Shown one piece after another: positions 1 through 64,000 of a stretch of 64,000 nucleotides of DNA. Numbering within the stretch: the first letter of the stretch is position 1; each line of letters opens with the position of its first letter. This stretch comes from Halobacteriales archaeon QH_7_66_36 (GTDB taxonomy: Archaea; Halobacteriota; Halobacteria; Halobacteriales; Haloarculaceae). The stretch lies in NCBI GenBank assembly GCA_003021175.1, contig PXQV01000015.1, positions 244,170-308,169 on the forward strand. The letters are read 5' to 3'. The notes beneath the pieces are model-generated. The model was not told the origin of the DNA, ran no database searches, and was given only the letters and a program-made list of their open reading frames with translations. The position numbers and the translations under genes were made by a program.

Positions 1-66
1 TATCTCCGCGACCTCGCGGAGTTCGTCGTCGTCCGAGAGCGGTAGCGCCCGCGGCCGAGCGTGCCC
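1..66. other. Unassigned window edge
   Basis: This short stretch lies downstream of the DUF373 gene. On the minus strand, in the frame just after the DUF373 stop, it reads as an acidic, coding-like peptide (LSDDDELREVAEI), so the 5' part of another minus-strand gene may begin here and leave the window. No start codon is convincing, so I do not call a gene. Confidence 0.3.
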
Positions 67-1149
67 TCACGTCGCCGTCGGCGATTTCTCCTGAAACCGC
101 GACTCGGCGACGGCGAAGGCGAGCGTGCTCGCGACGCCGAGGAGCGTGCCGCCGGCGAGCGCGACGGCGAGATACCGGAGCGTCGCGAACCCCAATCCGA
201 GCAGAAACGCCGACAGCGCGTGGACGACGACCGCAATCGCGAGCACGTAGAAGGGGGCGTTGAGATAGCGCCACCGGAAGCCGTCGGCGAGATACTCGTC
301 GGTGACGCGGCCGAGCGCGGCGACGACGCCGCCCGCGGCGATCCAGTCGACGGCACCGTAGGTGACCGCCGCGGCCGCCTGTAACAGGCCATCCGTCGGC
401 AGGGTCTGGAGAAACGTCCGGCCGTTGACGAGGCCGACGGCGAACAGCGCCAGCGCGGCGACGCTCGTCACGACCGTCACCCGGCCGGTGTACAGCGCCG
501 TCCGGATCCGTTCGACGGCACTGTCGATGGACTCCTCCAGTCCGAATCCCCGCGAGAGGACGTACAGCCCGAGGAGCGTCGAGACGAGGCCCAGCGACGA
601 TCCCGGGAGATCCAGCGCGTTAGCGACGACGGCAGCCGGATAGATGAGGAGGAGGATGCCGAGCGGGACGAGGATGGTACCGCGCGTCTCCGGGTCGTCG
701 AGCACCTGCTTGATGGTGTAGTACATCGATTCGAGGTCCTGTGCCTGCCGGACGACGACCCGGCGAACGGAGTCGACCGGCACCCGCGAGCGGATGACTG
801 GGACGACCGACTCGTCCTGTGCGCCGTCGGTGACGACGACCGCACGAACATCCTCGCCCGTCTGGAGCGACGCCAGCACGCGGTCGACCTCTTCCCCGAC
901 GGTTCGGTTGGCCGCCACGTCGCCACTCTCCTCGCCGGCGACGACGGCGACCGCGACGGACTCCTCGTCGCGTAGGTCGTCGTGGATGTGAATCCCCTGA
1001 AAGGCGACGTTCACGTCGGAGTCCTCGGGGTCGGCAGTCGCGAGCGCGACCGCCGCTTTCTCGACGCCGTCCCGGCCGATGACCGGAGTCTCGAACTCGG
1101 TCTTGCGGCCGAGGTCGTCGTCGAGGTCGACACACAGCACCAGCAGCAT
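67..1149 (-). CDS. DUF373 family membrane protein
   Basis: The protein has 360 residues. A soluble N-terminal half (about 1-150) opens with a hydrophobic strand followed by a run of Asp (LLVLCVDLDDD), the hallmark of the archaeal DUF373 family. The C-terminal half (about 160-350) has roughly six hydrophobic membrane segments. The ATG at 1149 is preceded by a GC-rich 25-bp gap to the convergent-reading GtrA gene on the same strand, which could be the first gene of a two-gene unit. The function of DUF373 proteins is unknown to me; the layout suggests a membrane protein with a cytoplasmic sensor or enzyme-like domain. GC content and acidic composition match the core chromosome. Confidence 0.85.
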   Translation of the reverse strand: MLLVLCVDLDDDLGRKTEFETPVIGRDGVEKAAVALATADPEDSDVNVAFQGIHIHDDLRDEESVAVAVVAGEESGDVAANRTVGEEVDRVLASLQTGEDVRAVVVTDGAQDESVVPVIRSRVPVDSVRRVVVRQAQDLESMYYTIKQVLDDPETRGTILVPLGILLLIYPAAVVANALDLPGSSLGLVSTLLGLYVLSRGFGLEESIDSAVERIRTALYTGRVTVVTSVAALALFAVGLVNGRTFLQTLPTDGLLQAAAAVTYGAVDWIAAGGVVAALGRVTDEYLADGFRWRYLNAPFYVLAIAVVVHALSAFLLGLGFATLRYLAVALAGGTLLGVASTLAFAVAESRFQEKSPTAT

Positions 1150-1173
1150 GGACGGTAGCTACACGGTCCCCGC

Positions 1174-1608
1174 TTAATTCTCTTCGGGGGAGACCGACTG
1201 CCACGTCCACTTGGCGTCGAGGACGTACCGGTAGACGCCCGAGGGGACGATAGCACAGAGGTTGGCGAGGAGATAGCCGAGACCGCCCCACGTGACGAAC
1301 ACGTACAAAAGTGCAGTCTGTAACGGAATCGCGGAGCCGCGAACCACGTTCGTCCGGAGGAGGCCGCCGAGGAACGCGTCACCCTGATTGGCGCGGTCGG
1401 CGAACGTCCACGCGTTGTTGACGACGTACTGCGTGACGATGGTTATCTCGATGGCGATGACGGAGCCGAGCAGATAGTAGAGGCCGCCGATGTCGACGAA
1501 CAGCCACAGGAGTCCGCTCTGGAGCGCGGCCGCGGCCCCACCGACGAGCGCGAACTGCATGAGCCGGGAGACCGGAAACCCAGCGAACGTGCTTCCGGTG
1601 CTGGACAT
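1174..1608 (-). CDS. GtrA-like four-helix membrane protein
   Basis: This 144-residue protein has four predicted transmembrane helices and the GtrA signature arrangement: an N-terminal RLMQFALVGG helix, a VVNNAWTF segment after helix 2-3, and a C-terminal RYVLDAKWTW motif. GtrA proteins are thought to help translocate lipid-linked sugars across membranes during polysaccharide or glycoprotein synthesis. The open frame extends to 1797, but the ATG at 1608 begins at the position where GtrA homologs start, and the upstream part has no homologous look. It lies 24 bp upstream of the DUF373 gene on the same strand and may be co-transcribed. Confidence 0.85.
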   Translation of the reverse strand: MSSTGSTFAGFPVSRLMQFALVGGAAAALQSGLLWLFVDIGGLYYLLGSVIAIEITIVTQYVVNNAWTFADRANQGDAFLGGLLRTNVVRGSAIPLQTALLYVFVTWGGLGYLLANLCAIVPSGVYRYVLDAKWTWQSVSPEEN

Positions 1609-1765
1609 GTCAGTACCTACGTCTCGTGAGTGATAACGTCTGTTGCAGCGCGTCTGCCGTGTGTCTGACGGTGACACGGAACTCACGAGACCCGGTCTGT
1701 GTCCGGTCGCCCCCGTCTCGTGAACGCACGACTTTTGAGCCTCGACGGGGTATAACTGACAACTG

Positions 1766-2758
1766 ATGATCTCGAAGGGCTGTGAACAGTGCGCCAAGGG
1801 CGGGAAGATGGTGCTGTTCGTCTACGGCTACTGTGACCAGCGCGACTGTTTCTACTGTCCGCTCGGCGAGAACCGGAAGAACGTCACGCAGACGTACGCG
1901 AACGAGCGGCCCGTCGACTCGCCCGAGGACGTCATCGCGGAAGCGAAGCTGATGGACGCGCTCGGCACCTCTATCACCGGCGGCGAGCCACAGGAAGCCT
2001 TAGAAAAGACCTGTCGATACCTCCGCCTGCTCAAAGACGAGTTCGGCGAGGACCACCACACTCACCTCTACACCGGGATTACGGGCGGTCGCGAGAACAT
2101 GCGCCGGCTGAGCGAGGCCGGTCTCGACGAGATACGCTTCCACCCGCCCTACGAGCAGTGGGGCGACCTCCACGGCACCGAGTGGGAGGAAATCCTCTAC
2201 GTCGCCCGTGAGGAGGGACTCACGCCCGCCTTCGAGATTCCCGGCATCCACGCGGAAGAGGAGTTCCTCGAATTCCTCGACGAGGGGGCGGCGGAGTTCT
2301 GTAACGTCAACGAGTTCGAGATGTCCGACGGCAACTACCGGCGGATGCAGGAGGCCGGCTTCGAGCTGAAGGACGGCCACATGAGCGCCGTCGAGGGGAG
2401 CCACGACATTCTGGAGACGATGGGAGACCACGAGCGGGTGTACTTCTGTACGAGCGTGTTCAAGGACGCCGCACAACACCGCTCGCGATTGAAGCGGATG
2501 GCCCGGAACCTCCGCCGCGAGTTCGACGAGGTGACCGAGGACGGCACGCTCGTCTACGGCAAGACGTGGGAACCCGCCGAGCGACTGGCCGAACTCGGCG
2601 TCCCCGAGGACTTTTACACCGTCAAGAGCGACCACGTCGAGTTGGCGTGGTGGCTGTTGGAGGAGATGGTCGAGGACGGCGACGTACCGGAGGGCGAGAT
2701 TGTCGAGCAGTATCCGACCTACGACGGGACGGTCGTGGAGCGGACGCCAGTGGCGTAG
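1766..2758 (+). CDS. Archaeal radical SAM protein
   Basis: This 330-residue protein carries a radical SAM iron-sulfur motif near the N terminus, within GYCDQRDCFYCPLG (Cys at about 23, 28 and 31). It is followed by the SAM-binding TGGEP motif at about residue 71. An extra Cys pair (CEQCAKGG) lies at 6-9. It belongs to a radical SAM group widespread in archaea whose substrate is not known to me. The ATG at 1766 follows an AT-rich box (gtataac, about 1751). A short, diverged fragment of the same family lies just downstream on the opposite strand (2862-2993). Confidence 0.85.
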   Translation: MISKGCEQCAKGGKMVLFVYGYCDQRDCFYCPLGENRKNVTQTYANERPVDSPEDVIAEAKLMDALGTSITGGEPQEALEKTCRYLRLLKDEFGEDHHTHLYTGITGGRENMRRLSEAGLDEIRFHPPYEQWGDLHGTEWEEILYVAREEGLTPAFEIPGIHAEEEFLEFLDEGAAEFCNVNEFEMSDGNYRRMQEAGFELKDGHMSAVEGSHDILETMGDHERVYFCTSVFKDAAQHRSRLKRMARNLRREFDEVTEDGTLVYGKTWEPAERLAELGVPEDFYTVKSDHVELAWWLLEEMVEDGDVPEGEIVEQYPTYDGTVVERTPVA

Positions 2759-2861
2759 CGGGTTCTGCTGTCGAACGGACGGCTGGAGTTCTTCGACTTA
2801 GTACTCTTCGAGTCCTGTTTCGTATGGTAGTGTTCAGATACGACCGGATGAGCCGCCACAG

Positions 2862-2993
2862 CTAGTGTAACTGCCTTGGAAGCCCCCGGCGGATCGACTC
2901 CCGGGCCTCGCTGCGGTCCTCGTCGGAGTCGACGGGTCGCTCGTTCGCGTAGACCTGGCCGACGTTCTTCCGGGTCTCGCCGAGGGTCAGCCA
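2862..2993 (-). pseudogene. Fragment of a radical SAM paralog
   Basis: On the minus strand about 40 codons read GETRKNVGQVYANERPVDS, closely matching GENRKNVTQTYANERPVDS of the intact radical SAM protein encoded at 1766-2758. The similarity starts just after the third cluster Cys position and ends within about 35 residues at a stop codon at 2862-2864; no start codon or cluster cysteines remain. It is best explained as the remnant of an inverted duplication or of a second, deleted paralog. The surrounding 300 bp (2759-3061) hold nothing else I can support. Confidence 0.6.
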
Positions 2994-3061
2994 TCGCCTA
3001 TCTGAACGCTATATCTCGAATCGTGAGAAAATATATACTACAACAGTAGTTAGCGGTCGAT

Positions 3062-3586
3062 ATGTCAGCCACCACGCGGTCTCGCTCCGTTCGGCTACTG
3101 GTGGTCGCGTGTGGGCTGTTCGCGCTTCTCGCAGTGCATGTCTCGTTTCGCTACGCGCTCAGCGCGACGTTCGGATTCGCGGAGTATCGTGGACTCGCGC
3201 CGCTGGTCCCGTTCCTCCTGCTCGGTGTGTATACGCTGCTTCTCGGTGGCGCGGCAGCGGTGAGCGCCGTCCGACGGGGGATCGCAGGGATCGGCATGGG
3301 GGCGGGGTTGCTCGCGTTCGCGGTCGAACCGGTGAGTAGTTCGTTTCTTTGGGGCGACGGCTGTGAAGTAAGCAACGCTGCTGGGGGCTCGCCCATTCCG
3401 GAGGTGACCGTCGATGGAATAGGGATCACCCTCTATTCGTGGAACGGCGCGTGCTCGGCCTCGCTCAACACTGCGCTGCTCGGACTTGGACTGCTCGCGC
3501 TCGGGAGCGGACTCTGGCGTGGCAACCTATTGAAGTTAGCGTTCGCGCGCTGGCTGCACGCCGTCGGAACGACGCGGTCTGAGTAG
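3062..3586 (+). CDS. Small integral membrane protein, unknown function
   Basis: This 174-residue protein has four hydrophobic helices (about 12-32, 45-68, 75-92 and 132-152) and a short soluble loop with two Cys between the third and fourth. I do not recognise the family. The start is supported by a haloarchaeal TATA-like box (aaatatatac, 3026-3035) about 27 bases before the ATG. The C-terminal tail is short and basic. GC content is chromosomal, though slightly lower than in neighbouring genes. Confidence 0.65.
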   Translation: MSATTRSRSVRLLVVACGLFALLAVHVSFRYALSATFGFAEYRGLAPLVPFLLLGVYTLLLGGAAAVSAVRRGIAGIGMGAGLLAFAVEPVSSSFLWGDGCEVSNAAGGSPIPEVTVDGIGITLYSWNGACSASLNTALLGLGLLALGSGLWRGNLLKLAFARWLHAVGTTRSE

Positions 3587-3598
3587 CCGATTCGAACT

Positions 3599-4291
3599 TC
3601 ACCGCACGCCGCTCCGCTCGCGGCCGAGGGCGAGATACGCACCGACGGCGAGCAGCGCGGCCCCCGCCAGTAGGCCGACCGTCCCGCGGTCCGCGACGAC
3701 GCCGAAGTAGAGCACGGCGAGCGCGCTCCCGCCGAGCGTCGCCGCGACGAGCGCGTACTCCGCCGACGCGGGGAGCGGATCGCCGCGCACGTCGCGGTAG
3801 TCGGCGGCCGCGAGCAGCACGACGCCGCCGTTCACCGTCCCGAGCGCGGGCGCTTCGAGTACGACGCCAGCGACGGCGACGAGCAGTGCCGCGGCGACGG
3901 CGACGCCGAACGTCCGGTTCGGGGTGAGCGGATTGCGTCGCTCGCCGTAGCGAGCGTGGTAGGCGGCGGGGGGCGCGACGGCCTCCACGGCGACCAGCAG
4001 GCCGACCATCGGCTGGCCGACGACGACGCCGGCGACTGCGACGGACGCGGCGACGAGCGCACCGCCCGCGAGCGCGGCGTCAGGCGGGATGGCGGGCGTT
4101 GCGTCGGGTGTCGCTCGCGAGCGGACGACGCCGTAGGCGGTGAATCCGTACAGGAGCGCGACGGCGAGGGCGACGACGGCGAGCCGCGAGCCGGGCGGTC
4201 CGAACAGGAGTCCGAAGCCGCCGACGCCGAAGGCGAGGACGACCCCGAGCAGCGGGGCCGCCTCGGGCACGCGTCGGCCACGGCGCGACAT
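3599..4291 (-). CDS. Multi-spanning membrane protein, unknown function
   Basis: The 230-residue product is almost entirely hydrophobic, with about eight Ala/Val/Leu-rich helices and short charged loops (RYGERRNPLTPNRTF in the middle). The open frame continues upstream to 4447, but the ATG at 4291 gives a normal N terminus (MSRRGRR, then the first helix), and the extension would overlap the divergent promoter of the TRAM gene. No family-defining motif is visible. It converges with the gene ending at 3586. Confidence 0.6.
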   Translation of the reverse strand: MSRRGRRVPEAAPLLGVVLAFGVGGFGLLFGPPGSRLAVVALAVALLYGFTAYGVVRSRATPDATPAIPPDAALAGGALVAASVAVAGVVVGQPMVGLLVAVEAVAPPAAYHARYGERRNPLTPNRTFGVAVAAALLVAVAGVVLEAPALGTVNGGVVLLAAADYRDVRGDPLPASAEYALVAATLGGSALAVLYFGVVADRGTVGLLAGAALLAVGAYLALGRERSGVR

Positions 4292-4380
4292 ACACGACGG
4301 TGGCGGAGTGGGCCGGAAAGGGTTGCGGTCCACGCCGAGTCGCCGGAAATCGGCCGCGAGCCGCCGCGCGCGGACCCGCA

Positions 4381-4390
4381 AACGTTTAAC
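4381..4390 (+). promoter_or_regulatory. TATA-like box of the TRAM protein gene
   Basis: The sequence aacgtttaac lies 23 bases before the ATG at 4413. This spacing is typical of a leaderless haloarchaeal transcript whose transcription start is at or next to the start codon. Confidence 0.5.
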
Positions 4391-4412
4391 GGACTCCGGC
4401 GTACGTTCCGCC

Positions 4413-4865
4413 ATGGCGGACTGCCCACTCGCGGACCAGTGTCCCAACTTTCAGGAGCGGATCGAGGGGATGGGGTGTACCCACCTCGGCGACCGGGGCG
4501 GCGCGGAATGGTGTAATCACTACGGCCAGCCGATCCGTGAGTTGAAGGAACAGCCGGTGGACCTCGGCGAGGAAGTCGTCATCACGGTCGACGACATCCA
4601 CGAGTCGGGAGCGGGCGTCGGCCGCACGGAAGACGGGTTCATCGTCATGGTCGACGGCATCCTCCCGGAGGCGCGCGCCCGAGTCCGGATCACGAAGGTG
4701 ATGGACAACCACGCGCGCGGCGAGGAGGTAGAGCGGCTCCCGCTGGAAGAGGGGGAAGACGACGGCGAGGACGGAGCCGAGCAGTCCGACGAAGACGAGG
4801 AGACGGACGGGCGGTCGAGTCGGGACGAGCGGCTGGGCAGCCGCGACAACTTCTGGGGCTCGTGA
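4413..4865 (+). CDS. TRAM domain protein with N-terminal Cys cluster
   Basis: This 150-residue protein has an N-terminal cysteine-rich segment (Cys at about 4, 10, 22 and 34). A TRAM domain follows at about 45-105, with VDDIHESGAGVGRTEDGFIV and the GILPEARARVRI strand pair. The C-terminal tail is highly acidic and low-complexity. TRAM domains bind RNA and occur in RNA-modification enzymes and as stand-alone archaeal RNA chaperone-like proteins. The Cys cluster may bind metal. The gene overlaps the Tfx-like gene by 4 bases (GTGA), so the two are probably translated from one mRNA. Confidence 0.85.
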   Translation: MADCPLADQCPNFQERIEGMGCTHLGDRGGAEWCNHYGQPIRELKEQPVDLGEEVVITVDDIHESGAGVGRTEDGFIVMVDGILPEARARVRITKVMDNHARGEEVERLPLEEGEDDGEDGAEQSDEDEETDGRSSRDERLGSRDNFWGS

Positions 4866-5320
4866 GCGACGTACCGGACCCCGACGAACTGCTCGCGGAG
4901 TTGGGGTTCGACGAGACGGAGAGCGTTCTCACCCGCAGACAGGCGGAGGTGCTCGCGCTCCGCGAGCGTGACGTGCCACAGCGGGCGATAGCCGACGAAC
5001 TCGGCACCTCGCGGGCGAACGTCTCCTCCGTCGAGGCGAGCGCGCGCAACAACGTCGAACGCGCCCACGAGACGGTGGCGTTCGCCGAGGCGCTGCGCGC
5101 GCCGGTTCGCGTCGCCGTCGACGCCGGAACCGACCTCTACGACGTTCCCAGCCGCGTCTTCTCGGCGTGTGACGAGGCCGGCGTGAAGGTGAACCGGACC
5201 GCACCGGAGCTGATGAAGCTCGTCGGCGACGCCGCCGGCGACGCCGTCGTCGGTCGCGAGGTCAAACGCGACCTGATCGTGAGCGTGACGAGCGACGGGC
5301 AGGTCCGGGTCCGAACCTGA
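4862..5320 (+). CDS. Tfx family DNA-binding protein
   Basis: The 152-residue protein contains an N-terminal helix-turn-helix of the sigma-4/LuxR-like type (LTRRQAEVLALRERDV, then AIADELGTSRANVSSVEASA, about 24-60). The C-terminal domain is that of archaeal Tfx regulators (VGREVKRDLIVSVTSDGQV). Tfx of Methanothermobacter binds downstream of the molybdenum formylmethanofuran dehydrogenase promoter; in haloarchaea the targets are not known to me. The GTG start overlaps the stop of the TRAM gene, giving tight translational coupling. Confidence 0.85.
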   Translation: MSDVPDPDELLAELGFDETESVLTRRQAEVLALRERDVPQRAIADELGTSRANVSSVEASARNNVERAHETVAFAEALRAPVRVAVDAGTDLYDVPSRVFSACDEAGVKVNRTAPELMKLVGDAAGDAVVGREVKRDLIVSVTSDGQVRVRT

Positions 5321-5321
5321 G

Positions 5322-5879
5322 CTACCGGTAGCGACGGTGGGCGAGCCAGACGAACGTACCGGCGAGTATCGGGGGGACGAAGGCCAGTGCGGCCGGTAGC
5401 GCGTACAGCGCAGCCACGACCGGCCCGAGCACCCCGGCGACCGGCTCCTGTTGGCTCGGCGGCACGGAGATGACCAGCATCAGATACAGCGTGACGGCGA
5501 CGCCGAAGCCGGCCGCCGCGAGCGTGCGGTCGTACACGACGCTGCCGCCGACGCGCCGGTGGTGGCGCGCCACGAGCAGGACGGGGGCGACGAGCGGGAG
5601 CACGGTGAAGAAGCCGACCAGCAGGACGAACGTGCGGACGAACGAGTCGGTGCCGCCGGTCGCGAGCCCCGTCGAGTTGGCGATGGAGACGACCGCGCCG
5701 AGACCGAACAGGACCGCGACGAGCGCGGCCAGCAGCCCGCCGGTGACGACGTAGACGCGCAGTAGCGTCGAGTCGCTGTTGCGGAACGCGTACGGAAACG
5801 CGCCGAACAGCCCCCCGTAGTCGCCGTCGGTGTCTGCGTCCGGCTCCGCGTCCCCCTCCGCTGCCGTGGCGTCGCTCAT
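5322..5879 (-). CDS. Haloarchaeal membrane protein, unknown function
   Basis: This 185-residue protein has an acidic N-terminal tail (residues 1-22, rich in Asp and Glu) and about five hydrophobic helices beginning near residue 42. It ends with a short basic tail (LAHRRYR). Its stop is only 1 base from the convergent Tfx gene. No enzymatic or transport motif is visible, and I do not recognise a characterised family. The ATG at 5879 is 46 bases from the stop of the next minus-strand gene, so co-transcription with the zinc-finger membrane protein is possible. Confidence 0.65.
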   Translation of the reverse strand: MSDATAAEGDAEPDADTDGDYGGLFGAFPYAFRNSDSTLLRVYVVTGGLLAALVAVLFGLGAVVSIANSTGLATGGTDSFVRTFVLLVGFFTVLPLVAPVLLVARHHRRVGGSVVYDRTLAAAGFGVAVTLYLMLVISVPPSQQEPVAGVLGPVVAALYALPAALAFVPPILAGTFVWLAHRRYR

Positions 5880-5925
5880 CTATCCGGGATTGACGGCCGG
5901 GCGGCAAAAGCGGCGCGGGATACGC

Positions 5926-6543
5926 TCAGCTCGGCCGGACGACGACGCGCACCACGTCGCCCTCCCGCAGGACGTACTCCTTCGGATTCACGGACTCGCC
6001 GTTCACCGCGAGGGTGACGTTCGCGTTCCCGCCGTCCGTGTAGCGGGTGCCGTCGTACCAGACGGAGTCCGTCGTCGCACCGATATCGAGCGTCGACAGC
6101 GCGTATTCGAGAGTGACACCGCGGGCGTGGGCGTGCCAGCGCTCGCCGTCGCCGCCTTCGAAGTGAAACCCTCGGTCGGCGAACTGGTACCGGTCCCGTG
6201 AGAGGTCGACCGGGTCGCCCGCGACGACGATCTCCATCGTGCCGTGGTAGTGGACGGAGCCGGTGTCCGTCGGTTCCTGTGCGACCTGCTCGACGCTGTC
6301 GGGGACGCTCCCGCTTCCGGTGCCGCCGGCGACGAGGACGAGATACGCGACCAGTACTGCGGCGGCCACCACGACGCCACCGAGCACGAGGGGGCCGGTG
6401 CCGATGCCGCCCTCGTCGGCGTTCAACTCCTCGACGCGCCGTCGTTCGATTGCCCTCAACTCGTCGGCGTGCTCCGCGTCGAGGTGGGCGAGATACGCCG
6501 TCTCGTCGTCGAAGGAGTCGCCGCAGTGGTCGCAGTCGGGCAT
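5926..6543 (-). CDS. C2H2 zinc-finger membrane-anchored protein
   Basis: The 205-residue product starts with a single C2H2 zinc finger (CDHCGDSFDDETAYLAHLDAEH, Cys 4 and 7, His 20 and 25). A charged linker and one transmembrane helix follow (about 53-73). A C-terminal domain (about 90-205) is Gly/His-rich and probably extracellular. The arrangement of a cytoplasmic zinc finger plus one membrane anchor recurs in haloarchaea. The role of the outer domain, which has several His and Trp residues, is unknown. Confidence 0.7.
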   Translation of the reverse strand: MPDCDHCGDSFDDETAYLAHLDAEHADELRAIERRRVEELNADEGGIGTGPLVLGGVVVAAAVLVAYLVLVAGGTGSGSVPDSVEQVAQEPTDTGSVHYHGTMEIVVAGDPVDLSRDRYQFADRGFHFEGGDGERWHAHARGVTLEYALSTLDIGATTDSVWYDGTRYTDGGNANVTLAVNGESVNPKEYVLREGDVVRVVVRPS

Positions 6544-6569
6544 TACTCTCCCTACCCCGGGGCACGCTC

Positions 6570-7280
6570 CTACTCTTTTCGGTGCTGTGCGAGCGCGTCC
6601 GCCCGCTCGGTGAGCAGGTCGGCGAACGCCGCCCGTTCGGCGGTCTCGCGCTCGGCAGGGTCGCCCCGATGCGTCAGCAGGTCGGACAGCGTCCGTAGCG
6701 CGTCAGCGTCGTTGCTGGCGAGTTCGTCGGCGACAGCCCGAGGGTCGGACACCACGCGTGAGACCAGCCCGATCTCGCGGGCGGTCTCGGCGTCGACGAC
6801 GCGACCGGACAGCGACAGGTCGGCGGCGTGGCTCGTCCCGACGGCCTCCGGGAGCCGGACGGTGCCGCCCCACGCGCCGAACAGGCCGAAGGTGACGCCC
6901 GGTTCGGCGAACGTCGCGTCCGGCGTTGCCACCCGCACGTCGCAGGCGAGCGCGAGCTCGACGCCACCGCCGCGGGCCGCCCCGTCGACGCCCGCCACGA
7001 CGGCCGCGTCGCTCGTCTCGATCCGACGCATGGTCTGCTGGCCGCACTCGACGAAGGCGTCGGCCGCCGTCTCGCCGTCGGCGGCCGTCTCCGCGACGGT
7101 CGTCAGGTCTGCGCCGGCACAGAAGGCGTCGCCGGCACCGCGCACGAGGACGACCGGCGCGTCGGCATCGGCGACGGCCGTTCCGAGCGCGTCGAGGTCG
7201 TCGAGGGTGAGCGCGTTGCGCGCGTCCGGACGGTCGAGCGTGACGACGCGGACCCGGTCGCCCTCCTCGATACGCACCAT
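6570..7280 (-). CDS. Enoyl-CoA hydratase/isomerase family protein
   Basis: This 236-residue crotonase-fold protein shows the family landmarks. LDRPDARNAL lies near the N terminus, AGDAFCAGADL forms the CoA-binding oxyanion loop, and GVDGAARGGGVELALACDVR forms the second oxyanion loop. FAEPGVTFGLF contains the usual catalytic Glu region. It probably hydrates or isomerises an acyl-CoA in fatty-acid or branched-chain degradation; the exact substrate cannot be read. The start at 7280 (MVRIEEGD) is the usual beginning of the fold, and a 13-residue upstream extension to 7319 is possible. It is divergent from the gene at 7341. Confidence 0.8.
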   Translation of the reverse strand: MVRIEEGDRVRVVTLDRPDARNALTLDDLDALGTAVADADAPVVLVRGAGDAFCAGADLTTVAETAADGETAADAFVECGQQTMRRIETSDAAVVAGVDGAARGGGVELALACDVRVATPDATFAEPGVTFGLFGAWGGTVRLPEAVGTSHAADLSLSGRVVDAETAREIGLVSRVVSDPRAVADELASNDADALRTLSDLLTHRGDPAERETAERAAFADLLTERADALAQHRKE

Positions 7281-7340
7281 GCGCTCTGCTGGCTGGCCGC
7301 TTCCAAAGGTCTTTGCCACTCGCTCGCCTACCGATCAGCG

Positions 7341-8009
7341 ATGGATGAAGCCGCTGCGGTCCGCAGGGCCGCACGCGAGGCCGTCGACGACGTCGACCCG
7401 GATTCGTTCCGGGACGACATCGACGCCTTCGTCACCGACGGTTCCCCCGTGCCCGGCGTGTTGACCCTGCTCGCCGCCGCTGCCGCCGACGCCGACCCAG
7501 CGGCACACACGGAGCGGGCCGCCGCCGTCCAACTCATCTACGACGGCCTTCGACTCACCCGACGACTCGCCGACGACCCGCCGTGGACGGGCGCGGCGAA
7601 TGCCGGGACACCGGACGAACGCGACTCGACCCGCGAGCAGGCCGATATCGACATTCTCGCGGCGGACGTGCTCGTCGCACGCGGCTTCTCGCTCATGGCC
7701 GACACCGAGGCGGCCACGGACGCCGTCGGCGTCGTGCAGTCGTTCGGCCGCACGCAGACGAAACGACAGGCGGCAAACGACCCGCCGGTCGACCGCGAGC
7801 TCGAAGCCGACGTGCTGGAGTTGGCGCTCGTGGCCGGGGCGACCGCCGGCGGGGCGACGCCGCGTGACCCGGGAACGCTCGCCCGCGAACTCGTCACCGA
7901 CGCCGACGCAGGTCTGCCGACGACCGAAGCGCTGTTCGATCCGGCTGCAAGCGAGCGGATCGCGGCCGTGACAGGGGGTGCCGGACGCCCTCTGAATCGA
8001 AACGACTAA
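7341..8009 (+). CDS. Haloarchaeal conserved protein, polyprenyl-synthetase-like fold
   Basis: The 222-residue protein is all-helical. The segments AVQLIYDGLRLTRRL and DILAADVLVARGFSLM resemble the helices of trans-isoprenyl diphosphate synthases around the two Asp-rich motifs, but DDxxD is not present. It may therefore be a non-catalytic or accessory relative. This resemblance is my reading of the pattern, not a search result. The gene ends 29 bases before the tRNA-Thr gene, marking the left limit of the intact chromosome before the integrated element. Confidence 0.6.
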   Translation: MDEAAAVRRAAREAVDDVDPDSFRDDIDAFVTDGSPVPGVLTLLAAAAADADPAAHTERAAAVQLIYDGLRLTRRLADDPPWTGAANAGTPDERDSTREQADIDILAADVLVARGFSLMADTEAATDAVGVVQSFGRTQTKRQAANDPPVDRELEADVLELALVAGATAGGATPRDPGTLARELVTDADAGLPTTEALFDPAASERIAAVTGGAGRPLNRND

Positions 8010-8038
8010 CAACGCAACCCGGCTACCGACGGGTGCGC

Positions 8039-8110
8039 GCCTGGGTAGCTTAGCGGTAAAGCGCGTCCTTGGTAAGGACGAGAGCCCGGGTTCAAATCCC
8101 GGCCTAGGCT
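8039..8110 (+). tRNA. tRNA-Thr (anticodon GGT)
   Basis: The 72-nt cloverleaf is complete. The acceptor stem pairs GCCTGGG with CCTAGGC (one G-T pair), the D-stem is GCTT/AAGC, and the anticodon stem is CGTCC/GGACG with loop TTGGTAA. The T-arm is CCGGG-TTCAAAT-CCCGG and the discriminator base is T. The anticodon GGT reads ACC/ACU threonine codons. CCA is not encoded. Its 3' half is the integration site of the element that follows; insertion left this copy intact. Confidence 0.95.
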
Positions 8111-8113
8111 CTC
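8068..8113 (+). repeat. attL: 3' end of tRNA-Thr
   Basis: This 46-bp segment covers the anticodon loop through the 3' end of the tRNA plus three bases. It matches 56191-56236 at 41 of 46 positions with no gap, the first 16 bases being identical. An integrase gene begins 190 bp to the right. Together these mark it as the left attachment site of the integrated element. Confidence 0.85.
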
Positions 8114-8306
8114 TTTGGCTGTTACGTCCGGTAGTTACTGGGTTCTTCGTCGGTGAAATAATGTACACCACGCAAGAACGAGTACCTGGGTGTGTTTTCC
8201 CCGGACCGACGCAGTCATGCGATTATGGAAAAAAGTCAGGCATATTACAGTATATATTTAAAATTTGCTGGTCTCTAGTTCTAGCTTCTAGACAGAGGTG
8301 TCGAAA

Positions 8307-9431
8307 ATGACGCACAGCGACGAGAACAAAGTCGATGGAATCGTCCTCGTCACCGAGGACGCACAGGAGTATCTAAACCCGAGACAGGAAGTCACGTACC
8401 GCGAGCACCGGCGAGAACTCGCGGAGTGGATGCTCGCACTCGGAAAGAACCCGGACAAAGCCACAGGCTACAGCCACTCCACGGCCAAGAACAGGATGAA
8501 CCGCTTGGACTTGTTCTACCGCTTCATCTGGGACAGGAAAGGCCGGTACATCCAGGAACTGACGACCGAGCACGCCGACGACTGGATGCGGCACTTGGCG
8601 ACCGAGGAGATGAAAGAGTCCACGAAGAACCATTACCAGAAAGCCGCTAAAACCCTGTTCAAGTGGAAACGCGAGGCCCGAAACAAGGACGTAGAATGGG
8701 AACCCGAGATCGAATACAGCGACCCCAGTACGACTTACACTCCACGGGACTACCTAACCAAAGACGACCGCCGCAAGATGAGAGAAGCCGCCATGGAGTA
8801 CGGCTCGGTACCCCACTACAACAGTGTAACCCCTGAAGAACGCGAACGCTGGAAGACATACCTCTCACAGCGACTCCAGAAGCCAAAGGAGGAAGTCACG
8901 ATGAAGGACTGGGAACGAGCCAACTCCTTCAAATACACCTCGATGATCCACGTCGCACTTGACGCGGGCCTACGTCCTATCGAGATAAAACGCTCTAACG
9001 TTCAGTGGGTCGACACGGAAAACGGCGTCCTCAGAATACCACGCGAAGAAAGCTCGAAGAACCGGGAAAACTGGATAGTCGCACTGAAAGAAGAAACCAG
9101 TCAAATCTTGAAACGCTGGCTCAACGAACGCGAGACACGGGAGAAGTACGACGGCCGGGACGCACTCTGGCTCACCATGTACGAAAACCGCTACAACAAA
9201 GACAGCTTCCGAGACGTCTTCCGCAAAATCGCCAAAGAAGCCAACCTCGACCTCGAAAACCGAGACCTCACACCCTACTCAATACGCCACAGTACAGCGA
9301 CCTACATAGCCGAAGAAGAAGGACTCGCAGTAGCCGCCCAGCAGTGTAGACACAAGTCGAAGAGAACTACTGAGAAATACGAGCACAGCTCCACCACCAG
9401 GCAACAAGACGCCGTCAACAACATAGACTAA
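8307..9431 (+). CDS. Tyrosine recombinase (element integrase)
   Basis: This 374-residue site-specific recombinase has an N-terminal SAM-like core-binding domain (about 20-110). The catalytic domain follows, with the first Arg in DAGLRPIEIKR, the second conserved box YSIRHSTATYIAEE (Tyr in place of the usual first His of HxxR), a later His in CRHKS, and the nucleophile Tyr in TTEKYEH near the C terminus. It presumably catalyses integration into and excision from the tRNA-Thr gene. A GTG nine bases upstream (8298) is an alternative start. An AT-rich promoter region (tatatatttaaaat, about 8250-8264) precedes it. Confidence 0.9.
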   Translation: MTHSDENKVDGIVLVTEDAQEYLNPRQEVTYREHRRELAEWMLALGKNPDKATGYSHSTAKNRMNRLDLFYRFIWDRKGRYIQELTTEHADDWMRHLATEEMKESTKNHYQKAAKTLFKWKREARNKDVEWEPEIEYSDPSTTYTPRDYLTKDDRRKMREAAMEYGSVPHYNSVTPEERERWKTYLSQRLQKPKEEVTMKDWERANSFKYTSMIHVALDAGLRPIEIKRSNVQWVDTENGVLRIPREESSKNRENWIVALKEETSQILKRWLNERETREKYDGRDALWLTMYENRYNKDSFRDVFRKIAKEANLDLENRDLTPYSIRHSTATYIAEEEGLAVAAQQCRHKSKRTTEKYEHSSTTRQQDAVNNID

Positions 9432-9678
9432 ACACCACCTTCTCCTCTTCCCCTCGCAGTGAACCCGTACACGGCAGTAAGTCGTTCAAATTTAGGACCT
9501 GATTCAGACCTTCCTGTCCAACCAGGGAAGAAGTGGTAAGACCTGTTTCAGGGCTGTTTTTCTGGACCGGGTGGTTAGGTTCTGACCTGTTTCTGGTGCT
9601 GGTTTCCCAACCCTAACTGTCTAAGTGTAATATAATTATTTAAAAGTTATAGACAATATGTAAGATAAGGTGATTGTA

Positions 9679-9990
9679 TTGGACTCGGGACACAGTATTA
9701 CCTGCAAATGCGGTGAAAACTTCAAAACCAGCGAAGAACATACCCGGCACGTCGCAATCCAGGAAGTACTGGAAGAGGTGAAGCGCATCGGCGGAGAGAA
9801 ATTCTACAGACAGGCCAAGGCCTGGGGAGAAGACGCCCACAGCGGAGACCTCCAAGAATTCACGGCAAACCACGACCTCGAATTAAAGCCGGAGAACGCC
9901 ACCCGGATAGCGAAGAAAGAACTCATCTACATGATTCGACACCACGACGAGCACCACCTTGACCAGTACAATGTAGGTGGTAACGAGTGA
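9679..9990 (+). CDS. Small zinc-finger protein
   Basis: The product is about 103 residues. Near its N terminus it carries a compact C2H2-like finger (CKCGENFKTSEEHTRH), followed by a helical, charged body with HHDEHH near the end. It overlaps the start of the RadC-like gene by 4 bases. The start is uncertain: a GTG at 9670 is possible, but the TTG at 9679 sits 5 bases after a GGTGA ribosome-binding motif, the same arrangement as other genes of this element. The function is unknown; operon context suggests element maintenance. Confidence 0.6.
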   Translation: MDSGHSITCKCGENFKTSEEHTRHVAIQEVLEEVKRIGGEKFYRQAKAWGEDAHSGDLQEFTANHDLELKPENATRIAKKELIYMIRHHDEHHLDQYNVGGNE

Positions 9991-10421
9991 AGCAGGAACT
10001 CGGCAACCTCACGGTGAAAGCCGAAATCAAGGAACAAGAGCCGGAGGCCATCGAATCACTTCACGACGTTATCGACCGGTACAAATCCCTGAAATACGAG
10101 CAGAAGGAGCACCTGTACGCCGTCTTCCTAACCAATGACAACCAGTTCATCGCGGACAAGCTAATCGGCTTAGGAACCAACGACTCAGTTCAAACCGACC
10201 TACAGGATGTAGTCAGGGCTGCCGCAGTCACCAACGCCGGTGCAGCCATCCTCGTACACAACCACCCCTCCGGCAGTTCTACGGCTACAGCAAAAGACAT
10301 CGAAACCACTCAGAAAACCCACGAAGTACTGGAGAAGATCAACGTCGAACTACTCGACCACGTCATCGTCACCAGACACAGCAGCTACAGTATGAGGCGG
10401 AAAACCGATGGACCATTATAA
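9987..10421 (+). CDS. RadC/JAB-domain protein
   Basis: This 144-residue protein has the JAB/MPN metalloprotease-like fold of RadC. The motif HNHPSGSSTATAKD (His-x-His, then Asp at about 93) lies in the middle, after the GTNDSVQ and VVRAAAVTNAGAAILV strands, and DHVIVT lies near the end. RadC-like proteins are frequent on mobile elements; their biochemical role is unsettled. The GTG start follows GGTGG with a 6-base spacer and overlaps the previous gene. The C-terminal tail (after VIVTRHSSYS) is short compared with full RadC. Confidence 0.8.
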   Translation: MKQELGNLTVKAEIKEQEPEAIESLHDVIDRYKSLKYEQKEHLYAVFLTNDNQFIADKLIGLGTNDSVQTDLQDVVRAAAVTNAGAAILVHNHPSGSSTATAKDIETTQKTHEVLEKINVELLDHVIVTRHSSYSMRRKTDGPL

Positions 10422-10509
10422 ACACTGGCCTCGTCTTCTCCTTCTAGATCCGGAATCCGTGGAGTTCTCTAATAAAAATCAATCTTCTAACTACTTGTAC
10501 AGAGACAGG

Positions 10510-10740
10510 ATGGACACGAAGACAGTACTTGAAGAATACGGGCTCTCACGAGAAACAGCAGCCAAATACGTCGACGCGATCACGCGGCAGAACCAGACAC
10601 AGACCGCAGAAGAGCTCAACGTATCGCGCGACACAATCAACCGCTACAAAAACGCCTTCTCAGAGATGAACGCGCAGGAACGACTCCTTCTCATCTCCAC
10701 GCTAACCCAAGAAAAGCTCCTCGACCAAGCCACAGAGTGA
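10510..10740 (+). CDS. Small helix-turn-helix protein
   Basis: This 76-residue protein has a clear HTH in its middle (TAEELNVSRDTINRYKNAF, about 38-56) preceded by a second short HTH-like stretch (YGLSRETAAKYVDAI). It resembles resolvase/transposase-type or phage regulatory HTHs. The open frame extends upstream to 10408, but the ATG at 10510 follows AT-rich DNA and gives a compact domain. It may regulate the short operon around it. Confidence 0.55.
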   Translation: MDTKTVLEEYGLSRETAAKYVDAITRQNQTQTAEELNVSRDTINRYKNAFSEMNAQERLLLISTLTQEKLLDQATE

Positions 10741-10747
10741 TCCATCT

Positions 10748-10957
10748 ATCGCGCAGGCATACCAGAAAGGAGACCGCGTCAAACTCATACTCGACAAAGA
10801 AACTGGTCCAGACAACCACCTTCACGGCAAGACCGGTGAAATCATCGACGTAGAATTCGACGACGCCGCAGGAAGAACTACAACAGCACTTCTGAGTACG
10901 TCCGTGAAGCACTACGCGACAAGGTGGAGGAAGATCTTGTTCTACGTCCTGAAGTAG
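10748..10957 (+). CDS. KOW/L21e-like small ORF, possible AUC start
   Basis: The frame encodes a peptide with YQKGDRVKLILDKETG, then HLHGKTGEIIDVEFDD, a pattern like the KOW-type barrel of ribosomal protein L21e and related small proteins. There is no ATG, GTG or TTG in frame; an ATC at 10748 lies 7 bases after GAGTGA. After about residue 38 the frame loses its protein-like look, while an overlapping frame becomes RHH-antitoxin-like. The ORF may therefore be the front half of a frameshifted or recombined gene. Confidence 0.35.
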   Translation: MAQAYQKGDRVKLILDKETGPDNHLHGKTGEIIDVEFDDAAGRTTTALLSTSVKHYATRWRKILFYVLK

Positions 10958-11055
10958 CTGAAAAGCTGCGGAAACGACTCAAGGAGTACGAGGAAGGCGA
11001 GTCTGAAGGCTACACTCTCGAAGAGTTAGACGAGGAACTCGGGTTGTCTGAATGA
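10855..11055 (+). pseudogene. ParD/RHH-type antitoxin remnant
   Basis: In the third frame the sequence reads NSTSEYVREALRDKVEED, typical of helix 1-2 of ribbon-helix-helix antitoxins. An acidic C-terminal tail (YTLEELDEELGLSE) follows, and the stop overlaps the RelE/ParE start by 4 bases (ATGA), as in working toxin-antitoxin pairs. The N-terminal beta strand that binds DNA and a normal start codon are missing; the KOW-like ORF occupies that position in another frame. Either the antitoxin is truncated or it is made by frameshifting from the upstream ORF. Confidence 0.45.
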
Positions 11056-11348
11056 AGCTTGATGTCCGGAAAGGCGCTGTAGAAGACCTGAAACAAATGA
11101 GTGAACAGGTTCAGAGACAGGTTAGAGACGAGATCGAGGACTTGAGCGACAACCCGCTGGGGGAGAACACTTTCCTTCTCAACAAGCAAGGCCTGAGAAT
11201 ATACCGCCTCAAACTGAAAGACAACAACTTAGACCACCGCATCTTCTTCGACCTGGACGAAGACACAGTCGTCATACTCGGAGTAATGCATCGAGACAAC
11301 GTCTACACACCCGAATCAATCAAGAAATTGACCTCCTCCACGCCCTGA
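11052..11348 (+). CDS. RelE/ParE-family toxin
   Basis: This 98-residue protein has the RelE/ParE fold signature: an N-terminal KGAVEDLKQM helix, IEDLSDNPLG, then strands around YRLKLKD, HRIFFDLDEDTVVILGVMHRDNVY. It is probably an mRNA interferase or gyrase-type toxin partnered by the RHH remnant upstream. The last residues (TSSTP) are encoded by the first bases of the IS605-type end that follows, so the native C terminus seems to have been replaced by insertion. Confidence 0.75.
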   Translation: MKLDVRKGAVEDLKQMSEQVQRQVRDEIEDLSDNPLGENTFLLNKQGLRIYRLKLKDNNLDHRIFFDLDEDTVVILGVMHRDNVYTPESIKKLTSSTP

Positions 11349-11780
11349 AGGACGTGGAATCCGGCCATCGGATTTCCGCCAAGTGAGGCGTTCGAGGTTC
11401 CAACCCGCACTCAAGGGGAACCGGCAGCATACCGGAGGAACTCTCGTTTCCTCCCCTGTATAGGGCTGTGGCCCGGTCAAACAGGCCCCATCGGAATCCG
11501 TGTCATCGCCGTGGGAACCACGCTGATTCCCCACCCCTTGTGGTTCGGGGACGGCATCTCACCGATTCCGTAGCACTTCTTTGTATATGGGACCACAGCA
11601 AAATGCTTGCGGTGAGAAATCCCGACCAGCCACCGTCCATGAATTGTGACCGCTGTGTCCGCTCAACCCCCGCCTGTTCGGTCCTCAGTTCCGACACCTG
11701 TCGGAACACTAGTCACTCACGGGAAGACGGGGGTATGCGCTCGTCTCTCTATCAAGTCACGACATTAAATCGACTTTGAC
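11335..11780 (-). mobile_element. Solo right-end remnant of an IS605/IS1341-type element
   Basis: The block starts with a hairpin CCACGCCC-tgaa-GGACGTGG preceded by gacctcct. I recognise this as the subterminal hairpin found at the tnpB 3' end of haloarchaeal IS1341/IS605 elements (from memory of such ends, not a search). About 400 bp of structured, GC-richer DNA follows without a convincing gene; the minus-strand frame at 11503-11709 does not show TnpB motifs. In such elements this end encodes the TnpB guide RNA scaffold, so a guide-RNA relic is possible. The outer limit near 11780 is approximate. Confidence 0.45.
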
Positions 11781-11915
11781 CTATTTCTACAACTTGGAGA
11801 GTTCGTCAGCTAGGTCTTCTGACTGGTCCAGTTGATTTCTGATTCTTAGATTGTTATACCTGCGGGAAAATGGCCAAGCCAAGTTTAATGACCGTCTCCT
11901 AATCAGTTATTGTAT

Positions 11916-13313
11916 ATGGCTGATTTACCGGATGACCTGGATAAGGAAGATATTGATGAGGAAGCGCTGCGGGAATTTATAATAGAACAAGTGACCAAGG
12001 ATACTCTTGTTCGAGATGCATTCAGTAGGGCGAAAAAGAGTCAATGGGTCGAAGACAGCCTTCTTCAGGAACATCCAGAGATTGCAGTTGATCTGGTTCA
12101 GACGATCATGCTGATTAGCCTTGTTTCCGATAAAGAAATTGAATATTATTTAGAAAACGAGGATAGATGTTCTGAGATCTACGATATGGTTGTTTCTGAC
12201 TTCGACAATGGAGAGGTCTCTGAAGAGTTGAAATCGATCCATGAAGAGAATGCAGAGCCAGTTCTAGAAAAGATAGATGAATTGATTGAAGATCGGAAAC
12301 AAAAGATCTACGGAGAGAAATATCAGGAGATGCAGGACATCCAGGCGTCTGATCGTAATAACAAGGACGAAATATTGGAGAGAATAAAGAAACCCTTCAA
12401 AGAAGATCCTGCAAACGAAAATCTCTGGACTGAAATTAATATACTGGAAAAAGACAAAAAGAGGGTGAAATCCTTCCCCTACTCACAGTCGGATGTTGAG
12501 GAGGGGACCAGAGCGATATCTGGCGATGAACGAGCGAAAGAGAAACACTACGCAGTTCAAATCTGGAACCCAGAGCTACACACCACAGTATACAGTTCTG
12601 AGGAAGAGTACGATGAGTTCCCTCTGAAGTGGCTCACTCATTTGCCTATTCACCAAGATCGGTTGCTTTACAGACAATGGCAAGATACGGGTGACCTCCC
12701 AGAAGAATATCTCGTTAATGAGGTCCAGAGTGAGGGCTATCTTGACAACCTGTATGCTGAAACCCAGAAGGTACCATTCTTCCAAGAGCGAGGAGACATA
12801 ATTGAAGAAATCGTCGACAACTACAGGGACGAGCGATTTGCCTCAGTTATTAATCTGATTCTCCCACAAATTGAATCGTTCGTCTGGATCTATGCCGCTT
12901 ATCTCCAGGAACACAAGAACGAGGAAATTCTGTTGAATGCCAACTTCAACCATTTCTGGCGTTTCAATCCCAGAGATCATGATAATCTATCTCTGAAGAA
13001 TACAGAAGGTAATGAGATGGAGTCTCCAAGTGTGAAGGATCTTATTTCGGAGACTGTCGTTCAAGATTACCTAAATGAGGATATGGTCGAGTATTTCGTT
13101 GACGAACTGTTCGTGGAACGCAACCCGATTCTCCATGGGAACGTATCGGACTATCATTCAAAAATTGAGGCGAGTAAGAAGATTGTTTTCTTCAATAACC
13201 TTCTAGACCGAGTAACAGGAGAAATCACTGAAGACTTAGCAGAACAAGTGGAGGATGCAGTCGACTTTGAGACAGATATCTCAGACTTTGCCACACAAGA
13301 TAGTGATTCATAG
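11916..13313 (+). CDS. Large acidic protein with C-terminal HEPN/Abi-like motif
   Basis: The 465-residue protein is not recognised as a whole. The first 200 residues are helical and very acidic. Near the C terminus, VERNPILHGNVSDY forms an RX4H motif (Arg-Asn-x3-His) followed by a helical segment, the pattern of HEPN-like ribonuclease or Abi/Apea-type domains. It may therefore be a stand-alone abortive-infection or stress RNase. Base composition is AT-richer than neighbouring element genes. The ATG at 11916 follows a TATA-like tract (agtttaatg, 11881-11889). It converges on the regulator at 13308, overlapping by 6 bases. Confidence 0.55.
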   Translation: MADLPDDLDKEDIDEEALREFIIEQVTKDTLVRDAFSRAKKSQWVEDSLLQEHPEIAVDLVQTIMLISLVSDKEIEYYLENEDRCSEIYDMVVSDFDNGEVSEELKSIHEENAEPVLEKIDELIEDRKQKIYGEKYQEMQDIQASDRNNKDEILERIKKPFKEDPANENLWTEINILEKDKKRVKSFPYSQSDVEEGTRAISGDERAKEKHYAVQIWNPELHTTVYSSEEEYDEFPLKWLTHLPIHQDRLLYRQWQDTGDLPEEYLVNEVQSEGYLDNLYAETQKVPFFQERGDIIEEIVDNYRDERFASVINLILPQIESFVWIYAAYLQEHKNEEILLNANFNHFWRFNPRDHDNLSLKNTEGNEMESPSVKDLISETVVQDYLNEDMVEYFVDELFVERNPILHGNVSDYHSKIEASKKIVFFNNLLDRVTGEITEDLAEQVEDAVDFETDISDFATQDSDS

Positions 13314-13715
13314 ATGCTCCTGAACCTGTCTTCTAAAAGATTCTAGCGAACCTTGGAGGTCCTCTATCTCTGCCTCCATTCGATTGACTTTCTCCACCAG
13401 TTCTCTTTGACTCAGGTTTTCGTACTCGTCTATATCCTCTCGCTCCGAGTGCTTCAAGTGCTGTTTCCCTTTCCCTGTTAGTTCTGCCTTCTTCGGGTGT
13501 TGGAAGACTCGTTTCTGGCCGTCGATTACTCGTTCTACTGTGCCTTCGGGTTTCGACACTTCTACGAGTCCAAGCTTCTCTAATTTCTGGAAGGCGTAGG
13601 TGACGTGGTGGTTTTCCAGGGTGGTGTCTTGGGTGATCTTCTGTACGTCGTCGTTTTCCTGTTCTACTTGTTGGAGTATGAGGTGTTCTTTATCGCGTAG
13701 TTCGTGGTCAGTCAT
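13308..13715 (-). CDS. Winged-helix regulator with coiled-coil tail
   Basis: The 135-residue product has an N-terminal winged helix (about 8-60: ILQQVEQENDDVQKITQ, then HHVTYAFQKLEKLGLV). A wing with KAELTGKGKQHL follows, then a C-terminal coiled coil (about 95-133, rich in Glu, Leu and Arg). It is the last gene of the minus-strand conjugation operon and overlaps the VirD4-like gene by 8 bases, so it may control transfer genes or assist the coupling ATPase. A PadR/MarR-like fold is likely but not assigned. Confidence 0.65.
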   Translation of the reverse strand: MTDHELRDKEHLILQQVEQENDDVQKITQDTTLENHHVTYAFQKLEKLGLVEVSKPEGTVERVIDGQKRVFQHPKKAELTGKGKQHLKHSEREDIDEYENLSQRELVEKVNRMEAEIEDLQGSLESFRRQVQEHL

Positions 13716-15627
13716 CGCCTTCGGTTAGGACGCACTGTGTTTCGAGTGCGGAGCAGAACCCGTCCTCTTCTCGGTAGAGGCAGAAGTTTTCCAAGTCTTC
13801 GCGTTCGTTGTGCTCCAGTTCCGGGCATTCGTTTTCGACTTCGTCCTGCTCCTCTAACTCTTCTCCAGCGAGTTCCAGTATCCGGTACTCCGCTTCTTTG
13901 AGTTCTTCTATTTCAGTGATGGGTTCGCCGTCTTCGCTGGTGTAGTGGCTGTAGCTGCCTTCTTGATCTTCGTACTCTGATCCTCTCCTGTTGACGGGGT
14001 CGGAGACGATGTTTTCCAGTTTCGCGGCTTTCCCTTCTTCGACGACAAAGAACACTTCTCGTCCTTGTTCAAGGCCGCGTTTCAGGTTTTTCAGGACTTT
14101 GCCGGGTTTGGTGAGTGTGGAGTGTTCTGCTTCGAGGTGTGCTACTTCGTTGTCGGGTAGGTGTACGTGGCCGTCCGGTTTTTCTTCCTCGTGGTCTTGG
14201 TATAGCAGGTTGACTTGGAACCCTCTTTTTTCTAGATCTTGTTTGGCTGCGGCGAGGAGTTCCTGGTGTGTTTCCTGTCCGGCGTTGGCCTGGTTCCCAA
14301 GTGATTGGTCGAGCTGGACCTGGGTCTTTTTCGAGGTGTGTGCTGCGGCTTTCTCCTCTTTGATTTTGTCGACGTCGCTGTGGTCGGCTTCCCAGGGTGG
14401 GTAGGTGTCGAACTTGACGGCGTCTCTCTGGTTTTTCTCTGAGGGTTTCTGGATGACGGCGCGGAACTTCCCTAATCCTTTCAGTTCTTGCTTCTGGATG
14501 CCTTGGAGCATCCCGGTGATCCGGTTGATGTCCTCGCTTCCGCTCGGGTTGAAGCAGATTTTTGTGCGGCAGTTGTTGGTGACGGCCCTTCGCATCTCTG
14601 GTGAGAGTTGGTGGAGGTACTGGGTGGCGAGCCAGCAGCCTAGCCGGTATTCGCGGGCTTCGGAGAGGATTTTGGTGAAGTTGCTGCCTTCTCCTGCGAA
14701 GTTCTGGAGTTCGTCGACGTAGAGGAAGAACGGTGTACGTTGTTCTTCTGGTTGTGTGATCCGGCTTTGTGCTGCTGCCCAGACCTTGGTGATAACTATA
14801 GAGCCGACGAGCTCGGAGACTGTGCTTCCAACTTCTCCTTTCTGGATGTCGACGAGGATGATCTTCCCGTTGTTGACGGCTTCTCTAAAATCGAGTCCGG
14901 ATTCTTCTGCGCCGATGACTCTGCGGATGGTCGGGTTCATCACGAAGTCGTTCAGTCGGCGCTGCAACGGCTCCATCTCGTAACTGGTCATGTCTTCTTT
15001 GACCCGGACGAGTTGTTCCCGGATGACGGAGTCCTCTGTCTGATCGATCAAGTCAGTCAAAGGCTCTTCCTGGATTACGCAGCGGAAGACGTCGACCAGT
15101 GTTTTCGAGCTGTTTTGTTTGATGTTGAGGTCGAGATGCGCTCTCAGAAGGGTTTCGAGGACTCGTCCGAACTGGTCGCCCCAGTTTTCGCTTTGGCGTT
15201 TGAACAGGTCGATGAGGTCGGAGACGATGATCTCTTTCTGGTTCTCCAGTTGTGCTGTGTTCATGTCCTCCGTGACCTGTGGCTCTAAGACGTTTATCGG
15301 GGTGACAGGGTCTTGTGCCGGGTTGATGTAGATTACGTCGTCTAGCCTGTCTTCGGGGAGTTTGGCGAGGAGTTCGTCTATGAGGCTGCCTTTGGGGTTG
15401 ATGAGGCAGAGTCCGTGGTCTTTCTCGGCGTCCTGTAGGGCGACGTGGGCCAGTAACTGGCTTTTGCCGAATCCGGTGGGTCCGATGTTGAGGATGTGTG
15501 TCTGCCTGTATTCGTCGTTGAGTCCGACGTTTTCTTCGACGTCGAGCTGGCTTTCGCGGGTTCCGACGTAGGTGGTGTTGAGGTTTTCTGTGCTTTCAAT
15601 GAGTTTGCGGGTTTCTTCCGGGTTCAT
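13708..15627 (-). CDS. VirD4/TraD-like coupling ATPase
   Basis: This 639-residue P-loop ATPase has Walker A GPTGFGKS at 49-56 and a Walker B strand in FFLYVDELQNF. The region AREYRLGCWLATQYLHQL and the motif NNCRTKICFNPSG are typical of TraD/TraG/VirD4 proteins that feed DNA to a type IV secretion channel. No transmembrane anchor is visible at the N terminus, unlike bacterial VirD4. The C-terminal 200 residues are charged and end with several Cys (CPELEH, CLYREEDGFCSALETQC), perhaps metal-binding. It overlaps the next upstream gene by 4 bases. Confidence 0.85.
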   Translation of the reverse strand: MNPEETRKLIESTENLNTTYVGTRESQLDVEENVGLNDEYRQTHILNIGPTGFGKSQLLAHVALQDAEKDHGLCLINPKGSLIDELLAKLPEDRLDDVIYINPAQDPVTPINVLEPQVTEDMNTAQLENQKEIIVSDLIDLFKRQSENWGDQFGRVLETLLRAHLDLNIKQNSSKTLVDVFRCVIQEEPLTDLIDQTEDSVIREQLVRVKEDMTSYEMEPLQRRLNDFVMNPTIRRVIGAEESGLDFREAVNNGKIILVDIQKGEVGSTVSELVGSIVITKVWAAAQSRITQPEEQRTPFFLYVDELQNFAGEGSNFTKILSEAREYRLGCWLATQYLHQLSPEMRRAVTNNCRTKICFNPSGSEDINRITGMLQGIQKQELKGLGKFRAVIQKPSEKNQRDAVKFDTYPPWEADHSDVDKIKEEKAAAHTSKKTQVQLDQSLGNQANAGQETHQELLAAAKQDLEKRGFQVNLLYQDHEEEKPDGHVHLPDNEVAHLEAEHSTLTKPGKVLKNLKRGLEQGREVFFVVEEGKAAKLENIVSDPVNRRGSEYEDQEGSYSHYTSEDGEPITEIEELKEAEYRILELAGEELEEQDEVENECPELEHNEREDLENFCLYREEDGFCSALETQCVLTEGDD

Positions 15628-16595
15628 GGTTTTGCGTTCTGGATGTTTTCCTGCTGGGTGCTGGGGAGTGAGACGAGTGCGGCGAGTTCCGGGATGCTGG
15701 TTTGGAAGCTTCTACTCCAGCCTTTGAATCGCCTATCTGCTACTGCTTGTGCGAAGTCGATGAGCTGTGATTCCCGCAGGGCTCGGACGGTTTTCGTGTT
15801 AAGGTACTGGCCGGTATCCGGGTTTTCGAAGGTGTTGAAGCCGCCGCTAAGTTCTTTGACCCGGCTCCGGGTGTGTTCTTCCGCCCCGATTACGAGGAAC
15901 CTGATACTGGTGTGGAACCGGGTGGTTCCGGACTTGTTTTCGATGGCGTCGGCTTGTCGTTTTTCGCGTGGGGTCGCGTTTCTACTGCCCCAGAGTTTTT
16001 CTTTCTCTTTTCGCAGGTAGCCGATTCTCTGGTATGCGCGTCGACGCCAGTACCACCGCCGCAGTGGTTTCCCGATGACGGGTTGGAACAGGATCTGGAT
16101 CAGGAACTTTGTGTCCCTCATCGCGTGCCGGTGCAGTGCTGAGGCTATCGAGTTGTTGGCGGGTTCTTTGAATTCGTGTTGGAGCGGGTACCAGTCTTTC
16201 CGACCTGTGGTGAGGATTCCGCCGCCGACCGTATCTTCCTGTGTTACCGGGATGCCTCTCTCCCCGTCTTCGAACTGGATGCCGGGTATCTGGTTGGTGA
16301 GTTGTGTCCTCAGTTTCCGTTCTAACCGGATGTTGGAGGTGGAGAACTGGAACCTGACTTTGCGGGGGGTGTTGCGTCTGATTTCGAATGCGGCGACTGA
16401 TGACGTGTTTTTGAGGCCGAGCAATTTGGACTGTAGCTCGGTGATGGCTTTGATGAATTCTTCCGGTACTGCCGGGATTTTCTCGTGTTTCGGCGGCTGG
16501 ACTTCTATGGAGTGGAATCGTTTTTCGGGGTTCTGAAGCTGTTCGACTTGTTCTTCTGAGGGTTTCGTGGTGTAGTGGAAGAGTTGTTCGAGCAT
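15624..16595 (-). CDS. Conjugation-operon protein, likely partner of the coupling ATPase
   Basis: The protein is 323 residues. A beta-rich middle (AAFEIRRNTPRKVRFQFS, then LERKLRTQLTNQIPGIQF) resembles the N-terminal part of archaeal HerA/DUF87-type transfer ATPases, and a basic region with RRWYWRRR follows. It has no Walker motif, so it looks like the ATPase-free front half of a split transfer protein, with the ATPase encoded immediately downstream. It overlaps that gene by 4 bases and lies 2 bases from the VirB4-like gene. This role is inferred from position and general pattern. Confidence 0.6.
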   Translation of the reverse strand: MLEQLFHYTTKPSEEQVEQLQNPEKRFHSIEVQPPKHEKIPAVPEEFIKAITELQSKLLGLKNTSSVAAFEIRRNTPRKVRFQFSTSNIRLERKLRTQLTNQIPGIQFEDGERGIPVTQEDTVGGGILTTGRKDWYPLQHEFKEPANNSIASALHRHAMRDTKFLIQILFQPVIGKPLRRWYWRRRAYQRIGYLRKEKEKLWGSRNATPREKRQADAIENKSGTTRFHTSIRFLVIGAEEHTRSRVKELSGGFNTFENPDTGQYLNTKTVRALRESQLIDFAQAVADRRFKGWSRSFQTSIPELAALVSLPSTQQENIQNAKP

Positions 16596-16597
16596 TG

Positions 16598-18772
16598 TTA
16601 TTCTCGTCCTCCGTTGTCGATGGTTCGGTGTTCTGCCTGTGTGGATTCGATTTTGAGCCGGGTGTCGAGGCGTCCGGAGATTTTGAGAATTGCTTCGCTG
16701 TACGCGGAGTCTGTCCCGGTTTTGAGTTCGTGGAGTTCCTGTCGCTCCCTGTCTGATAGTTGGAAGTAGTTGACGACGGAGTCCGGGACGCGGTCGTGCC
16801 GCATGAAGACCTTGCCGGGCATGTTGTCGAGGATTTCTCGGCCTTCCCGGCAGTAGGTGAAGTGGGATGCGTTCTGGCTGATCAGGGTGATCGCGGTGTT
16901 GGTGTCCCGTGCTTCGAGGATGAACTGGTTCAAGACCCTGCGGCCTTCCTCGTCGTTCATCAGGATGCGGGCTTCGTCGATCAGGACCAGAGTTTTCTTC
17001 TCGTTCCTGCTGGTGTGGTGGTAGATGTTCTCGACGAGGTCGACGAGTTCTTCGACGTTGTCCTGCTGTCCGCGGCTACTGACTTGGAAGCATATATCGT
17101 CGTCCTGAGGATCGAATTTTGTTCGTTCTCCCAGTGTGTGGGTGGTTCCGCCGAGTGATTCGATTACATGGCTGTACTCTTTTTTCGGGTCTACGATGAT
17201 GATCTGGAGGTTGTTGTAGGCGATTTTGGAGCGTAGGAGTTCGAGTTTCGCCGCGTAGGACTTGCCGGAGCCGACCATTCCCATCCGCGCCATTGAATGG
17301 GAGGACCAGGAGAACCGGTCGGCGAGAATCGGTGTGTCGTCGCTGGTGTCGACTCCGTAGATGATGCCTTGTTCTTGGCTGGTTTGCTGTGTTCCGAATG
17401 GGAAGCCTGCGGCTGCGCTTGTTGAGGGTACTAGCTGTGTTTCGTTGAGTGGGTCTCCGTGGAGTGGTTGCTGTGTTTTGTAGGCTTGGTCGGTTCTGAG
17501 TGCGGTGTGTCCGTACTGGAATTGCAGGGTTTCCAACCGGTTTTTGACCTGTCTGTGGGTTTGCAGTGTCTTTGCTTTGGATTCGCTGTGGCTGGTGATG
17601 TAGGCGCTGTAGTCGACGGGTTGTGCTTGTCTGTCTGCGAGGAGGTCGAGTATCCATTCCGTGTCTTCGAGGAGTGTTTCGAGTTTGTTGGTGCCGCGGT
17701 AGCCTTGGCTGAGGAAGGAGTCGATCTCTGCGTTCAGTTTTTCTGAAAGGCGTTGAAGTTTCTTCGTGGCTTTTCCGGTGTCTCTTGGTTCGATGACCTG
17801 TGTTACGTCGACGAGTCCGTCTGTTCGGAGGAGTTGTAGCGGCCAGCCGAGTTCGACTGTTGTAGGGAATTCGGAGATGTAGAGGGTTTTCCGGTAGTGG
17901 TAGGGTGAGCTGTAGCCTTCTCTTCTTGAGGTCCAGGTTGGTGAAGGCTCCGGGCCATCGTAGAGTATGCTTGTGTCGTCTTTGCTGCCGGTGACGAACC
18001 GGTCTGCCGTGTTTTTCAGTTCCCATCCGGTGAGGCGTTCGGCCTGTAGGTCTGCGGTGTTGACCGTGTCTACGACTTCCTGGCACCGGTTGTCGAGCTT
18101 GCTTTTGACCGCTTTGTCTCCGTTACTGGATGTGACGGGAAGTAGGTTGAGCAGCCAGTTTCCGGTGTCTTTCTCGACTCTGAGGGTGATGTAGTGTTTT
18201 GTCGTGGATAGGTCTCTTTCTGAAAGGCTGTGGCAGAATTCGAGGTAGTCCTCTTTCAGATGTTTTTTCGCGTAGATTTTCTGTGACTGGTTTTCTTCTA
18301 TTTTCCCGGCGTATTTTTTCAGGCTGAGTTCTTGTTGGGTGGAGTGGATGTGGACCGGGTAGTTGACGGTGTCAAGCAGGTTCTGGTAGACATTGTGCAG
18401 TGCGCCTTGTTCTGAGTCGGTCCGCATGTCGAGGTTGGTGGGTGAGATTTCGATTACTGCGGTGCTTGACCCGTCTTCCAGTGTGATGTACCGGTCGTTT
18501 TTCGAGGTGATCTGTGAGTCTTCCAACCGCTTCTTTTCGATGGCCCACCGGGGCAGGTTGTAGAGCAGGGTGTCGAGGTGCTGTCCGTAGGGAGTCCACC
18601 AGTACCAGGTACCTCCGAGAACTGCTGAGATCCCGAGGAGGACCGGTTCCGGTTTCAGGAAGTAGGTCAGTACGGGGAAGAGCCCGAGCCGGATGATGTC
18701 CGGGAAGGTGAACTGGCCGAACAGTTTTGTCGGGACTTCTAACCGGCCGGGAACCCGGATTTTGACGCTCAT
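16598..18772 (-). CDS. VirB4/TraC-like conjugation ATPase with N-terminal VirB3-like segment
   Basis: The 724-residue protein begins with a PrgI/VirB3-like segment (VPTKLFGQFTFPDIIRLG, then two hydrophobic helices, about 25-65). It continues into a VirB4 ATPase: Walker A GMVGSGKS near residue 500 and Walker B KTLVLIDEARIL. LISQNASHF and a DRERQELHEL region precede the C terminus. VirB4 proteins power assembly of type IV secretion channels. The ATG at 18772 overlaps the upstream stop as ATGA, which argues for this start over the one at 18787. An Arg/Gly tail follows. Confidence 0.85.
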   Translation of the reverse strand: MSVKIRVPGRLEVPTKLFGQFTFPDIIRLGLFPVLTYFLKPEPVLLGISAVLGGTWYWWTPYGQHLDTLLYNLPRWAIEKKRLEDSQITSKNDRYITLEDGSSTAVIEISPTNLDMRTDSEQGALHNVYQNLLDTVNYPVHIHSTQQELSLKKYAGKIEENQSQKIYAKKHLKEDYLEFCHSLSERDLSTTKHYITLRVEKDTGNWLLNLLPVTSSNGDKAVKSKLDNRCQEVVDTVNTADLQAERLTGWELKNTADRFVTGSKDDTSILYDGPEPSPTWTSRREGYSSPYHYRKTLYISEFPTTVELGWPLQLLRTDGLVDVTQVIEPRDTGKATKKLQRLSEKLNAEIDSFLSQGYRGTNKLETLLEDTEWILDLLADRQAQPVDYSAYITSHSESKAKTLQTHRQVKNRLETLQFQYGHTALRTDQAYKTQQPLHGDPLNETQLVPSTSAAAGFPFGTQQTSQEQGIIYGVDTSDDTPILADRFSWSSHSMARMGMVGSGKSYAAKLELLRSKIAYNNLQIIIVDPKKEYSHVIESLGGTTHTLGERTKFDPQDDDICFQVSSRGQQDNVEELVDLVENIYHHTSRNEKKTLVLIDEARILMNDEEGRRVLNQFILEARDTNTAITLISQNASHFTYCREGREILDNMPGKVFMRHDRVPDSVVNYFQLSDRERQELHELKTGTDSAYSEAILKISGRLDTRLKIESTQAEHRTIDNGGRE

Positions 18773-19893
18773 GAATCCTTCCCCCATGGGTAGGAGACAT
18801 CCATCGATTCAGAGGCGCGGCGTTTCTGCCGGTTTTCCCGGAGGCGTTGACGCTGCTGCCTGTTCAGCAGTTGTTCCTGTCTCTGCTGGTCTTCAGACTT
18901 GACTCGGTCCTTGACGCTTCCTGACGCGGTGTAGGCCATTCCGACTGCGGCCTGTGAGGCATCCCAGATCTGTTTAGGGACCAGCAGGAGCAGGACGAGT
19001 GATGCGACTCCGAGAAGCCAGTTTGAGACGCTTTGTAATGCACCGGTTCCTGCTCCTTTCATCAATGCGAAGGAGAACTTGAGAACGAGCATGTCCAAGG
19101 GTACGATCATCAAGGCGGCGAACCAGCCTGCGATGAACGTGTCTGCGTATCTCTTTGCCCGTGGGAGGCTCCAGACTACCGCGAGGAGTGGTGAGATCGC
19201 GGCGACGAACAGGATGTAGATGTCCCTGATTATGAGGAGGACTGCGACGATTACCAGTAGCAGGGATTGTAGGACGTAGGCGAGTAGTATGCCGGTGCTG
19301 AGGCCGAACATCTGTTGAAAGTTGGTTGTGAAGGCGTCGGGTCGGAATGCCTGTGTTAGTGCTTCGGTGAAGTCGACTCCGAGCTGTAGAAGCGGGAGTG
19401 ATACTGCGCTGAAGACGAGTGCTATCACGACTCTGGGCAGGATTTTCCGGACTTCCCCGTAGGAGACACCGAGTACTGGTCCGATCATGTGGAGGAGTCC
19501 TGCGACGACGAAGGCCAGTCCGGAGAGGCTGTATGTGACGAGGAGGACGTCGCTGTGAACGTCTTCTACTGCCGGGTTGGGGTGGACTGTAGGTGTGTAT
19601 CCGAATAGGTCGAGGAAGCCGGATAGTACGTGTTCTCCAAGTGCTTTGAACGGGTCGTAGAGAACTGATTTGAGTGTCTCCGCCAGTACCCTGTCCCAGT
19701 CTTGTTTGAAGCTCCGGAATTCCTGGTTGAGGTCGCTGATTGCTTCTATGACTCCGCTCAGGTCGATTACCGGTCCTTCGCCTTCTTCCTCTTCTTCGTC
19801 TTCTGGTGTTGTTTCCTGTGCTGCTACCGGGGCTGCCAGTAGTGTTGAGATCAGGAGTAGGGAGAGGACGCCGAGAGTGATGTTCCTCTTCAT
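18769..19893 (-). CDS. VirB6/TrbL-like polytopic channel protein
   Basis: This 374-residue protein has a cleavable signal-like start (LLLISTLLAAPVAAQ) and a Glu-rich linker (about 28-40). A helical outer segment follows, then six or more transmembrane helices (about 118-320) and a charged, Gln/Arg-rich cytoplasmic tail. This layout and its place between a pilin-like gene and VirB4 fit the VirB6/TrbL inner-channel component. No sequence motif proves the family. It overlaps the VirB4-like gene by 4 bases and follows the pilin-like gene by 3 bases. Confidence 0.7.
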   Translation of the reverse strand: MKRNITLGVLSLLLISTLLAAPVAAQETTPEDEEEEEGEGPVIDLSGVIEAISDLNQEFRSFKQDWDRVLAETLKSVLYDPFKALGEHVLSGFLDLFGYTPTVHPNPAVEDVHSDVLLVTYSLSGLAFVVAGLLHMIGPVLGVSYGEVRKILPRVVIALVFSAVSLPLLQLGVDFTEALTQAFRPDAFTTNFQQMFGLSTGILLAYVLQSLLLVIVAVLLIIRDIYILFVAAISPLLAVVWSLPRAKRYADTFIAGWFAALMIVPLDMLVLKFSFALMKGAGTGALQSVSNWLLGVASLVLLLLVPKQIWDASQAAVGMAYTASGSVKDRVKSEDQQRQEQLLNRQQRQRLRENRQKRRASESMDVSYPWGKDS

Positions 19894-19896
19894 GGT

Positions 19897-20256
19897 TTAT
19901 GAGCAGATCGTGGTGCCGAGTTCGTTCACGAGGAACGATACAATCATATTCGCGGACAGGAGCAGGATTGACCCGATCAACACGTTCTTCGCCACCGATT
20001 TTCCAAGCCGGGTGTTGTCCTGTCCGGGCAGGATGAGGAGCAGCCCTGCCGTGGTGAAGCCAAGTGTTGCGAGCCCAACACCGCCGAGGAAGGCGAGTTC
20101 TGTGATTGAGTTCAGGAGGTCGAAGAGTGGTTGCAGGTTCTCTGGTGGAGTACAGTTTTCAGGTGTCTGTGCTGCTGCGGGCGCGGTCATGATGGCGAGC
20201 ACTGCCGTTGCTTGGAGAGACAGTGTCGCCACTCTCTGAGTGATTGACTCGTTCAT
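19897..20256 (-). CDS. VirB2-like small pilin/membrane subunit
   Basis: The 119-residue product has a signal peptide ending in APAAAQ (about 25-30), a short outer loop with two Cys, and two transmembrane helices (about 57-77 and 88-110). A short basic hairpin (RLGKSVAKN) lies between the helices. This is the architecture of VirB2/TrbC-type pilins, and it is the first gene of the conjugation operon. A terminal Cys (TTICS) could pair with the outer Cys. The assignment rests on topology and operon position. Confidence 0.65.
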   Translation of the reverse strand: MNESITQRVATLSLQATAVLAIMTAPAAAQTPENCTPPENLQPLFDLLNSITELAFLGGVGLATLGFTTAGLLLILPGQDNTRLGKSVAKNVLIGSILLLSANMIVSFLVNELGTTICS

Positions 20257-20279
20257 TTTTGGTCTGCGAATGTGGTTCA

Positions 20280-20312
20280 GCGTACGTGCCGACCGAATGG
20301 CATCTGGTACGC
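20280..20312. promoter_or_regulatory. Two-step inverted repeat upstream of conjugation operon
   Basis: Arms GCGTAC (20280-20285) and GTACGC (20307-20312) enclose inner arms GTGCC (20286-20290) and GGCAT (20299-20303). The element sits 24 bases before the first gene of the minus-strand conjugation operon. It could be an operator or a nicking/recombination site. Confidence 0.45.
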
Positions 20313-20391
20313 TTCTGCCCTTTCAGCGGGCTTTCACCGCAGAAAAATATAGGGCGAGGGAGGTTTTCAATCGCATTAAGAGGAATCTCAA

Positions 20392-20406
20392 ACTGACTGG
20401 GTCAGT
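20392..20406. promoter_or_regulatory. Perfect dyad upstream of AbrB-RHH regulator
   Basis: ACTGAC-TGG-GTCAGT is a perfect 6-bp inverted repeat 36 bases before the ATG of the divergent regulator at 20443. It is a candidate operator for that regulator. Confidence 0.4.
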
Positions 20407-20442
20407 ACAGGAGCAGATTATGAGAAGTCACAAAGTCATTCT

Positions 20443-20988
20443 ATGAACTACGATACTCACTATTCTGAGCGGATTCGAGTAGTTACTACAGACGGACGCG
20501 GGAAGACGTACGGAGTCACGTTACCTGAAGAGGTGGATAAATTGGGTATTGAGACAGCAGATTTGCTTGATGTGAATCTGGCGGTTGAGAAGACGGCCGA
20601 AAAGGAAATCACGTATGTAGTGGCTGAGCGGGTTTCAGAAGATGCTGAAAAACGAGGAAGAAAGGTGCAAGGAGGAACAGAGAACCATCCCAAGCTGTTC
20701 TTTACCCTCCCGAAGCGTTGGACAAGGGGCGAGGAGCAGTCGGCAGAGTTTCCTGTAGAAGCTGGCGAGAAGGTGAGAGTAGTTCTGGTGGGAGATGGAA
20801 CATTCTTGGTTGTGAGAGAAGAAGAGTTCTTCAATTACTTTGAGAAATCGGATCGCGTGGTTATCCAGATGCCAGAAGAGAACTTAGAGGCCTTGGATGA
20901 ACTGATAGAGAGGGGTGAAATAGATAGTTACAGCGATGCCGTAAAGTCTTCTTTCAATGAATTATCCGAAGGTGACAAGAGCAATTAA
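20443..20988 (+). CDS. Putative AbrB-like plus ribbon-helix-helix regulator
   Basis: This 181-residue protein has two similar beta-rich segments (about 10-60 with TYGVTLPEEVDKLGI, and 75-125 with KLFFTLPKRWTRGE), each resembling a swapped-hairpin AbrB-type half. The C-terminal segment RVVIQMPEENLEALDELIERGE, then YSDAVKSSFNEL, has the spacing of an RHH fold. Such a fusion of two DNA-binding folds would suit control of the divergent conjugation operon, which starts 186 bp away. Gene composition is AT-rich. The domain reading is from pattern only. Confidence 0.6.
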   Translation: MNYDTHYSERIRVVTTDGRGKTYGVTLPEEVDKLGIETADLLDVNLAVEKTAEKEITYVVAERVSEDAEKRGRKVQGGTENHPKLFFTLPKRWTRGEEQSAEFPVEAGEKVRVVLVGDGTFLVVREEEFFNYFEKSDRVVIQMPEENLEALDELIERGEIDSYSDAVKSSFNELSEGDKSN

Positions 20989-21027
20989 AAGATTTGTTTT
21001 CTAGCAGTAGATACCGAGGGGGTTGCT

Positions 21028-21480
21028 ATAGAATTCGACTCGATAAATGTTGAATATCCTGTTGATGAATACTCAAAGATTTTTGAAAAGGCTACAGAGG
21101 CGTTAGAGGACGCAGGATTTGAGACGAGCAGTTACTCTGCAAGATTCACGAGAGAAAACATCTGGGAGAATAGCGAAGACCCCGAAGAGGCTTTACAAGA
21201 AGTACAGGAGCAGTTGAAGGATCGGAGCTATGTTTCAATCACGGTTGAAGAGCCATACGATGAGAATGGCGAGAGATTGTTTGGCTACGACATACAGTTC
21301 GTTAGTGATGATGATACCGGATACTTCTGTCTAACAAGGAGCTATGATAATCCGGAGGTTTCGGAAAGGGCGGCGGATCAGTGGAGGGCAAAGATCGAAA
21401 GAGCACTTTTAGACCACGACTTGCCGGTGATGTTGGGAGACGTCGATGATGAAGACAACAGTCCGATCACAGAAATATAG
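21028..21480 (+). CDS. Acidic hypothetical protein with probable AUA start
   Basis: The frame continues without stop right after the TAA of the upstream regulator, in the same phase, and looks coding throughout (EFDSINVEYPVDEYSKIF, then many acidic codons). No ATG, GTG or TTG occurs before 21214. An ATA at 21028 follows GAGGGGG with a 5-base spacer and gives a sensible N terminus (about 150 residues). Starting at TTG 21214 would drop the first 62 residues. Function unknown; a stop-codon readthrough extension of the upstream regulator is the alternative. Confidence 0.5.
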   Translation: MEFDSINVEYPVDEYSKIFEKATEALEDAGFETSSYSARFTRENIWENSEDPEEALQEVQEQLKDRSYVSITVEEPYDENGERLFGYDIQFVSDDDTGYFCLTRSYDNPEVSERAADQWRAKIERALLDHDLPVMLGDVDDEDNSPITEI

Positions 21481-21612
21481 ACCGAACTCAGAACTACTAT
21501 ACTATGTCTTTTCTATGCCTTTTCTTAAGTACGTGATATGGAAACCGTGAATGAAGATAGAGTAATTTCACGTATCTGTAGGCGGGCCAGGTGGTTCTAC
21601 GCAAAGAACTCA

Positions 21613-21628
21613 AATAGTATTCACTATT
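21613..21628. promoter_or_regulatory. Inverted repeat before winged-helix gene
   Basis: AATAGT-attc-ACTATT is a perfect 6-bp dyad about 54 bases upstream of the HTH gene at 21682, beside an AT-rich promoter-like tract. It may be an autoregulatory operator. Confidence 0.35.
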
Positions 21629-21681
21629 AAGTAACAAATATAAAGATTGTTGTCTCTTCTGGTGACAGGTGTATCGCAGTT

Positions 21682-22080
21682 GTGGCTGACGAGGATTATG
21701 GAATTAAGAACGTAGATGTCCTGGGAGACATGATGTATGCCCTTAACAAACCGGAGAAAATCATTACTTACGACCGTATTGCAAGAGATCATAGATCTAC
21801 GGACATCAGAGATGATATGGATGTTGCAAACTCAACTATATACAATTACAAGGACGAGTTCATGGCGCTGGGATGGATAGATCATGAACTGAACCTGACT
21901 GATGAAGGAGAGTTTGTATACCAGACACTCCAGAGACTTGACGAAGAATATGGCGAATTACTTTACCAACAGGCAAGAGATGAATTCAAACAAGCTGGCG
22001 AAGAAATGATTGATAGAGCTGGCCCAGATGATGACGCGACCGGAGAGATTGATCAAATGGTACAAGACTTGGATGAGTGA
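21682..22080 (+). CDS. Winged-helix DNA-binding protein
   Basis: The 132-residue protein has a winged-helix core (about 10-70: DVLGDMMYALNKPEKIITYDR, then MDVANSTIYNYKDEFMALGWI, and the wing HELNLTDEGEFV). An acidic helical tail follows. The GTG at 21682 is used here; an ATC at 21673 lies 7 bases after GGTGA and would add three residues, echoing the odd starts of the following operon. It probably regulates nearby element genes. Confidence 0.65.
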   Translation: MADEDYGIKNVDVLGDMMYALNKPEKIITYDRIARDHRSTDIRDDMDVANSTIYNYKDEFMALGWIDHELNLTDEGEFVYQTLQRLDEEYGELLYQQARDEFKQAGEEMIDRAGPDDDATGEIDQMVQDLDE

Positions 22081-22349
22081 CAATCTACAACCTCTCTCTC
22101 TTTCTCTTCTCAAGTACATTAGAACTGAGATCAGAAGCAGCGGCATAGTTGATTCTACGTATCCCTGGGTGATCCTGATCACGCCCGCGCTACAAGTGAG
22201 GAGCCAGAGCTTCTGGTTGTAGTCCACTACAGGTTTGGAAACCAGTCTTGATTCTTTTACCAGTTGTCCACTGTTCCAAGTGAAGCCCGGTGTCTCAATC
22301 CTCTACTACCCTTTCCCCATCCAGTGGTTTTCTACAGAGGTGACTCAGT

Positions 22350-23336
22350 ATTCAAGACGAGATCTACAACTTTGATAACTTGGATGAACTCTATGAAACC
22401 GCAGCAGAACTTCCCGAGGTAGACCGGCACGACGTCTACGCACACCACACCGGGGAAGACGAATGGGAGCAGGTACCGTACCGAGACTCGTTGTGGACGG
22501 ATGACGGCAGGGCTACAGGTATAGTCTCCAGCAACCAGGACTTCTACAACATAATCCAGTACGGAGATATCCTGGAAACCGTGGGAGACGCCGTAGATCA
22601 ACGCGGATTGGACGTGAACGGCAGGGTCTCAGTTTCTCCGACAGCGCACAAGATGAGTGCCATGCTTGACTTCGACGAGGAGGTGTACGCGTCCCAGGAC
22701 GACCCTATCGATCTCGGGCTCAAGATCCGGTCGGGGCATAGCGGCTTTCACGGCTTGAAGTACGATGTCGGGGCGGAACGCCAGGTATGCAGTAACGGCA
22801 TGGTGGCCTTCGTATCTGACCTGCACTTCGACCAGACGCATGGCGAGCCGTTCCAGCCAGGGTTAGCGTACAATGCCGTGGATGCAGTTGTCGAGAGCCC
22901 GGCAGTGATTGAGCATCGTTTGGCGCAGGCGCAGAACCGGGAACTGTTGAACCAGGATGAAGCCCTGCTGGTATTGATGGATACGGGGATTGACCGGTAC
23001 CTTGATCAACCGGTGCCTGACCTGTTGAACGCGTTGCATAGTGAAGTCGAGGACCCGGAGAGCCCGACGCTTTACGAGACGTACAACGCGGGCACACGTG
23101 CCCTAACACACTACACTCGGGACGTACCGGACTACGAGCTCGACGACGGCTTCGAATCCCTGTCCCGGTTACTGGAGACAGGAGGCTCCGAGATACCCGA
23201 ACCGGAGAATCTTGGTAGAAGCACAGTCGACCGACGGAGCCGTGAACTGATCGAACAGGGAGACTCCGAGCCGTACTGGGAAGACGAGGTCGAAACCCTT
23301 CGAGAACTCAGAGAAGAGCACGAACTACGAGCGTAA
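22350..23336 (+). CDS. DUF932 family protein with AUU start
   Basis: The 328-residue protein matches DUF932 (phage/plasmid-related) in its core: VSPTAHKMSAMLDF, LGLKIRSGHSGFHGLKYDVGAERQVCSNGMVAF, then a helical C-terminal half. The in-frame stop at 22341 leaves only ATT at 22350 or TTG at 22380 as starts. The ATT lies exactly 6 bases after a GGTGA ribosome-binding site and gives MQDEIYNFDNLDELYETA. DUF932 proteins occur on plasmids, phages and conjugative elements, with unknown function. A GTGATC-ct-GATCAC palindrome lies upstream at 22169-22182. Confidence 0.75.
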   Translation: MQDEIYNFDNLDELYETAAELPEVDRHDVYAHHTGEDEWEQVPYRDSLWTDDGRATGIVSSNQDFYNIIQYGDILETVGDAVDQRGLDVNGRVSVSPTAHKMSAMLDFDEEVYASQDDPIDLGLKIRSGHSGFHGLKYDVGAERQVCSNGMVAFVSDLHFDQTHGEPFQPGLAYNAVDAVVESPAVIEHRLAQAQNRELLNQDEALLVLMDTGIDRYLDQPVPDLLNALHSEVEDPESPTLYETYNAGTRALTHYTRDVPDYELDDGFESLSRLLETGGSEIPEPENLGRSTVDRRSRELIEQGDSEPYWEDEVETLRELREEHELRA

Positions 23337-23347
23337 GGTGATACACA

Positions 23348-23674
23348 ATTACAGACTACGATGAAGAAGATCCTATCGCGGAGTGGGAGGCTGCTTTTCT
23401 TCCTGATTGGGAGTGGGAGGCCTACGACAAGGAGGATGACGGCCTGTACTTTGGCCGGGTTCGATCCCCTAACACGTACGGGAATTGGGAGTACGGCTAC
23501 TTCTCCCAAGAGCAACTTGAGAAGGCGGGTGCCTACAGGACGGATCTAGATCCGGAGGACGATGCGCCGTTGTTCCCTGACGGCGGCGAAGTAGAGATTG
23601 AGGATATTGTCGGCGTGTACGAAACCGAGTTGGAAGCGTTGCTGGAGGAAGGTGATCCACAATACAGGGAGTAG
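23348..23674 (+). CDS. DUF2958-like protein with AUU start
   Basis: The 108-residue acidic protein has the DUF2958 pattern GLYFGRVRSPN, then YGYFSQEQLEK. This family often sits beside DUF932 on mobile elements. No ATG, GTG or TTG precedes the conserved core in this frame. The ATT at 23348 lies exactly 6 bases after AAGGTGA, itself overlapping the stop region of the DUF932 gene. The following gene begins 13 bases before this gene ends. The function is unknown. Confidence 0.65.
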   Translation: MTDYDEEDPIAEWEAAFLPDWEWEAYDKEDDGLYFGRVRSPNTYGNWEYGYFSQEQLEKAGAYRTDLDPEDDAPLFPDGGEVEIEDIVGVYETELEALLEEGDPQYRE

Positions 23675-24120
23675 ATGAACTCCTCGAAGAGTACGCGGAG
23701 CAGAAACGGTACGTGGAAGAGGAGAAGCCGTTCTGGATGAACCTTACCGGCGGTACTTTCTCCGGCGAACTCCGGTACGAGCTGGAGAATTACTTCCCCG
23801 AGGTGCATTACAAGAAGGCGATTGACCAGGCCTTCAGAGAAGAGGCAGAGGACGAGGTGCTGCCGGATGGCGGGAGTAGGACGCAGTATTACTGGAGCGG
23901 GGAAGACGGAGTCGTATACCATACCGAATCAGGAGACGAACTGGTCGACCCTTTCTTCGGCTCCGTAGAGGAAGCAGAACGATACTTGGAAAATCTGGCT
24001 GATCTCCACGGGAAAGAACAGTACACCGGAATGGTGCTGCGAAAATCCGGGAACAGAAAAGTTGAGGAAGCAACCGAGGTGCTGACAGAGCAGAGCGGCC
24101 TCAGCGATTTCAAATTTTAG
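23662..24120 (+). CDS. Hypothetical protein with AUA start
   Basis: The 152-residue acidic protein is not recognised. It has an N-terminal helix (VDELLEEYAEQKRYVEEEK), a beta-rich middle, and a helical end. The frame opens after a TGA at 23653. ATA at 23662 lies 6 bases after a GGTGA within AGGTGATCC, a 9-base match to the archaeal 16S anti-Shine-Dalgarno. Starting at GTG 23713 would discard a coding-looking helix. The 13-base overlap with the DUF2958-like gene indicates one operon. Confidence 0.6.
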   Translation: MQGVDELLEEYAEQKRYVEEEKPFWMNLTGGTFSGELRYELENYFPEVHYKKAIDQAFREEAEDEVLPDGGSRTQYYWSGEDGVVYHTESGDELVDPFFGSVEEAERYLENLADLHGKEQYTGMVLRKSGNRKVEEATEVLTEQSGLSDFKF

Positions 24121-24137
24121 TAGGAAAGGTTGAGAGC

Positions 24138-24446
24138 ATGGTTTACGAGCAATATCACCTTCCGTTATCTGAAAATGAGGAGTTAGAGATTGAGTACGTA
24201 GAAAATTCTGAGTGGGATGGCCTTAGCGATCCATGTCCGGAATGCGAGGGTGAAGAATTCAATCATATCGAGTACAATGGAGGACACTACGGTCAATATC
24301 AGGGTACAGTCGTCGAGAGAACGGACTACTGGGATCAGAAAGGAAGTTTGTACACGGAGTGCTTGGACTGTGGAGAGGTATTGTTCAAGAATCCGGCCTA
24401 TGATGTCCTGAGAGGTTATCTTGATGGAGAATTCGATGCACCCTGA
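24138..24446 (+). CDS. Zinc-ribbon protein
   Basis: The 102-residue protein has two Cys pairs, CPECEGEEF (about 34-37) and CLDCGEVLF (about 76-79), separated by a beta-rich segment, typical of a zinc ribbon. It starts at a normal ATG 17 bases after the preceding gene, so it ends the DUF932 operon. It converges with the DUF1998 gene with a 5-bp gap. Nucleic-acid binding is plausible. Confidence 0.65.
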   Translation: MVYEQYHLPLSENEELEIEYVENSEWDGLSDPCPECEGEEFNHIEYNGGHYGQYQGTVVERTDYWDQKGSLYTECLDCGEVLFKNPAYDVLRGYLDGEFDAP

Positions 24447-24451
24447 ACCAT

Positions 24452-25132
24452 CTACTCTGAAAGGAACTCCAATCCATCAAACCGATTCAGAAGGCCTCCT
24501 TCCACAATATGTGTCGGTGTCCGTGGGAGGAGCAGGCATTGTTCACAGAAACCGTCGCAGACACAGTTATCCAGGGAAGCTCTGGTCTCCAGTAGAAAGT
24601 CCTCTAGATCCTGGTACACTGCATGGGATAGACCAGCTCCACCGACATCCGCATCGTGTACAATTAGTTGTACGAACCGTTGGGACATGGTCACAGAGCA
24701 TTGAATGTCCAAGCTGTCAACCCCGAGTCTGCGGGAGATTATTGATCTAAGACCGTAACCCGCTGAATAAGCTGCTGTCATCGCTCGCCTGTTGTCGTTT
24801 GAGCCCAGTTTTGATCTGAGATCTTCTATCCTGTGGAGAAAGACGATACCATCTGTCGGATGTTGGTGACCCGGAATTGCATGATCCCATTGAACCTCTC
24901 CGTCCTCGAATTTCAGGATGTCTCCTTTTGCGTCTTCTACGTTGCTGTTGGAAAAGTAGCTGATCTCAACCTTAGGCACTGTACTTCTCACCTTGAGATT
25001 CGATACGAAACGGATGTACAGATCCTTGAACTCCGTCTCATCCAGTGTCTCCGAATCTCTGGAGAGACCTCCCTCTATCTCTTCTTCGTCTAAATTCAGG
25101 GCTTCTTTGAAATTCTCCGAGAATTCAGTCAA
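24452..25132 (-). CDS. Stand-alone DUF1998 (MZB-like) protein
   Basis: The 226-residue protein matches the DUF1998 C-terminal module of large helicases: RFVQLIVHDADVGGAGLSHA, a helix, and the Cys set CVCDGFCEQC (190-199) expected to bind zinc. In COG1205/YprA helicases this module follows the motor, and in DISARM it is in DrmB. Here it is a separate gene overlapping the helicase stop by 4 bases (ATGA), so the two products probably act together. It is the last gene of the leftward defence operon. Confidence 0.75.
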   Translation of the reverse strand: MTEFSENFKEALNLDEEEIEGGLSRDSETLDETEFKDLYIRFVSNLKVRSTVPKVEISYFSNSNVEDAKGDILKFEDGEVQWDHAIPGHQHPTDGIVFLHRIEDLRSKLGSNDNRRAMTAAYSAGYGLRSIISRRLGVDSLDIQCSVTMSQRFVQLIVHDADVGGAGLSHAVYQDLEDFLLETRASLDNCVCDGFCEQCLLLPRTPTHIVEGGLLNRFDGLEFLSE

Positions 25133-28100
25133 AAGTCAACACCTCGCATTATCAGCGGCCGGGTTCTCTTTCGAGACCTGGATGATTTTAACACCGCACC
25201 GAGGTACTCATGAACGCTAATTTCCTCCAGGTCCTCTTCACAGAGCGGACAAATCTTTAGATCTGGGTACTCGTTATAGGGAAGAATACATGATTGGTTG
25301 GTGCAGACGCTAGTTGAGAAGATCTCATCCCGGCTTACCTGAGCACTCTTTACTTCGTAGTCTACCCCTCCGTACGTATCCATGGCTTCCGGATATGATT
25401 CTCTCAGTGCTTGAGAGACACTTTTAGACTCATAGCTGAGGTGAACTTGGCCATCTTCTTCGCTTTCTTTCTCTCGGAAGAGAGCCACAGAGTCATCGGT
25501 AGAACGGTACTGACTAATCATCCCAGCACTGGAAAGAAGCATTGGGAGATAGCCTACTTCTCTCTCAAGTTCTTGCAGGATTTCCTCTTGGATGACTCTT
25601 CGTCTTCTAAGTCCTTTCGCGCCTTGCCCTGTTTCTTTTTCCAATGCACGGAACGTAGTGTAGAACTTGAAAAGTCGCCGTAGGACACGCTGTTTAACTT
25701 CAGAAGGACTGTCAAAGAGATCCTCCAAAGCCTGATCCAAATCCTCCCTATCCGCCTCAAAGGCTTCTTTGAGATGTTCCTCTATTGCACCTCGATGGTC
25801 GTCTACGGTATCTAATAGTGCTTCCACGCCGTCATAGACGTCATTTATCACCTCGTCGATGTCCTGGCCTGTCTCAAACCGTTCAAATCTTCCGTAGTCT
25901 AGATCCCGCAGGTTAAGATACGTGAGGACTTCGGACATGACCTGTGTCTTGAGGATGTCGTAGTTGAGATGGTTGATTTGTACAGGTTTTGAAGATGCAT
26001 TTAGGAATCGATTTTCTATATCTTCAAAGTAGAAGTTATCCACTGCGTTGTGCGGTCGAGCCACTGTAAAGACCATCGAGGAGCGGTCCAGACTACGTCC
26101 TGTACGTCCGGCTCGCTGAACATAGCTTGTCTTCGTAGGCGGTATGCCCAGACCTGCGATACAGTCCAGTGTCCCAATGTCAATACCTAGTTCAAGAGTA
26201 TTCGTCGCAGAGACAACATTGATTTTTGGCGGGTTGGCTCCAAATCCTTCCTCAATCTTGTTCCGGGTATCCGTTTTAATCCCTGCCTTGTGGACCGCGC
26301 TCACTAATGGGTCGACACCATGGCCGAGGACTACCTTCCCCCAGTGATCTAGCGTGTACTCTTCTCCTTCGAAGTTCTCCTGGTCGAAAGAATTTCGGTC
26401 GACTCCAACTGTATGTTCACCGCAGTCAGGGCAGTAGCTTCGTTCCCAGAATGGCCAGCCGGAGTAGCAGAATTCGCAGATGCGGACTTCTCTCTGGACA
26501 GTGAGCTCGAGGAAGTTCCGTCTTAAAGTAAGGACTGTAACCACTTCATCGCCAGATCGCTCTCTTTCTCGACTGACGATGTCTGCTTGTTCTAAAACAG
26601 ACAATGCTTCGTCAAGCTTGGCATCAAGGTCAGGTGCCGAATCAAAGTACGTGGGAACTGAGTTCGAGAGCTTTGATCTGAGGGAGTCAATCTTTATACT
26701 ATTGCTTTGATCTAGATCGGTATGAGGCTTGAACGCTAGAATTTTCACTACTTCGTTGGCCAGTAGATTGATCTCGTTGTTCTCTGATTCAGGCCTAACG
26801 CTGATAATCCCAGCATCCCACAACTTCCTGTGATTCCCTTTGTTGAGAGGGTTAGCTAGTCCACCCAGTTGTGAGAAGAGGCCTTGAGATAGGGTTTCAT
26901 CTTCTAAGTACGTGTAGGGCTGTTTCACATAGCTTTCTTTCAGCTTTTCATAGAGATCTTCTCTCAAGTTCGAGGCAGAGTAGAACTGGTCCTGATTTTC
27001 ATCCAGTAAAGAGATCATCATTCGCTCGCTTTCCAGAGAGTAATCTAGTTTCATCATGAGCGAGCCGACTCCTTCTGCATCTCCCCTCCGGTTGGAGAAA
27101 ACCAGTACTTTCCCTGCTCCGAATTCCTTCATATCCCGTCCCAGTTGGGACAGGAAGTAGGATAGGAAAGTAGTGGTCTGCATAGGAGGTTCGGTGTAAC
27201 TTCGGTTGGAGCAGGAGCAAGGTTCCGCAATAGCGTATTCTTCCCCGCGATCCTCGTAATATGGAGTATGACAGTTAGAGCAAAAACGGACTTCACGAAG
27301 CGAGTGGTTATTCCTACCACTCTCTGAAACTCGCTCTGTGAACATACTCTGACAATCGGGGCAGTAGTAGAAGTTCACGTACGGCTTGATAAAGTAGTGA
27401 TACCGGTCATAGAGAACACCGCCTAGTTTACACCACTCCAGCAGGTTCGTCAAAGTTTCAAATTGCTTCTCTTGATCAACATCAGAGAAAATTTCCTCCA
27501 ATAGTCTCTCGACCTCGATAAAGTTCTCCTCCCCAAACTGCTGGAATATCTCTGATATTTGGGGGATCTGATTGACTAGTTTCTCGGCAATCTGCTCTCT
27601 AAATTTCAGTACCTCATTGAATACCGACTGAAGCTCATTTTCTTCTATAGCGTCTCGTCCCTTTATTTCCTCCAAGAGATCTTCGGCATGCGGCGTTGTA
27701 TTGTGCTCCTTGTCAAGGTAACCAAGACGTAGCAAGAGATCTAGAGTAGCATCTATTTCCTCTTCCGAGCACTCTACTAACTCCATCAATTCAGCCTTAT
27801 CCGGGTTCTCTTCTTCAATTGCCCTCAGTATCCGGAAGCCATCTTGTGGAGATAAGACATCTAATGAGATTAGATTTCCTCCACTGCGCACACTGGTTTC
27901 TACATTACCTGCCTCAAAATCTATATGACTTATATCGTGTTCAGGACGGTTAAGAAGGTCAGATGCGAACTCTCCAGGGTTGGCAATGGTGGCGCTAGCC
28001 AGTACCATTGTAGAACTGTACCGGTTCTTTAGTCGACTGATGAACTGGGATATGGCCTTTCCCCCATTGCCGTTCCAGACGTGGGCCTCATCGAAAATAA

Positions 28101-28974
28101 CGAGATCCAGCAGGTCGGAGTTGACCAAGTCTCTGGAGTCTGACGAAAAGAATCTGAATTCGAGAGCTTCAGGATTGGTCAGTAAGATATCTGCGCCGTT
28201 TTCCTCAATATCATCTCGGGTAAGTTCCAAGAAGTCAATTTCTACCGGTCTCCGGTGTTCATCAGTGTTGGTACAAACCATTGTACCGGAGTCCTGATCC
28301 CATCCCAGTTTCTGACCACACTCCGGGCATTCAAGCCCCCGTACGTTCTGGCCACCCGTGATTTTGTACTGCCCTCGTGGTGTATCACCATCGTAGATCC
28401 CTATTTTGACCTCTTCAGTACCGGTTCGCTGCTTGTTTATTTCATACGTGTACTTCACTAAACGGTCTAATTGGTCCGTTTCCAGCGCCTTCTGCGGATA
28501 TATGATGAGTGACTTTATTTGGCGGGGAAATTCGCGTTCTTGCTGATTGCTTATAGCCGTGTCTAACGCCGGGATAACGAAGCATTCCGTCTTCCCCGTA
28601 GCCGTTGGAACAGTAATGATCATATCATCATCTGTGTCGCCATGAACAGAATCTAAGATAGATCCAACAGCTTTCCCTTGGTGACGGTAAAGCCGACCAT
28701 CACCCCCTCCGAACACTACATCCCTTATCGCTGATTGAACCTCTTCTTGAATACCATGTCTTTCACAGTAGTCTGGCCAGGACTGATTTGAGAATTTTGG
28801 AGGTTGCACCTTTTCGAGATAAGGCCCCTTCACCTGCACTAAGTTTCGGATAAACTCGTCGTAGTTCGAGATCGTATCCTCATTGAGTTTGGTTAATCCC
28901 TTGTTCCACCAGATGGTCTCCGTTAGATGGTCAATAGACCGATTTTTCACATCAAGGATGTTCATTTGAACCAC
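25129..28974 (-). CDS. Large DEAH-box helicase with zinc clusters (DrmA/DpdJ/YprA-like)
   Basis: The 1281-residue superfamily 2 helicase has Walker A VPTATGKTE (122-130), DEAH in LVIFDEAHVW (near 295) and SAT in LASATI. Its second RecA domain shows VLVFSNRRGDAEG, SATNTLELGIDIG and QRAGRTGRS. Four or more Cys clusters are seen (CPECGQKL, CPDCQSMF/CSNCHTPYY, CEFCYSGW/CPDCGEHT, CTNQSC/CPLCEEDL). The DUF1998 module that normally closes this type is encoded by the next gene. Helicases of this type are core parts of DISARM, and large helicases occur in bacterial Dpd clusters; here it probably recognises and unwinds unmodified invading DNA. Confidence 0.85.
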   Translation of the reverse strand: MVQMNILDVKNRSIDHLTETIWWNKGLTKLNEDTISNYDEFIRNLVQVKGPYLEKVQPPKFSNQSWPDYCERHGIQEEVQSAIRDVVFGGGDGRLYRHQGKAVGSILDSVHGDTDDDMIITVPTATGKTECFVIPALDTAISNQQEREFPRQIKSLIIYPQKALETDQLDRLVKYTYEINKQRTGTEEVKIGIYDGDTPRGQYKITGGQNVRGLECPECGQKLGWDQDSGTMVCTNTDEHRRPVEIDFLELTRDDIEENGADILLTNPEALEFRFFSSDSRDLVNSDLLDLVIFDEAHVWNGNGGKAISQFISRLKNRYSSTMVLASATIANPGEFASDLLNRPEHDISHIDFEAGNVETSVRSGGNLISLDVLSPQDGFRILRAIEEENPDKAELMELVECSEEEIDATLDLLLRLGYLDKEHNTTPHAEDLLEEIKGRDAIEENELQSVFNEVLKFREQIAEKLVNQIPQISEIFQQFGEENFIEVERLLEEIFSDVDQEKQFETLTNLLEWCKLGGVLYDRYHYFIKPYVNFYYCPDCQSMFTERVSESGRNNHSLREVRFCSNCHTPYYEDRGEEYAIAEPCSCSNRSYTEPPMQTTTFLSYFLSQLGRDMKEFGAGKVLVFSNRRGDAEGVGSLMMKLDYSLESERMMISLLDENQDQFYSASNLREDLYEKLKESYVKQPYTYLEDETLSQGLFSQLGGLANPLNKGNHRKLWDAGIISVRPESENNEINLLANEVVKILAFKPHTDLDQSNSIKIDSLRSKLSNSVPTYFDSAPDLDAKLDEALSVLEQADIVSRERERSGDEVVTVLTLRRNFLELTVQREVRICEFCYSGWPFWERSYCPDCGEHTVGVDRNSFDQENFEGEEYTLDHWGKVVLGHGVDPLVSAVHKAGIKTDTRNKIEEGFGANPPKINVVSATNTLELGIDIGTLDCIAGLGIPPTKTSYVQRAGRTGRSLDRSSMVFTVARPHNAVDNFYFEDIENRFLNASSKPVQINHLNYDILKTQVMSEVLTYLNLRDLDYGRFERFETGQDIDEVINDVYDGVEALLDTVDDHRGAIEEHLKEAFEADREDLDQALEDLFDSPSEVKQRVLRRLFKFYTTFRALEKETGQGAKGLRRRRVIQEEILQELEREVGYLPMLLSSAGMISQYRSTDDSVALFREKESEEDGQVHLSYESKSVSQALRESYPEAMDTYGGVDYEVKSAQVSRDEIFSTSVCTNQSCILPYNEYPDLKICPLCEEDLEEISVHEYLGAVLKSSRSRKRTRPLIMRGVDF

Positions 28975-28986
28975 CGAGATATGGTT

Positions 28987-31900
28987 TCAATCGGATGCAT
29001 ATTTCTCCCGGAGGTCACCTAGCTCACTGGTATACTCAGTGAGGTCAATCTGATTTTTCGCCGTCCGGATTTCATTCAGTTCCTCTTCAACGTCTTCAGT
29101 TGTTTCCTTCTCTTCCTCTGCCTCTTCCTTTGCATCATCTATACTATCCAGAGAGAAATCCACATCTGGATATTCTTCTCTCATCCGGTCAAGTTCCTCG
29201 CCGATCTCATCCTTACGATCCGGAGAAAGATCTTCCCAGTCACTTTTACAGACCTCACAGTGTTCCTCTTTCAGTTTGAGGTACCTCTCTGCGTCCTCAA
29301 GGTCATCTGTTTTCTGTTCAAGATGCTCGATTTTGGCGTCTATATCATCGCCAGGAACAGATTCTACCCGGGCCTTCTCTTCAGCTTCTCTTTTTTCTAA
29401 TATCCGTTTCTGCTCAGAATCTTGGAGGAGTTTTTTGATCTGGTCACAGAACTCTTTGAAGTCCTGTATCACTAATTCAGGCTCATCGCTGTCGTCTTCA
29501 AACAGAACATCATCATCTAACAGCCTCTGCGCTATCTTCCTCCCAACATCAGTGTATCCAGAGGCGGTATCATGGTCTATTTCATCCAAGGATTCCTTCC
29601 CAGTCGACTCAACGAAATTTTGGCGAATATTGTCCACCCGGGTTAGCAAGCTGGTGGCACTGGTGAGATTGCTCCGTTTGGATTCATTCTCGGCGATGTC
29701 TGCGATGTATCCTTCGTAATCAAACTCTTTGATTTCGTCTTTGGATAGCTCTGTCAGATCTTCAGAGTTCGAGTCCTTGAGCTCTACCTCTTCCCCATTT
29801 GAGTCTGAGTCAATATCAAGGAAGTCTTCGATGTTGGAGCGGTAGGTGTCAAGGTCGCCGCTCTGATCCTTGAAGTCCTCTGAAACGCTCTCATCTAAAC
29901 TGTTCAGTTCTTCCAGTACTTCTTGGATCGTCTCGTACAGATTGTAAACCAGTAATGGATACTGTCGGTCATCGTCGAGATAATCTTCTGCCCAGTTTGG
30001 TGGCTGTTTCGGGAGTTTAGCATAGAAGAGTTCCCGGTGGATAGGTGAGATGTCGTCATCAACATCCAGATCCTGTATCTTGGACCAGAGTTCTTGATCC
30101 GCTTCGAATTTTTCCCTTACAAGATTGAAATCTTCTTCATCTGTATCCTGGGCGTTGGATATTTGATCCAACACGTCATCGAAGACATCCACATCTGAGT
30201 TCTCAATCTTACTTTCTATATCAGATATTTTGTCTTCATCGTAGAGGAAGAAGTCAAGGAGTTCAATTTTCTCTTCCAGATTTTCGAGCCGGGTACTGAT
30301 CTCATCGTTAGACCTGGTAATGCGATCCGACTCCATATCCTGGAATTCTTCGAGTATCTCGAACACTTCCGGCCCGACAGGGAAGAGATCACGCTTGTCT
30401 CCGACTCTCCCGAGTTTAGAAGCGCTTCCGAAGTCTTCTTTCAGGTAAACAACGGTGCGATCCTCTTCAGTGGTGAATTCTTTCACCGCTCCCTTGTCTA
30501 TTAGTGATTCAATTTCGACCCCGTGTTCTTCACGGAGTTTATCCAGAACCGAATCGGAAATAAATCCTCTATCCTTGACTTCCTCTAAGATAGCTGAGAA
30601 AGCTTTTGCCTCCTGTACCGTGGGGCCATCATACTTCTCGTAGATTTCCTCGTGGATGTCCCTTACTGACTTTGAAGCCTCTTCGTAGAGGTCCGTTACG
30701 ACGTTGTCGAAGTCCGGCAGTTCTGGGAACTGAGATTGGTCCGAGAGCCTTCTAATTTCAGCCAGGATCTTACTGTCATCCTCGAAATCTTCTTCCTGAA
30801 GATGGCGATAGAGACCAAGAATGTCACGCAAGCGGTTTACGTTGATGATTCTGGTCACATCACCCCAAGTGTACTCATTGTCTCGCCACTGTTGTCTGCC
30901 AATAGAGTTCTCGAACCAGTCTGGTTCTGTAATCTCGCTCTCGTCTTTATTCGTTATTATCAGGACACCGTTATCTCCGCTGAACCATTCTTGGATTTCG
31001 TCCCTAATATCAGGATCATTCAGTGACTCATCGGAGAACAGAGTGGTTAGCAAGAACCGATAATCGTAGTCGGCTAGATCTCCATCTCCAATCTCTATCT
31101 TTTCTGCACGACCAGTAGTAGAAGAGCCTATGATTTCAACAAAGTCGGATTTAGGTGTTTTTCCTCCGGGAAGGGTCAGAGTCGATGATTTGGCGATATT
31201 GATCTGCTCTGAGTTCAGTCTTTCCAAGAGCGTAGTGAGCCCGACATCGACGTTTCGACGGAGTGTTCCTCGGTCATCAACTTTGTCATCACTGAAACCT
31301 TGAACTGTTTCTCTGTACGTGGCTAATTCATCCTCTTCCTCGTCATCAGTTCTGGATACTGTCTCTCTTGGACGTGAGAGGTCAGACTCTTCATAATTAG
31401 CTAGGTACGGGTTGAGTCGGAGTTCCCCACTCTCAGGATCTTCGATTAGACAACGATTCTCCTCCAACTCTGTTTTAATAGTTTCATTGACTTCTTCCAG
31501 AGAGATAGTTCGCGTAATTAGTTCCTTTGCCTTCCAAGCAACTTCTGAATCTTCGTTCGGGTCAAGGTCGGAGTTGCCCGCGAGTTTCTGCTTGATCTGG
31601 ACATGGCTCATATGCCGACTGTATTCATCGAAGAGGTATACCCCGATTTTACAATCTTGATTCCCGTTTGCCCGGTCTTCTGCGTATCTTTCTATTGCAG
31701 TGTTTATGCCGTTGACCAAGTTTCCTATAAGACCACCGGCTGCCAACAGATCATTCATCCACTCAATGTTCTCCTCTGTAAGAGGACCAAATTCGGGGTG
31801 TTCTTCCTCAATGTAGACCTCAGAAAAGTAATTCCTCAGGAGTTTTTCCAGGTCTACGATTCGATGTTGTTTTCTTCTTATATTGATGACAATGTCTTCC

Positions 31901-32757
31901 TTGATGTCGTAGCTGTCTCCAGCTATCTCTAGAGTCCGGTCGATATTTCGGCGGGTTGCCTGATCCTGCATTTCGCTCTTGATCGCACTGGAGACATCAG
32001 GGTGGGAGAAAAGTACGAGACCAACATAGGGGTAGAGATGGTCTTTGAACCATTTGAGGACAGATTTTGCTTTCCCGGCATCGTTCTCAGATACCATCTC
32101 ATCAAAAATAAACAGGAAAAGGTAGCCTTCACTGGCCAGTTGCTTGACTACTTCTTTGGCATCATATTCGCCATCCTCGAATCCGTATTCTCCCAAGATG
32201 CCCTTAATCTGCTCAGGATTTGTCCCATACTGCTCACCAACTCTAGAAAGTTGTTCTTCCGAGAGTTCCGCGTCCATTCCATTGAGGAGACGGACTTTTT
32301 CATCGATTCCAGGAACATCCAGTTCCTCAAAGACTCTTCTTCCCTGCTCTTGTAGAAGGCCTCGATATTTGAATGAGGTGGGGTTTGGATCAGTAGAGTC
32401 CCAGACCGGGATGATCATAGGGATATTGGATTGGCCTGGATTCTCCGTAGGGTCAAGCTGGTTTCTGATAAACCGGGTCATGGTCGTTTTCCCGGTGGCT
32501 TGTGCACCCTCAATCACGAGGAACAGTCCGTCATCAGATCCTCCTGGGTTACCTGCTGAATCGTGAATTTGTTCTGCCCAGTCGTCTACAAGATCAAGGA
32601 CTTCTGATTCTACTTCCGTATCGATGTGGACTCTGTCGGCAGGGTCTTCATCTGAATCCCAGACTTGGGAGAATACGACATCGAACCTTTCTGAGTCGAT
32701 ACCGAGCTCAGATTCTAACGGTGCAGTCGCTTCAGTTTCAGTTTGGTTTTCACTCAT
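28987..32757 (-). CDS. Giant P-loop ATPase with coiled coils (BrxC/PglY- or DpdH-like role)
   Basis: The 1256-residue protein has an N-terminal ATPase domain with Walker A EGAQATGKT (83-91) and Walker B YLFLFIFDEM (about 210-220). A long acidic helical region follows, then a C-terminal coiled coil with a Cys pair (CEVC, near 1180) after an ERYLKLKEEH helix. Size, position between a PglZ protein and a helicase, and the P-loop fit the large ATPases of BREX, Pgl and Dpd systems, but I cannot assign a named family. Its start overlaps the upstream gene by 8 bases; 12 bases separate it from the helicase. Confidence 0.7.
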   Translation of the reverse strand: MSENQTETEATAPLESELGIDSERFDVVFSQVWDSDEDPADRVHIDTEVESEVLDLVDDWAEQIHDSAGNPGGSDDGLFLVIEGAQATGKTTMTRFIRNQLDPTENPGQSNIPMIIPVWDSTDPNPTSFKYRGLLQEQGRRVFEELDVPGIDEKVRLLNGMDAELSEEQLSRVGEQYGTNPEQIKGILGEYGFEDGEYDAKEVVKQLASEGYLFLFIFDEMVSENDAGKAKSVLKWFKDHLYPYVGLVLFSHPDVSSAIKSEMQDQATRRNIDRTLEIAGDSYDIKEDIVINIRRKQHRIVDLEKLLRNYFSEVYIEEEHPEFGPLTEENIEWMNDLLAAGGLIGNLVNGINTAIERYAEDRANGNQDCKIGVYLFDEYSRHMSHVQIKQKLAGNSDLDPNEDSEVAWKAKELITRTISLEEVNETIKTELEENRCLIEDPESGELRLNPYLANYEESDLSRPRETVSRTDDEEEDELATYRETVQGFSDDKVDDRGTLRRNVDVGLTTLLERLNSEQINIAKSSTLTLPGGKTPKSDFVEIIGSSTTGRAEKIEIGDGDLADYDYRFLLTTLFSDESLNDPDIRDEIQEWFSGDNGVLIITNKDESEITEPDWFENSIGRQQWRDNEYTWGDVTRIINVNRLRDILGLYRHLQEEDFEDDSKILAEIRRLSDQSQFPELPDFDNVVTDLYEEASKSVRDIHEEIYEKYDGPTVQEAKAFSAILEEVKDRGFISDSVLDKLREEHGVEIESLIDKGAVKEFTTEEDRTVVYLKEDFGSASKLGRVGDKRDLFPVGPEVFEILEEFQDMESDRITRSNDEISTRLENLEEKIELLDFFLYDEDKISDIESKIENSDVDVFDDVLDQISNAQDTDEEDFNLVREKFEADQELWSKIQDLDVDDDISPIHRELFYAKLPKQPPNWAEDYLDDDRQYPLLVYNLYETIQEVLEELNSLDESVSEDFKDQSGDLDTYRSNIEDFLDIDSDSNGEEVELKDSNSEDLTELSKDEIKEFDYEGYIADIAENESKRSNLTSATSLLTRVDNIRQNFVESTGKESLDEIDHDTASGYTDVGRKIAQRLLDDDVLFEDDSDEPELVIQDFKEFCDQIKKLLQDSEQKRILEKREAEEKARVESVPGDDIDAKIEHLEQKTDDLEDAERYLKLKEEHCEVCKSDWEDLSPDRKDEIGEELDRMREEYPDVDFSLDSIDDAKEEAEEEKETTEDVEEELNEIRTAKNQIDLTEYTSELGDLREKYASD

Positions 32758-33760
32758 TCTCCATCACCCCAAATTCGAACTCAGCGAATCTCACATTTTT
32801 GTCCCAACTGTCCTCTCCTTCGAACCACATGACCTGGTAGTCTTTCGACTCACTGTTATCCTGGTTTAGGAGGTCATGGAGTACCGGGTAACTCTGGGAA
32901 GTTATTTTGGTATTCTCATGCAGCATCCCATCGTAGAGAACATTGATCTCAAAGAATTTCTCCGAGATCGGATACCATTTTTCGAGTTTTTCATAGAATT
33001 CTCGGATGTTAGGTGTTGAATCTGCCATTGATTTTCGGTAGTGCTGGTTCATGAAAAACACACTTGCTTGAAAGATGTCCTCAACAAGGATGGGATATAC
33101 AAGATCTGAACTGCCGCTTTTTTCTGAGCGGCGGCAGACTCCTAAGTCAATTGCTCTTGTAGCGCAGTGTCGAAGTTTCTCTTCGTTCCAGTCTTCAGAG
33201 ATTTCCGGGTCAGTCAGTATGTCTTTGAAGTAGGTGTTGTCCTTTCGCCAGTTGGTCTGGTAGCGGCCTGTGCTTTCATCTCGTTGCTCCCACACCTTGC
33301 TGAGGAAAGTTCTGAATGCATGGGGGATGGTTACGTTGGACGTATTAATATCGTCTTCTGCAATGAGAGAGAGGATCAGGGAACCTACCGCTCCCCTTTT
33401 TGTTTCGTCACTAAGTTCGTCGGATGATAATATTTCATAGATGCGTTGTCCGCTGGTATCTATCTGAAATTTGTTCTCTGAGTCCTGAGTCAAGGTTAAT
33501 TCTGTTTCCAAGGGGTCATTGTCCCCGCTTACAGGTTCTACAAAACCCAGTACATCGGTGATTTCAATGTAGGTGTGTCCCCCAGGACTCAACGCAGGAC
33601 TGTACCGTTCTCCTGTATCGTCCTTTTCAACTCTATACCCAAATTGGGTCAGCTGCGGGACTAGATCCTCGATAGATTGGCTACCACTCTCTCCAAGCGC
33701 GTGTACGATTTCAAGGACAGCCTGGTAACCACCTTTCGGCATAGGATCGTTCATTGACAT
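32750..33760 (-). CDS. Defence-operon protein, unknown family
   Basis: The 336-residue protein begins with a helix-turn-helix-like stretch (YQAVLEIVHALGESGSQSIE, then LVPQLTQFGY). It continues with a mostly helical body (VGSLILSLIAEDD, then FEINVLYDGML). No catalytic motif is visible. It abuts the PglZ gene (stop to start 0-1 base) and overlaps the giant ATPase gene by 8 bases, so it must be made with them and is probably a structural or adaptor subunit. An analogy to DpdG-type or BrxB-type small subunits is only positional. Confidence 0.55.
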   Translation of the reverse strand: MSMNDPMPKGGYQAVLEIVHALGESGSQSIEDLVPQLTQFGYRVEKDDTGERYSPALSPGGHTYIEITDVLGFVEPVSGDNDPLETELTLTQDSENKFQIDTSGQRIYEILSSDELSDETKRGAVGSLILSLIAEDDINTSNVTIPHAFRTFLSKVWEQRDESTGRYQTNWRKDNTYFKDILTDPEISEDWNEEKLRHCATRAIDLGVCRRSEKSGSSDLVYPILVEDIFQASVFFMNQHYRKSMADSTPNIREFYEKLEKWYPISEKFFEINVLYDGMLHENTKITSQSYPVLHDLLNQDNSESKDYQVMWFEGEDSWDKNVRFAEFEFGVMENE

Positions 33761-35659
33761 TTAGTCTCGCCTCCATATAGCAACAGGGACCACGGATTCT
33801 TCGATAGATACCCCTCCGTGAATCCAGAGATCAGAATTTTGAGTACCAAACTTAGCATTAGGATTGTTAGGATTGGTCATCACACAGTCTTCATTACTGT
33901 CAGGCAACCCAACCTCAATATAGCTTACGTTGACATCAGAGAGTTCACCCTGTACTGCCTCGGTGTCATCGACGAATGTTCCCCGGCAGTGACGCATCTC
34001 TCTCTGGTCTGCCTCACTGGGTCGAGGAATAGCTTCCGACTCGTAGGTCTCCACCATCCCATGGTCAGACGTAATCAGTATATCCGCTAAACCACCGTAT
34101 TTTTCGATAAACTCCGGGATATTATCTCTGAGATGCCCCTCGATTTTTCGATGGATATCAGTCGGATAATGAGCGCCTTGGTCTATTTTTGTGTCGTATA
34201 GGATGACGGATTCGCCACTCTGTAGCATTCCAAGCAGTTCATCCTCCCTTTCTTCCCCCAGAAACGCATCGATGTCGATCCCTGTCAATCGATCCTCATT
34301 ATTTGAAAAACCGCCTAATTCCGTGAAATCATATTGTTGACTAAGCTGCGGCATGAACACTTTCGTCACTGATGGAGCCGGAGCAACTGCCTGTTTAATT
34401 TCCCAGCGTTGATCGGTCTCACGTTCAGAAAGGAATTCTTCTGTCTCGGGGGCAATAGTCGGCAGACCGTCGAGAAGAATAACTATCTTTGGACCCTCCT
34501 CTCCTAAGAAATCGGCAACTTGATCGTAGTTGTAGGTGGGTTCGATTCCGTCTTGCTTGAATTTCTCCAGCAGGACTCTTGAAACATATCCTTTATCAGT
34601 TGAAGAGACATCTTGGCGGTAGTTTTTTAATACTTTTAACGTGGCTGCACTATGGTCTGCAGCCTCTAAACACGCTATAGCACTCAGAGCAACTAACACA
34701 CTTCTTGCAGAGTTTGATTCGAGATTCTCCACAATAAAGTTGGATCTCTTTAAGAACTCTTCTATCTCTTCTATTTGACTAACTTGGTCAAGTACGTGTT
34801 CAGGTTCTGATTCTAGGATATCTCGTAGCGAGGACTCCATCTGGCTCTCGAAATCCTCGATCCGAAGTATGCCTATTAGATTCGGGATTTCACTGAACTG
34901 ACTAATATTAAAATTGTCTGCCGATATTCCGTCAAGTATGTCTTCGAATATTTGATCGTCTGACTGGAGATTGATCTGTCTGGGAATTTCTCCGAACAAA
35001 TCCGAGAAGTCTTGCCGCCTGAACCGCCTACCCTGCCTGTCTTTCAGTTCCTGTGCAGCCACGTACCGAAGTAATTCATCGTTTGGTTTTAGGAGAAGAT
35101 CCTGTTCGATTTCACTCAATGACCAGAGCCCCTTGGTATCGATTATTTTTTGAAGATCGTTCGGACGGAGTCCTTCACCACTCAAGAACTCAGTAAAGAG
35201 TGATCGCTCCTGAAGATATTCGTGTATGATTAGTCGATTCCTCCTATCTGAGATGTTCTCTGTCTCAAGAAGGTTTTCCGCTGCCTGTCCGAACGAGATT
35301 TGCTCGGATTTATACACTGTATCCAAGTGGCTAGTCCAGCGACCATCTCGGCTTTTGAGGAGTTCCCACTCCCAGTTTTTGCAGAGCAATATGATTTTGT
35401 GGGCTTTGACCCAACCCATCACCTGCTTTCCGGCTTCAGGCTTGGCCAGTATGATATCTTCTTGACCAGAGATGTCGACGCAGTTGACGACACCGATGGC
35501 AGGATCGAATTCATCGAGATTTCCGAGATTCCGTCGCTGAAGATTGGATATCTCTCTTTCTAACTCCTCGATGACTTCCTCTTTCTCTTCAGGAGTAGAG
35601 TAGGTGATAACCACTCCCCATGAAGAACCCATCTCTGAAGGATTGAAGTCAAGATTCAT
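33761..35659 (-). CDS. pglZ-like: PglZ-domain protein
   Basis: The 632-residue protein carries the PglZ alkaline-phosphatase-superfamily core in its C-terminal half. The metal-binding ILLDGLPTI strand (about 405), ILITSDHGMVET (Asp532-His533) and the closing HGGVSIEESVVPV (from 614) are all present. The N-terminal 350 residues are helical and variable. PglZ is the signature protein of BREX and phage growth limitation systems. No PglX methyltransferase accompanies it here; the divergent operon makes 7-deazaguanine enzymes instead. Two bases separate it from the winged-helix gene upstream. Confidence 0.85.
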   Translation of the reverse strand: MNLDFNPSEMGSSWGVVITYSTPEEKEEVIEELEREISNLQRRNLGNLDEFDPAIGVVNCVDISGQEDIILAKPEAGKQVMGWVKAHKIILLCKNWEWELLKSRDGRWTSHLDTVYKSEQISFGQAAENLLETENISDRRNRLIIHEYLQERSLFTEFLSGEGLRPNDLQKIIDTKGLWSLSEIEQDLLLKPNDELLRYVAAQELKDRQGRRFRRQDFSDLFGEIPRQINLQSDDQIFEDILDGISADNFNISQFSEIPNLIGILRIEDFESQMESSLRDILESEPEHVLDQVSQIEEIEEFLKRSNFIVENLESNSARSVLVALSAIACLEAADHSAATLKVLKNYRQDVSSTDKGYVSRVLLEKFKQDGIEPTYNYDQVADFLGEEGPKIVILLDGLPTIAPETEEFLSERETDQRWEIKQAVAPAPSVTKVFMPQLSQQYDFTELGGFSNNEDRLTGIDIDAFLGEEREDELLGMLQSGESVILYDTKIDQGAHYPTDIHRKIEGHLRDNIPEFIEKYGGLADILITSDHGMVETYESEAIPRPSEADQREMRHCRGTFVDDTEAVQGELSDVNVSYIEVGLPDSNEDCVMTNPNNPNAKFGTQNSDLWIHGGVSIEESVVPVAIWRRD

Positions 35660-35661
35660 AG

Positions 35662-35943
35662 TCAGTCCTCTTTCTCCAAGGAGTCCTGTATCTCGACGAT
35701 TTTGTCCAAGGTGTCTCGACCGTCTTCTGTAAGAGAATACCGGACATCATTCACGCTCTGTTGGTTCCTGTGCACAAGCCCATATCTTTCCAGAAGTTGG
35801 AGAGTAGATGAGATTGTATCTGAGGAAGATTCGATATCTTCATCTATGGTTTTAAAATTGAGTTCTCCACTCGTATCGAGTATTTGTAGCAGTTCAATAG
35901 CTCGTTTTCGCTTGAAGAGCTCTTTGACCTCCTCGAAGCCCAT
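35662..35943 (-). CDS. Winged-helix regulator of the restriction arm
   Basis: This 93-residue protein is a single winged helix (RAIELLQILDTSGELNFKTI, then SSDTISSTLQLLERYGLV, and the wing RYSLTEDGRDTL). It is the first gene of the leftward operon, divergent by 105 bp from the TGT operon. Its position makes it a good candidate to coordinate the two arms, so that restriction is not expressed before modification. Confidence 0.75.
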   Translation of the reverse strand: MGFEEVKELFKRKRAIELLQILDTSGELNFKTIDEDIESSSDTISSTLQLLERYGLVHRNQQSVNDVRYSLTEDGRDTLDKIVEIQDSLEKED

Positions 35944-36048
35944 TGGCTACGTATATCTCAGTTCATGTTTAACGGCTTTTGGTTGGTCTAGTCAAAGCAG
36001 CTTCACTCCCCCAAAGTTTAAAACCGAGCTACTAGAGATTATCTATTA
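35944..36048. promoter_or_regulatory. Divergent promoter between restriction and modification arms
   Basis: The AT-rich 105-bp gap holds a rightward TATA-like box (aagtttaaaac, 36017-36027) 22 bases before the TGT ATG. A leftward one is read on the minus strand as gttaaac-like sequence at about 35965-35972, about 25 bases before the winged-helix start. Both arms can be driven and co-regulated from here. Confidence 0.55.
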
Positions 36049-37074
36049 ATGCTCCACAGGACCCGGGAACTACAGACACCCTCAGGGAAACTCAATACGC
36101 CCACTCTATTCCCTGTAAGGAATGTCGGCAAACGTTCCAGCGATAATACCCCAGAATACCACAAAGCTATTCCAGATCTCAACACGGCGATGATTAACTC
36201 ACATTCAATATACACCAATGAGAGTATAAAAAGCGACATCGAATCGAAAACGATCCACCAGGTAATGGACTTCGAGGGCGTGGTCTTCGCTGACAGCGGG
36301 GGCTTTGATTTTCGGGACAAAGATGAATTACCTGATCCCGAGAAGATACTTGAGACACAACAAAAGCTCAATGCTGACATCTATGCTACACTAGATCTTC
36401 CACCACTTCCGGATATGCGGTCCTCAAAGAAAAGGAGACGAATAAATAAAAGCATCAAGTTTGCTGAAAGAGCCTCCGAGGCCAAGGAGGATGATGCTCT
36501 TCTCTACGCAACTATCCATGGCCATGACGCGAGAACAATCCGGAATTCTATCCAATATCTAGAGAAAAATGGAGAATTTGATGGATTTGCACTAGGTGGT
36601 TTAGTCCCATTCAGATCGAACTATTCCAAGGTTATCGACTTGGTCTTGGCTGCTCGGCAATCCACCGATAAACCACTTCATGTGTTCGGGCTAGGTGGGC
36701 TACTATATCAGTTGCTGCTAATGTACATGGGTGTCGATTCTTTCGACTCCAGCGCATTCATCCGGTGTGGAAGCCATAGGAGATACTTCGTTCCCGGATT
36801 TGGGGATCACACTATGAGCGAGTTCGATTCAATTGAGCATCTACCCTGTTCGTGCCCTGTCTGTTCTGAGCATACCTTCAGCGAAGTCAAGGCCAGCCGT
36901 GATCTTATAACGAAACACAACCTCTGGGCGATGGTTCTGGAGGTGCGAAAATTCCGCTGGATGGTAGAAGCCGGTGAAGATGTCGAGAACTACCTTGACC
37001 TTCGGTTTGAGGGAAACGAGGTAACTAAACGGGCTTACCAGACAGCCAAGCAGAAAATCAGGAGGTTGAATTAA
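36049..37074 (+). CDS. dpdA-like: TGT-family transglycosylase, DpdA-like (first paralog)
   Basis: The 341-residue protein has the tRNA-guanine transglycosylase fold: DSGGF with Asp82 (general base position), GGLVP (183-187), FGLGG, and the nucleophile position Asp233 in FDSSAF. The zinc site is Cys267-x-Cys269-x2-Cys272 with His290. All catalytic and zinc residues are kept. No PUA or other tRNA-binding domain of archaeal arcTGT is present. DpdA-type relatives exchange guanine for preQ0 in DNA; the defence context favours DNA over tRNA. It leads the rightward operon. The specific substrate is inferred. Confidence 0.8.
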   Translation: MLHRTRELQTPSGKLNTPTLFPVRNVGKRSSDNTPEYHKAIPDLNTAMINSHSIYTNESIKSDIESKTIHQVMDFEGVVFADSGGFDFRDKDELPDPEKILETQQKLNADIYATLDLPPLPDMRSSKKRRRINKSIKFAERASEAKEDDALLYATIHGHDARTIRNSIQYLEKNGEFDGFALGGLVPFRSNYSKVIDLVLAARQSTDKPLHVFGLGGLLYQLLLMYMGVDSFDSSAFIRCGSHRRYFVPGFGDHTMSEFDSIEHLPCSCPVCSEHTFSEVKASRDLITKHNLWAMVLEVRKFRWMVEAGEDVENYLDLRFEGNEVTKRAYQTAKQKIRRLN

Positions 37075-37076
37075 AA

Positions 37077-37940
37077 ATGAGAGCAACCATTAGACCAGTC
37101 TCGCTCAGCCGCATTGCAGAAGTAGTGGACATCTGTAACAGGTCGGAAGTGTCGAAAAAAGACTTGGAAGACTTGTTGGATGCCTCTTCAGGGCGTGTCA
37201 ACGAGATTACTGCAGAGATGGAAAGATTGGATTTGATACAGGGCGATGAGTCAGTTGTACTAACAGACCAAGGGGACGCTCTCCACGGCTTTCTAAAAAA
37301 CGAAGAATGGGAGTCAGTCCACGAGGTTCTATATGAAGGAGGCCCACATTATCGCACTTTCTTAGATTATCTCAGTCAACGTCAATCTAAGAACGGTCTA
37401 ACTGAGGAAGAAATTGTAGAGGCGTTAGAGGATACTGATGAGGATTTAAGATTCAATGCTACGGGTGTATCGTTGCTAACTGACTGGGCTGAGCGCCTTG
37501 GCGCTATTCAACAGAATGTGTTCCAGGGTCGCTATTATTGGGTGGCCGAAGATTTCGAGGGGAGTTTTACTCGAACGCTTCAAGAGATTTACTCAGAGGT
37601 GGAGGTTGAAAGAGGAGTCAATCTACGTCAAAGGTATGTCTCGATACCTAAACTCCGAGAGATGGTCTGTGAAATACTCCAGATTTCTCGGAGCGAATTT
37701 GATGAACTGCTAAATCAGGTTTATTTTGACAACATTGGAGACATGGAACTGAGTGGTGCTCCTCTGAATACTCAGGCAAAGGAGACCAATGTTGGAATCA
37801 AGACTATAAAAAAAGACGATTCAGGCTCTATTACCACTACTAAGATGTCATCAGAACAAATACTTGACGGAGTCACGCTTGAAGATGGAAAAATGTATTA
37901 CTACTTGAGCATATTTGATGAGCTCAACGGAGATGTCTAA
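37077..37940 (+). CDS. Winged-helix domain protein of modification operon
   Basis: The 287-residue protein has an N-terminal helix-turn-helix (VVDICNRSEVSKKDLEDLLD, then RVNEITAEMERLDLIQ) with a wing-like VVLTDQGDALHGF. A second winged-helix-like part follows (about 95-160, GVSLLTDWAERLGAIQQ), then a C-terminal domain of unknown fold (SIPKLREMVCEILQISRSEFD). It lies 2 bases after the first TGT gene and its stop precedes the ATPase ATG at once, so the three are translationally linked. It may bind target DNA for the TGT enzymes. The family is not recognised. Confidence 0.6.
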   Translation: MRATIRPVSLSRIAEVVDICNRSEVSKKDLEDLLDASSGRVNEITAEMERLDLIQGDESVVLTDQGDALHGFLKNEEWESVHEVLYEGGPHYRTFLDYLSQRQSKNGLTEEEIVEALEDTDEDLRFNATGVSLLTDWAERLGAIQQNVFQGRYYWVAEDFEGSFTRTLQEIYSEVEVERGVNLRQRYVSIPKLREMVCEILQISRSEFDELLNQVYFDNIGDMELSGAPLNTQAKETNVGIKTIKKDDSGSITTTKMSSEQILDGVTLEDGKMYYYLSIFDELNGDV

Positions 37941-37941
37941 C

Positions 37942-39105
37942 ATGACCAATTCACAAACACTCCAACAAAAACGCGACTACGAACGTTTCAACCTGTCTCA
38001 AAACCCATTTCCCTACTCTCCAGTCCCCGATGAAGCCCCAGTCGTCTTCACAGGTCAAGACCATGTGAAATCTGAACTCGCCAATGTGCTGGGAACTGCT
38101 ATTTCAACCGGGAAATCTAACCATCTGGTCATAACTGGAAAATATGGGAACGGGAAAAGCCACTCCCTGAAGCATGCGAAGAACATGGTGCAAACCAGTT
38201 CTGACTCTATTGTGGGATATGTGGCTCAACCAGGAGATAGCTTCTTGGATATATACCATGAGTTCATGTATGATCTTGGTCATGAGTTCTTCCAAGACTT
38301 GGCCCACGAGTACCTTGCTAAAGTCGTCTCAGAGCACGATATAGAAACCGAACGAGAGATCAACGGCGCGGACGACATGAGGGCTGCTATAGATAACGGA
38401 GAGGTAATTCTTTCAGATATCATCCCTCTCGCAACCCGAGAACTCAAGGATATAAGCAAGTTTACCGACTTTTCACGAGCCCTAGTGCATCTGGTCTACG
38501 AGGAGACCTCACTCTACGCATGGCAATGGCTTAGCGGTGAAGGACTTCGATATGAGCAGCGAAAAAAGATGGAGATTCACACCGACATTGACGACGATAG
38601 CAAGGCAGTCAAGGCCTTCACCAGCATCAAGAAGCTTTTCCAAGCCTTGGACTACGGCGTGCTCTGCTTATTCATAGATGAGTTCGAATCTATCGCCCGA
38701 CTCAAGCCCAAAAAGAAGCAGAGTGTACTGAACAGTCTCCGCCATGTGATGGACAGAAATCCTGACGGAATTTCCATCCTAATCGCTTGTGCTCCTGAAG
38801 TCTGGCAAGATGTGATGTCTGAATATCATGCCTTCTCAGAAAGGATTGGAAATGAAGTCGCCCTCCGTCCTTTCGATGAGGATCAGATCGAATCCTTGAT
38901 TGAAGACTATCTCTCTGCACATAGCCTTGAGGAAGATGCCTCTCCTAACCCATATACCGAGGCTGCTATCCAAACGTTGCTTAAAAAAGGGCAGGGCAAT
39001 ATCCGCAGAACTATATCCCTCTGTGGTCGAGCACTTGATAACGCAATTGATGCGGAGAAGACCGAAATTGATCAAGACTGTGTTGAAAAAGCACTCTCCA
39101 ATTGA
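37942..39105 (+). CDS. AAA+/STAND-like ATPase of modification operon
   Basis: The 387-residue ATPase has Walker A GKYGNGKS (66-73), Walker B LCLFIDEFES (about 241-250) and an Arg-rich sensor helix near QGNIRRTISLCG. It resembles Orc1-like and BREX BrxD (DUF2791-like) ATPases. In bacterial Dpd clusters an ATPase (DpdB) is required together with DpdA for base insertion. This protein occupies the equivalent position but is not obviously DpdB-like (ParB/DndB type). ATG at 37942 follows GGAG with a 9-base spacer; an upstream TTG/ATG would overlap the previous gene. Confidence 0.7.
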   Translation: MTNSQTLQQKRDYERFNLSQNPFPYSPVPDEAPVVFTGQDHVKSELANVLGTAISTGKSNHLVITGKYGNGKSHSLKHAKNMVQTSSDSIVGYVAQPGDSFLDIYHEFMYDLGHEFFQDLAHEYLAKVVSEHDIETEREINGADDMRAAIDNGEVILSDIIPLATRELKDISKFTDFSRALVHLVYEETSLYAWQWLSGEGLRYEQRKKMEIHTDIDDDSKAVKAFTSIKKLFQALDYGVLCLFIDEFESIARLKPKKKQSVLNSLRHVMDRNPDGISILIACAPEVWQDVMSEYHAFSERIGNEVALRPFDEDQIESLIEDYLSAHSLEEDASPNPYTEAAIQTLLKKGQGNIRRTISLCGRALDNAIDAEKTEIDQDCVEKALSN

Positions 39106-39158
39106 ACCGGTTTCAGCACTTGAACAAGTATATGAAAGATGGGAGCTGAGGTTTCAAT

Positions 39159-40850
39159 ATGTCAAGTAATTCAGATATGAAGTTCTACGTCCCATTCTGG
39201 ATGGATCACGTCTATGATGACTTTGACGAATGGGCAGGGACATGGACGACAGGGTTTCAGCACTACAAATTCCTATGGGAGTTGAACCAGGTATCCCCGA
39301 TGGATGGTGTGCTTATATCGAGAAGTAAGATAGAAGACTCGCCAAGACGCAAGAAGGAAATCAAGGAAGCCGGGGGAGTGAAGAATTTCTTCGACATCCC
39401 AGATGAGTTAGATGTGTTCGGTGACTGTGGTGCCTACAGCTATAGGAAAGAATCAGAGCCACCATACGACCCGGAGGAGACTCTTGAATTCTACGAGGAA
39501 ATGCAGTATGATCAGGCCTGCTCCGTCGACCATCTGATTAACGGTGAGCAGACGGAGGACAAAGAACGGCGTATGGAGATCACGTTATCCAACGCCCGGA
39601 AGATGAGACAGGCCTACGAGGAAGGAGACTACAGTTTCGAACTATACGGTGTTGTCCAAGGCTGGGACCCGGACAGTTATCATCGGGTAGCGAAGGAACT
39701 TATCGAGATGGGCTATGATAAGTTAGCCTTCGGCGGGTTGGTAGGAACAGATACCCGCGATATAATTTCGATTTTGCAGCGATGCTACCCTCTGTGGATG
39801 GACAAGGACGTTGACATCCACGAATTCGGATTGGCTCGATGGGAACTTTTCCCTTTCATGGAACGCTATGGAATCAATTCGGTTGACAACGCATATCACC
39901 GCAAGGCGTGGTTAGACCGTAAGAAAAACTACGAACTTACCCCTGAAAACGAGTACACCGCTGTTCGAATTCCAATCGCAGACCAGTATGCTGAAGAACG
40001 TGAACCAAAAGAGCAGGCAGTATTCGATGAGCTAAAGAGGTATATCAATGATGAATCTGACCCTGAAGACGTGATTGAAACCTTAAGAGACTGGGAAAAG
40101 ACCTATGCAGAAATAGAAGGGAAAGATGGCCGTGTTGAACTGTTTGAAAAGCTGAAGGATGAATATCTTCGGACTCTACGAGAGAAGCCTTGGGAGAAAT
40201 GTAACTGCCATATATGTGATGAATATGGATTACATGTCTGTATTTTCCGGAGAAACGAGCGTAACATGCGACGTGGGTTCCACAACCTGTATCGATTCTA
40301 TCACTACTTCAATGGCTATCTAGAAGGCGAAGTTGAACCGCCACAGAAAATCAATGATTATAGTCAACCCAAGGAGATAGAGGACTTAGATATCGAAGAG
40401 TTCGAGAATGAGTCAGTACTGGTGATTACATCTTGCTCTAAAACAAAGAAATCTGATTCCCCTGGTGACGAGATGCCAGCTGAAGAACTGTATCAGGGCC
40501 GCTTAGTTCAGAACACTAGGGGTCTCTGTAAGGCTACTGGATGGGATCATCGAATCATTTCTGCAAAGTATGGGTTGGTGGAACCAGAGGAACTGATTTC
40601 ACCGTACGAAGAAACTCTTGAGTCGGTTGAGGACTCGGAGAGTCTTCGCCCGAAGGTGCTTCCGGAGTTAGCAGAGATTCTGGATGATTATGACCGGATC
40701 TTAGTCATAGCAGGCAAGTACTATCGTCGGGTAATTGAACCTCTATACGATAACAGAGTTCACATCCTCAATTCAGCGGGTTACCCGGTACTCTGCTCGA
40801 AAATCAAGGAGGCTACGCCGGACAGAGAATCAAAACTGGAAGAGTATTAG
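39159..40850 (+). CDS. dpdA-like: TGT-family transglycosylase fused to DUF6884 (second DpdA-like paralog)
   Basis: The 563-residue protein has a diverged TGT domain (about 1-390) with Asp89 in FGDCGAYSY, FGGLV (191-195) and the nucleophile position Asp243 in SVDNAYH. The zinc set is Cys348-x-Cys350-x2-Cys353 plus His375. After a linker, residues 419-563 form a DUF6884/YaaA-like domain (VLVITSCSKTKK, LYQGRL, IISAKYGLVEPEELISPYE). Such fusions are seen among DpdA-type proteins rather than tRNA enzymes. The added domain may act on the base or on DNA. It ends at the structured leader before the queuosine genes. Confidence 0.8.
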   Translation: MSSNSDMKFYVPFWMDHVYDDFDEWAGTWTTGFQHYKFLWELNQVSPMDGVLISRSKIEDSPRRKKEIKEAGGVKNFFDIPDELDVFGDCGAYSYRKESEPPYDPEETLEFYEEMQYDQACSVDHLINGEQTEDKERRMEITLSNARKMRQAYEEGDYSFELYGVVQGWDPDSYHRVAKELIEMGYDKLAFGGLVGTDTRDIISILQRCYPLWMDKDVDIHEFGLARWELFPFMERYGINSVDNAYHRKAWLDRKKNYELTPENEYTAVRIPIADQYAEEREPKEQAVFDELKRYINDESDPEDVIETLRDWEKTYAEIEGKDGRVELFEKLKDEYLRTLREKPWEKCNCHICDEYGLHVCIFRRNERNMRRGFHNLYRFYHYFNGYLEGEVEPPQKINDYSQPKEIEDLDIEEFENESVLVITSCSKTKKSDSPGDEMPAEELYQGRLVQNTRGLCKATGWDHRIISAKYGLVEPEELISPYEETLESVEDSESLRPKVLPELAEILDDYDRILVIAGKYYRRVIEPLYDNRVHILNSAGYPVLCSKIKEATPDRESKLEEY

Positions 40851-40901
40851 TCCTCATATCATTCATTATCTCTTTGATAGCTGTGTAAGCTACGAGGACT
40901 A
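40848..40901 (+). terminator. Long stem with inner hairpin after second TGT gene
   Basis: Arms TAGTCCTC (40848-40855) and GAGGACTA (40894-40901) are perfectly complementary and enclose a hairpin TAGCT-gtgta-AGCTA (40878-40892). The first arm overlaps the TGT stop codon. It could terminate the upstream transcript or form part of a regulatory RNA with the next stem. Confidence 0.4.
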
Positions 40902-40919
40902 TCCACGGCCTTTATAATT

Positions 40920-40950
40920 GATAAGGCTCCAACCATACTTGGGCCTTATC
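40920..40950 (+). promoter_or_regulatory. Near-perfect stem-loop or operator before RHH-folE operon
   Basis: GATAAGGC-t-CCAA pairs with TTGG-GCCTTATC across a 6-base loop, giving a 12-bp stem with one bulged T. It lies between a TATA-like box (cctttataattg, 40909-40920) and the RHH ATG at 40972. It is either an operator for the RHH protein or an RNA leader; a preQ-type riboswitch fold was not recognised. Confidence 0.5.
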
Positions 40951-40971
40951 CAGAGAACACTAGGTGAGACA

Positions 40972-41160
40972 ATGCCAAAAATAACCGTCGAAATACCTCA
41001 AGAACTTTTAGACGATATGGATGAGCATGTCGGCGATCAAAAGAAGTTTGTAAACCGATCTGATGCTGTGAGAACTTCTATCCGCAAAACGCTGGACATA
41101 ATGGACGACATCGATGCTCGACACGGTCGAATGAAAGACAATAGAACGGAGCAGGAGTGA
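40972..41160 (+). CDS. Ribbon-helix-helix (CopG-like) regulator
   Basis: The 62-residue protein is a single RHH domain (KITVEIPQELLDDMDEHVG, then FVNRSDAVRTSIRKTLDIM) with a charged tail. The ATG at 40972 follows TAGGTGAGAC; the open frame runs further upstream, through the TATA box and stem-loop, and is unlikely to be translated there. It heads the folE-queDEC set and probably autoregulates it by binding the inverted repeat just upstream. Confidence 0.75.
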   Translation: MPKITVEIPQELLDDMDEHVGDQKKFVNRSDAVRTSIRKTLDIMDDIDARHGRMKDNRTEQE

Positions 41161-41168
41161 CATCATTA

Positions 41169-41771
41169 ATGGAATCTAGAACCAAAACAGAAGAGATTCA
41201 AGCTACTGAAGGTAATCTTTCTCAAATCTTTCGAAAACTCATAGAATCAACCAACGAAGATCCCTCCAGAAACGGTTTAGAAGAAACTTGGAAGCGACGA
41301 GCCCCGGAGATGTGGAAAACGGTCACCGAGGGGTATGACGAGTCGAATAAACCCGAAATGACCAGTTTTCCCACAGAAGAAGATGGTATGGTCGTTAAGA
41401 AAGACATCCCGTTCCACTCTCTCTGTGAGCATCATATACTTCCTTTTTCAGGAACAGTACACATCGGATACGTCCCAAATGGCGAAATTATTGGACTGAG
41501 TAAGCTGATTAGATACACCCGTTGGAAGTCCCGAAAACTGAGTACTCAAGAACGTTTAACTCAGGAGATTGCTGAAGGCCTATCCGAGGAGATAGATCCT
41601 GAGGGCGTTATGGTAGCAATTGAGGCCGAGCATATGTGTGAGGCGATGAGAGGTGTCGAAACACCTGACACTACTACGGTTACCACTGTAGCTAAAGCTG
41701 TGTTCGAGGAATCAAGCCAGGGGCAAAATCCAAGAAGAGAGTTCCTTGATCAAATCAATTTTAATAGGTGA
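41169..41771 (+). CDS. folE: GTP cyclohydrolase I (type IA)
   Basis: The 200-residue enzyme shows the FolE signature SLCEHHILPF with zinc ligands Cys86 and His89, GLSKLIR, and the second zinc Cys157 in EHMCEAMRG. It converts GTP to dihydroneopterin triphosphate, the first step to preQ0. Haloarchaea normally use a different enzyme (MptA/FolE2 type) for archaeosine, so this bacterial-type FolE is probably cargo dedicated to the element. ATG 41169 follows GGAGTGA; a GTG at 41157 is possible. It is 7 bases from queD. Confidence 0.9.
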   Translation: MESRTKTEEIQATEGNLSQIFRKLIESTNEDPSRNGLEETWKRRAPEMWKTVTEGYDESNKPEMTSFPTEEDGMVVKKDIPFHSLCEHHILPFSGTVHIGYVPNGEIIGLSKLIRYTRWKSRKLSTQERLTQEIAEGLSEEIDPEGVMVAIEAEHMCEAMRGVETPDTTTVTTVAKAVFEESSQGQNPRREFLDQINFNR

Positions 41772-41778
41772 TTCTCTT

Positions 41779-42216
41779 ATGGGGGACCTTAAAAAGCGGT
41801 TTGAACTCGATGCAGGCCACAGACTTAGTAAACACGACTTTGACTGTCAAAATCTCCATGGTCATCGATACCAGTTCGAAGTAAAGGTTGAGGGCAAAGT
41901 AGACGCAGCGACAGGAATGATCGTTGATTTTGCTCACGTCAAGGAGCCTGTGATGGAAGCCTTCGACCACAACTTCATTCTGAACGCGACTGATCCTATT
42001 CTCTCGGTTAGAGAGGAACTGGAAAAGCAACAAGAGAAAGAATTCTACCTCATAGAGGGTGAGCCAACTGCTGAAAACATCGCAGACGAGGCCTTGGACC
42101 TCATCGAGGAAAGCCTAACCACCGATGAAGAGAACCGTATTGATCAAATCCGAATCCAACTATTTGAAACGCCGAACTCCAGCGTGACCAAGTCGAGGAG
42201 ATTAATTGATGAATGA
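41779..42216 (+). CDS. queD: 6-carboxy-tetrahydropterin synthase
   Basis: The 145-residue enzyme of the QueD/PTPS family keeps the zinc triad His14 (DAGHRL), His27 and His29 (NLHGHR), the catalytic Cys23, and the downstream VDFAHVK and FDHNFIL motifs. It converts dihydroneopterin triphosphate to 6-carboxy-tetrahydropterin, the second step to preQ0. The chosen ATG at 41779 gives the family N terminus; an upstream TTG is in frame but overlaps folE. The queE start overlaps its end by 8 bases. Confidence 0.9.
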   Translation: MGDLKKRFELDAGHRLSKHDFDCQNLHGHRYQFEVKVEGKVDAATGMIVDFAHVKEPVMEAFDHNFILNATDPILSVREELEKQQEKEFYLIEGEPTAENIADEALDLIEESLTTDEENRIDQIRIQLFETPNSSVTKSRRLIDE

Positions 42217-43033
42217 ACGGAACAGCGAGATACCTGTTGCCGAACAGTTCTCCAGCATCCAAGGAGAAGGTCGGTATATGGGCCATCCATCGATCTTTCT
42301 TAGGACTGCCGGATGCAACTTCCTCTGTGGGGGATACCAAGCTGCGGAAGCCTATGATGGAACCGAATACGAAAACCAGACCCGGGCAATGGCTGAGAAG
42401 ATGGGTGAAGGAGATGCGAACTGGGTCTGCGATACTATCGCTGAATGGATGGACGGTGAAGGACGCGAGGTAGCAGAATTATATGAGGAGTGGGACGAAA
42501 ACGGATTTCTGGATAAAATCGAAGACGGAAGCCATATCGTCCTTACTGGTGGAGAACCACTCCTTCACCAAGACGCTATAACAAGTTTTCTTGATTATGT
42601 AGAAGCCCAAGGATATGATCCGTTCGTAGAAGTTGAGACAAATGCTTCGATATACCCGTCTGAAGATTTCAGAAGCCATGTTGATCAGTACAACCTGAGT
42701 CCGAAACTCAGCAATTCAGGATTGAAAGAAGACCTCAGATACAACCCTGAAATCATAGAACAATACGTCAAGGACTTCACTGGAACTCAAGACGAGGCGA
42801 ACACTGATTTCAAGTTTGTAGTGGGAAGTACGGAGGATTGGCGAGAGATAGAATCACAGTTTTTGGACAGGTTCGATATACCGCGAGAAAATACCTTCTT
42901 AATGCCCGCTGGTGCAGATCAAGAAGAACTTGGTCTGACTCGGGAAGATGTAGCAGATCTTGCTATCAACAACTCGGTTAAATTCACGGAAAGACTTCAA
43001 ATCGTAATTTGGGACGAAGCCACAGGTGTATGA
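42209..43033 (+). CDS. queE: 7-carboxy-7-deazaguanine synthase with expanded cluster loop
   Basis: The 274-residue radical SAM protein has the QueE start EQFSSIQGEG, TAGCNFLCGG and later WVCDT, so the cluster motif is Cys36-x3-Cys40-x33-Cys74. Then come LTGGEPLLHQ, VEVETNAS and LSPKLSNS. Most QueE proteins have CxxxCxxC (or a shorter insertion); here about 31 residues are inserted between Cys2 and Cys3. It makes CDG, the third step to preQ0. ATG at 42209 lies inside the queD tail; translational coupling is likely. Confidence 0.88.
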   Translation: MNERNSEIPVAEQFSSIQGEGRYMGHPSIFLRTAGCNFLCGGYQAAEAYDGTEYENQTRAMAEKMGEGDANWVCDTIAEWMDGEGREVAELYEEWDENGFLDKIEDGSHIVLTGGEPLLHQDAITSFLDYVEAQGYDPFVEVETNASIYPSEDFRSHVDQYNLSPKLSNSGLKEDLRYNPEIIEQYVKDFTGTQDEANTDFKFVVGSTEDWREIESQFLDRFDIPRENTFLMPAGADQEELGLTREDVADLAINNSVKFTERLQIVIWDEATGV

Positions 43034-43036
43034 TAT

Positions 43037-43720
43037 ATGACTGAAAAGAACACAACCACGAAAGCATTCGTACTGCTCTCAGGAGGCATTGACTCTGCGG
43101 TCTGTCTCCAAAAAGCATTAAATCAACACGATGAGGTGGAGGCTATCCATTTCAACTACGGCCAGCAAACAGAAGAGATTGAACGAGGCAACGCCCAGAA
43201 ACAAGTGGAACAGGCAGGAATACCTCTCCACGTCTGCGACTACCCGACGGTCTTCAAGGAATTTGCAGAAGGCACAATCGAGGACAAGGAGTACGACAGA
43301 GAAAATATCGCGGAAGAAGGCCATAGTGTGGGATATGTACCTCAGAGAAATCTCCACCTCCTGGTTACAGCAGCTGCAACCGCTGAGCATCACACCGAGA
43401 CGGGCCAAAAAATAGTGCTGTACCACGGTGCTCAGCAAGGGGACGAAGAAGACTATCCTGATTGTAGACCGATATTTATGCAGGCCGCGGAAAAGGCCGT
43501 CAATAGATCCACTGATCAGCATGAGATCGAGATTGAGACGCCAATTATTGATCTCTCCAAGGAGGATGTTCTTCGTCTTGGAGACGAACTTGGTGTTAAG
43601 TGGGAACTGACATTCAGTTGCTACAACGATAAAGAGGGAAAGCCATGTGGTGAATGCCCTGCTTGTGTAGAACGGAAAGAAGCGTTCGATGAGGTCGAGA
43701 TAACAGACCCTGTCATGTGA
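43037..43720 (+). CDS. queC: 7-cyano-7-deazaguanine (preQ0) synthase
   Basis: The 227-residue PP-loop ATPase has SGGIDS (15-20), HFNYGQQ, VPQRNL and the C-terminal zinc cysteines 195, 204, 207 and 210. It converts CDG to preQ0 with ATP and ammonia, completing the pathway. It begins 3 bases after queE and is followed after 6 bases by the nuclease-like gene. QueC-like proteins also occur in other defence systems (Qat), but the adjacent folE, queD and queE show that preQ0 is made here. Confidence 0.92.
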   Translation: MTEKNTTTKAFVLLSGGIDSAVCLQKALNQHDEVEAIHFNYGQQTEEIERGNAQKQVEQAGIPLHVCDYPTVFKEFAEGTIEDKEYDRENIAEEGHSVGYVPQRNLHLLVTAAATAEHHTETGQKIVLYHGAQQGDEEDYPDCRPIFMQAAEKAVNRSTDQHEIEIETPIIDLSKEDVLRLGDELGVKWELTFSCYNDKEGKPCGECPACVERKEAFDEVEITDPVM

Positions 43721-43726
43721 TCTTAG

Positions 43727-44794
43727 ATGAACGAGACAGATAACCCGAGTGAGAAGGCCATCGAGGATATTCTCGCCCGAAACCCAGATATCACTGAGGA
43801 GATACTGGGAATAGAGGCCGGGCGTCTTGTTCTAGTTAATCGACAAGAGGTCCTCCCCTCTGGAAGATCGGATTTGGTCTTCCGCCATGGGAACGAATTA
43901 ATTCTGATTGAGTTGAAAGTAGAACCATTAGAGTCTAGTCACATTGAACAGATCCGGAAATATGTTCCCTACTATCAGGAAAAGATTGAGACAGGGGATA
44001 TTGTGGATATCGAATCTATCTCTCCTGTGCTTGTTGTACCATCTGTTTCTAACGGATTAAGCAGAGAAGACGTTCCAGACGATGTGGAGGTCGCCCTATT
44101 CAGTTTGCCAGATGTCCTAGATAGGTTTCAAGACTCTGTATTCTCGAACTTGAGGAATTTTGAAGCTGCTGGGGCCCAAACTGGGGTTAATCACCTTTCG
44201 TTGGTTAGCGGCCTGATTGAATTCATAGGTCAAAGTGATGAGCCAGTCACGGTTCAGGAGTGTGCAGACAAATACGGCAAGATCGGAAAAGGAGAAACAA
44301 ACCATCCGAGGAATAGGATACGGAAATTTCTGCGTATTACCTCCGCACTCAATCTTACTCAAGAGTCAAGCAATGAATTGCTTTTGACTGATAGAGGGAA
44401 AAAGTATGATGAAGCGATGAGTGAGATGGTTTGGAAAGTTTCTCAGGAACAGGCTGATCTCGTGATTGACCAGTTGTATTCCTCACCCTTTTCAAACCAA
44501 ATAACGTTTAGTTTGGTTGCTCTACTTGATGCGATATTTGCGGTGTCTAAGAATTCGCATCCCGTTCCACGAGATGATTTACAGGACTATTTTGCTGTGA
44601 GAGTAGGTAAAGCGACTGATTGGAGTGATAGTTCTCGAAGGGATGCGGTAAAGTGGCTTGGGAATTATCTCGAAGAACTTGGTCTGATTAAAGAAGTAGA
44701 TCAGCAGTACTATCTGCTTCCTGAAGGGCTTAGGGTGATCTCCTATTTCCAGATAGAGAAAGGAAAAGAGATGATTCGGTCAGTTGGCAACTGA
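43727..44794 (+). CDS. PD-(D/E)XK nuclease candidate (NucS/DUF91-like) with winged-helix tail
   Basis: The 355-residue protein has an N-terminal nuclease signature: ILARNPDITEEILG, then SGRSDLVF with Asp49, and LIELKVE with Glu62 and Lys64 (D-x12-E-x-K). This is the pattern of NucS/DUF91-type PD-(D/E)XK domains. The C-terminal 200 residues look like tandem winged helices (NRIRKFLRITSALNL, KWLGNYLEELGLIKE). Sitting 6 bases after queC, it is a candidate endonuclease that cuts unmodified DNA. Its role is inferred from motif and position. Confidence 0.7.
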   Translation: MNETDNPSEKAIEDILARNPDITEEILGIEAGRLVLVNRQEVLPSGRSDLVFRHGNELILIELKVEPLESSHIEQIRKYVPYYQEKIETGDIVDIESISPVLVVPSVSNGLSREDVPDDVEVALFSLPDVLDRFQDSVFSNLRNFEAAGAQTGVNHLSLVSGLIEFIGQSDEPVTVQECADKYGKIGKGETNHPRNRIRKFLRITSALNLTQESSNELLLTDRGKKYDEAMSEMVWKVSQEQADLVIDQLYSSPFSNQITFSLVALLDAIFAVSKNSHPVPRDDLQDYFAVRVGKATDWSDSSRRDAVKWLGNYLEELGLIKEVDQQYYLLPEGLRVISYFQIEKGKEMIRSVGN

Positions 44795-44805
44795 TAGTCA
44801 GAGAG

Positions 44806-45132
44806 TCATTCACAGAAGCAGTGGACGGGGCCTGAATTTCCTTCCTCTTTTTGTGCTTCAATCTCGCAAACAAAGTATTCTCCCTCGGGGTAAATGACGA
44901 ATCGGTCTTCTTCAGCATTTTCAATACGATCCACATTCTCTACGTCCCATTCTGCGTCCTCATTCCCTCTCCAGGTGTAGTATTGATCTTCGTCCTCTAC
45001 AGCAAAGTCCAGTGTCCCATTTCCACTACCAAGAATGTGCTCGACTCCCTCAAGAACAGTTCTCTGTGAGACCTGGGGCATATACCCCTCTACGGTTGCA
45101 CGGGACAAATTGGTTTGGATTACTGAATTCAT
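44806..45132 (-). CDS. Small acidic hypothetical protein
   Basis: The 108-residue protein is acidic and beta-rich (TLDFAVEDEDQYYTWRGNED, then FVIYPEGEYFVCEIEAQ) and ends with CFCE. It converges with the nuclease gene (11-bp gap) and is divergent from the HerA-like ATPase gene at 45186 (53-bp gap). I do not recognise the family. An immunity, inhibitor or accessory role cannot be read from the sequence. Confidence 0.5.
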   Translation of the reverse strand: MNSVIQTNLSRATVEGYMPQVSQRTVLEGVEHILGSGNGTLDFAVEDEDQYYTWRGNEDAEWDVENVDRIENAEEDRFVIYPEGEYFVCEIEAQKEEGNSGPVHCFCE

Positions 45133-45185
45133 CCGAACAAAGCCCTATCTGAACATCCAGAATATTTCCCTCTTTTGTATCGTTT

Positions 45186-47198
45186 ATGTCTGGTTCGAGC
45201 CGTGATCAACCGAATATAGAATCACTCCTGCGACAGTTGACCACAGAAGGATTGACTGATGATGAGAAGGTACGGAACTCGGTTATCGCAGCCGCCCTTT
45301 CCCAGAATGACTCTGTTAGAAACTCCTTGTCGAAAGCTCTCCTCGGAAAGATAGTGCAGCATTGGCAGTACCCCTTCAACCCACGAACCACGTTTGGAAG
45401 TATTGGAGTCGGCAAAACGTTCGATAGTCGTCCGTTCTATCTCTCGGAAGAGAACCTCATCAGGCATCTCTTAGCTGTAGGACAGTCCGGCTCTGGGAAG
45501 ACCACTCTCTTCTACAGTTTGATGAGCGAGGTCGAGAAGCCGTTCTGGGCGTTCGATTTGAAGCAGGATTACCGTCATCTCATCCACGATCTAGATCTTC
45601 TGGTGTTGCCGTGGACTGAGCTAAAGTTCAATCCTCTCAGGCCTCCGGAAGATGTCCCGCCGAGGAGGTGGGCTCAGGTTTTCGCAGAAATATTCGGTCA
45701 TGCCACGTCGCTTCTCAGTGGTTCGAAGAATTACTTGATGAAGAAGATTATCGAGCTCTACACGCTGTACAACTTGTTTGACAAGGTTTCGGAGCCGTAC
45801 CCGAGTCTCCATGAGCTGGAGTTCTTGATCAAGAAGGACAAGATCAACTTTGTCAGGAAGTCGTCGGATTACCGTGACACGCTTCTCAACCGTTTGGAGG
45901 CGATGAACCTGGTCGCGGGAACCGTCTTCGACTGTAGCCAGGGTTACGCAGTAGATGAACTACTTCAGAGGAACGTTGTCTTCGAGTTCGACGGTCTTTC
46001 CCGAGACGTTCAGAACTTCCTGATGGAGATTCTCTTTGCCTACGTCTATGAGTACAGGATCAGTCAGAACCACCGCAGTAGTGGTTTGAACCATTTGTTT
46101 TTCCTTGATGAGGGGAAGCGTGTCTTCAGTGTGTACAAGGAGAGGCAGGATGCCGCAGGTATTCCTGAGATTGATGAGTTGACGGCTAAGATGCGAGAGT
46201 TCGGGGAAGGATTGGTGGTCGCGGATCAGGAAGCAAGTAAGTTGACGGATTCGATCAAGGCGAATACCTACACTAAATTCCTCCTACCTACAGCCGATCA
46301 GAAGCAGTTCCAAGCAGTCACAGAGGCGATGAACCTGTCTGAGAGGCAGGCGGAGTTCGCACAGCAGCTTGAAACAGGAGAGGCAATCATCCAGGTCGGA
46401 AGCCGTGGCCCGGTCCCGGTCAAACTCCACAACTACGAGATAGAAAAGACCGTCACCGACAGAGAACTGGAAAAACAGCAGGCCGAGGAGTGGAGCCAGC
46501 TTTCGCATGAGATTCGGAAGACCACGAAGCGGTTCGACTCCCGTATCGCTCCTGGAAGATCAGAGGAAGTACCGGAACCCCGTATCCCGGACGATCCTAC
46601 GGAAGCACAGGTTTCCGAACTTGGGAATCGGCTTCTGAAAGACGTGGTTGAGAACCCGTTCAAGCCTCTCACCGAGCGTTACGAGCGTTTCTCCAGCAGT
46701 TACAAGGGAAACAAGGCGAAGAACGAGCTTGTCGACCAAGGACTCGTCATAGAACGCAACGTCAAATCGGATGAAAGCAAGCGAAAGCTGCTGCAACTGA
46801 CAGAGAAAGGCCGTGACTACGTCGAAGACAGTCTAGATCTGGACACGAAACACCAGGGCCGAGGCGGGATCATCCACCGCTACTGGCAACACCAGATCAA
46901 GGAAACATTCGAAGAACAGGGTTGGGCCGCGGAACTCGAAGTCTTCGACGCCGATGTCTACGCCAACACGGGAGAGAAAGAGATTATCGTAGAAGTAGCG
47001 ATGGGGGACAACAAGCGGGAGATCCAGCATTTGAAACAGCACCTGGAAACAGGGTTCGATAAGGTACGGGTCGCCGCTCGGAACCAAGAGGTATTGGAAG
47101 GATTGAAGCAGAGGATCGACGAGGAAGGGTTAGCTACGGATCGGGTGGCGTTTCGACTGGTTCGAGAGTTCAGAGAGTCAGAGATAGGGCCGTTGTAG
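45186..47198 (+). CDS. HerA/TraD-like DNA-pumping ATPase with C-terminal nuclease-like domain
   Basis: The 670-residue protein has Walker A GQSGSGKT (99-106) and Walker B LFFLDEGKRVF. FDLKQDYRH and GLVVADQEASKL are typical of HerA/TraD-like hexameric pumps. A winged-helix segment follows (about 500-555), then a PD-(D/E)XK-like fold (YWQHQIKETFEEQGW, then EKEIIVEVAMGDNKREI with Glu-x-x near the core). It is a second transfer-type ATPase besides the VirD4-like protein and may be a plasmid-type coupling or defence nuclease. The gene is GC-mixed, being richer toward its 3' end. Confidence 0.75.
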   Translation: MSGSSRDQPNIESLLRQLTTEGLTDDEKVRNSVIAAALSQNDSVRNSLSKALLGKIVQHWQYPFNPRTTFGSIGVGKTFDSRPFYLSEENLIRHLLAVGQSGSGKTTLFYSLMSEVEKPFWAFDLKQDYRHLIHDLDLLVLPWTELKFNPLRPPEDVPPRRWAQVFAEIFGHATSLLSGSKNYLMKKIIELYTLYNLFDKVSEPYPSLHELEFLIKKDKINFVRKSSDYRDTLLNRLEAMNLVAGTVFDCSQGYAVDELLQRNVVFEFDGLSRDVQNFLMEILFAYVYEYRISQNHRSSGLNHLFFLDEGKRVFSVYKERQDAAGIPEIDELTAKMREFGEGLVVADQEASKLTDSIKANTYTKFLLPTADQKQFQAVTEAMNLSERQAEFAQQLETGEAIIQVGSRGPVPVKLHNYEIEKTVTDRELEKQQAEEWSQLSHEIRKTTKRFDSRIAPGRSEEVPEPRIPDDPTEAQVSELGNRLLKDVVENPFKPLTERYERFSSSYKGNKAKNELVDQGLVIERNVKSDESKRKLLQLTEKGRDYVEDSLDLDTKHQGRGGIIHRYWQHQIKETFEEQGWAAELEVFDADVYANTGEKEIIVEVAMGDNKREIQHLKQHLETGFDKVRVAARNQEVLEGLKQRIDEEGLATDRVAFRLVREFRESEIGPL

Positions 47199-47235
47199 AG
47201 TGTTCTGGGGTTTCTGTTGTGGTGAGATTCAAAGG

Positions 47236-47409
47236 TTAAGCTCTTGAGAATTTTAATCCTGCCCAACTGAAGAACAGTCCCAAGAAAAATAGGATAAGAC
47301 GGCTCCCAAGGTCGATATCTGGTGCTAGAAAGGCAGCAATGATTGCTCCTGCTCCTATTAGAACGGCCATCGCTGTTCCCGACAGCAGAGCGTTTGCATC
47401 ACCAGCCAT
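47236..47409 (-). CDS. Small two-helix membrane protein
   Basis: A 57-residue frame on the minus strand runs from ATG at 47409 to TAA at 47236. It encodes two hydrophobic helices (ALLSGTAMAVLIGAGAIIAA and RLILFFLGLFFSWAGL) joined by PDIDLGS. It fills the otherwise empty 320-bp gap between the HerA-like ATPase and the next gene, and an AT-rich promoter-like tract lies upstream. No family is recognised; small double-spanning proteins of this kind are common on haloarchaeal elements. Confidence 0.55.
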   Translation of the reverse strand: MAGDANALLSGTAMAVLIGAGAIIAAFLAPDIDLGSRLILFFLGLFFSWAGLKFSRA

Positions 47410-47517
47410 GTTCTATCAGGTAGGTATAACTCATTTGTTATAACTTATACCGATCAGCAAGAGGCAAACATCTCTACTGAAACAAATTGAAAAGGCTCGT
47501 TGTCCTCTATAATATCA

Positions 47518-48288
47518 ATGAAAGCCGTAGTGAAGGGCGAAACCCATCTCTCTAAGAAGGATAAGCAGGCCTTGATGCAGATGGATCTCTCTGAGTTTGA
47601 CGCGGTTTTCAGAGAGGGGTATGATACGGATTATTTCAAACGAGATATCACTTCGATGTACGCCCTGTTTGGTATCGGCCACCTGGTTTACGGAGCTACG
47701 TTCGGGCGACTGTACTTTTCTCTTGATGAGATGAAGGAGGATGCAGAGGAGAAGGGTGTTGGCTTTCATGACGAGATTGATTCTTCAGTCCGTGAAACCT
47801 ATGAGATGGTTTCGGTGAAGAAACAGATTCTGCTACTTATCTTGTCACCGTTCCTGGGAATGTTGATACTCGGCTTGGTATCGGCCCCGTTCCAAATTTT
47901 CTTGCCTGATCTATCACCGATGCTAACCGTTCTTACAGGGTATGTGGCGGGATTAGCAGTAATCCTGTTTTTCGGGTTTGTGTGGGCGCTGGGCTTCTTC
48001 ATGCTGATCGTCGACGAAGTCATGTACGACCGAGATGAACACATGGCAGAGAACATCATCGAAATTTCTGAAGAGGAGGGTTATGAAAAAGTGCTCGTGA
48101 GCTGTGGAGGAGAACACCTGTCAGGCATCTCCTCGTACTTGGAAGAGAACGGCTGGGAGACAGAAGAACGTACAACTGACAGCCCCATAGGAAAGGTACT
48201 GTTGTGGAAGGACAAAGTACTCAGTGCAGTACTCAATCCCCGAAACACCCTGAGTAAGGCGGTTTCCAAGATTAGGAGCAGCATTTAG
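47518..48288 (+). CDS. TraB/PrgY-like membrane protein
   Basis: The 256-residue protein opens with AVVKGETHLSKKDKQAL, then a helical segment. Two transmembrane helices (about 115-140 and 150-175) follow, and a C-terminal piece with YEKVLVSCGGEHLSGISSYLEENGWE. The first and last motifs resemble the TraB/PrgY family (pheromone shutdown-like, found in archaea), in shortened and rearranged form. An AT-rich box about 60 bases upstream of ATG 47518 may be its promoter. Function on the element is unknown. Confidence 0.5.
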   Translation: MKAVVKGETHLSKKDKQALMQMDLSEFDAVFREGYDTDYFKRDITSMYALFGIGHLVYGATFGRLYFSLDEMKEDAEEKGVGFHDEIDSSVRETYEMVSVKKQILLLILSPFLGMLILGLVSAPFQIFLPDLSPMLTVLTGYVAGLAVILFFGFVWALGFFMLIVDEVMYDRDEHMAENIIEISEEEGYEKVLVSCGGEHLSGISSYLEENGWETEERTTDSPIGKVLLWKDKVLSAVLNPRNTLSKAVSKIRSSI

Positions 48289-48376
48289 GATTATTTATTT
48301 AAATATCTTAGACTAGTTTTCTCTTGAAAAGCCAAACGAAGGAAGGAAAGAGCAAAGCAACTGGATAGAGACCCTA

Positions 48377-48421
48377 GAATCGTTCGTTCCACGGACGAAG
48401 AGTCCAATCTACGAACGGTTC
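48377..48421. repeat. Nested inverted repeat before second recombinase
   Basis: GAATCGTTCG (48377-48386) pairs with CGAACGGTTC (48412-48421) at 9 of 10 positions. Inside lies a perfect hairpin GGAC-gaaga-GTCC (48393-48405). An 11-bp direct repeat, gttcaatggac, occurs at 48418-48428 and 48492-48502. Located 150-190 bp before a tyrosine recombinase, this may be a recombination site or its control region. Confidence 0.45.
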
Positions 48422-48569
48422 AATGGACATCAAGTGAGACCGGGTGCAAAAGAAAGCCGACAAACAATCTCCCCGGCCAAGTGAACCCAGTGTTCAATGG
48501 ACCAACCATCCAACTGAATCATGGTGTCTCCTCTTCTTCCTTCTCTCTAATCACCGTGAATTCAAGAAT

Positions 48570-49811
48570 ATGACCACAACCGAATACATCAACGTGTCCA
48601 AAGCTCTTCAAAACCTAGAAAATGAAGTTTCTAAGCAGAACTTCGAGGCGGTCCGAGACCTAATCAACCACGCTGCGGCAGAGGGCATCGGTGAAAGCCA
48701 GCAGCAACGCCACATCTACGCCTGGAAGACCGTACTGAAAAAATTCGCACCGGAAGATTTCCAGATACGTGGAGCCTCCGAACAGGAACTCAAGACTCTT
48801 GTCGCAGCTCTAAACAGGAGTGAATACGCCGAGGCAACTAAGCACAAGTTCCGATGTGCGATCAAGAAGCTGTACACGGTCGAAAACCGGGGACAAGCAC
48901 CCGATAAAATCCAGTTCTTCTCGGTTCACAAGAACAATAAACCGACTTCCGTTTCTCGTGAGGATCTCTTCACAAAAAATGAATTGAAGCGGTTGCTTCG
49001 GAACTTCACCAGCACCCGAGACCGAGCATTCACCTACGTTCTTTACGAGTCTGCGGCCCGGCCAGGAGAACTACTTTCTCGGAATATTGGGGACTTTACC
49101 ACGAACGAGAAAGGCGACTTCATCTTCCTTGAGGGGGCCAAAGGAACTCCCGACAGGACAAACCAGCTCGTCCGATCAGGGAGACCCTTGCGTGAATGGA
49201 TTACGTCACATCCGCTTGGTGGAGAACCTGGAGATATTGAAGACCCGAACGCACCTCTATGGGTGAAGACGGAACAGCAGGCGTGCAAAAACTGTGGCAA
49301 GATACCGCACCGCCACAAGGATTCCTGTAACTACGAACCCGCTCTTGCGGATCGGCTGAAATACGACGCCTTCACCAGGGGATTCAAGTCCGCATGTGAG
49401 AAGGCGGATATCCCGAAGAATAAGCGGCGGCCGTACAACCTGCGGCACACCCGTTTGACTGAGGTTGCGACGTTTATGGGATACGAGCAGTTGAACAAGT
49501 TCGCGGGCTGGAAGCCTGGAAGTGACCGGGCCAAGGTCTACGTCCACTTGAACAACGATGACGTCAATAGAGCGATCAGGGAGCAGTATGGTCTCAGCGG
49601 TGATGAAGACGAGGACAAGAACAAGGAGTGTCCATTTTGTGGGACAGAAAATGAGTCACAGCACAGTGAGTGCCGTCAATGTGGAAGACCGCTCAGTCTG
49701 AAAGATGAGGATGAAATGGAAGAGAAACAGGACATCTTGGAGCGGTTAGCCGAACTGGATGAAAAAGGCGTGTTGGAAAAGCTTGGAGACTTGGATGGGC
49801 TGGAAGAGTGA
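48570..49811 (+). CDS. Second tyrosine recombinase with zinc-ribbon tail
   Basis: The 413-residue recombinase has an N-terminal core-binding domain. Its catalytic residues are in SAARPGELLSRN (Arg), YNLRHTRLTEVATFMG (His-x-x-Arg region) and KVYVHL (Tyr). A Cys/His insertion (CKNCGKIPHRHKDSC) interrupts the catalytic domain, and a C-terminal zinc ribbon (CPFCG...CRQCGRPL) with a coiled coil follows. Related haloarchaeal proteins are found on plasmids and proviruses. It could resolve multimers or drive inversion rather than integrate the element. ATG 48570 is chosen; the frame extends upstream without homology. Confidence 0.85.
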   Translation: MTTTEYINVSKALQNLENEVSKQNFEAVRDLINHAAAEGIGESQQQRHIYAWKTVLKKFAPEDFQIRGASEQELKTLVAALNRSEYAEATKHKFRCAIKKLYTVENRGQAPDKIQFFSVHKNNKPTSVSREDLFTKNELKRLLRNFTSTRDRAFTYVLYESAARPGELLSRNIGDFTTNEKGDFIFLEGAKGTPDRTNQLVRSGRPLREWITSHPLGGEPGDIEDPNAPLWVKTEQQACKNCGKIPHRHKDSCNYEPALADRLKYDAFTRGFKSACEKADIPKNKRRPYNLRHTRLTEVATFMGYEQLNKFAGWKPGSDRAKVYVHLNNDDVNRAIREQYGLSGDEDEDKNKECPFCGTENESQHSECRQCGRPLSLKDEDEMEEKQDILERLAELDEKGVLEKLGDLDGLEE

Positions 49812-49868
49812 TTTCTGGTTCTCCCTCACCTATTTAAATCTTGGACAGTATTGTTGACCGTAGTCACT

Positions 49869-50531
49869 ATGATTGACCAAGATGAGTCTGGTATCCTGCT
49901 TCCAATACCTCTAGGAGAGAAACGAATATTCCGAAACCAGTCAATGGACGACATCCTCGAACTATTATACCGCAACCCTCACAGCGAATTCGGTATCCGC
50001 CAACTCCGAGAAATCACAGAGCACGGAGCCAAAACCGTAGACACAGCAATCACACTCTTCACCCAACTCGGTGTCATTACCACTCGGAGAGATGGAAACA
50101 AGAAACTGGTCAGCATCAACAGAGACCGGGTTCAAAAGCCAGATGATCCGATCCTCGAAATCTCTCAGGAAGAGTTCCGGAACCCAGTGAAGGCTTTCCT
50201 CGACGAAGTTGATCAAGCAGAAGCAGAGATCGTCGGTACAATATTGTTCGGCAGCGTGGCCAGGGGTGAAGCTGACAGAGCCAGCGATATAGACCTCCAA
50301 GTAATCGTCTCAGGAGAACTGACCGAGGCGAGGAGAGAACTCCACGGCATCAGGCAGGAAGTGGAGGGCCAGAAGTTCGATGGAGAGCGTTACGAGCTAC
50401 AGCTCCTCGTTGAATCCGTGGGAAGTGCAGAGAGCTACGGCGAAAAACTTCGAGAAATCTTCTCAGAGGGCATCAAGCTGAGGAAAACAGACGAACTGGA
50501 AAATGTCAAGGAGGCGGTTTTCAATGGATGA
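49869..50531 (+). CDS. MNT-type nucleotidyltransferase with HTH (antitoxin-like)
   Basis: The 220-residue protein has an N-terminal winged helix (SMDDILELLYRNPHSEFGIR, then TVDTAITLFTQLGVI). A minimal nucleotidyltransferase domain follows with FGSVARGEADRASDIDLQV, the GSx10DxD signature. MNT proteins neutralise HEPN toxins, in some systems by AMPylating them. The HEPN gene follows with an 8-base overlap, forming a HEPN-MNT pair. The HTH probably autoregulates the pair. Confidence 0.85.
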   Translation: MIDQDESGILLPIPLGEKRIFRNQSMDDILELLYRNPHSEFGIRQLREITEHGAKTVDTAITLFTQLGVITTRRDGNKKLVSINRDRVQKPDDPILEISQEEFRNPVKAFLDEVDQAEAEIVGTILFGSVARGEADRASDIDLQVIVSGELTEARRELHGIRQEVEGQKFDGERYELQLLVESVGSAESYGEKLREIFSEGIKLRKTDELENVKEAVFNG

Positions 50532-51018
50532 AAGCCATATCGAAGACAAACTAGACGAGGTCCAAAATCTGTTCGACAGGAGGCCTGAAGAAGTCGAAAC
50601 CGGGTTGGACGTTGATGATTCTGAAATGCTGCAACTTCGGAAAGCTTGCCGACTCCTAGAGGCAGCGAGACACTTAGTCGAAGAAAACGGGTACTACACA
50701 GTTGTCATCGAGTCCTGCTTCGGAGCGATTGAACGCACACTACAGTTCTACCTCCTGGAGAACGACTTCCTCCACCCGGACGAGTACATCGATCATCAAG
50801 CCGTCTATGAAGAGAGCTACGAAGCAGGGCTTTATAACCAGGAATTCAGGGATAAACTGGTCGAACTCTGGAGAAACAACCGCTCCAGGTCATACTACCG
50901 AGAAGGTGTAGGAAGCAACGAGAGAGCAGAGAAAATGCTTGAACTCGCGGAAGCCATCCACGAACACGTTCTCCAATTAGCCGGTGAGAGCCACGAATGC
51001 ATCTGTAACACGGCCTAA
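50524..51018 (+). CDS. HEPN domain protein (toxin partner of MNT)
   Basis: The 164-residue all-helical protein has the HEPN core (LRKACRLLEAARHLVEENGY, then SCFGAIERTLQFYLL). The segment WRNNRSRSYYREG stands where toxin HEPNs have RX4-6H. The His is absent; Arg-rich and Tyr-Tyr residues remain, so RNase activity is uncertain. It overlaps the MNT gene by 8 bases. It may be an atypical toxin or a catalytically altered variant. Confidence 0.8.
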   Translation: MDESHIEDKLDEVQNLFDRRPEEVETGLDVDDSEMLQLRKACRLLEAARHLVEENGYYTVVIESCFGAIERTLQFYLLENDFLHPDEYIDHQAVYEESYEAGLYNQEFRDKLVELWRNNRSRSYYREGVGSNERAEKMLELAEAIHEHVLQLAGESHECICNTA

Positions 51019-51058
51019 CCCCGCTCCCTCTATTCTTTCCCATCTACTACCAGTATTA

Positions 51059-51211
51059 ATGGATGAAGTCACGTATAGCGAAATACTGGAAGCAGAAGAA
51101 CTCTTGGAAGAGTTGGAATCTTGGTCGGAGGAAGAAGTCGGGGTGTTGCCGAAGCTGTACCGGGAGAAAGCAAGAGAATTCCGGGGGCTAACGAACTCTG
51201 GCGACGGATAA
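51059..51211 (+). CDS. Very small acidic protein
   Basis: A 50-residue acidic helical peptide (YSEILEAEELLEELESWSEEE) starts at ATG 51059, about 40 bases after the HEPN gene. A similar lead region (ctaccagt-tta-atg) precedes the next gene, suggesting a repeated promoter. No function is recognised. Confidence 0.4.
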   Translation: MDEVTYSEILEAEELLEELESWSEEEVGVLPKLYREKAREFRGLTNSGDG

Positions 51212-51243
51212 CATCTTTCCCACTTCTCCGATCTCTACCAGTT

Positions 51244-51651
51244 ATGGAGTACCGCGACTACTGGGAAGACCTAGATCTTCAGGAATTCGATGTGGAAGAG
51301 TTTCTCCGCGGGGAGCAGCAGAGTGAGCAGGATCGGCTGGAACAGGAATTACAGCGTATAGAAGACTTGTTGAGCGAACGGGAAGAGATTCATTCTGAGT
51401 CGGTTGAAGAGTTAGAGTCGAAGCTTGACTGGTACATCGAACAGTTGGAAGACCTGTATCGAGGATTCGGTGGCGGTCAGAAAGAGGAGAAAGAGAATTT
51501 GAAGACGAAGATCGAGGATTTCTATAGCGATTTGCGGAGGGAGAAGCGGAACCAGTGGAGGGACAAGATCGAATTAGAGATGGAACTACGAGAAGTTGAA
51601 CACGCACTGGGAGAGATAGAGGAAAGTGATCTCTTCAAACTGCTACAGTGA
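51244..51651 (+). CDS. Coiled-coil protein
   Basis: The 135-residue protein is almost entirely a charged coiled coil (LEQELQRIEDLLSEREEI and KIEDFYSDLRREKRNQW). The ATG at 51244 is preceded by tctctaccagtt, similar to the sequence before the gene at 51059. It converges with the Orc-like gene, overlapping by 9 bases. Function unknown; structural or partition roles are possible. Confidence 0.5.
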   Translation: MEYRDYWEDLDLQEFDVEEFLRGEQQSEQDRLEQELQRIEDLLSEREEIHSESVEELESKLDWYIEQLEDLYRGFGGGQKEEKENLKTKIEDFYSDLRREKRNQWRDKIELEMELREVEHALGEIEESDLFKLLQ

Positions 51652-52671
51652 AGCCAACTTCACGTCTCTTGTTTTACCTTCCTGGCCGCCGTAGTGGTAT
51701 TCTGCTTCAATCAGATCGAGGAGTTCCAGGTGTTTGAGGAAGTCGCTGAGCCGGCGTTTGGACAACGTGTTCTCGTTGTAGGTCTTGCAGAGTTCCTCGT
51801 ACCGCGTGTAGATGTCTCCTGTATTGATGCTGTTATTCTCGACGTCGAGTTCCTGCACTGCCTGATACAGCAACCGATGATGCTCGGAAAAGTGGGATAG
51901 GAGGTGTCCAGCGTACTTTTCGAAGGCTTGTTCCTGTACGTCCTGAGTGTGTGATTCGGTGATTACTGAGTTGGTGGTTTCTGCGGCGTGTTTCAGCCAG
52001 TAGAGACCTGCTGTAATGTTCTGGGTTGTAGCGGTGATGTAGGTCAATGCGGCTTTCTGAAGGCTTTGGTCGGTCAGTGCTTTCTGTGCCCGCTTCAGGA
52101 GTATTTGGAAGGCTTCTTCGGCGGTGTAGGGTTCGAATCCGATTCTCCGTGGTTGGAGGCTGCTGTAGGTTCTTTCCTCGATCTTATTCTTCAGGTCTTC
52201 GTGGTTCGATGAGATTAGGACTAAACCTGTTTGTCCGCGTGTTTCCATCCTGGTTAGGAAGTAGAGTAGGTCGTCGCCGTCATTCAATAATAGGAAGTCG
52301 ATTTCGTCCAGGATAACGACGGTATCGAGAACTCCGGTTTTCTCCACCAGTTTTCGCTGGAGATCGGAGGTGTGGTAGCCGTCTCCGATTTTCTCCCCGG
52401 TTAGCTGTTGGAGAACTTGTTTGAGAGCTTTGTACTGGGTGTCGTGTTTGGAGCAGTCGACGTAGCACTTGTTATCGATCTCCTGAAGGGTGAGGTGTGT
52501 TACGTGTGTTTTTCCAGTTCCCTGAGGTCCGTGGATAAACAGGTTCTGGGAAACTGACTCGTTTGAAAATACATCTCTGAGGGCCTCTATTTCTTGTTCT
52601 CGATATTCTATGTTTTGTGGGATGTAGTTAGTTTGTAGCGGTGTCGGGTCTTTGAGTGGCGGTTCTGGCAT
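51643..52671 (-). CDS. Orc1/Cdc6-like AAA+ initiator
   Basis: The 342-residue AAA+ protein has Walker A GPQGTGKT (48-55), Walker B VVILDEIDFLL (about 120-130), an ISSNHEDLKNKI sensor 1, and a C-terminal winged helix (DIYTRYEELCKTYNENTLSKRR). This layout is that of archaeal Orc1/Cdc6 replication initiators, which many haloarchaeal plasmids encode. The upstream 170 bp contain an inverted repeat at 52775-52800 that could be an origin or operator element. It probably starts replication of the excised element. Confidence 0.85.
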   Translation of the reverse strand: MPEPPLKDPTPLQTNYIPQNIEYREQEIEALRDVFSNESVSQNLFIHGPQGTGKTHVTHLTLQEIDNKCYVDCSKHDTQYKALKQVLQQLTGEKIGDGYHTSDLQRKLVEKTGVLDTVVILDEIDFLLLNDGDDLLYFLTRMETRGQTGLVLISSNHEDLKNKIEERTYSSLQPRRIGFEPYTAEEAFQILLKRAQKALTDQSLQKAALTYITATTQNITAGLYWLKHAAETTNSVITESHTQDVQEQAFEKYAGHLLSHFSEHHRLLYQAVQELDVENNSINTGDIYTRYEELCKTYNENTLSKRRLSDFLKHLELLDLIEAEYHYGGQEGKTRDVKLASL

Positions 52672-52774
52672 AATAACAGGTGTCTCTGGTCAAAGGGAGT
52701 TACACGGTTTTTTCGGTAGCGGGTTTCGATTGGACGTGGTACAAGGATGCGGTGTAGCTAGTTTTAATTCGAGT

Positions 52775-52800
52775 CCGGGGAGTTCCGCGGAATGCTCCGG
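52775..52800. promoter_or_regulatory. Palindrome between the Orc-like gene and zinc micro-protein
   Basis: The core TTCCGCGGAA is a perfect 10-bp palindrome flanked by nearly complementary arms (CCGGGGAG and TGCTCCGG). It lies in the upstream region of the minus-strand Orc-like gene, beside a TATA-like tract (gttttaattc, 52761-52770). It could be an initiator-binding or operator site. Confidence 0.4.
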
Positions 52801-52840
52801 GTTTCTTCTTAATGACAAGGTGATCTAATATCTATCCGGT

Positions 52841-52930
52841 ATGAAGGACTGTATCAGAGATGCCGGTCACTGTTTGGTGAACGAAGAGGAAAATACAGAG
52901 AGATGTATTTACTGCGGTGAAATGTTTTGA
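52841..52930 (+). CDS. 29-residue zinc micro-protein
   Basis: ATG 52841 to TGA 52930 encodes MKDCIRDAGHC, a short acidic middle, and CIYCGEMF. Four Cys and one His suit a minimal zinc finger, a class of very small proteins known to be abundant in haloarchaea. The stop region overlaps the TTG start of the next ORF. It is too short for usual gene callers. Confidence 0.45.
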   Translation: MKDCIRDAGHCLVNEEENTERCIYCGEMF

Positions 52931-53196
52931 GGACAGATTTTGAAAATCATCAGCCGACGGATTTCACCAGGAACAATCCTTCAAACGCTCCAAAGGAACT
53001 GAAGGGAAAGACGACCTCGAAGCCTTACTCAAGAAACAACAGGTGGCATAAAACAGGTGAACTCTACGATTGTTCCGATACTGGGATGCAGGGGCTGATC
53101 AATAATCACAGGTTCAAATGTATGAACTGTGGTGTCATCACCAACTGGTACAATTATCCATTTGGGGAAAATCTGCCGGACTGGTTCAAGCAGTGA
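52927..53196 (+). CDS. Hypothetical protein with possible TTG start
   Basis: The 89-residue protein is basic, Asn-rich, and carries one Cys pair (CMNCGVIT) near the C terminus with WYNYPFG after it, perhaps half of a zinc ribbon. No ATG is available early in the frame; TTG at 52927 lies exactly 6 bases after GGTGA. The family is not recognised. It follows the micro-protein by a 4-base overlap. Confidence 0.45.
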   Translation: MRTDFENHQPTDFTRNNPSNAPKELKGKTTSKPYSRNNRWHKTGELYDCSDTGMQGLINNHRFKCMNCGVITNWYNYPFGENLPDWFKQ

Positions 53197-53287
53197 CTCT
53201 GTGGGGTTCATTCGAAACGTGTCCCCTGATCTGGTTTTTGAAGCTACCTGACTTGGATTACTGGTTACGAGGTCCGATATAGCCGAG

Positions 53288-54082
53288 ATGTTTCAAGATT
53301 CACACCCACAAAACGGTATTCTACGCTCGGAAACCTACTTGACGACGAATTATGAGCCGGAGGAACCGGTTAGCAGAGAAACAGAGATCAACAGGATAGC
53401 TGACGCAGTCCGACCGCTAACCCATAGAAAGACGCCAGAGAACCTGCTAGTGTACGGGCCTGCCGGAGTCGGGAAAACCACCTGTGTCAAACACGTATTC
53501 GATAGACTGGAAAGCGAGACCGGTGCGAAAGCAGTCTACATCAACGCCTGGCAGTATAACACCCGACCAAGCCTGCTAACAGAACTACTGATCAAACTCG
53601 GCTACCCAGCACCACGGAAAGGCAAACCCGTAGACGAACTACTCTCCAAACTCAAAGAATGGCTGGACAAGAACCGTGGAGTGGCCGTAGCTATCGACGA
53701 GTTTGACCAGTTACAGGAGAAGACGGAGATCATCTATGACTTGCAAATGCTGAATCAGGAGGCCGAAAACAGTCTGGGAATCGTAATGGTATCGAACCAG
53801 CCTCCTTCCCAGGTACAGCTAGATCCTCGAAGCCGGAGCCGTTTGAACTGTCAAACACTCCAGTTCAACTCTTACAACGCACCGCAACTACGGGAAATAC
53901 TTTCTAAGCGTGTAGAACAGGCCTTCAAACCCGGAACCGTACCTGATGAAGTCCTTGAAGAGATCGTTGAACAGGTGGCGGAGAACAGTGGCGACTGTCG
54001 AGAAGCACTGGAAACACTGTTGAGAGTAGGTCGGAAAGCGGATCAAGAAGGTCGTTCAAAGGTTTCTTTGAATTATTTTTAA
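53288..54082 (+). CDS. Short Orc1/Cdc6-like AAA+ ATPase
   Basis: The 264-residue AAA+ protein has EPVSRETEINRIADAVRPL, typical of Cdc6 N termini, Walker A GPAGVGKT (57-64), Walker B AVAIDEFDQL (about 137-146) and a sensor region with VMVSNQPP and RLNCQ. The C-terminal winged helix that binds origin DNA is missing, so it is shorter than Orc1 of about 400 residues. It may be a regulator or partner of the other Orc-like protein of this element. Confidence 0.8.
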   Translation: MFQDSHPQNGILRSETYLTTNYEPEEPVSRETEINRIADAVRPLTHRKTPENLLVYGPAGVGKTTCVKHVFDRLESETGAKAVYINAWQYNTRPSLLTELLIKLGYPAPRKGKPVDELLSKLKEWLDKNRGVAVAIDEFDQLQEKTEIIYDLQMLNQEAENSLGIVMVSNQPPSQVQLDPRSRSRLNCQTLQFNSYNAPQLREILSKRVEQAFKPGTVPDEVLEEIVEQVAENSGDCREALETLLRVGRKADQEGRSKVSLNYF

Positions 54083-54122
54083 ACCGTTTGAGATTTTACA
54101 GCGAATAAGGAGGTGACAACTG

Positions 54123-54269
54123 ATGCGAGATCGTCTTTCAGAGGTTCAAGAGAAGTGCGAAGACAAATTTGGCCAGTGTGAGTGCTATGCTGAACTAAGG
54201 GTTGGCCAAACTAATTTCGTGCCTACAGAATCGACCGATGTGTACTGCCAAGCTAAACTGACGGAGTGA
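54123..54269 (+). CDS. 48-residue Cys-containing micro-protein
   Basis: ATG 54123 is preceded by AAGGAGGTGA, a full Shine-Dalgarno sequence, about 9 bases upstream. This strongly suggests translation. The peptide has four Cys (in EKCEDKFGQCECY and VYCQAK). No family is recognised. It follows the short Orc-like gene by 40 bases and may be co-transcribed. Confidence 0.5.
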   Translation: MRDRLSEVQEKCEDKFGQCECYAELRVGQTNFVPTESTDVYCQAKLTE

Positions 54270-54289
54270 ATCAGATACAGCGTGTCCGC

Positions 54290-54493
54290 TTAGATTGTAG
54301 GATCGAATAGTTCGCCACAGCTTCGGCAGCGCCAGAGTTCAAGCAATACTTCGTAAAAATCAGAATTCTCACTGCACTCAGGGCAGTGTATCTCACTTCG
54401 GGGAGGGTACTCTACTTCCAACCGGTGTTTGTCGCAGAAATCCTCTTCCTCTAACGGTGTTTGGTCGCAGCCCAGGAGCAGGCATTCGGTCAT
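54290..54493 (-). CDS. Small double zinc-finger protein
   Basis: The 67-residue protein has an N-terminal CLLLGCDQTP...FCDKH cluster and a C-terminal ribbon HCPECSENSDF...CRSCGELFD. It belongs to the small zinc proteins that are frequent on haloarchaeal elements. It lies 2 bases from the upstream membrane-protein gene on the same strand. Confidence 0.6.
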   Translation of the reverse strand: MTECLLLGCDQTPLEEEDFCDKHRLEVEYPPRSEIHCPECSENSDFYEVLLELWRCRSCGELFDPTI

Positions 54494-54495
54494 AT

Positions 54496-54876
54496 TTAGA
54501 GTTGTAAGCCTGTATACGGATATATCCCGATTAGGAAGAATACGGTATACACTATGCTGGACTTCTTATCTCCGTAATTGAATTCATCAACGCTATAGTT
54601 GAATAGCAGCATTGTCGCAACACCGATCATTCCTACTCTCGTCAATGGGGGAAAGGAGTATACAATTGAATCCACTTGCGGCTCTATGTGCTGAAGGATG
54701 TAACCTAGAACCAGTGTGGCGAAAAAGAAGGGCAGAGCCTCTACCTTTCCTTTGAATTGATTGCCACTGGTTTTCACGTATTTCCTCCCATTTTCGAAAA
54801 TTGCTCCACCAATAATCACAGCTAAGAAACCGAGAATGAATGCACGGAAGATCCCTTCTGTAACTTGTGCTAACAT
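54496..54876 (-). CDS. Four-helix membrane protein
   Basis: The 126-residue protein has four hydrophobic helices (about 10-27, 48-64, 80-95 and 105-122) with short basic loops (ENGRKYVKTSG). No signature motif is visible. It is probably co-transcribed with the small zinc protein downstream. Function unknown. Confidence 0.5.
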   Translation of the reverse strand: MLAQVTEGIFRAFILGFLAVIIGGAIFENGRKYVKTSGNQFKGKVEALPFFFATLVLGYILQHIEPQVDSIVYSFPPLTRVGMIGVATMLLFNYSVDEFNYGDKKSSIVYTVFFLIGIYPYTGLQL

Positions 54877-54936
54877 TTCAGTTGCTACATTTCCTACGAG
54901 TTTTAAACAAGTTCGGAGTACACAGCGATACAGGAA

Positions 54937-55920
54937 TTATAGTATTTCCTCAGTGAGACGGAGAAGCGTTGATCGGACATTCTCTACATCTTGACGCTCT
55001 AATTGCCCGGATTTGTGGTGAGCAACCCAACGCCTCTCAGCACTGTTGAAGTTATTGAGCTTGCTAACTGTTTTTTGACTAGCAACCGTATCCTCGCTTA
55101 TTTTATCAACTAAATCTGTGAAGTAGACAGGCCCTATTTGGCCTTGCTGTTGTTTCTCTAATAGATCCTCGTTCTGCTCGGTTACTTCATAGTAGAGAAT
55201 CACCCATTCTATGCCTTGAATATAGCAGGAGAGTGCGGCATTCAGTAGGCTCTGTTGAAGGCATTGGTCGCCCTCATTGATGTATTGGATAGCTGCTCGT
55301 CCGTACTGATGTTGATCCAGCTTCTCTACTGTGGATTCTGATAGTCTGGAGTCTAATGATTCAGCTTCTGTATAAGGACCGTGAGTGGGTTCAAGTTCAA
55401 GACGGCCGAGAATCCGTGTTATTTCGCGTTTGTTCTGGTCAACTACGTTATCGATGTTGTAGCTGTAGTCAGAGTGGGGATTGAGTTGACGGTACTTCTG
55501 GAGAAGTGCGGGTGTAGACTCGACGAATATGTCGTATCCCTCTACCTCCTCTCCGTGAAACGTTTTGAACCGGAACACGATTCGGAAGGGATAATCGTCA
55601 ACCAGTCTTCCCAAGCCATCTAAGAACTCTTCTCTGTTTGTCAGTCTTTCGCGTGGGTCTTTTTCTTCGCTAAATCCGAGTGATTCTTTCAGGTTCTCCC
55701 ATCTACTGTTTTCACTGGCAGGAGGGACTTTGAGAAACTCCATTGTCCGGTCAATAGTCATGAATGGGAGTGGTGCATCACCGGTATGGAACCCTTCTTC
55801 CATCATTATCTGAGTCAGTCGGTTCTGGATTTTTCTTAGATTCTCTTCGGTGGGTTCGATAGGAAAGAAGTACTGTGCCTTGACGATCAGCTCTTCAGAA
55901 TTTGGTTCTCCACTCCCCAT
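54937..55920 (-). CDS. Hypothetical protein with C-terminal HEPN-like domain
   Basis: The 327-residue protein has a mixed N-terminal domain (about 1-150). The C-terminal helical part (about 200-325) has LNAALSCYIQGIEWVILYYEV and AERRWVAHHKSGQL, an RX4H motif in the place expected for HEPN ribonuclease-type domains. It is thus a third HEPN-like protein of the element and possibly a defence or stress effector. It is the last gene before attR. The family as a whole is not recognised. Confidence 0.5.
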   Translation of the reverse strand: MGSGEPNSEELIVKAQYFFPIEPTEENLRKIQNRLTQIMMEEGFHTGDAPLPFMTIDRTMEFLKVPPASENSRWENLKESLGFSEEKDPRERLTNREEFLDGLGRLVDDYPFRIVFRFKTFHGEEVEGYDIFVESTPALLQKYRQLNPHSDYSYNIDNVVDQNKREITRILGRLELEPTHGPYTEAESLDSRLSESTVEKLDQHQYGRAAIQYINEGDQCLQQSLLNAALSCYIQGIEWVILYYEVTEQNEDLLEKQQQGQIGPVYFTDLVDKISEDTVASQKTVSKLNNFNSAERRWVAHHKSGQLERQDVENVRSTLLRLTEEIL

Positions 55921-56190
55921 TTTCTTATTGATAGGTGTGTACGCAATTACTAAATTTCTATTTCTTGAAGTGAGTCTTTGGAGTATAACTAGTGTTGTGG
56001 GTCAGGCCGAAAGACTGCTTGCCCGGTGTTTCAAGGGGTTGCAGGATAATACTAAGTTGACGAAGAGACCGGCCAAAACCGGATAATACAGGGAATTCCA
56101 GGACGGCGACGTGGTCTGAGAAACAAGCTAAAAACGTGTCGTCTGAAGACGGTCAAAATGGCGTTTTCAGGCCACGAAACGTATCAACGT
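55921..56190. other. Non-coding stretch before attR
   Basis: No supported gene is seen between the HEPN-like gene and attR. The stretch holds a small hairpin CGTC-tgaa-GACG (near 56139) and CCGG repeats (near 56070). It may contain integrase arm sites. Confidence 0.4.
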
Positions 56191-56236
56191 CTTGGTAAGG
56201 ACGAGACCCCGGATTCAAATTCCGGTCTATGCTCTC
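56191..56236 (+). repeat. attR: degenerate copy of tRNA-Thr 3' end
   Basis: This segment equals 8068-8113 at 41 of 46 positions. The five differences include a paired change in the T-stem (CCGGA/TCCGG instead of CCGGG/CCCGG), so base pairing is kept. It does not form a tRNA, since the 5' half is absent. It is the right boundary of the integrated element. Confidence 0.85.
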
Positions 56237-56317
56237 ACTCCCCGTTCTTTCCGATTGCTAACCAGTTCCTCGCGGGATAGTCGCCACACGACGGGAGTCC
56301 CACACGCGGGCGACGAC

Positions 56318-57190
56318 TCACACCTTCGGCGGCGGCACGTCCGCGTCGGCCGCCTCGCGCCACGACCGGGTGGGTTCCCAATCGAGCAGGTCCGCCGACT
56401 TCGCCACCGAGTAGGCGGCGTCGTCACCCTCGACTGCACAGTCGTCGGGAAGCCGGCCGTAGTGTTCCCGCATCAGTTCGGTGAGCGGCCGGCCGAGGGC
56501 GTTGTCCGGGCCGACGCAGTTGAACGCCTCGTGGCCGTCGATATCGGCGGTCAGCGCGGCGGCGACCATGTCGGCCACGTCGCGGGCGTCCACGTACGAC
56601 CAGAAGTTGCCCGCGCCGGCCGCGAGGTCGGACTGATACTCGTCGTCCCGGCAGGGGTAATCGCCCGGTTCCTGAATCCAGGAGGGGCGCAACGACGCGA
56701 CCGGCACGTCGTCCCGTCGGGCGACGGTCGCGGCGATCTCCTCGGCGACGACCTTCGAGAGACCGTACGGGTCCTCCGGTCGGAGGGGGTGCGTCTCCGG
56801 AATCGGGAGCCGGTCGGGGACGATTGGGTCGTCGCTGAAGAAGAAGCCGTACGCGCCGTCCGAGGAGGCCTGCACGATCCGGGCGTCGACGCGACCGGCC
56901 GCGGTCAGGACGTTGTGGGCCGCGAGCGTGTTGTTCTCGTAGAGGTCGACGCCGGGGTGGGTGCCCGCGACGGGAATCGCGGCCCAGTGGACGACAGCGT
57001 CGGGGTCGAGCGCCGTGAGCACGTCGTAGACGCCGCCGGCGTCCGTCAGGTCAAGCGCGCGATACGAGACGGCGGGGGGGCCCGCGTCTGGAAGCGCGCG
57101 GTCGAGACACGTCACGTCGTGGTCAGCGGCGAGTCGGTCGAGGACCCAGCGACCGGATTGACCCCGGCCGCCGGTGACGACGATGTCCAT
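56318..57190 (-). CDS. NAD-dependent epimerase/dehydratase
   Basis: The 290-residue short-chain dehydrogenase-type protein has the Rossmann motif VTGGRGQSG at the N terminus, VVHWAAIP, and the catalytic YGLSKVVAE (Tyr-x3-Lys). It belongs to the sugar epimerase/dehydratase family; its substrate is not evident. The ATG at 57190 gives the normal beta-strand start, 8 codons inside the longest frame. Chromosomal base composition resumes here, directly outside attR. It diverges from the aceA operator region. Confidence 0.85.
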   Translation of the reverse strand: MDIVVTGGRGQSGRWVLDRLAADHDVTCLDRALPDAGPPAVSYRALDLTDAGGVYDVLTALDPDAVVHWAAIPVAGTHPGVDLYENNTLAAHNVLTAAGRVDARIVQASSDGAYGFFFSDDPIVPDRLPIPETHPLRPEDPYGLSKVVAEEIAATVARRDDVPVASLRPSWIQEPGDYPCRDDEYQSDLAAGAGNFWSYVDARDVADMVAAALTADIDGHEAFNCVGPDNALGRPLTELMREHYGRLPDDCAVEGDDAAYSVAKSADLLDWEPTRSWREAADADVPPPKV

Positions 57191-57336
57191 ATCCGGTCTC
57201 CGACTGCGACCCACCTAACGGTAGCGTCGAGGGTCGTCATTGCCGGCGCGGACCGGGGTGGCCTTGGCGTGTTACGCTGTGACATTGGGATACGTATTAG
57301 GTGTACCACGAATCGAAATCCGCCGATACTGATTAA

Positions 57337-57357
57337 GAACTATTATCATTATTGTTC
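57337..57357. promoter_or_regulatory. Dyad operator-like element upstream of aceA
   Basis: Between GAAC (57337) and GTTC (57357) lies an AT-rich segment with dyad symmetry (16 of 21 positions match their complement). It is 40 bases before the aceA ATG. An ATACGTAT palindrome is also present at about 57291-57298. It could be the binding site of an acetate-responsive regulator. Confidence 0.4.
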
Positions 57358-57397
57358 ATAACTTTCTTGTACCGTCTCGGAGCAGGTGGGGGTGCCA

Positions 57398-58498
57398 ATG
57401 GAAGACAGCGAGCACGACCCGGTCGCGAGCAGCGTCCGCGACACGGACTCGATGATTCGAAACGTCGACAACCCCGCGGCCCGCGAACTCCGCGAGCGGT
57501 TCGACCAGCAGGAGTACGTCTTCGCGCCGGGCATCTATCACGCGCTCGACGCACGACTGGCCGAGATGGCCGGCTTGGACGCCGCCTACATGTCCGGCTA
57601 CTCCACCGTTCTGGGTCAGTTCGGCTTTCCGGACCTGGAGATGGTGACGATGACCGAGATGGTCGAGAACGCCAAGCGCATCGTCGAGGCGACCAATCTC
57701 CCCGTCGTCGCCGACTGCGACACGGGCTACGGCGGCGTTCACAACGTCCGCCGCGCCGTCCGCGAGTACGAGAAGGCCGGCGTCGCCGCCGTCCACATCG
57801 AGGACCAGACCTCGCCCAAGCGGTGTGGTCACGTGGCCGGGAAGAAGGTCGTTCCTCGCGAGGAGGCGCGTGCGCGGTTCGAGGCCGCCGTCGACGCCAA
57901 GCAGAGCGAGGACACGGTCATCATCGCGCGGACGGACGCGTACGGCTCCGCCAACGGCGACTGGGAGGAGCATCTCGAACGCGGCCGGATGTACGCCGAC
58001 GCCGGCGTCGACCTCGTCTGGCCCGAGATGCCCGACCCCTCGCGCGAGGACGCCGTCGACTACGCCGAGACCATCCACGAGACCCACCCCGAACTCGATC
58101 TCGCGTTCAACTACTCGTCGAGCTTCGCGTGGTCCGAGGAGGACGACCCGCTCACGTTCGCGGAGCTCGGGGAGCTGGGCTACGTCTACCAGTTCATCAC
58201 CCTCTACGCGCTCCACTCCGGGGCGCACGCGGTGTACGAGGACATGAAGAACATCGCCGAGAACGACGAGCAGGCACAGTTCGATCTGGAGGACCGCTAT
58301 CTGGGCCACGAGACGGAGAGCCACCACGAGCTCTCCTTCGTCCCGCGATTTCAGGACATCGAGGCGGCGTTCGACCCCGAGGCGAAGGCCCGGATGGAGG
58401 AATCGGCCGGCTTCACCGAGGACGGCGAGGCCGTGCTCTCGACGGACGAAGAGGAGGCAGACGAGGAAGCCGCCGTCGCGCCCGAAGGCGACGACTGA
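57398..58498 (+). CDS. aceA: Isocitrate lyase
   Basis: The 366-residue protein of the isocitrate lyase/PEP-mutase superfamily has [11 protein letters not shown] (metal-binding Asp), [13 protein letters not shown] with the catalytic Cys, and [17 protein letters not shown] resembles the isocitrate lyase substrate loop. It cleaves isocitrate to glyoxylate and succinate in the glyoxylate bypass for growth on acetate or fatty acids. The length matches haloarchaeal AceA rather than the larger bacterial form. Malate synthase follows 102 bases downstream. GTG 57386 is an alternative start; an acidic tail ends the protein. Confidence 0.85.
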
Positions 58499-58567
58499 CG
58501 CCCTCTTCACACCAGCGACTGCTCACCGACCGAGCGGCCGAGGAATAACCGCTTCCACCGGTTCTTA

Positions 58568-58582
58568 ATACGGACGCCGTAT
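58568..58582. promoter_or_regulatory. Perfect palindrome overlapping the aceB promoter
   Basis: ATACGG-ACG-CCGTAT is a perfect 6-bp dyad located 18-33 bases before the aceB ATG at 58601, beside ttcttaata. Binding here could block transcription initiation, suggesting separate control of aceB. Confidence 0.45.
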
Positions 58583-58600
58583 CTTATCTTACAGACGCCT

Positions 58601-59902
58601 ATGACCGAACGACGACACCAGCGAACGTTCGTGCGGACGTTCTTCACCTCCCCGACGGCCGTCGAAGGCGAGGACGATTCCGCGAAGATGATCCGGCGCG
58701 CCGCAGAGCTTCGCGGCATGCAGGCGCCGGACGTGTGGGTTCCGGACAACGAGGACGCCACCGCCCCGTCGATGCGCGACGAGGGCGCACAGAACATCAT
58801 CGACGTCGTCTCCGAGCACGGAGCCGACTTCCCCGGCGAGATTCACCCCCGCGTCGTGTGGCACCGCGACGACCCCTCCACGCGGTATCAGGGGTTCCAG
58901 CGCATGCTGAAGATCACCGACCCCGAACACGGTGCCGTCGACAACCTCGACGGCTTCGTGATCCCCGAGGTCGGCGGCATCGACGACTGGAAGAAGGCCG
59001 ACGAGTTCTTCACCATCATCGAAAACGAACACGGCCTCGAAGCGGGGTCGCTCGCGATGTCCGTCATCATCGAGAGCGGTGAGGCGGAGCTCGCGATGCG
59101 GAAGCTCCGCGACGAGATGGGCAAGCCGGACAACAACCTCGAACGCATGTTCCTGCTCGTCGACGGCGAGGTCGACTACACGAAGGACATGCGCGCTATC
59201 ACGCCCACCGGCGGCCTGCCGTCGTGGCCGGAACTCCGTCACAACACCGCCCGTGGCGCGAGCGCGGCCGGCTGTATCGCCGTCGACGGCCCGTACGACG
59301 ACATCCGCGACGTGGAGGGGTACCACGAGCGGATGACGGCCAATCAGGCGAAGGGGATGACCGGCATCTGGTCGCTCACGCCCGGACAGGTCGTCGAGGC
59401 GAACAAGTCGCCGCTCCCGCCCGAGGAGGGCAGCTGGCTGCTCGACGCCGACGGCCGCGAGGTCGAACTCGAAACCGAAGAGGGCGTCGAGGTGTACGAC
59501 GGTGACCGCGTCTCCTTGGAGGAGACGGGCGACGGCTACGTGCTGACCGTCGGCAGCGACGAACAGCATCTCGACGAGGCGGAACTCGAAGACGAACTGC
59601 TCGACCTGACCTCCTACGTCCCGAGTATGGACGACATCGTCGACTCGATGGAGGAGTTCGAGACGGCGAAGGAGGCCGGCCGCGGTGCCATCGCCATCAC
59701 GCGCGCCGCGACGATCAGCATCGACGGCGTCGAGGTCGACGTCTCCAACGACCGGATGTGGGACGAGGCCACCTATCAGGCCGTCCAGACGCCCATCACG
59801 CTGTTCCAGGACGTGTACGAGAACCGGCCGGACCAACACGAGGATCTGGCCGACCTATACAGCGAAGACGTGGTCGAGCGGGCGACGAACGTCGGCAACT
59901 AA
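58601..59902 (+). CDS. aceB: Malate synthase, haloarchaeal type
   Basis: The 433-residue protein belongs to the short haloarchaeal malate synthase form related to CitE-type lyases. Its features include VWVPDNEDATAPS, GEIHPRVVWH, VSEHGADF, PEVGGIDDW and GSLAMSVIIESGEAEL. It condenses glyoxylate with acetyl-CoA to malate. Bacterial malate synthases are longer (about 530 or 720 residues). The second half (about 270-433) carries MTGIWSLTPGQVVEANK and an acidic domain. It follows aceA and would complete the glyoxylate bypass. Confidence 0.88.
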   Translation: MTERRHQRTFVRTFFTSPTAVEGEDDSAKMIRRAAELRGMQAPDVWVPDNEDATAPSMRDEGAQNIIDVVSEHGADFPGEIHPRVVWHRDDPSTRYQGFQRMLKITDPEHGAVDNLDGFVIPEVGGIDDWKKADEFFTIIENEHGLEAGSLAMSVIIESGEAELAMRKLRDEMGKPDNNLERMFLLVDGEVDYTKDMRAITPTGGLPSWPELRHNTARGASAAGCIAVDGPYDDIRDVEGYHERMTANQAKGMTGIWSLTPGQVVEANKSPLPPEEGSWLLDADGREVELETEEGVEVYDGDRVSLEETGDGYVLTVGSDEQHLDEAELEDELLDLTSYVPSMDDIVDSMEEFETAKEAGRGAIAITRAATISIDGVEVDVSNDRMWDEATYQAVQTPITLFQDVYENRPDQHEDLADLYSEDVVERATNVGN

Positions 59903-59939
59903 CCCGGCTTTCCTCTCTTTTCTCGCCGACCAGCAACAG

Positions 59940-60242
59940 CTACGCGCCCTGCTCGGGGTCGGCAGTCAACCCGTCGAAGCCGGCCAGCCGGTACGCACGC
60001 GAGTCAGTGCAGTCCTCGTTCGCCGCGGCGAGTTCGCCGACCGCGAGGTCGAACCGGTGTTCGAACGAGTCGTACGCGTCCGCGTCGGCCAACACGTCGA
60101 GGAACGCGTCGGCCGTCAGGTCCTCGTCGTGGTCGTCGCGGAACGCGGCGACCCGCTCCGCTGCCGTCGTCGTCGTCTCCTCGTCGGCACCGTGGTCGAC
60201 AAACGCCGTCGTCAGCGTCGTCTCGAAGCCGTCGTCGCTCAT
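59940..60242 (-). CDS. Haloarchaeal acidic helical protein, unknown
   Basis: The 100-residue protein (MSDDGFETTLTTAFVDHGA start) is acidic and helical, with VAAFRDDHDEDLTADAFLDV and YRLAGFDGLT near the end. The frame runs much further upstream but only this part looks coding, and the ATG at 60242 is followed by a normal haloarchaeal composition. It is divergent from the arginine decarboxylase gene. Function unknown. Confidence 0.6.
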   Translation of the reverse strand: MSDDGFETTLTTAFVDHGADEETTTTAAERVAAFRDDHDEDLTADAFLDVLADADAYDSFEHRFDLAVGELAAANEDCTDSRAYRLAGFDGLTADPEQGA

Positions 60243-60326
60243 ACGCGGTACTGCGGGCGACGGGCATCTGTGCGTTGCGGTCCGCGAAACCGTAACCCGC
60301 TTTCCTGTGAGACACGGAACGGCGGC

Positions 60327-60806
60327 ATGGAACCGATCCGAGTCGTCTGGGGGACGGGCGCGGCCCCGACGGCGATGGCCTCGTACGACGCCGCGCTCGC
60401 CGACGCGGGCCTCGAGAACTACAACCTCGTCGAGGTGTCGTCGGTCGTCCCCGCAGGCGCGACGGTGGAAGTCGTCGGCACGGCACCGAATCTCGGCCCG
60501 GCGGGCGAACGGCTCACCGTCGTCCAAGGCCGAGCGACCGTGCCGCCGGGCGAGGAGCACCCCGCCTGCGCGGGGCTGGCGTGGGCCGTCGCCGACGACG
60601 GCCCGGGGCTGTTCTACGAGTCGTCCGGCACCGACCCGGAGGGAGTACGTGCGGCGGTGACGGAGGGTCTCGCGGCCGGCGAGGGACTCCGCGACTGGGA
60701 GATTCAGCGGCGCGACGACCGGTTCGCCACTACCGACCCGGACGCGACGGCGCACACGACCGCGGTGGTGCTCGCAGCCTACGGGACGAGCGAGCCGATC
60801 CTGTGA
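60327..60806 (+). CDS. pdaD: Pyruvoyl-dependent arginine decarboxylase
   Basis: The 159-residue protein has the self-processing site in VEVSSVVPAG, where the second Ser becomes the pyruvoyl group, and the ends GLAWAVADD and TTAVVLAAYG. It makes agmatine from arginine, the precursor for tRNA-Ile2 agmatidine and polyamines in archaea. The ATG at 60327 gives MEPIRVVWGTG, the usual N terminus; the longer frame upstream is non-coding. Confidence 0.88.
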   Translation: MEPIRVVWGTGAAPTAMASYDAALADAGLENYNLVEVSSVVPAGATVEVVGTAPNLGPAGERLTVVQGRATVPPGEEHPACAGLAWAVADDGPGLFYESSGTDPEGVRAAVTEGLAAGEGLRDWEIQRRDDRFATTDPDATAHTTAVVLAAYGTSEPIL

Positions 60807-60865
60807 GTCGCTACCATAGAAGCCGACGCCTTTTTGTCGAATGCTCAGTTAACACCCCCGTCTGA

Positions 60866-61189
60866 ATGCAACGGGATTCGCACGGGACGAGCGCGGAACT
60901 GACGACCGACCAGCGCCGCCGGCTCCGGGCCAACGGGACGGCAGTGGCGGCGCGCACGCGGGAACTGCTCTCTGACGGCTTCGTCGTCGGGACGGAACTG
61001 GTCGAGGGGCACGACGGCGTCCGGGCGACGGTCGCCGTGCGACCGCCGGCGGGCACGGTCGTCTCCGCCGGCTTCGCGCTGTCGGAAGTCGACGAGGGGG
61101 ACGCCGACGACATCGCTCGCCAGATCGCCGCGGGGGCGGCGCTGGAGGCGATGAGTGCGCCGACGCGACACCAGCCTGCGGGCGGCTAA
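60866..61189 (+). CDS. Conserved haloarchaeal protein (DUF5811-like)
   Basis: The 107-residue protein has LTTDQRRRLRANG, VEGHDGVRATVAVRPPAG and a C-terminal helix (DDIARQIAAGAALEAM). I believe this is a haloarchaea-specific conserved family, but I cannot name a function. An AT-containing promoter (ctttttgtcg, about 60830) precedes ATG 60866. Its stop overlaps that of the small membrane protein on the opposite strand. Confidence 0.6.
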   Translation: MQRDSHGTSAELTTDQRRRLRANGTAVAARTRELLSDGFVVGTELVEGHDGVRATVAVRPPAGTVVSAGFALSEVDEGDADDIARQIAAGAALEAMSAPTRHQPAGG

Positions 61190-61362
61190 CCCGACGGCGG
61201 CCGCACGAACAGGGCGTACGTCAGCGGCGCGACCGCCAGCACGCTTCCGACGCCGAGCGCGAGCACCGCACCGAAGCTCGTCAACCACCCCCACGCCAGC
61301 CCGGCGAGTAGCGGTGCCGGCAGCGCGGCGAGCACGGCGTCGTGGCGGTCGGCCTGCGTCAC
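61186..61362 (-). CDS. Small two-helix membrane protein
   Basis: A 58-residue frame runs from GTG 61362 to TAG 61186. It encodes two hydrophobic helices (VLAALPAPLLAGLAWGWLT and AVLALGVGSVLAVAPLTY) and a short tail (FVRPPSG). Composition is chromosomal. It is the last core gene before the AT-rich second element. No family is known to me. Confidence 0.55.
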   Translation of the reverse strand: MTQADRHDAVLAALPAPLLAGLAWGWLTSFGAVLALGVGSVLAVAPLTYALFVRPPSG

Positions 61363-61470
61363 GTCTCCACCGACTCGCGGCCGCTAATTAAATTTTATTA
61401 CGCGAGCAGACAGCGGTTTCACACCTAACGCGAGTCGAGTGCGCTCGCAGAGCGCGCGACAGGAGATCCG

Positions 61471-61502
61471 ACTCGCCTACTTTCCCCAAAAGTGAGGCGA
61501 GT
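61471..61502. repeat. Strong hairpin at the border of the second element
   Basis: ACTCGCCT-ACTTT pairs with AAAGT-g-AGGCGAGT across a 5-base loop, a 13-bp stem with one bulged G. It lies 43 bases before the RHH gene and about 90 bp inside the border. It may be an attachment core, operator or terminator. Confidence 0.5.
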
Positions 61503-61544
61503 TTGAACCACAGCTTATTTACAGGAACCCGCTGAATTGCCTGT

Positions 61545-61940
61545 ATGGGAGAACGCCCAATTCTCAACTTGAGAGTAGAGGAGGAGACAAAAGAGGGGTG
61601 GAACGACTTCATAGAGAATGAACATCCTGATATAAACACATACACGGCACTCATCAAACGCTCGGTAGACCAGTATATCAGACAATGGCGTTCTGACGAT
61701 GACAAGGACGCACTCGATGAAGAACTCATCCTTGACCGATTCAGCGAGTTAGAACAGCGGCTTCAGGACACGCACAACGCTGTAAGAGTCATTCAAGACA
61801 ATCAAGACGAGTATCGAATTACAGAGGACGACATACAGTACGCCGCTCTCCTTGCGAATGAAGAATTTTGGGACGCCGAAGGAGTTGACCTGTCTCAAAT
61901 TGGTATGGACAACGAAGAAGAGTGGAGGCGAGGTGACTAA
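61545..61940 (+). CDS. Ribbon-helix-helix-like protein of second element
   Basis: The 131-residue protein starts with an RHH-like strand (PILNLRVEEETKEGWNDFI) and helices (TALIKRSVDQYIRQW), followed by a coiled coil and an acidic tail. A TATA-like cttattta (61513-61520) precedes ATG 61545. It lies 2 bases upstream of the integrase gene and probably controls or assists integration/excision. Confidence 0.7.
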   Translation: MGERPILNLRVEEETKEGWNDFIENEHPDINTYTALIKRSVDQYIRQWRSDDDKDALDEELILDRFSELEQRLQDTHNAVRVIQDNQDEYRITEDDIQYAALLANEEFWDAEGVDLSQIGMDNEEEWRRGD

Positions 61941-61942
61941 GG

Positions 61943-62917
61943 ATGCCTGAACGAGAGTGGGAAATAGAAGATTCCGACATTAACCAGTATCTCGACCGAT
62001 GGGAAATGAAAAAACCGTCTAAGAAGGTTACAATCAATAGACACCGAGAAGCACTCAGAAAATTCTGTATATATACTAAAGACTACCTCGGAAAAGACTC
62101 TTACAAAGACCTCACAGACGAAGATTTGGAAGATTACATTTTCTGGCTCATCAACGAACGAGGACTCTCTGACCTCAACGCTCAAGGTATCTTCTCAGCC
62201 TGTCGAGTATTCCTGCAGGAGCAAGAGCTTGAGGTAGCCGACGATGTAGACCTGTCTGAGTTCGAAGGAGAAACCCTTGCACAACAATTCCTGCCCGATG
62301 GCATTCACTGGCTTTCCGTGGACGAACACAAACAGATGCTCAACGCTTGCAACACACTCAGAGAAGAACTCATCTGTCAGGGATTGTGGACTACGGGAGC
62401 CAGAAGGAAAGAATTCGTTAACATTCGCTATGAAGACCACATCCACAGAGACGAACGAGAAATATTTCTAAAGACGCTAAAGGATGGAGAAGACCGATGG
62501 GTATACTACTCGTCCCGATTCTCTCGCCTCCTCCGAGAGTGGCTTGACAAGGGAGGCAGAGACTCGTATGACTACGCCGATGAGTCTCCGTATCTCATAC
62601 CCACAGACCAGAGCGAGCAATGCCAAGATAAATATCCGAATGATGTTGTGCGAAGGGTAGCAGACCGAGCAGGACTCACAACTGTGTATGCCCAAGATAG
62701 CAGAGGAAGAGACCTCAAATTCCCGACCGCACATACATACAGACACTCGTTTATCGTTCACAGAATCAAGGGAGACGAAAATAGAGACGGAATGAACCTC
62801 GAATTCCTCAGGCGGCTCACGGGTCACAGCACAGTGAAGACTCTAGCTGACACCTATATCACGGTACGGAGAAAGGAAATCAAGAAAGCCGACAAACGCC
62901 ACCGCCCCGTTATCTAA
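61943..62917 (+). CDS. Tyrosine integrase of second element
   Basis: The 324-residue recombinase has a core-binding domain (about 10-95) and catalytic residues in TTGARRKEFVNIRYEDH (Arg), TYRHSFIVHRI (Arg-His), LTGHSTVKT (His) and TYITV (Tyr). It resembles haloarchaeal provirus integrases. ATG 61943 is just after the RHH stop, with GAGGTGA upstream. It overlaps the convergent membrane-protein gene by 4 bases. Confidence 0.88.
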   Translation: MPEREWEIEDSDINQYLDRWEMKKPSKKVTINRHREALRKFCIYTKDYLGKDSYKDLTDEDLEDYIFWLINERGLSDLNAQGIFSACRVFLQEQELEVADDVDLSEFEGETLAQQFLPDGIHWLSVDEHKQMLNACNTLREELICQGLWTTGARRKEFVNIRYEDHIHRDEREIFLKTLKDGEDRWVYYSSRFSRLLREWLDKGGRDSYDYADESPYLIPTDQSEQCQDKYPNDVVRRVADRAGLTTVYAQDSRGRDLKFPTAHTYRHSFIVHRIKGDENRDGMNLEFLRRLTGHSTVKTLADTYITVRRKEIKKADKRHRPVI

Positions 62918-63114
62918 GCAGGCGGAACAAGTAACCCTGCTTCCACAGCCGCCCCACCGATACCCAACGCAATCAACCCTGCCACGTACAACCACCAACC
63001 ATCATCATTACTTGAAGACCCGTTTGAACTACCCTTCTTGCGCTCCGCTTTCTTCTTCAACTTCTCTTCCTCTTTCTCCGCATCCAATTCATCAGGAACC
63101 TCGATTTTAGCCAT
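62914..63114 (-). CDS. Small membrane protein of second element
   Basis: The 66-residue protein has a charged N terminus (DELDAEKEEEKLKKKAERKK), a Ser/Gly/Asn linker, and one membrane helix (WWLYVAGLIALGIGGAAVEAG). Such proteins accompany integrases in haloarchaeal proviruses. ATG 63114 is the start; the longer frame upstream is not coding-like. Confidence 0.6.
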   Translation of the reverse strand: MAKIEVPDELDAEKEEEKLKKKAERKKGSSNGSSSNDDGWWLYVAGLIALGIGGAAVEAGLLVPPA

Positions 63115-63191
63115 ACACGTTAGTACGCACTCCACCCCCTGAGGCATTCGGGAGGAGAGCACCAATAACCCTGTAGAGCTACACGTAGAGT

Positions 63192-63491
63192 ATGGAATAC
63201 TCCGACGAATTAGACCAAGAAATAGAGGAAATTGAAAACACCGCAATCCACCTTGCGAATTGTGAGAGCGTGGGTCAAATCGATATACAACAACGAAACC
63301 AACTCGTTGCACAACTCGACCACATCATCAACACCTTCCCTGTATCTTGTGAAGCCGTCAACAACCACATTAGCGAAGTAAAACGCATTTGGAAGACCCG
63401 AGACAACGCAAACACGGCAAGCAAACATGTTGATACCGTCCATCAAGCGTTTATGAGCGAGGTTTGCGACGATTACGATCCACAGTACTGA
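63192..63491 (+). CDS. Hypothetical helical protein of second element
   Basis: The 99-residue protein is helical and has several His, Cys and Asn residues (HLANCESV, HIINTFPVSCEAVNNHI). The ATG at 63192 lies 10 bases after gtagagcta. No family is recognised. It precedes an AT-rich palindromic region. Confidence 0.5.
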   Translation: MEYSDELDQEIEEIENTAIHLANCESVGQIDIQQRNQLVAQLDHIINTFPVSCEAVNNHISEVKRIWKTRDNANTASKHVDTVHQAFMSEVCDDYDPQY

Positions 63492-63584
63492 TTTCAAGAT
63501 GGTTTGACAATAGGAAGAGACTCCACACTATCGGCGGTACTATATTGTTGTTCTAAATATCCCTGAGTAAGCCAAATTATAAAA

Positions 63585-63720
63585 CTAATAGTAATTTAAT
63601 TAATAATTATATAATAAATTATATATTATATAATAGGGTCGCTATGTTGCGGTTCTGCGGATACTTAGGAGTAGTAGTTATATAAAATATAATCAATTAT
63701 ATACTTGATAATCGTATCTT
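63585..63720. promoter_or_regulatory. Very AT-rich palindromic tract
   Basis: About 65 bp at the left of this span are more than 90 percent A/T, made of overlapping attat/ataat palindromes. They are followed by a short GC-containing spacer and another AT run (63678-63706). It may be a divergent promoter or a DNA-unwinding element of a replication origin. Confidence 0.4.
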
Positions 63721-63724
63721 GGCT

Positions 63725-64000
63725 TCAGAGATTAGACTCAACCCATTCCTCAACTTGGTCTTTCTCTTTGGGAGTGAGGGTATTCTTCACAAGTTCGAGA
63801 GCCATCTTGTGGGACTTCTCAGTTACCTCGCTATCGTCGTCGTATACTTTGGCTGGATTGAGGTGGTCTTTCGTGAATCCCTCTGCGAGCAACATGGTTT
63901 CCGCATCTTCTGTGATGTCTGTCCCTGTGCGTCCGATACAAGATTCGAAACAATTGTTTGCTTCTTCGGTGGAGATTGTTGAGTCTTGGAGTTTGTATTT
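63725..64000 (-). CDS. Partial hypothetical gene at the right edge
   Basis: On the minus strand an open frame enters from the right edge and ends at TGA 63725. The last 91 codons are acidic and coding-like (STEEANNCFESCIGRTG, then KDHLNPAKVYDDD and KEKDQVEEWVESNL). The start is outside the window. The family is not recognised. Confidence 0.6.
   Translation of the reverse strand, partial: KYKLQDSTISTEEANNCFESCIGRTGTDITEDAETMLLAEGFTKDHLNPAKVYDDDSEVTEKSHKMALELVKNTLTPKEKDQVEEWVESNL

Follow-up and report, generated by a model that had tools for sequence, protein, structure and literature searches.

The window analysed here, a 64 000-nucleotide stretch of a 2.6-Mb haloarchaeal genome comprising 18 contigs, carries on its forward strand a cassette of three neighbouring genes, g1, g2 and g3. 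g1 (22350–23336) encodes a DUF932-like protein of 328 amino acids, starting at ATT 22350 and ending at the TAA stop codon at 23334–23336. g2 (23348–23674) encodes 108 amino acids from ATT 23348 to the TAG at 23672–23674, and g3 (23662–24120) encodes 152 amino acids from ATA 23662. The gap between g1 and g2 is 11 nt, and the last 13 nt of g2 belong to g3 as well. A sequence-only reading of this DNA had proposed that each of the three genes starts at an ATT or ATA lying 6 nt past GGTGA and lacks a plausible ATG, GTG or TTG, and direct reading confirms this arrangement. The Shine–Dalgarno (SD) core of g1 is the GGTGA at 22339–22343, within GAGGTGA, that of g2 is the GGTGA at 23337–23341, and that of g3 lies in AGGTGATCC (23650–23658), within the 3′ end of g2; in all three, 6 nt separate GGTGA from the start codon, so that the window shows the strong SD at normal spacing that characterizes AUH-start genes of the infC and ccpN kind, where AUH (ATH in DNA) denotes AUU, AUC or AUA. 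The match to the SD complement AGGAGGTGATCC extends over 7 nt in g1, 7 nt in g2 and 9 nt in g3, the 16S tail GGATCACCTCC having been read in three cassette-carrying genomes; the 16S gene of the window's own genome is truncated. The frames of g1, g2 and g3 are closed just 5′ of the start by an in-frame TGA at −9 within GGTGA, which is a mechanical result of the 6 nt spacing and not independent evidence. Counting the ATH as codon 1, the earliest in-frame canonical codon is TTG 22380 (codon 11) in g1, codon 75, deep within the protein, in g2 and GTG 23713 (codon 18) in g3.

A promoter-like motif of putative function, GAAGCCCGGTGT, is located on the forward strand at 22282–22293, 68 nt 5′ of the ATT of g1. 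In 20 of 30 homologues a motif of the type GAARY-NN-GGYNT lies 64–73 nt 5′ of the start of g1 (chance expectation approximately 0.005 per 75 bp), and TATA-like stretches were seen by eye in several of the homologues without one. The motif resembles a non-TATA promoter element. The g1 transcript would then have a short leader bearing the SD 5′ of the start.

Of the 391 Halobacteria genomes sampled, which include that of the window, 31 from 20 of 86 genera carry g1, and g2, g3 and a further gene, g4, occur in 19, 23 and five, respectively. A g1 profile run against 392 genomes from across the phylum gave five matches, all in the window's own order. Scanning named genomes yielded eight loci, in Halosimplex salinum, Halobellus clavatus, two Halovenus species, Halorubrum vacuolatum, Haloarcula mannanilytica, Halonotius terrestris and one MAG. 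g4 and g5 are additional cassette genes of other loci, which also start mostly at AUH codons; g4 was not found in the window's genome.

Comparison of the 5′ ends shows the AUH start to be conserved among homologues, as in infC- and ccpN-kind genes. The tallies were counted by hand from the table of 5′ ends. Among 33 distinct 5′ ends of g1, which include the broken frames of loci L026 and L028, 26 have ATH (18 ATT and eight ATC), five ATG and one CTG, and one is unassigned; L052 has no aligned N-terminus. The 22 rows of g2 comprise 12 ATT and one ATC (13 ATH), eight ATG and one GTG. For g3, 19 of 20 rows are ATH (nine ATA, eight ATC and two ATT), none is ATG and one lacks a visible site. The four rows of g4 hold three ATA and one probable GTG, and the eight rows of g5 two ATA, five ATC and one GTA. 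TTG is the start in none of the tallied rows of g1–g5. Loci L078 and L080 share one 5′ sequence and are both counted, and the most distant g3 and g5 starts (L071, L072, L075 and L077) were assigned by SD spacing alone. GGTGA, GGTGG or GGCGA precedes the start in 32 of the 33 g1 rows, L052 not being aligned there. The spacing between SD and start varies among homologues and is mostly 6 or 7 nt, with outliers of 10 nt (g5 of L027) and 8 nt (g3 of L010), and the ATH shifts along with the SD. The g2 copy of L011 has no SD and starts with ATG; since an SD precedes most of the ATG-starting g2 copies, SD and AUH tend to go together without being strictly linked. The existence of ATG, GTG and CTG members likewise shows that AUH is not strictly required. 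Between g1 and g2 in L011 (genome G126), AbrB/MazE-like and PIN-like frames were recognized by eye.

The sequence-only reading had named homologues beginning later, at TTG 22380 or GTG 23713, as the observation that would overturn it, and translation from these downstream canonical codons, with over-extended frames, is the obvious alternative. Both codons are present in frame. The homologues do not overturn the reading: close ones align from residue 1, and where ATG is used in g1 or g2 its methionine falls in the isoleucine column; many homologues have TTA or a different codon in place of the codon-11 TTG of g1, and those of g3 do not conserve its GTG. For g2, with its first canonical codon at position 75, the alternative is hardly tenable. 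The N-terminal stretches are conserved as well: among 11 close homologues per gene, with synonymous differences of about 0.72 per site, pN/pS is 0.32 for codons 2–11 of g1, 0.14 for codons 2–76 of g2 and 0.34 for codons 2–18 of g3, stretches that include the first canonical codon itself and, in g2, one further codon. Judged by these ratios, the codons that require an AUH start are under purifying selection. In addition, the AlphaFold2 model of g1 (built on 30 rows; pLDDT 91.2) confidently places a strand at residues 4–8, before the TTG codon. Downstream initiation is therefore highly improbable. Pseudogenization was also considered and rejected, since most frames are intact and under selection, g1 being broken in L026 and L028. 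Both of these broken copies, L026:6001–6987 with an in-frame stop and L028:6001–6684 with the frame lost, retain the ATT start.

Decoding that enters the frame from upstream was considered in two forms, a frameshift from the GTG within GGTGA and read-through of the TGA from an upstream frame. The sites do offer an in-frame TGA at −9 and, one position further upstream at −10, a GTG, but the 6 or 7 nt spacing places the GTG in differing frames among homologues, and homologues with GGTGG have no TGA and no conserved upstream protein. Movement of the ATH with the variable SD spacing excludes both a fixed frameshift and decoding that starts at the GTG within the SD, and the combined alternative has a negligible likelihood. 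The frame closed just upstream in many copies, the want of any canonical codon in the window's g2 until codon 75, the movement of the ATH with the SD, the purifying selection on codons preceding approximately the first canonical codon and the modelled g1 strand ahead of the TTG all identify the AUH codon as the start, and the AUH starts of g1–g3 are well supported by comparison of sequences.

The repeated spacing had earlier been judged unlikely to be due to chance, and counts over the element-bearing loci agree. With genes called by a crude composition score, ATH was the unique in-frame codon 5–7 nt past GGTGA or GGTGG in 45 of 189 cases; the corresponding figure for the other two frames was five of 373. 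Cassette genes account for most of the 45, and the remaining in-frame SD codons include 15 ATG, eight GTG and five TTG. In 240 kb of the window's own chromosome the same search past GGTGA or GGTGG gave ATH in 0 of 111 in-frame positions versus seven of 220 controls, and a wider SD set on two chromosomes gave no excess of ATH (3/279 versus 11/553 and 8/427 versus 12/850); these chromosome controls are of moderate power for specificity, as few SD-led genes and starts are present there.

These data bear on a neutral explanation, in which a strong SD allows any AUN codon to work in haloarchaea and the third base simply drifts. The SDs are indeed strong and the start codon changes often. Trees of 30 (g1), 18 (g2) and 18 (g3) curated rows require at least 11 changes for g1 (three if ATG is scored against all others), four for g2, three of them between ATG and another codon, and seven for g3, none of them to ATG; the alignments comprise 30, 17 and 18 rows. 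Drift of this kind predicts that AUG should be common, yet it is found in five of 33 g1 rows and none of the 20 g3 rows, although ATA to ATG is a single transition. SD-led genes elsewhere on the elements start with ATG, GTG or TTG, and the chromosomes show no excess of ATH. We consider neutral drift unlikely, and the pattern across the rows suggests selection against AUG in g1 and g3.

Another possibility is that AUH enforces translational coupling, g2 and g3 being made solely by ribosomes that have finished the preceding gene. The 11 nt gap and the 13 nt overlap would suit such an arrangement, as would the proximity of g2 and g3 in most loci; neither g1/g2 nor g2/g3 has the 4-nt or 1-nt overlap of short-overlap termination–reinitiation pairs. 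However, g1 has no adjacent preceding gene and uses AUH nonetheless, and g2 retains ATT where it lies 5.3 kb (L023) or 0.7 kb (L022) from g1. Coupling in Haloferax volcanii is reported to require overlap or a very short distance and to be nearly abolished at about 20 nt (PMC10666635), a limit that counts against coupling. Coupling as the sole reason for AUH is accordingly rejected on the ATT of these copies, and we regard it as very unlikely to account for the pattern.

The reading that we favour, to which we assign a probability of roughly 0.87, is SD-anchored near-cognate initiation at AUH with the ordinary methionine initiator tRNA, attenuating the mobile-element cassette g1–g3. Pairing of the SD with the anti-SD would hold the 30S subunit at the starts of g1–g3, and the ordinary initiator tRNA-Met (CAU) would pair with the A and U of the start codon with a mismatch at the third base, so that the protein would begin with methionine. 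By analogy with bacteria, output may be several-fold below that from AUG, and it would be expected to respond to the fidelity factor aIF1. Retention of the weak start would serve to hold g1–g3, together with g4 and g5 where present, at a low level. A special tRNA borne by the element was rejected as an alternative decoder; no Met or Ile tRNA was found in the window or in the 38 scanned loci. Initiation at AUH by the ordinary initiator tRNA is made plausible by three reports: an extended SD in Staphylococcus aureus supports AUU or AUA at about 10% of AUG output in poor medium (PMC13009471), IF3 restricts codon bases 1 and 2 to Watson–Crick pairs but accepts a wider range of pairs at base 3 (PMC10158994), and in Sulfolobus, by the account in PMC6237735, aIF1 promotes discrimination against non-canonical starts. 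The sequence-only reading had spoken of deliberate weak, SD-dependent initiation. The conserved, SD-linked start stands, and for 'deliberate weak' the support is indirect, namely the rarity of AUG in g1 and its absence from g3 across many lineages; that interpretation is on the whole largely supported. The retention of AUH in many genera suggests that weak translation starts have been kept on purpose.

Comparable starts are known from bacteria. infC is reported to start at AUH codons that limit expression under the control of IF3 in Escherichia coli (AUU) and Streptomyces (ATC) (PMC5472188), and E. coli pcnB starts at AUU according to the title of a reference cited in PMC13009471. These genes share the AUH start with the cassette and differ from it in being single bacterial genes, whereas the mobile cassette has three to five adjacent genes that use AUH; the expression-limiting effect is a feature of the bacterial genes. 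The S. aureus genes cvfC1 (AUU), ccpN (AUA) and infC (AUA) are initiated under the direction of an extended SD, and the AUH starts of cvfC1 and ccpN are conserved between species (PMC13009471). These are again scattered single genes of a bacterium, and their output has been measured. Streptomyces sigR starts at GTC downstream of a long SD; this start is conserved among 32 of 34 species, and IF3 represses it (PMC5472188). The gene resembles the cassette in having a non-canonical start after an SD and differs in that the codon is GUC and a single bacterial gene is concerned. Among archaea, an excerpt of a review of initiation gives AUG, GUG and UUG starts with no mention of AUU (PMC7531240). In the titles and abstract openings of the open-licence literature we recognized no report of AUH starts in archaea, which is weak evidence of absence. 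Archaea have aIF1 in place of IF3. The cassette keeps AUU, AUC or AUA across many haloarchaeal genera and almost never uses GUG or UUG; if the favoured reading is true, near-cognate starts serve archaea as a heritable means of control, as they do in a few bacterial genes, and gene callers limited to ATG, GTG and TTG would truncate or miss such genes. Control of this kind is directly testable, since several of the carriers, among them Halorubrum vacuolatum DSM 8800, Halobellus clavatus and Halosimplex salinum YPL4, are named strains and a tryptophan-regulated strain for depleting aIF1 has been made for H. volcanii (PMC3828320).

A more far-reaching proposal is that AUH serves as an operon-wide regulatory code, by which the proteins would stay silent or low at normal aIF1 stringency and rise jointly once stringency falls, as might happen if viral infection or stress disturbed initiation. 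We consider this quite unlikely. If true, it would define a fidelity-sensing, possibly defensive archaeal gene set in which a DUF932 protein and two small proteins are joined, in some copies, by an ATPase with a HEXXH-type part. A defensive role for the cassette is a guess that draws on the DpdA-type and other defence-like genes present on the window's element.

The identity of the proteins was approached through profiles and predicted structures. g1 scores 22.3 bits against DUF932 (PF06067; gathering cut-off 23), and its homologue in L028 scores 33.7 bits. Between predicted structures, the g1 model matches a BFVD protein named DUF932 with an E value of 4.6e-11 and a TM score of 0.57 (query length), and g1 therefore shows the DUF932 fold in its predicted structure. 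No convincing match to g1 was found in the PDB (best Foldseek E 0.46, best VIA-align Z 5.3). By predicted fold, and nearly so by Pfam score, g1 is a relative of DUF932; towards the DUF932/TIGR03299 family of phages and plasmids its sequence match is weak and its predicted-fold match clear. We know of nothing on start codons in that family. For g2 and g3 no convincing family was found in Pfam, PADLOC, NCBIfam or PHROGs, and the structure model of g3 is poor (pLDDT 56.5). Searches of plasmid proteins with g1 and g3 and of phage proteins with g1 gave no match, and the viral contigs searched contained no relatives of the cassette. g4, a protein of 500 amino acids (L022:8524–10026), combines a sacsin-type ATPase part with a HEXXH-type C-terminal part, both matches being far below the curated cut-offs. 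Just 3′ of the cassette in the same locus lies an extra TBP homologue (L022:10505–11068; Pfam TBP, E 2.4e-28).

The GC content of the window is 66–72% in the first 8 kb, approximately 45–55% from 8 to 56 kb and 65–66% from 56 to 62 kb, and a tRNA-Thr(GGT) gene is located at 8039–8111. The same tRNA gene is present within the fetched tens of kilobases at the cassette loci L100, L106, L109 and L115 of four other genomes. The cassette thus appears to reside on an element integrated beside tRNA-Thr(GGT) in the haloarchaeal chromosome. A wHTH gene lies 5′ of g1 (window 21631–22080; L110:18993–19385); in two relatives it has ATC or ATT after GGTGA or GGTGG, and the window copy has a GTG available as start. 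At 39150–43720 a DpdA-like protein (PADLOC E 6.5e-83) is followed by PTPS/QueD-like and QueC genes, accompanied by a QueE-like frame recognized by eye; this region is likely to be a 7-deazaguanine DNA modification set carried by the element of the cassette. On the reverse strand, two adjoining frames at 24452–28974 match DpdJ/DruE-type helicases, the smaller of which contains an MZB (MrfA zinc-binding) domain. Further defence-like genes on the element are a BrxC/BrxD-like ATPase at 37915–39105 and, at 33761–35659, a frame that matches PglZ weakly.

Follow-up and report, generated by a model that had tools for sequence, protein, structure and literature searches.

The window, by which we mean the whole stretch of 64,000 nucleotides analysed, carries what is probably an element-borne antiviral system that marks its own DNA and excludes DNA without the mark, viruses being the likely target. 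We place the probability of this reading at roughly 0.7. Support comes from the conserved pairing of a PglZ–ATPase arm with 7-deazaguanine modification genes and from evidence that the arm is exchanged as a cassette. Judged by gene content, the locus is a BRIGADE-like modification module joined to a PglZ–ATPase arm; what is new is the combination of PglZ, P336, a giant ATPase and one split YprA helicase as an interchangeable arm.

Organisation of the locus

The locus lies on a 48.1-kb element integrated at a tRNA-Thr gene of its haloarchaeal host (Table 1). The element had been called conjugative in a preliminary description, and genes for VirB4, a coupling ATPase and a type IV secretion pilin are indeed present. 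The two operons have the content given there: two TGT-family enzymes, an ATPase, a winged-helix protein and folE-queD-queE-queC on the right, where family scans agree, and a PglZ protein, a giant P-loop ATPase, a DEAH helicase and a DUF1998 protein on the left, the PglZ being divergent. The shared promoter of 105 bp was accurate as to the length of the gap, which may act as a promoter. As claimed, scanning of both operons and of further larger ORFs on the element turned up no methyltransferase.

Table 1. Features of the integrated element and of the two divergent operons
Feature	Position	Strand	Evidence
att core, left end of element	8068..8083	+	within tRNA-Thr(GGT) 8039-8111; exact 16-bp repeat; GC step
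Tyrosine integrase of element	8298..9431	+	PF00589 2.6e-22
Left operon	24452-35943	-	genes overlapping or 0-12 bp apart
MZB (formerly DUF1998) protein	24452..25132	-	PF09369 3.8e-9; 42-89% identical in three other loci
HEL, YprA-family DEAH helicase, 1281 aa	25129..28974	-	DpdJ 2.2e-35; DruE 3.7e-35
GIANT, 1256-aa P-loop ATPase	28987..32757	-	4/4 members with identical Walker A (GAQATGKT) and Walker B (FIFDEM)
P336, conserved protein, 336 aa	32750..33760	-	33-74% identical in three loci
PglZ-like alkaline-phosphatase-superfamily protein	33761..35659	-	family and profile-profile matches
wH93, small winged-helix regulator	35662..35943	-	HxlR 2.8e-6
Divergent intergenic region, 105 bp	35944..36048	.	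TATA-like TTTAAAA ~27-33 bp upstream of TGT start
Right operon	36049-44794	+	TGT, P287, BrxD-like ATPase, DpdA-DUF6884, folE-queD-queE-queC, PD-(D/E)xK
TGT341	36049..37074	+	arcTGT-type catalytic domain; TGT PF01702 1.1e-38; TIGR00432 1.9e-52, below cut-off
P287, winged-helix-like protein	37077..37940	+	36-41% homologue adjoins TGT341 in all loci examined
BrxD-like AAA ATPase	37915..39105	+	BrxC_BrxD PF10923 1.8e-13; NF033438 2.3e-11
DpdA fused to DUF6884	39159..40850	+	NF041059 7.2e-90; PF21818 6e-18; DpdC 2.1e-7
folE, GTP cyclohydrolase I	41157..41771	+	PF01227 3.4e-58; TIGR00063 above cut-off
queD	41746..42216	+	TIGR03367 1.5e-23; PTPS 3.9e-29
queE, virus-type	42206..43033	+	41% to HVTV-1; insertion in radical-SAM cysteine loop
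queC, virus-type	43037..43720	+	PF06508 5.6e-56
PD-(D/E)xK nuclease, 355 aa, winged-helix-like tail	43727..44794	+	NucS 1.3e-5; motif D-LVF...LIELKV
P108, small acidic protein	44806..45132	-	48-66% homologues in ~15 modification loci
att core, right end of element	56191..56206	+	exact 16-bp repeat of 8068..8083

The modification module

A critical issue is whether the right operon acts on DNA or on tRNA. The DpdA protein scores 301.7 bits against NF041059, above the curated cut-off of 200, and its fused DUF6884 segment (DpdC/YaaA-like) resembles DpdC weakly. TGT341, nearer by profile score to arcTGT than to DpdA, has both catalytic aspartates and the zinc ligands intact but no tRNA-binding tail, the C-terminal domains of the tRNA enzyme being absent from the alignment. 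TGT341 has 52 members in 51 of the 392 genomes and no match in phages. The trio that it forms with P287 (which has no family match in our scans) and the BrxD-like ATPase is kept in all loci examined, mostly beside YprA-type helicases.

The affinity of TGT341 to arcTGT, together with our failure to find a chromosomal arcTGT in the host assembly, might suggest that the role of the TGT and que genes lies in archaeosine modification of tRNA, or in boosting translation in the manner of viruses, rather than in marking DNA. We regard this as very unlikely. The absence is explained by an assembly gap: a region of ~20 kb around arcTGT, conserved in congeners, is not found in the host assembly, and for this reason the idea that the island replaces a lost host arcTGT was also rejected. 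Moreover, three relatives that bear the arm (G130, G315 and G401) each possess a full chromosomal arcTGT, so the TGTs of their arm loci are not the housekeeping tRNA enzyme; and the truncated TGT341 has a bona fide DpdA as its partner.

The preQ0 genes are telling in their affinities. A second queC is present on the host chromosome, which makes the island pathway an extra supply. In phylogenetic trees the island QueE groups with viral enzymes (support 1.000), with which it has the cysteine-loop insertion in common, and QueC groups with halovirus QueC (support 1.000). That both cluster with enzymes of haloarchaeal tailed viruses and not with cellular ones suggests gene exchange between virus and defence.

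The same resemblance to enzymes of DNA-modifying viruses, taken with the conjugation-type genes of the element and with the knowledge that 7-deazaguanines shield phage DNA from restriction (PMC6884629), lends something to a different possibility: that the element marks its own DNA against host restriction during conjugation, while the left arm fights rival elements. We consider it quite unlikely, given that related modules on chromosomes and plasmids carry effector arms, for which anti-restriction alone would have no need. It also overlaps the mark-and-exclude reading and does not exclude it.

The PD-(D/E)xK protein, encoded by the last gene of the right operon, is a candidate effector nuclease. 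A homologue with 41% identity adjoins queC in a modification locus of Halobaculum marinum. A VRR-NUC protein is present in the G401 locus; near the G130 arm no nuclease of the PLD or PD-(D/E)xK kind was found.

The PglZ–ATPase arm

The left operon encodes five proteins besides the regulator wH93. HEL matches the YprA structure 6znp (5e-17) and is colinear with a 1571-aa Natrinema helicase (27% over 1409 aligned positions, 3e-121; arm C). The MZB protein matches residues 1429-1560 of that same BRIGADE-like helicase (blastp) and is the C-terminal portion of a YprA-family helicase, here encoded as a separate gene.

Homologues of GIANT occur only in G130, G315 and G401 among the 392 genomes of the order, and in two of these relatives the protein is divided between two separate genes. 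No match to its profile was found in the sampled genomes of the phylum beyond the order, nor to GIANT itself in plasmids or IMG/VR. BrxC models do not match GIANT, and its identification as DUF6079/BrxC was rejected (no PF19557 match in the four genomes; hhalign probability 0.5%). P336 has no family match in profile scans, including Pfam, and its profile returns only insignificant ribosomal-protein matches against the PDB; DUF4007/BrxA was likewise rejected as an identity (no Pfam match; hhalign 0.1% against one DUF4007 protein). Neither protein belongs to a recognised family, and the AlphaFold models of GIANT and P336 are of too low quality for fold searching (pLDDT 50 and 43).

The PglZ assignment is, on profile evidence, real but divergent, with scores far below curated cut-offs: against BREX_PglZ_3 the match is 3e-7 and 29 bits (cut-off 250), and the profile-profile comparison gives 3.5e-6. 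No match to this PglZ was found in plasmids. D397, T432, TSDHG 530-534 and HGG 614-616 are invariant in all four members, among them the threonine and histidine equivalent to those of type I BREX PglZ, a metal-dependent nuclease (PMC12205998). A possible DxxxH metal motif has its histidine only in the window PglZ; the other three members have arginine.

Distribution and exchange of the arm

The arm was found in four of the 392 genomes of the order, in each case adjoining 7-deazaguanine genes. The pairing of a PglZ arm with a preQ0-type module, on which the claim of a new system had rested, recurs in three other haloarchaea, where TGT and que genes lie alongside; the relatives are Natronosalvus and Halorubrum. 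The modification modules beside the arm are of two different, non-orthologous types. Evidence of exchange comes from G130 and G030, whose modification genes are 92.6% identical in DNA over a common block of 10.6 kb but whose helicase arms differ, that of G130 being 61-89% identical to the window arm. The same block with different helicases indicates that the arm is an exchangeable cassette, and it sits where helicase arms sit in other modification loci.

Since defence genes cluster on mobile elements, two independent systems – a 7-deazaguanine module and an unrelated PglZ-type system – could simply lie side by side on the island. Arm and module do each occur apart from the other's close relatives, and the arm is replaceable. 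This account nonetheless seems unlikely: the adjacency is seen at all four arm loci, with two different modules, and a single case of it has, by rough estimate, a chance of ~0.001. In addition, the arm takes the usual helicase-arm position, and itself contains no methyltransferase or other self-marking gene.

Comparison with known systems

The layout had been thought unlike the standard ones. This requires amendment, for BRIGADE and BRC precede it, although the gene set and the interchangeability of the arm are new. BRIGADE, named in 2025, comprises haloarchaeal 7-deazaguanine genes and YprA helicases (Bell et al. 2025 preprint, PMC12458937); it is described from halophilic archaea only, usually with two YprA helicases, and PglZ is not mentioned (PMC12458937). 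Our locus resembles it in its haloarchaeal host, its predicted 7-deazaguanine cluster, its YprA-family helicase (HEL plus MZB), the colinearity of HEL with a Natrinema helicase whose locus matches BRIGADE type I, and its PD-(D/E)xK protein, BRIGADE neighbourhoods carrying a PD-(D/E)xK or PLD nuclease. It differs in having one helicase at all four arm loci (split between two genes in the window) instead of the usual two, and in the addition of PglZ, P336 and the giant ATPase.

The BREX-related capture system (BRC), named in 2026, comprises PglZ–TGT loci for which a 7-deazaguanine self-mark has been proposed (PMC12839542). Here too a single locus holds a PglZ (divergent in our case), a large ATPase and a TGT, but DUF6079, DUF4007 and GNAT are lacking (family scans find no GNAT in either operon). 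A HerA/FtsK translocase is universally retained in BRC; in the window a HerA/VirB4-like ATPase (45186-47198) adjoins the locus. No homologue of it was found near the arm in G130, G315 or G401, and in G252 its homologue moves together with the element backbone, to which the ATPase probably belongs. The locus fits neither system: PglZ is no part of BRIGADE as described, and of the BRC hallmarks, DUF6079, DUF4007 and a conserved HerA were not found.

Resemblance to Dpd, the bacterial 7-deazaguanine restriction-modification system, extends to DpdA, the preQ0 pathway, a DpdJ-like helicase segment and a weak DpdC-like domain; DpdB, D, E, G, H, I and K were not found in the locus, and the effector arm is unrelated save for the helicase, partly similar to DpdJ/DpdF. 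With BREX/Pgl the locus has in common PglZ, a large ATPase and a BrxD-like ATPase. However, it has no PglX-type methyltransferase, the scanned ORFs include neither a methyltransferase nor a type 4 phosphorothioate enzyme, and BrxC, BrxA, BrxB and BrxL are without a match. Type 4 BREX, with its phosphorothioate marking, is a precedent for swapping methylation for another mark (PMC12839542). Finally, DndCDEA-PbeABCD likewise unites a haloarchaeal non-methyl DNA mark with an exchangeable effector cassette (PMC6459918); there, PbeC, an ABC ATPase of the CxC type, is partnered by DndE and PglZ is absent (PMC10853773), and on these grounds we rejected PbeABCD as an identity for the left arm.

A proposed model for marking and exclusion

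From the protein families, FolE, QueD, QueE and QueC would make preQ0, which DpdA, a base-exchange enzyme of TGT type, would put in place of guanine in DNA; TGT341, P287 and the BrxD-like ATPase may assist it in site selection or loading. The DpdC-related DUF6884 would probably turn dPreQ0 into an amide (dADG-like). The effector would be the left arm: the YprA-type helicase (HEL plus MZB) and GIANT may survey DNA or translocate along it, and PglZ, probably joined by the PD-(D/E)xK protein, may nick unmarked DNA or block its replication.

If true, PglZ-type effectors are not bound to adenine methylation or phosphorothioation, and a third class of DNA mark is usable. The virus-type QueE and QueC, in turn, would connect defence marking with viral counter-marking. 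A wider proposal, on which we are evenly divided, is that haloarchaea possess a general 7-deazaguanine self-marking platform of at least two chemistries (one of DpdA-DUF6884 type, another with an ArcS motif) with interchangeable effector arms, including a PglZ–giant ATPase arm that reads 7-deazaguanine and not a methyl mark, the mark-making enzymes having been exchanged, in this element, with tailed viruses of the same chemistry. The natural pair in which one modification block is joined to different arms offers a ready genetic test of mark recognition, and the tractability of haloarchaea makes the system testable in Haloferax or Natrinema.

The winged-helix protein encoded between the operons, wH93, may couple expression of both. 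Homologues are present in G275, G272 and G131, a gene of this kind also faces away from TGT at other modification loci, and pHsi139 carries an annotated wHTH regulator at the matching position.

Results

The preliminary description had set out the make-up of both operons, and this held. On the right, the preQ0 pathway is complete (FolE, QueD, QueE and QueC), DpdA scores above its curated cut-off and the ATPase is BrxD-like. The catalytic domain of the first TGT (TGT341, named by length like P287 and P336) is of the arcTGT type and retains the two catalytic aspartates as well as the zinc ligands; the protein stops short of the C-terminal domains of tRNA arcTGT. The last gene, which went unnamed in that description, encodes a PD-(D/E)xK protein, a relative of which adjoins queC in a modification locus on a Halobaculum marinum plasmid. 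On the left – the PglZ arm, or arm A – PglZ is divergent, yet backed by three independent comparisons; the Thr and His that correspond by motif order to those of type I BREX PglZ, a metal-dependent nuclease (PMC12205998), are invariant here. HEL and MZB comprise a single YprA-family helicase split across two genes. The 1256-aa ATPase GIANT has intact Walker motifs and no match to a known family in family scans; P336 has no known family.

The haloarchaeal contig has a G+C of about 0.65, with a low-G+C element inside. A 16-bp core of tRNA-Thr(GGT) is repeated at the far end, partial similarity extends beyond this core across the tRNA 3′ half, and steps in G+C coincide with both ends; together with the integrase inside, the repeat ends and matching steps therefore define an element of 48.1 kb. 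Further cargo includes VirB4-like and coupling ATPases, a T4SS pilin and Orc/Cdc6-type genes. The same element carries an MNT-like nucleotidyltransferase and HEPN gene pair, likely a toxin-antitoxin module. A 108-aa protein of no known family has counterparts, 48-66% identical, in some 15 modification loci. A related element in another genome, G252 (L110-L111), has counterparts (45-66% identity) of the window element's Orc, Cdc6, integrase-like, TraD-like and DUF932 genes and bears the same modification module: the two belong to one haloarchaeal element family that carries it. Outside the element G+C falls a second time, to 0.455, possibly marking another mobile element.

Features with coordinates (window positions unless a locus is named)
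Feature	Coordinates	Remarks
tRNA-Thr(GGT) 16-bp core	8068-8083	left end of element
Repeat of core	56191-56206	right end of element
Tyrosine integrase	8298-9431	inside element
QueE	42206-43033	right operon
108-aa protein	44806-45132	
MNT-like/HEPN pair	49851-51018	inside element
Second low-G+C stretch	62001-64000	right end of window
TGT fused to ArcS-like catalytic domain	L032:14160-16064	beside PglZ arm; matching gene in G401 (L034/L035)
EVE-domain protein	L158:11576-12049	Haloarcula sinaiiensis plasmid pHsi139

Convincing GIANT homologues occur in three other genomes among 392 of the order, a fourth listed match being marginal (6.5e-4), and none was found outside the order among sampled genomes of the phylum. 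All three preserve the order PglZ, P336, GIANT, HEL, MZB, with TGT and que genes adjoining. One (G130) has the modification module of the window; Natronosalvus hydrolyticus (G315) and Halorubrum alkaliphilum (G401) have a different one, built from two TGTs (one of them with an ArcS-like domain at its C-terminus), a GHKL ATPase and DUF6884 as a protein of its own. The ArcS-like part in G315 contains PCSQEKPYSESRTH, which we take to be the ArcS signature. This fusion beside a PglZ arm suggests that deoxyarchaeosine may be the mark in these two loci.

The TGT341 clade is cleanly separated (at least 49% identity for members versus about 31% or less for arcTGT); its 52 full-length members are spread over 51 of the 392 genomes. 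TGT341, P287 and the BrxD-like ATPase stand together in every locus examined, and the accompanying arms differ: at least 14 loci have arm B (a pair-type 1840-aa helicase), one plasmid has arm C (a 1571-aa helicase), and arm A is present at two loci. The second, ArcS-like module is also found with arm A or C. Between G130 and G030 the modification genes are 92.6% identical in DNA over 10.6 kb; despite this, G130 has arm A and G030 arm B. Between G130 and the window, arm A proteins are 61-89% identical, modification proteins just 26-53%. This variety of arms, and the G130/G030 comparison above all, shows that arms are exchanged as units on the same marking machinery – behaviour that would be expected of interchangeable effectors sharing one mark.

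The nearest relatives of the window QueE are those of haloarchaeal tailed viruses of the Druskaviridae (41% to HVTV-1 versus about 30% to cellular QueE), which it joins in a tree with support 1.000. A long insertion separates the second and third cysteines of its radical-SAM loop (CX3C, then about 33 residues); this is otherwise found only in halovirus QueE, where it is shorter, and cellular enzymes are without it. QueC, along with that of G131, groups with viral QueC. Gene transfer, in either direction, would link these enzymes to their viral counterparts. HVTV-1 DNA contains dPreQ1 (about 30% of G); DpdA has been noted in the host of that virus (PMC6884629).

The genes for arcTGT and ArcS, which each of the five congeners possesses, are missing from the host assembly (G000) along with the roughly 20-kb conserved region around them; the absence is most likely an assembly gap.

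Discussion

BRIGADE is known from haloarchaea, where its Dpd-like systems combine two YprA helicases with nucleases of the PLD or PD-(D/E)xK type; judged by description, arm B fits type II and arm C type I. PglZ, present in the window arm, goes unmentioned there (PMC12458937). BRC unites PglZ, DUF6079, a STAND NTPase, DUF4007, HerA, GNAT and TGT (PMC12839542); DUF6079, DUF4007 and GNAT were not detected at the window locus, and no homologue of the HerA/VirB4-like ATPase beside it was found near arm A in G130, G315 or G401. These differences argue for a new variant, in which a BRIGADE-like marking module is joined to a PglZ arm. Plasmid loci of Haladaptatus and Natrinema (L040 and L041), with several TGT genes, a PLD nuclease and DEAD/DEAH helicases, fit BRIGADE type I by description.

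The likely course, as predicted from gene content, would begin with preQ0 synthesis; DpdA, with TGT341 and the ATPase as partners, would then put the base into DNA, the DUF6884 domain might convert it, and PglZ, GIANT, HEL and the nuclease would exclude unmarked DNA. By analogy, such a system would resemble restriction-modification or BREX-type systems in logic, a likeness that does not imply membership of any known type. In the pHsi139 modification locus, an EVE-domain protein encoded between DpdA-like and TGT genes could serve to read the modified base.
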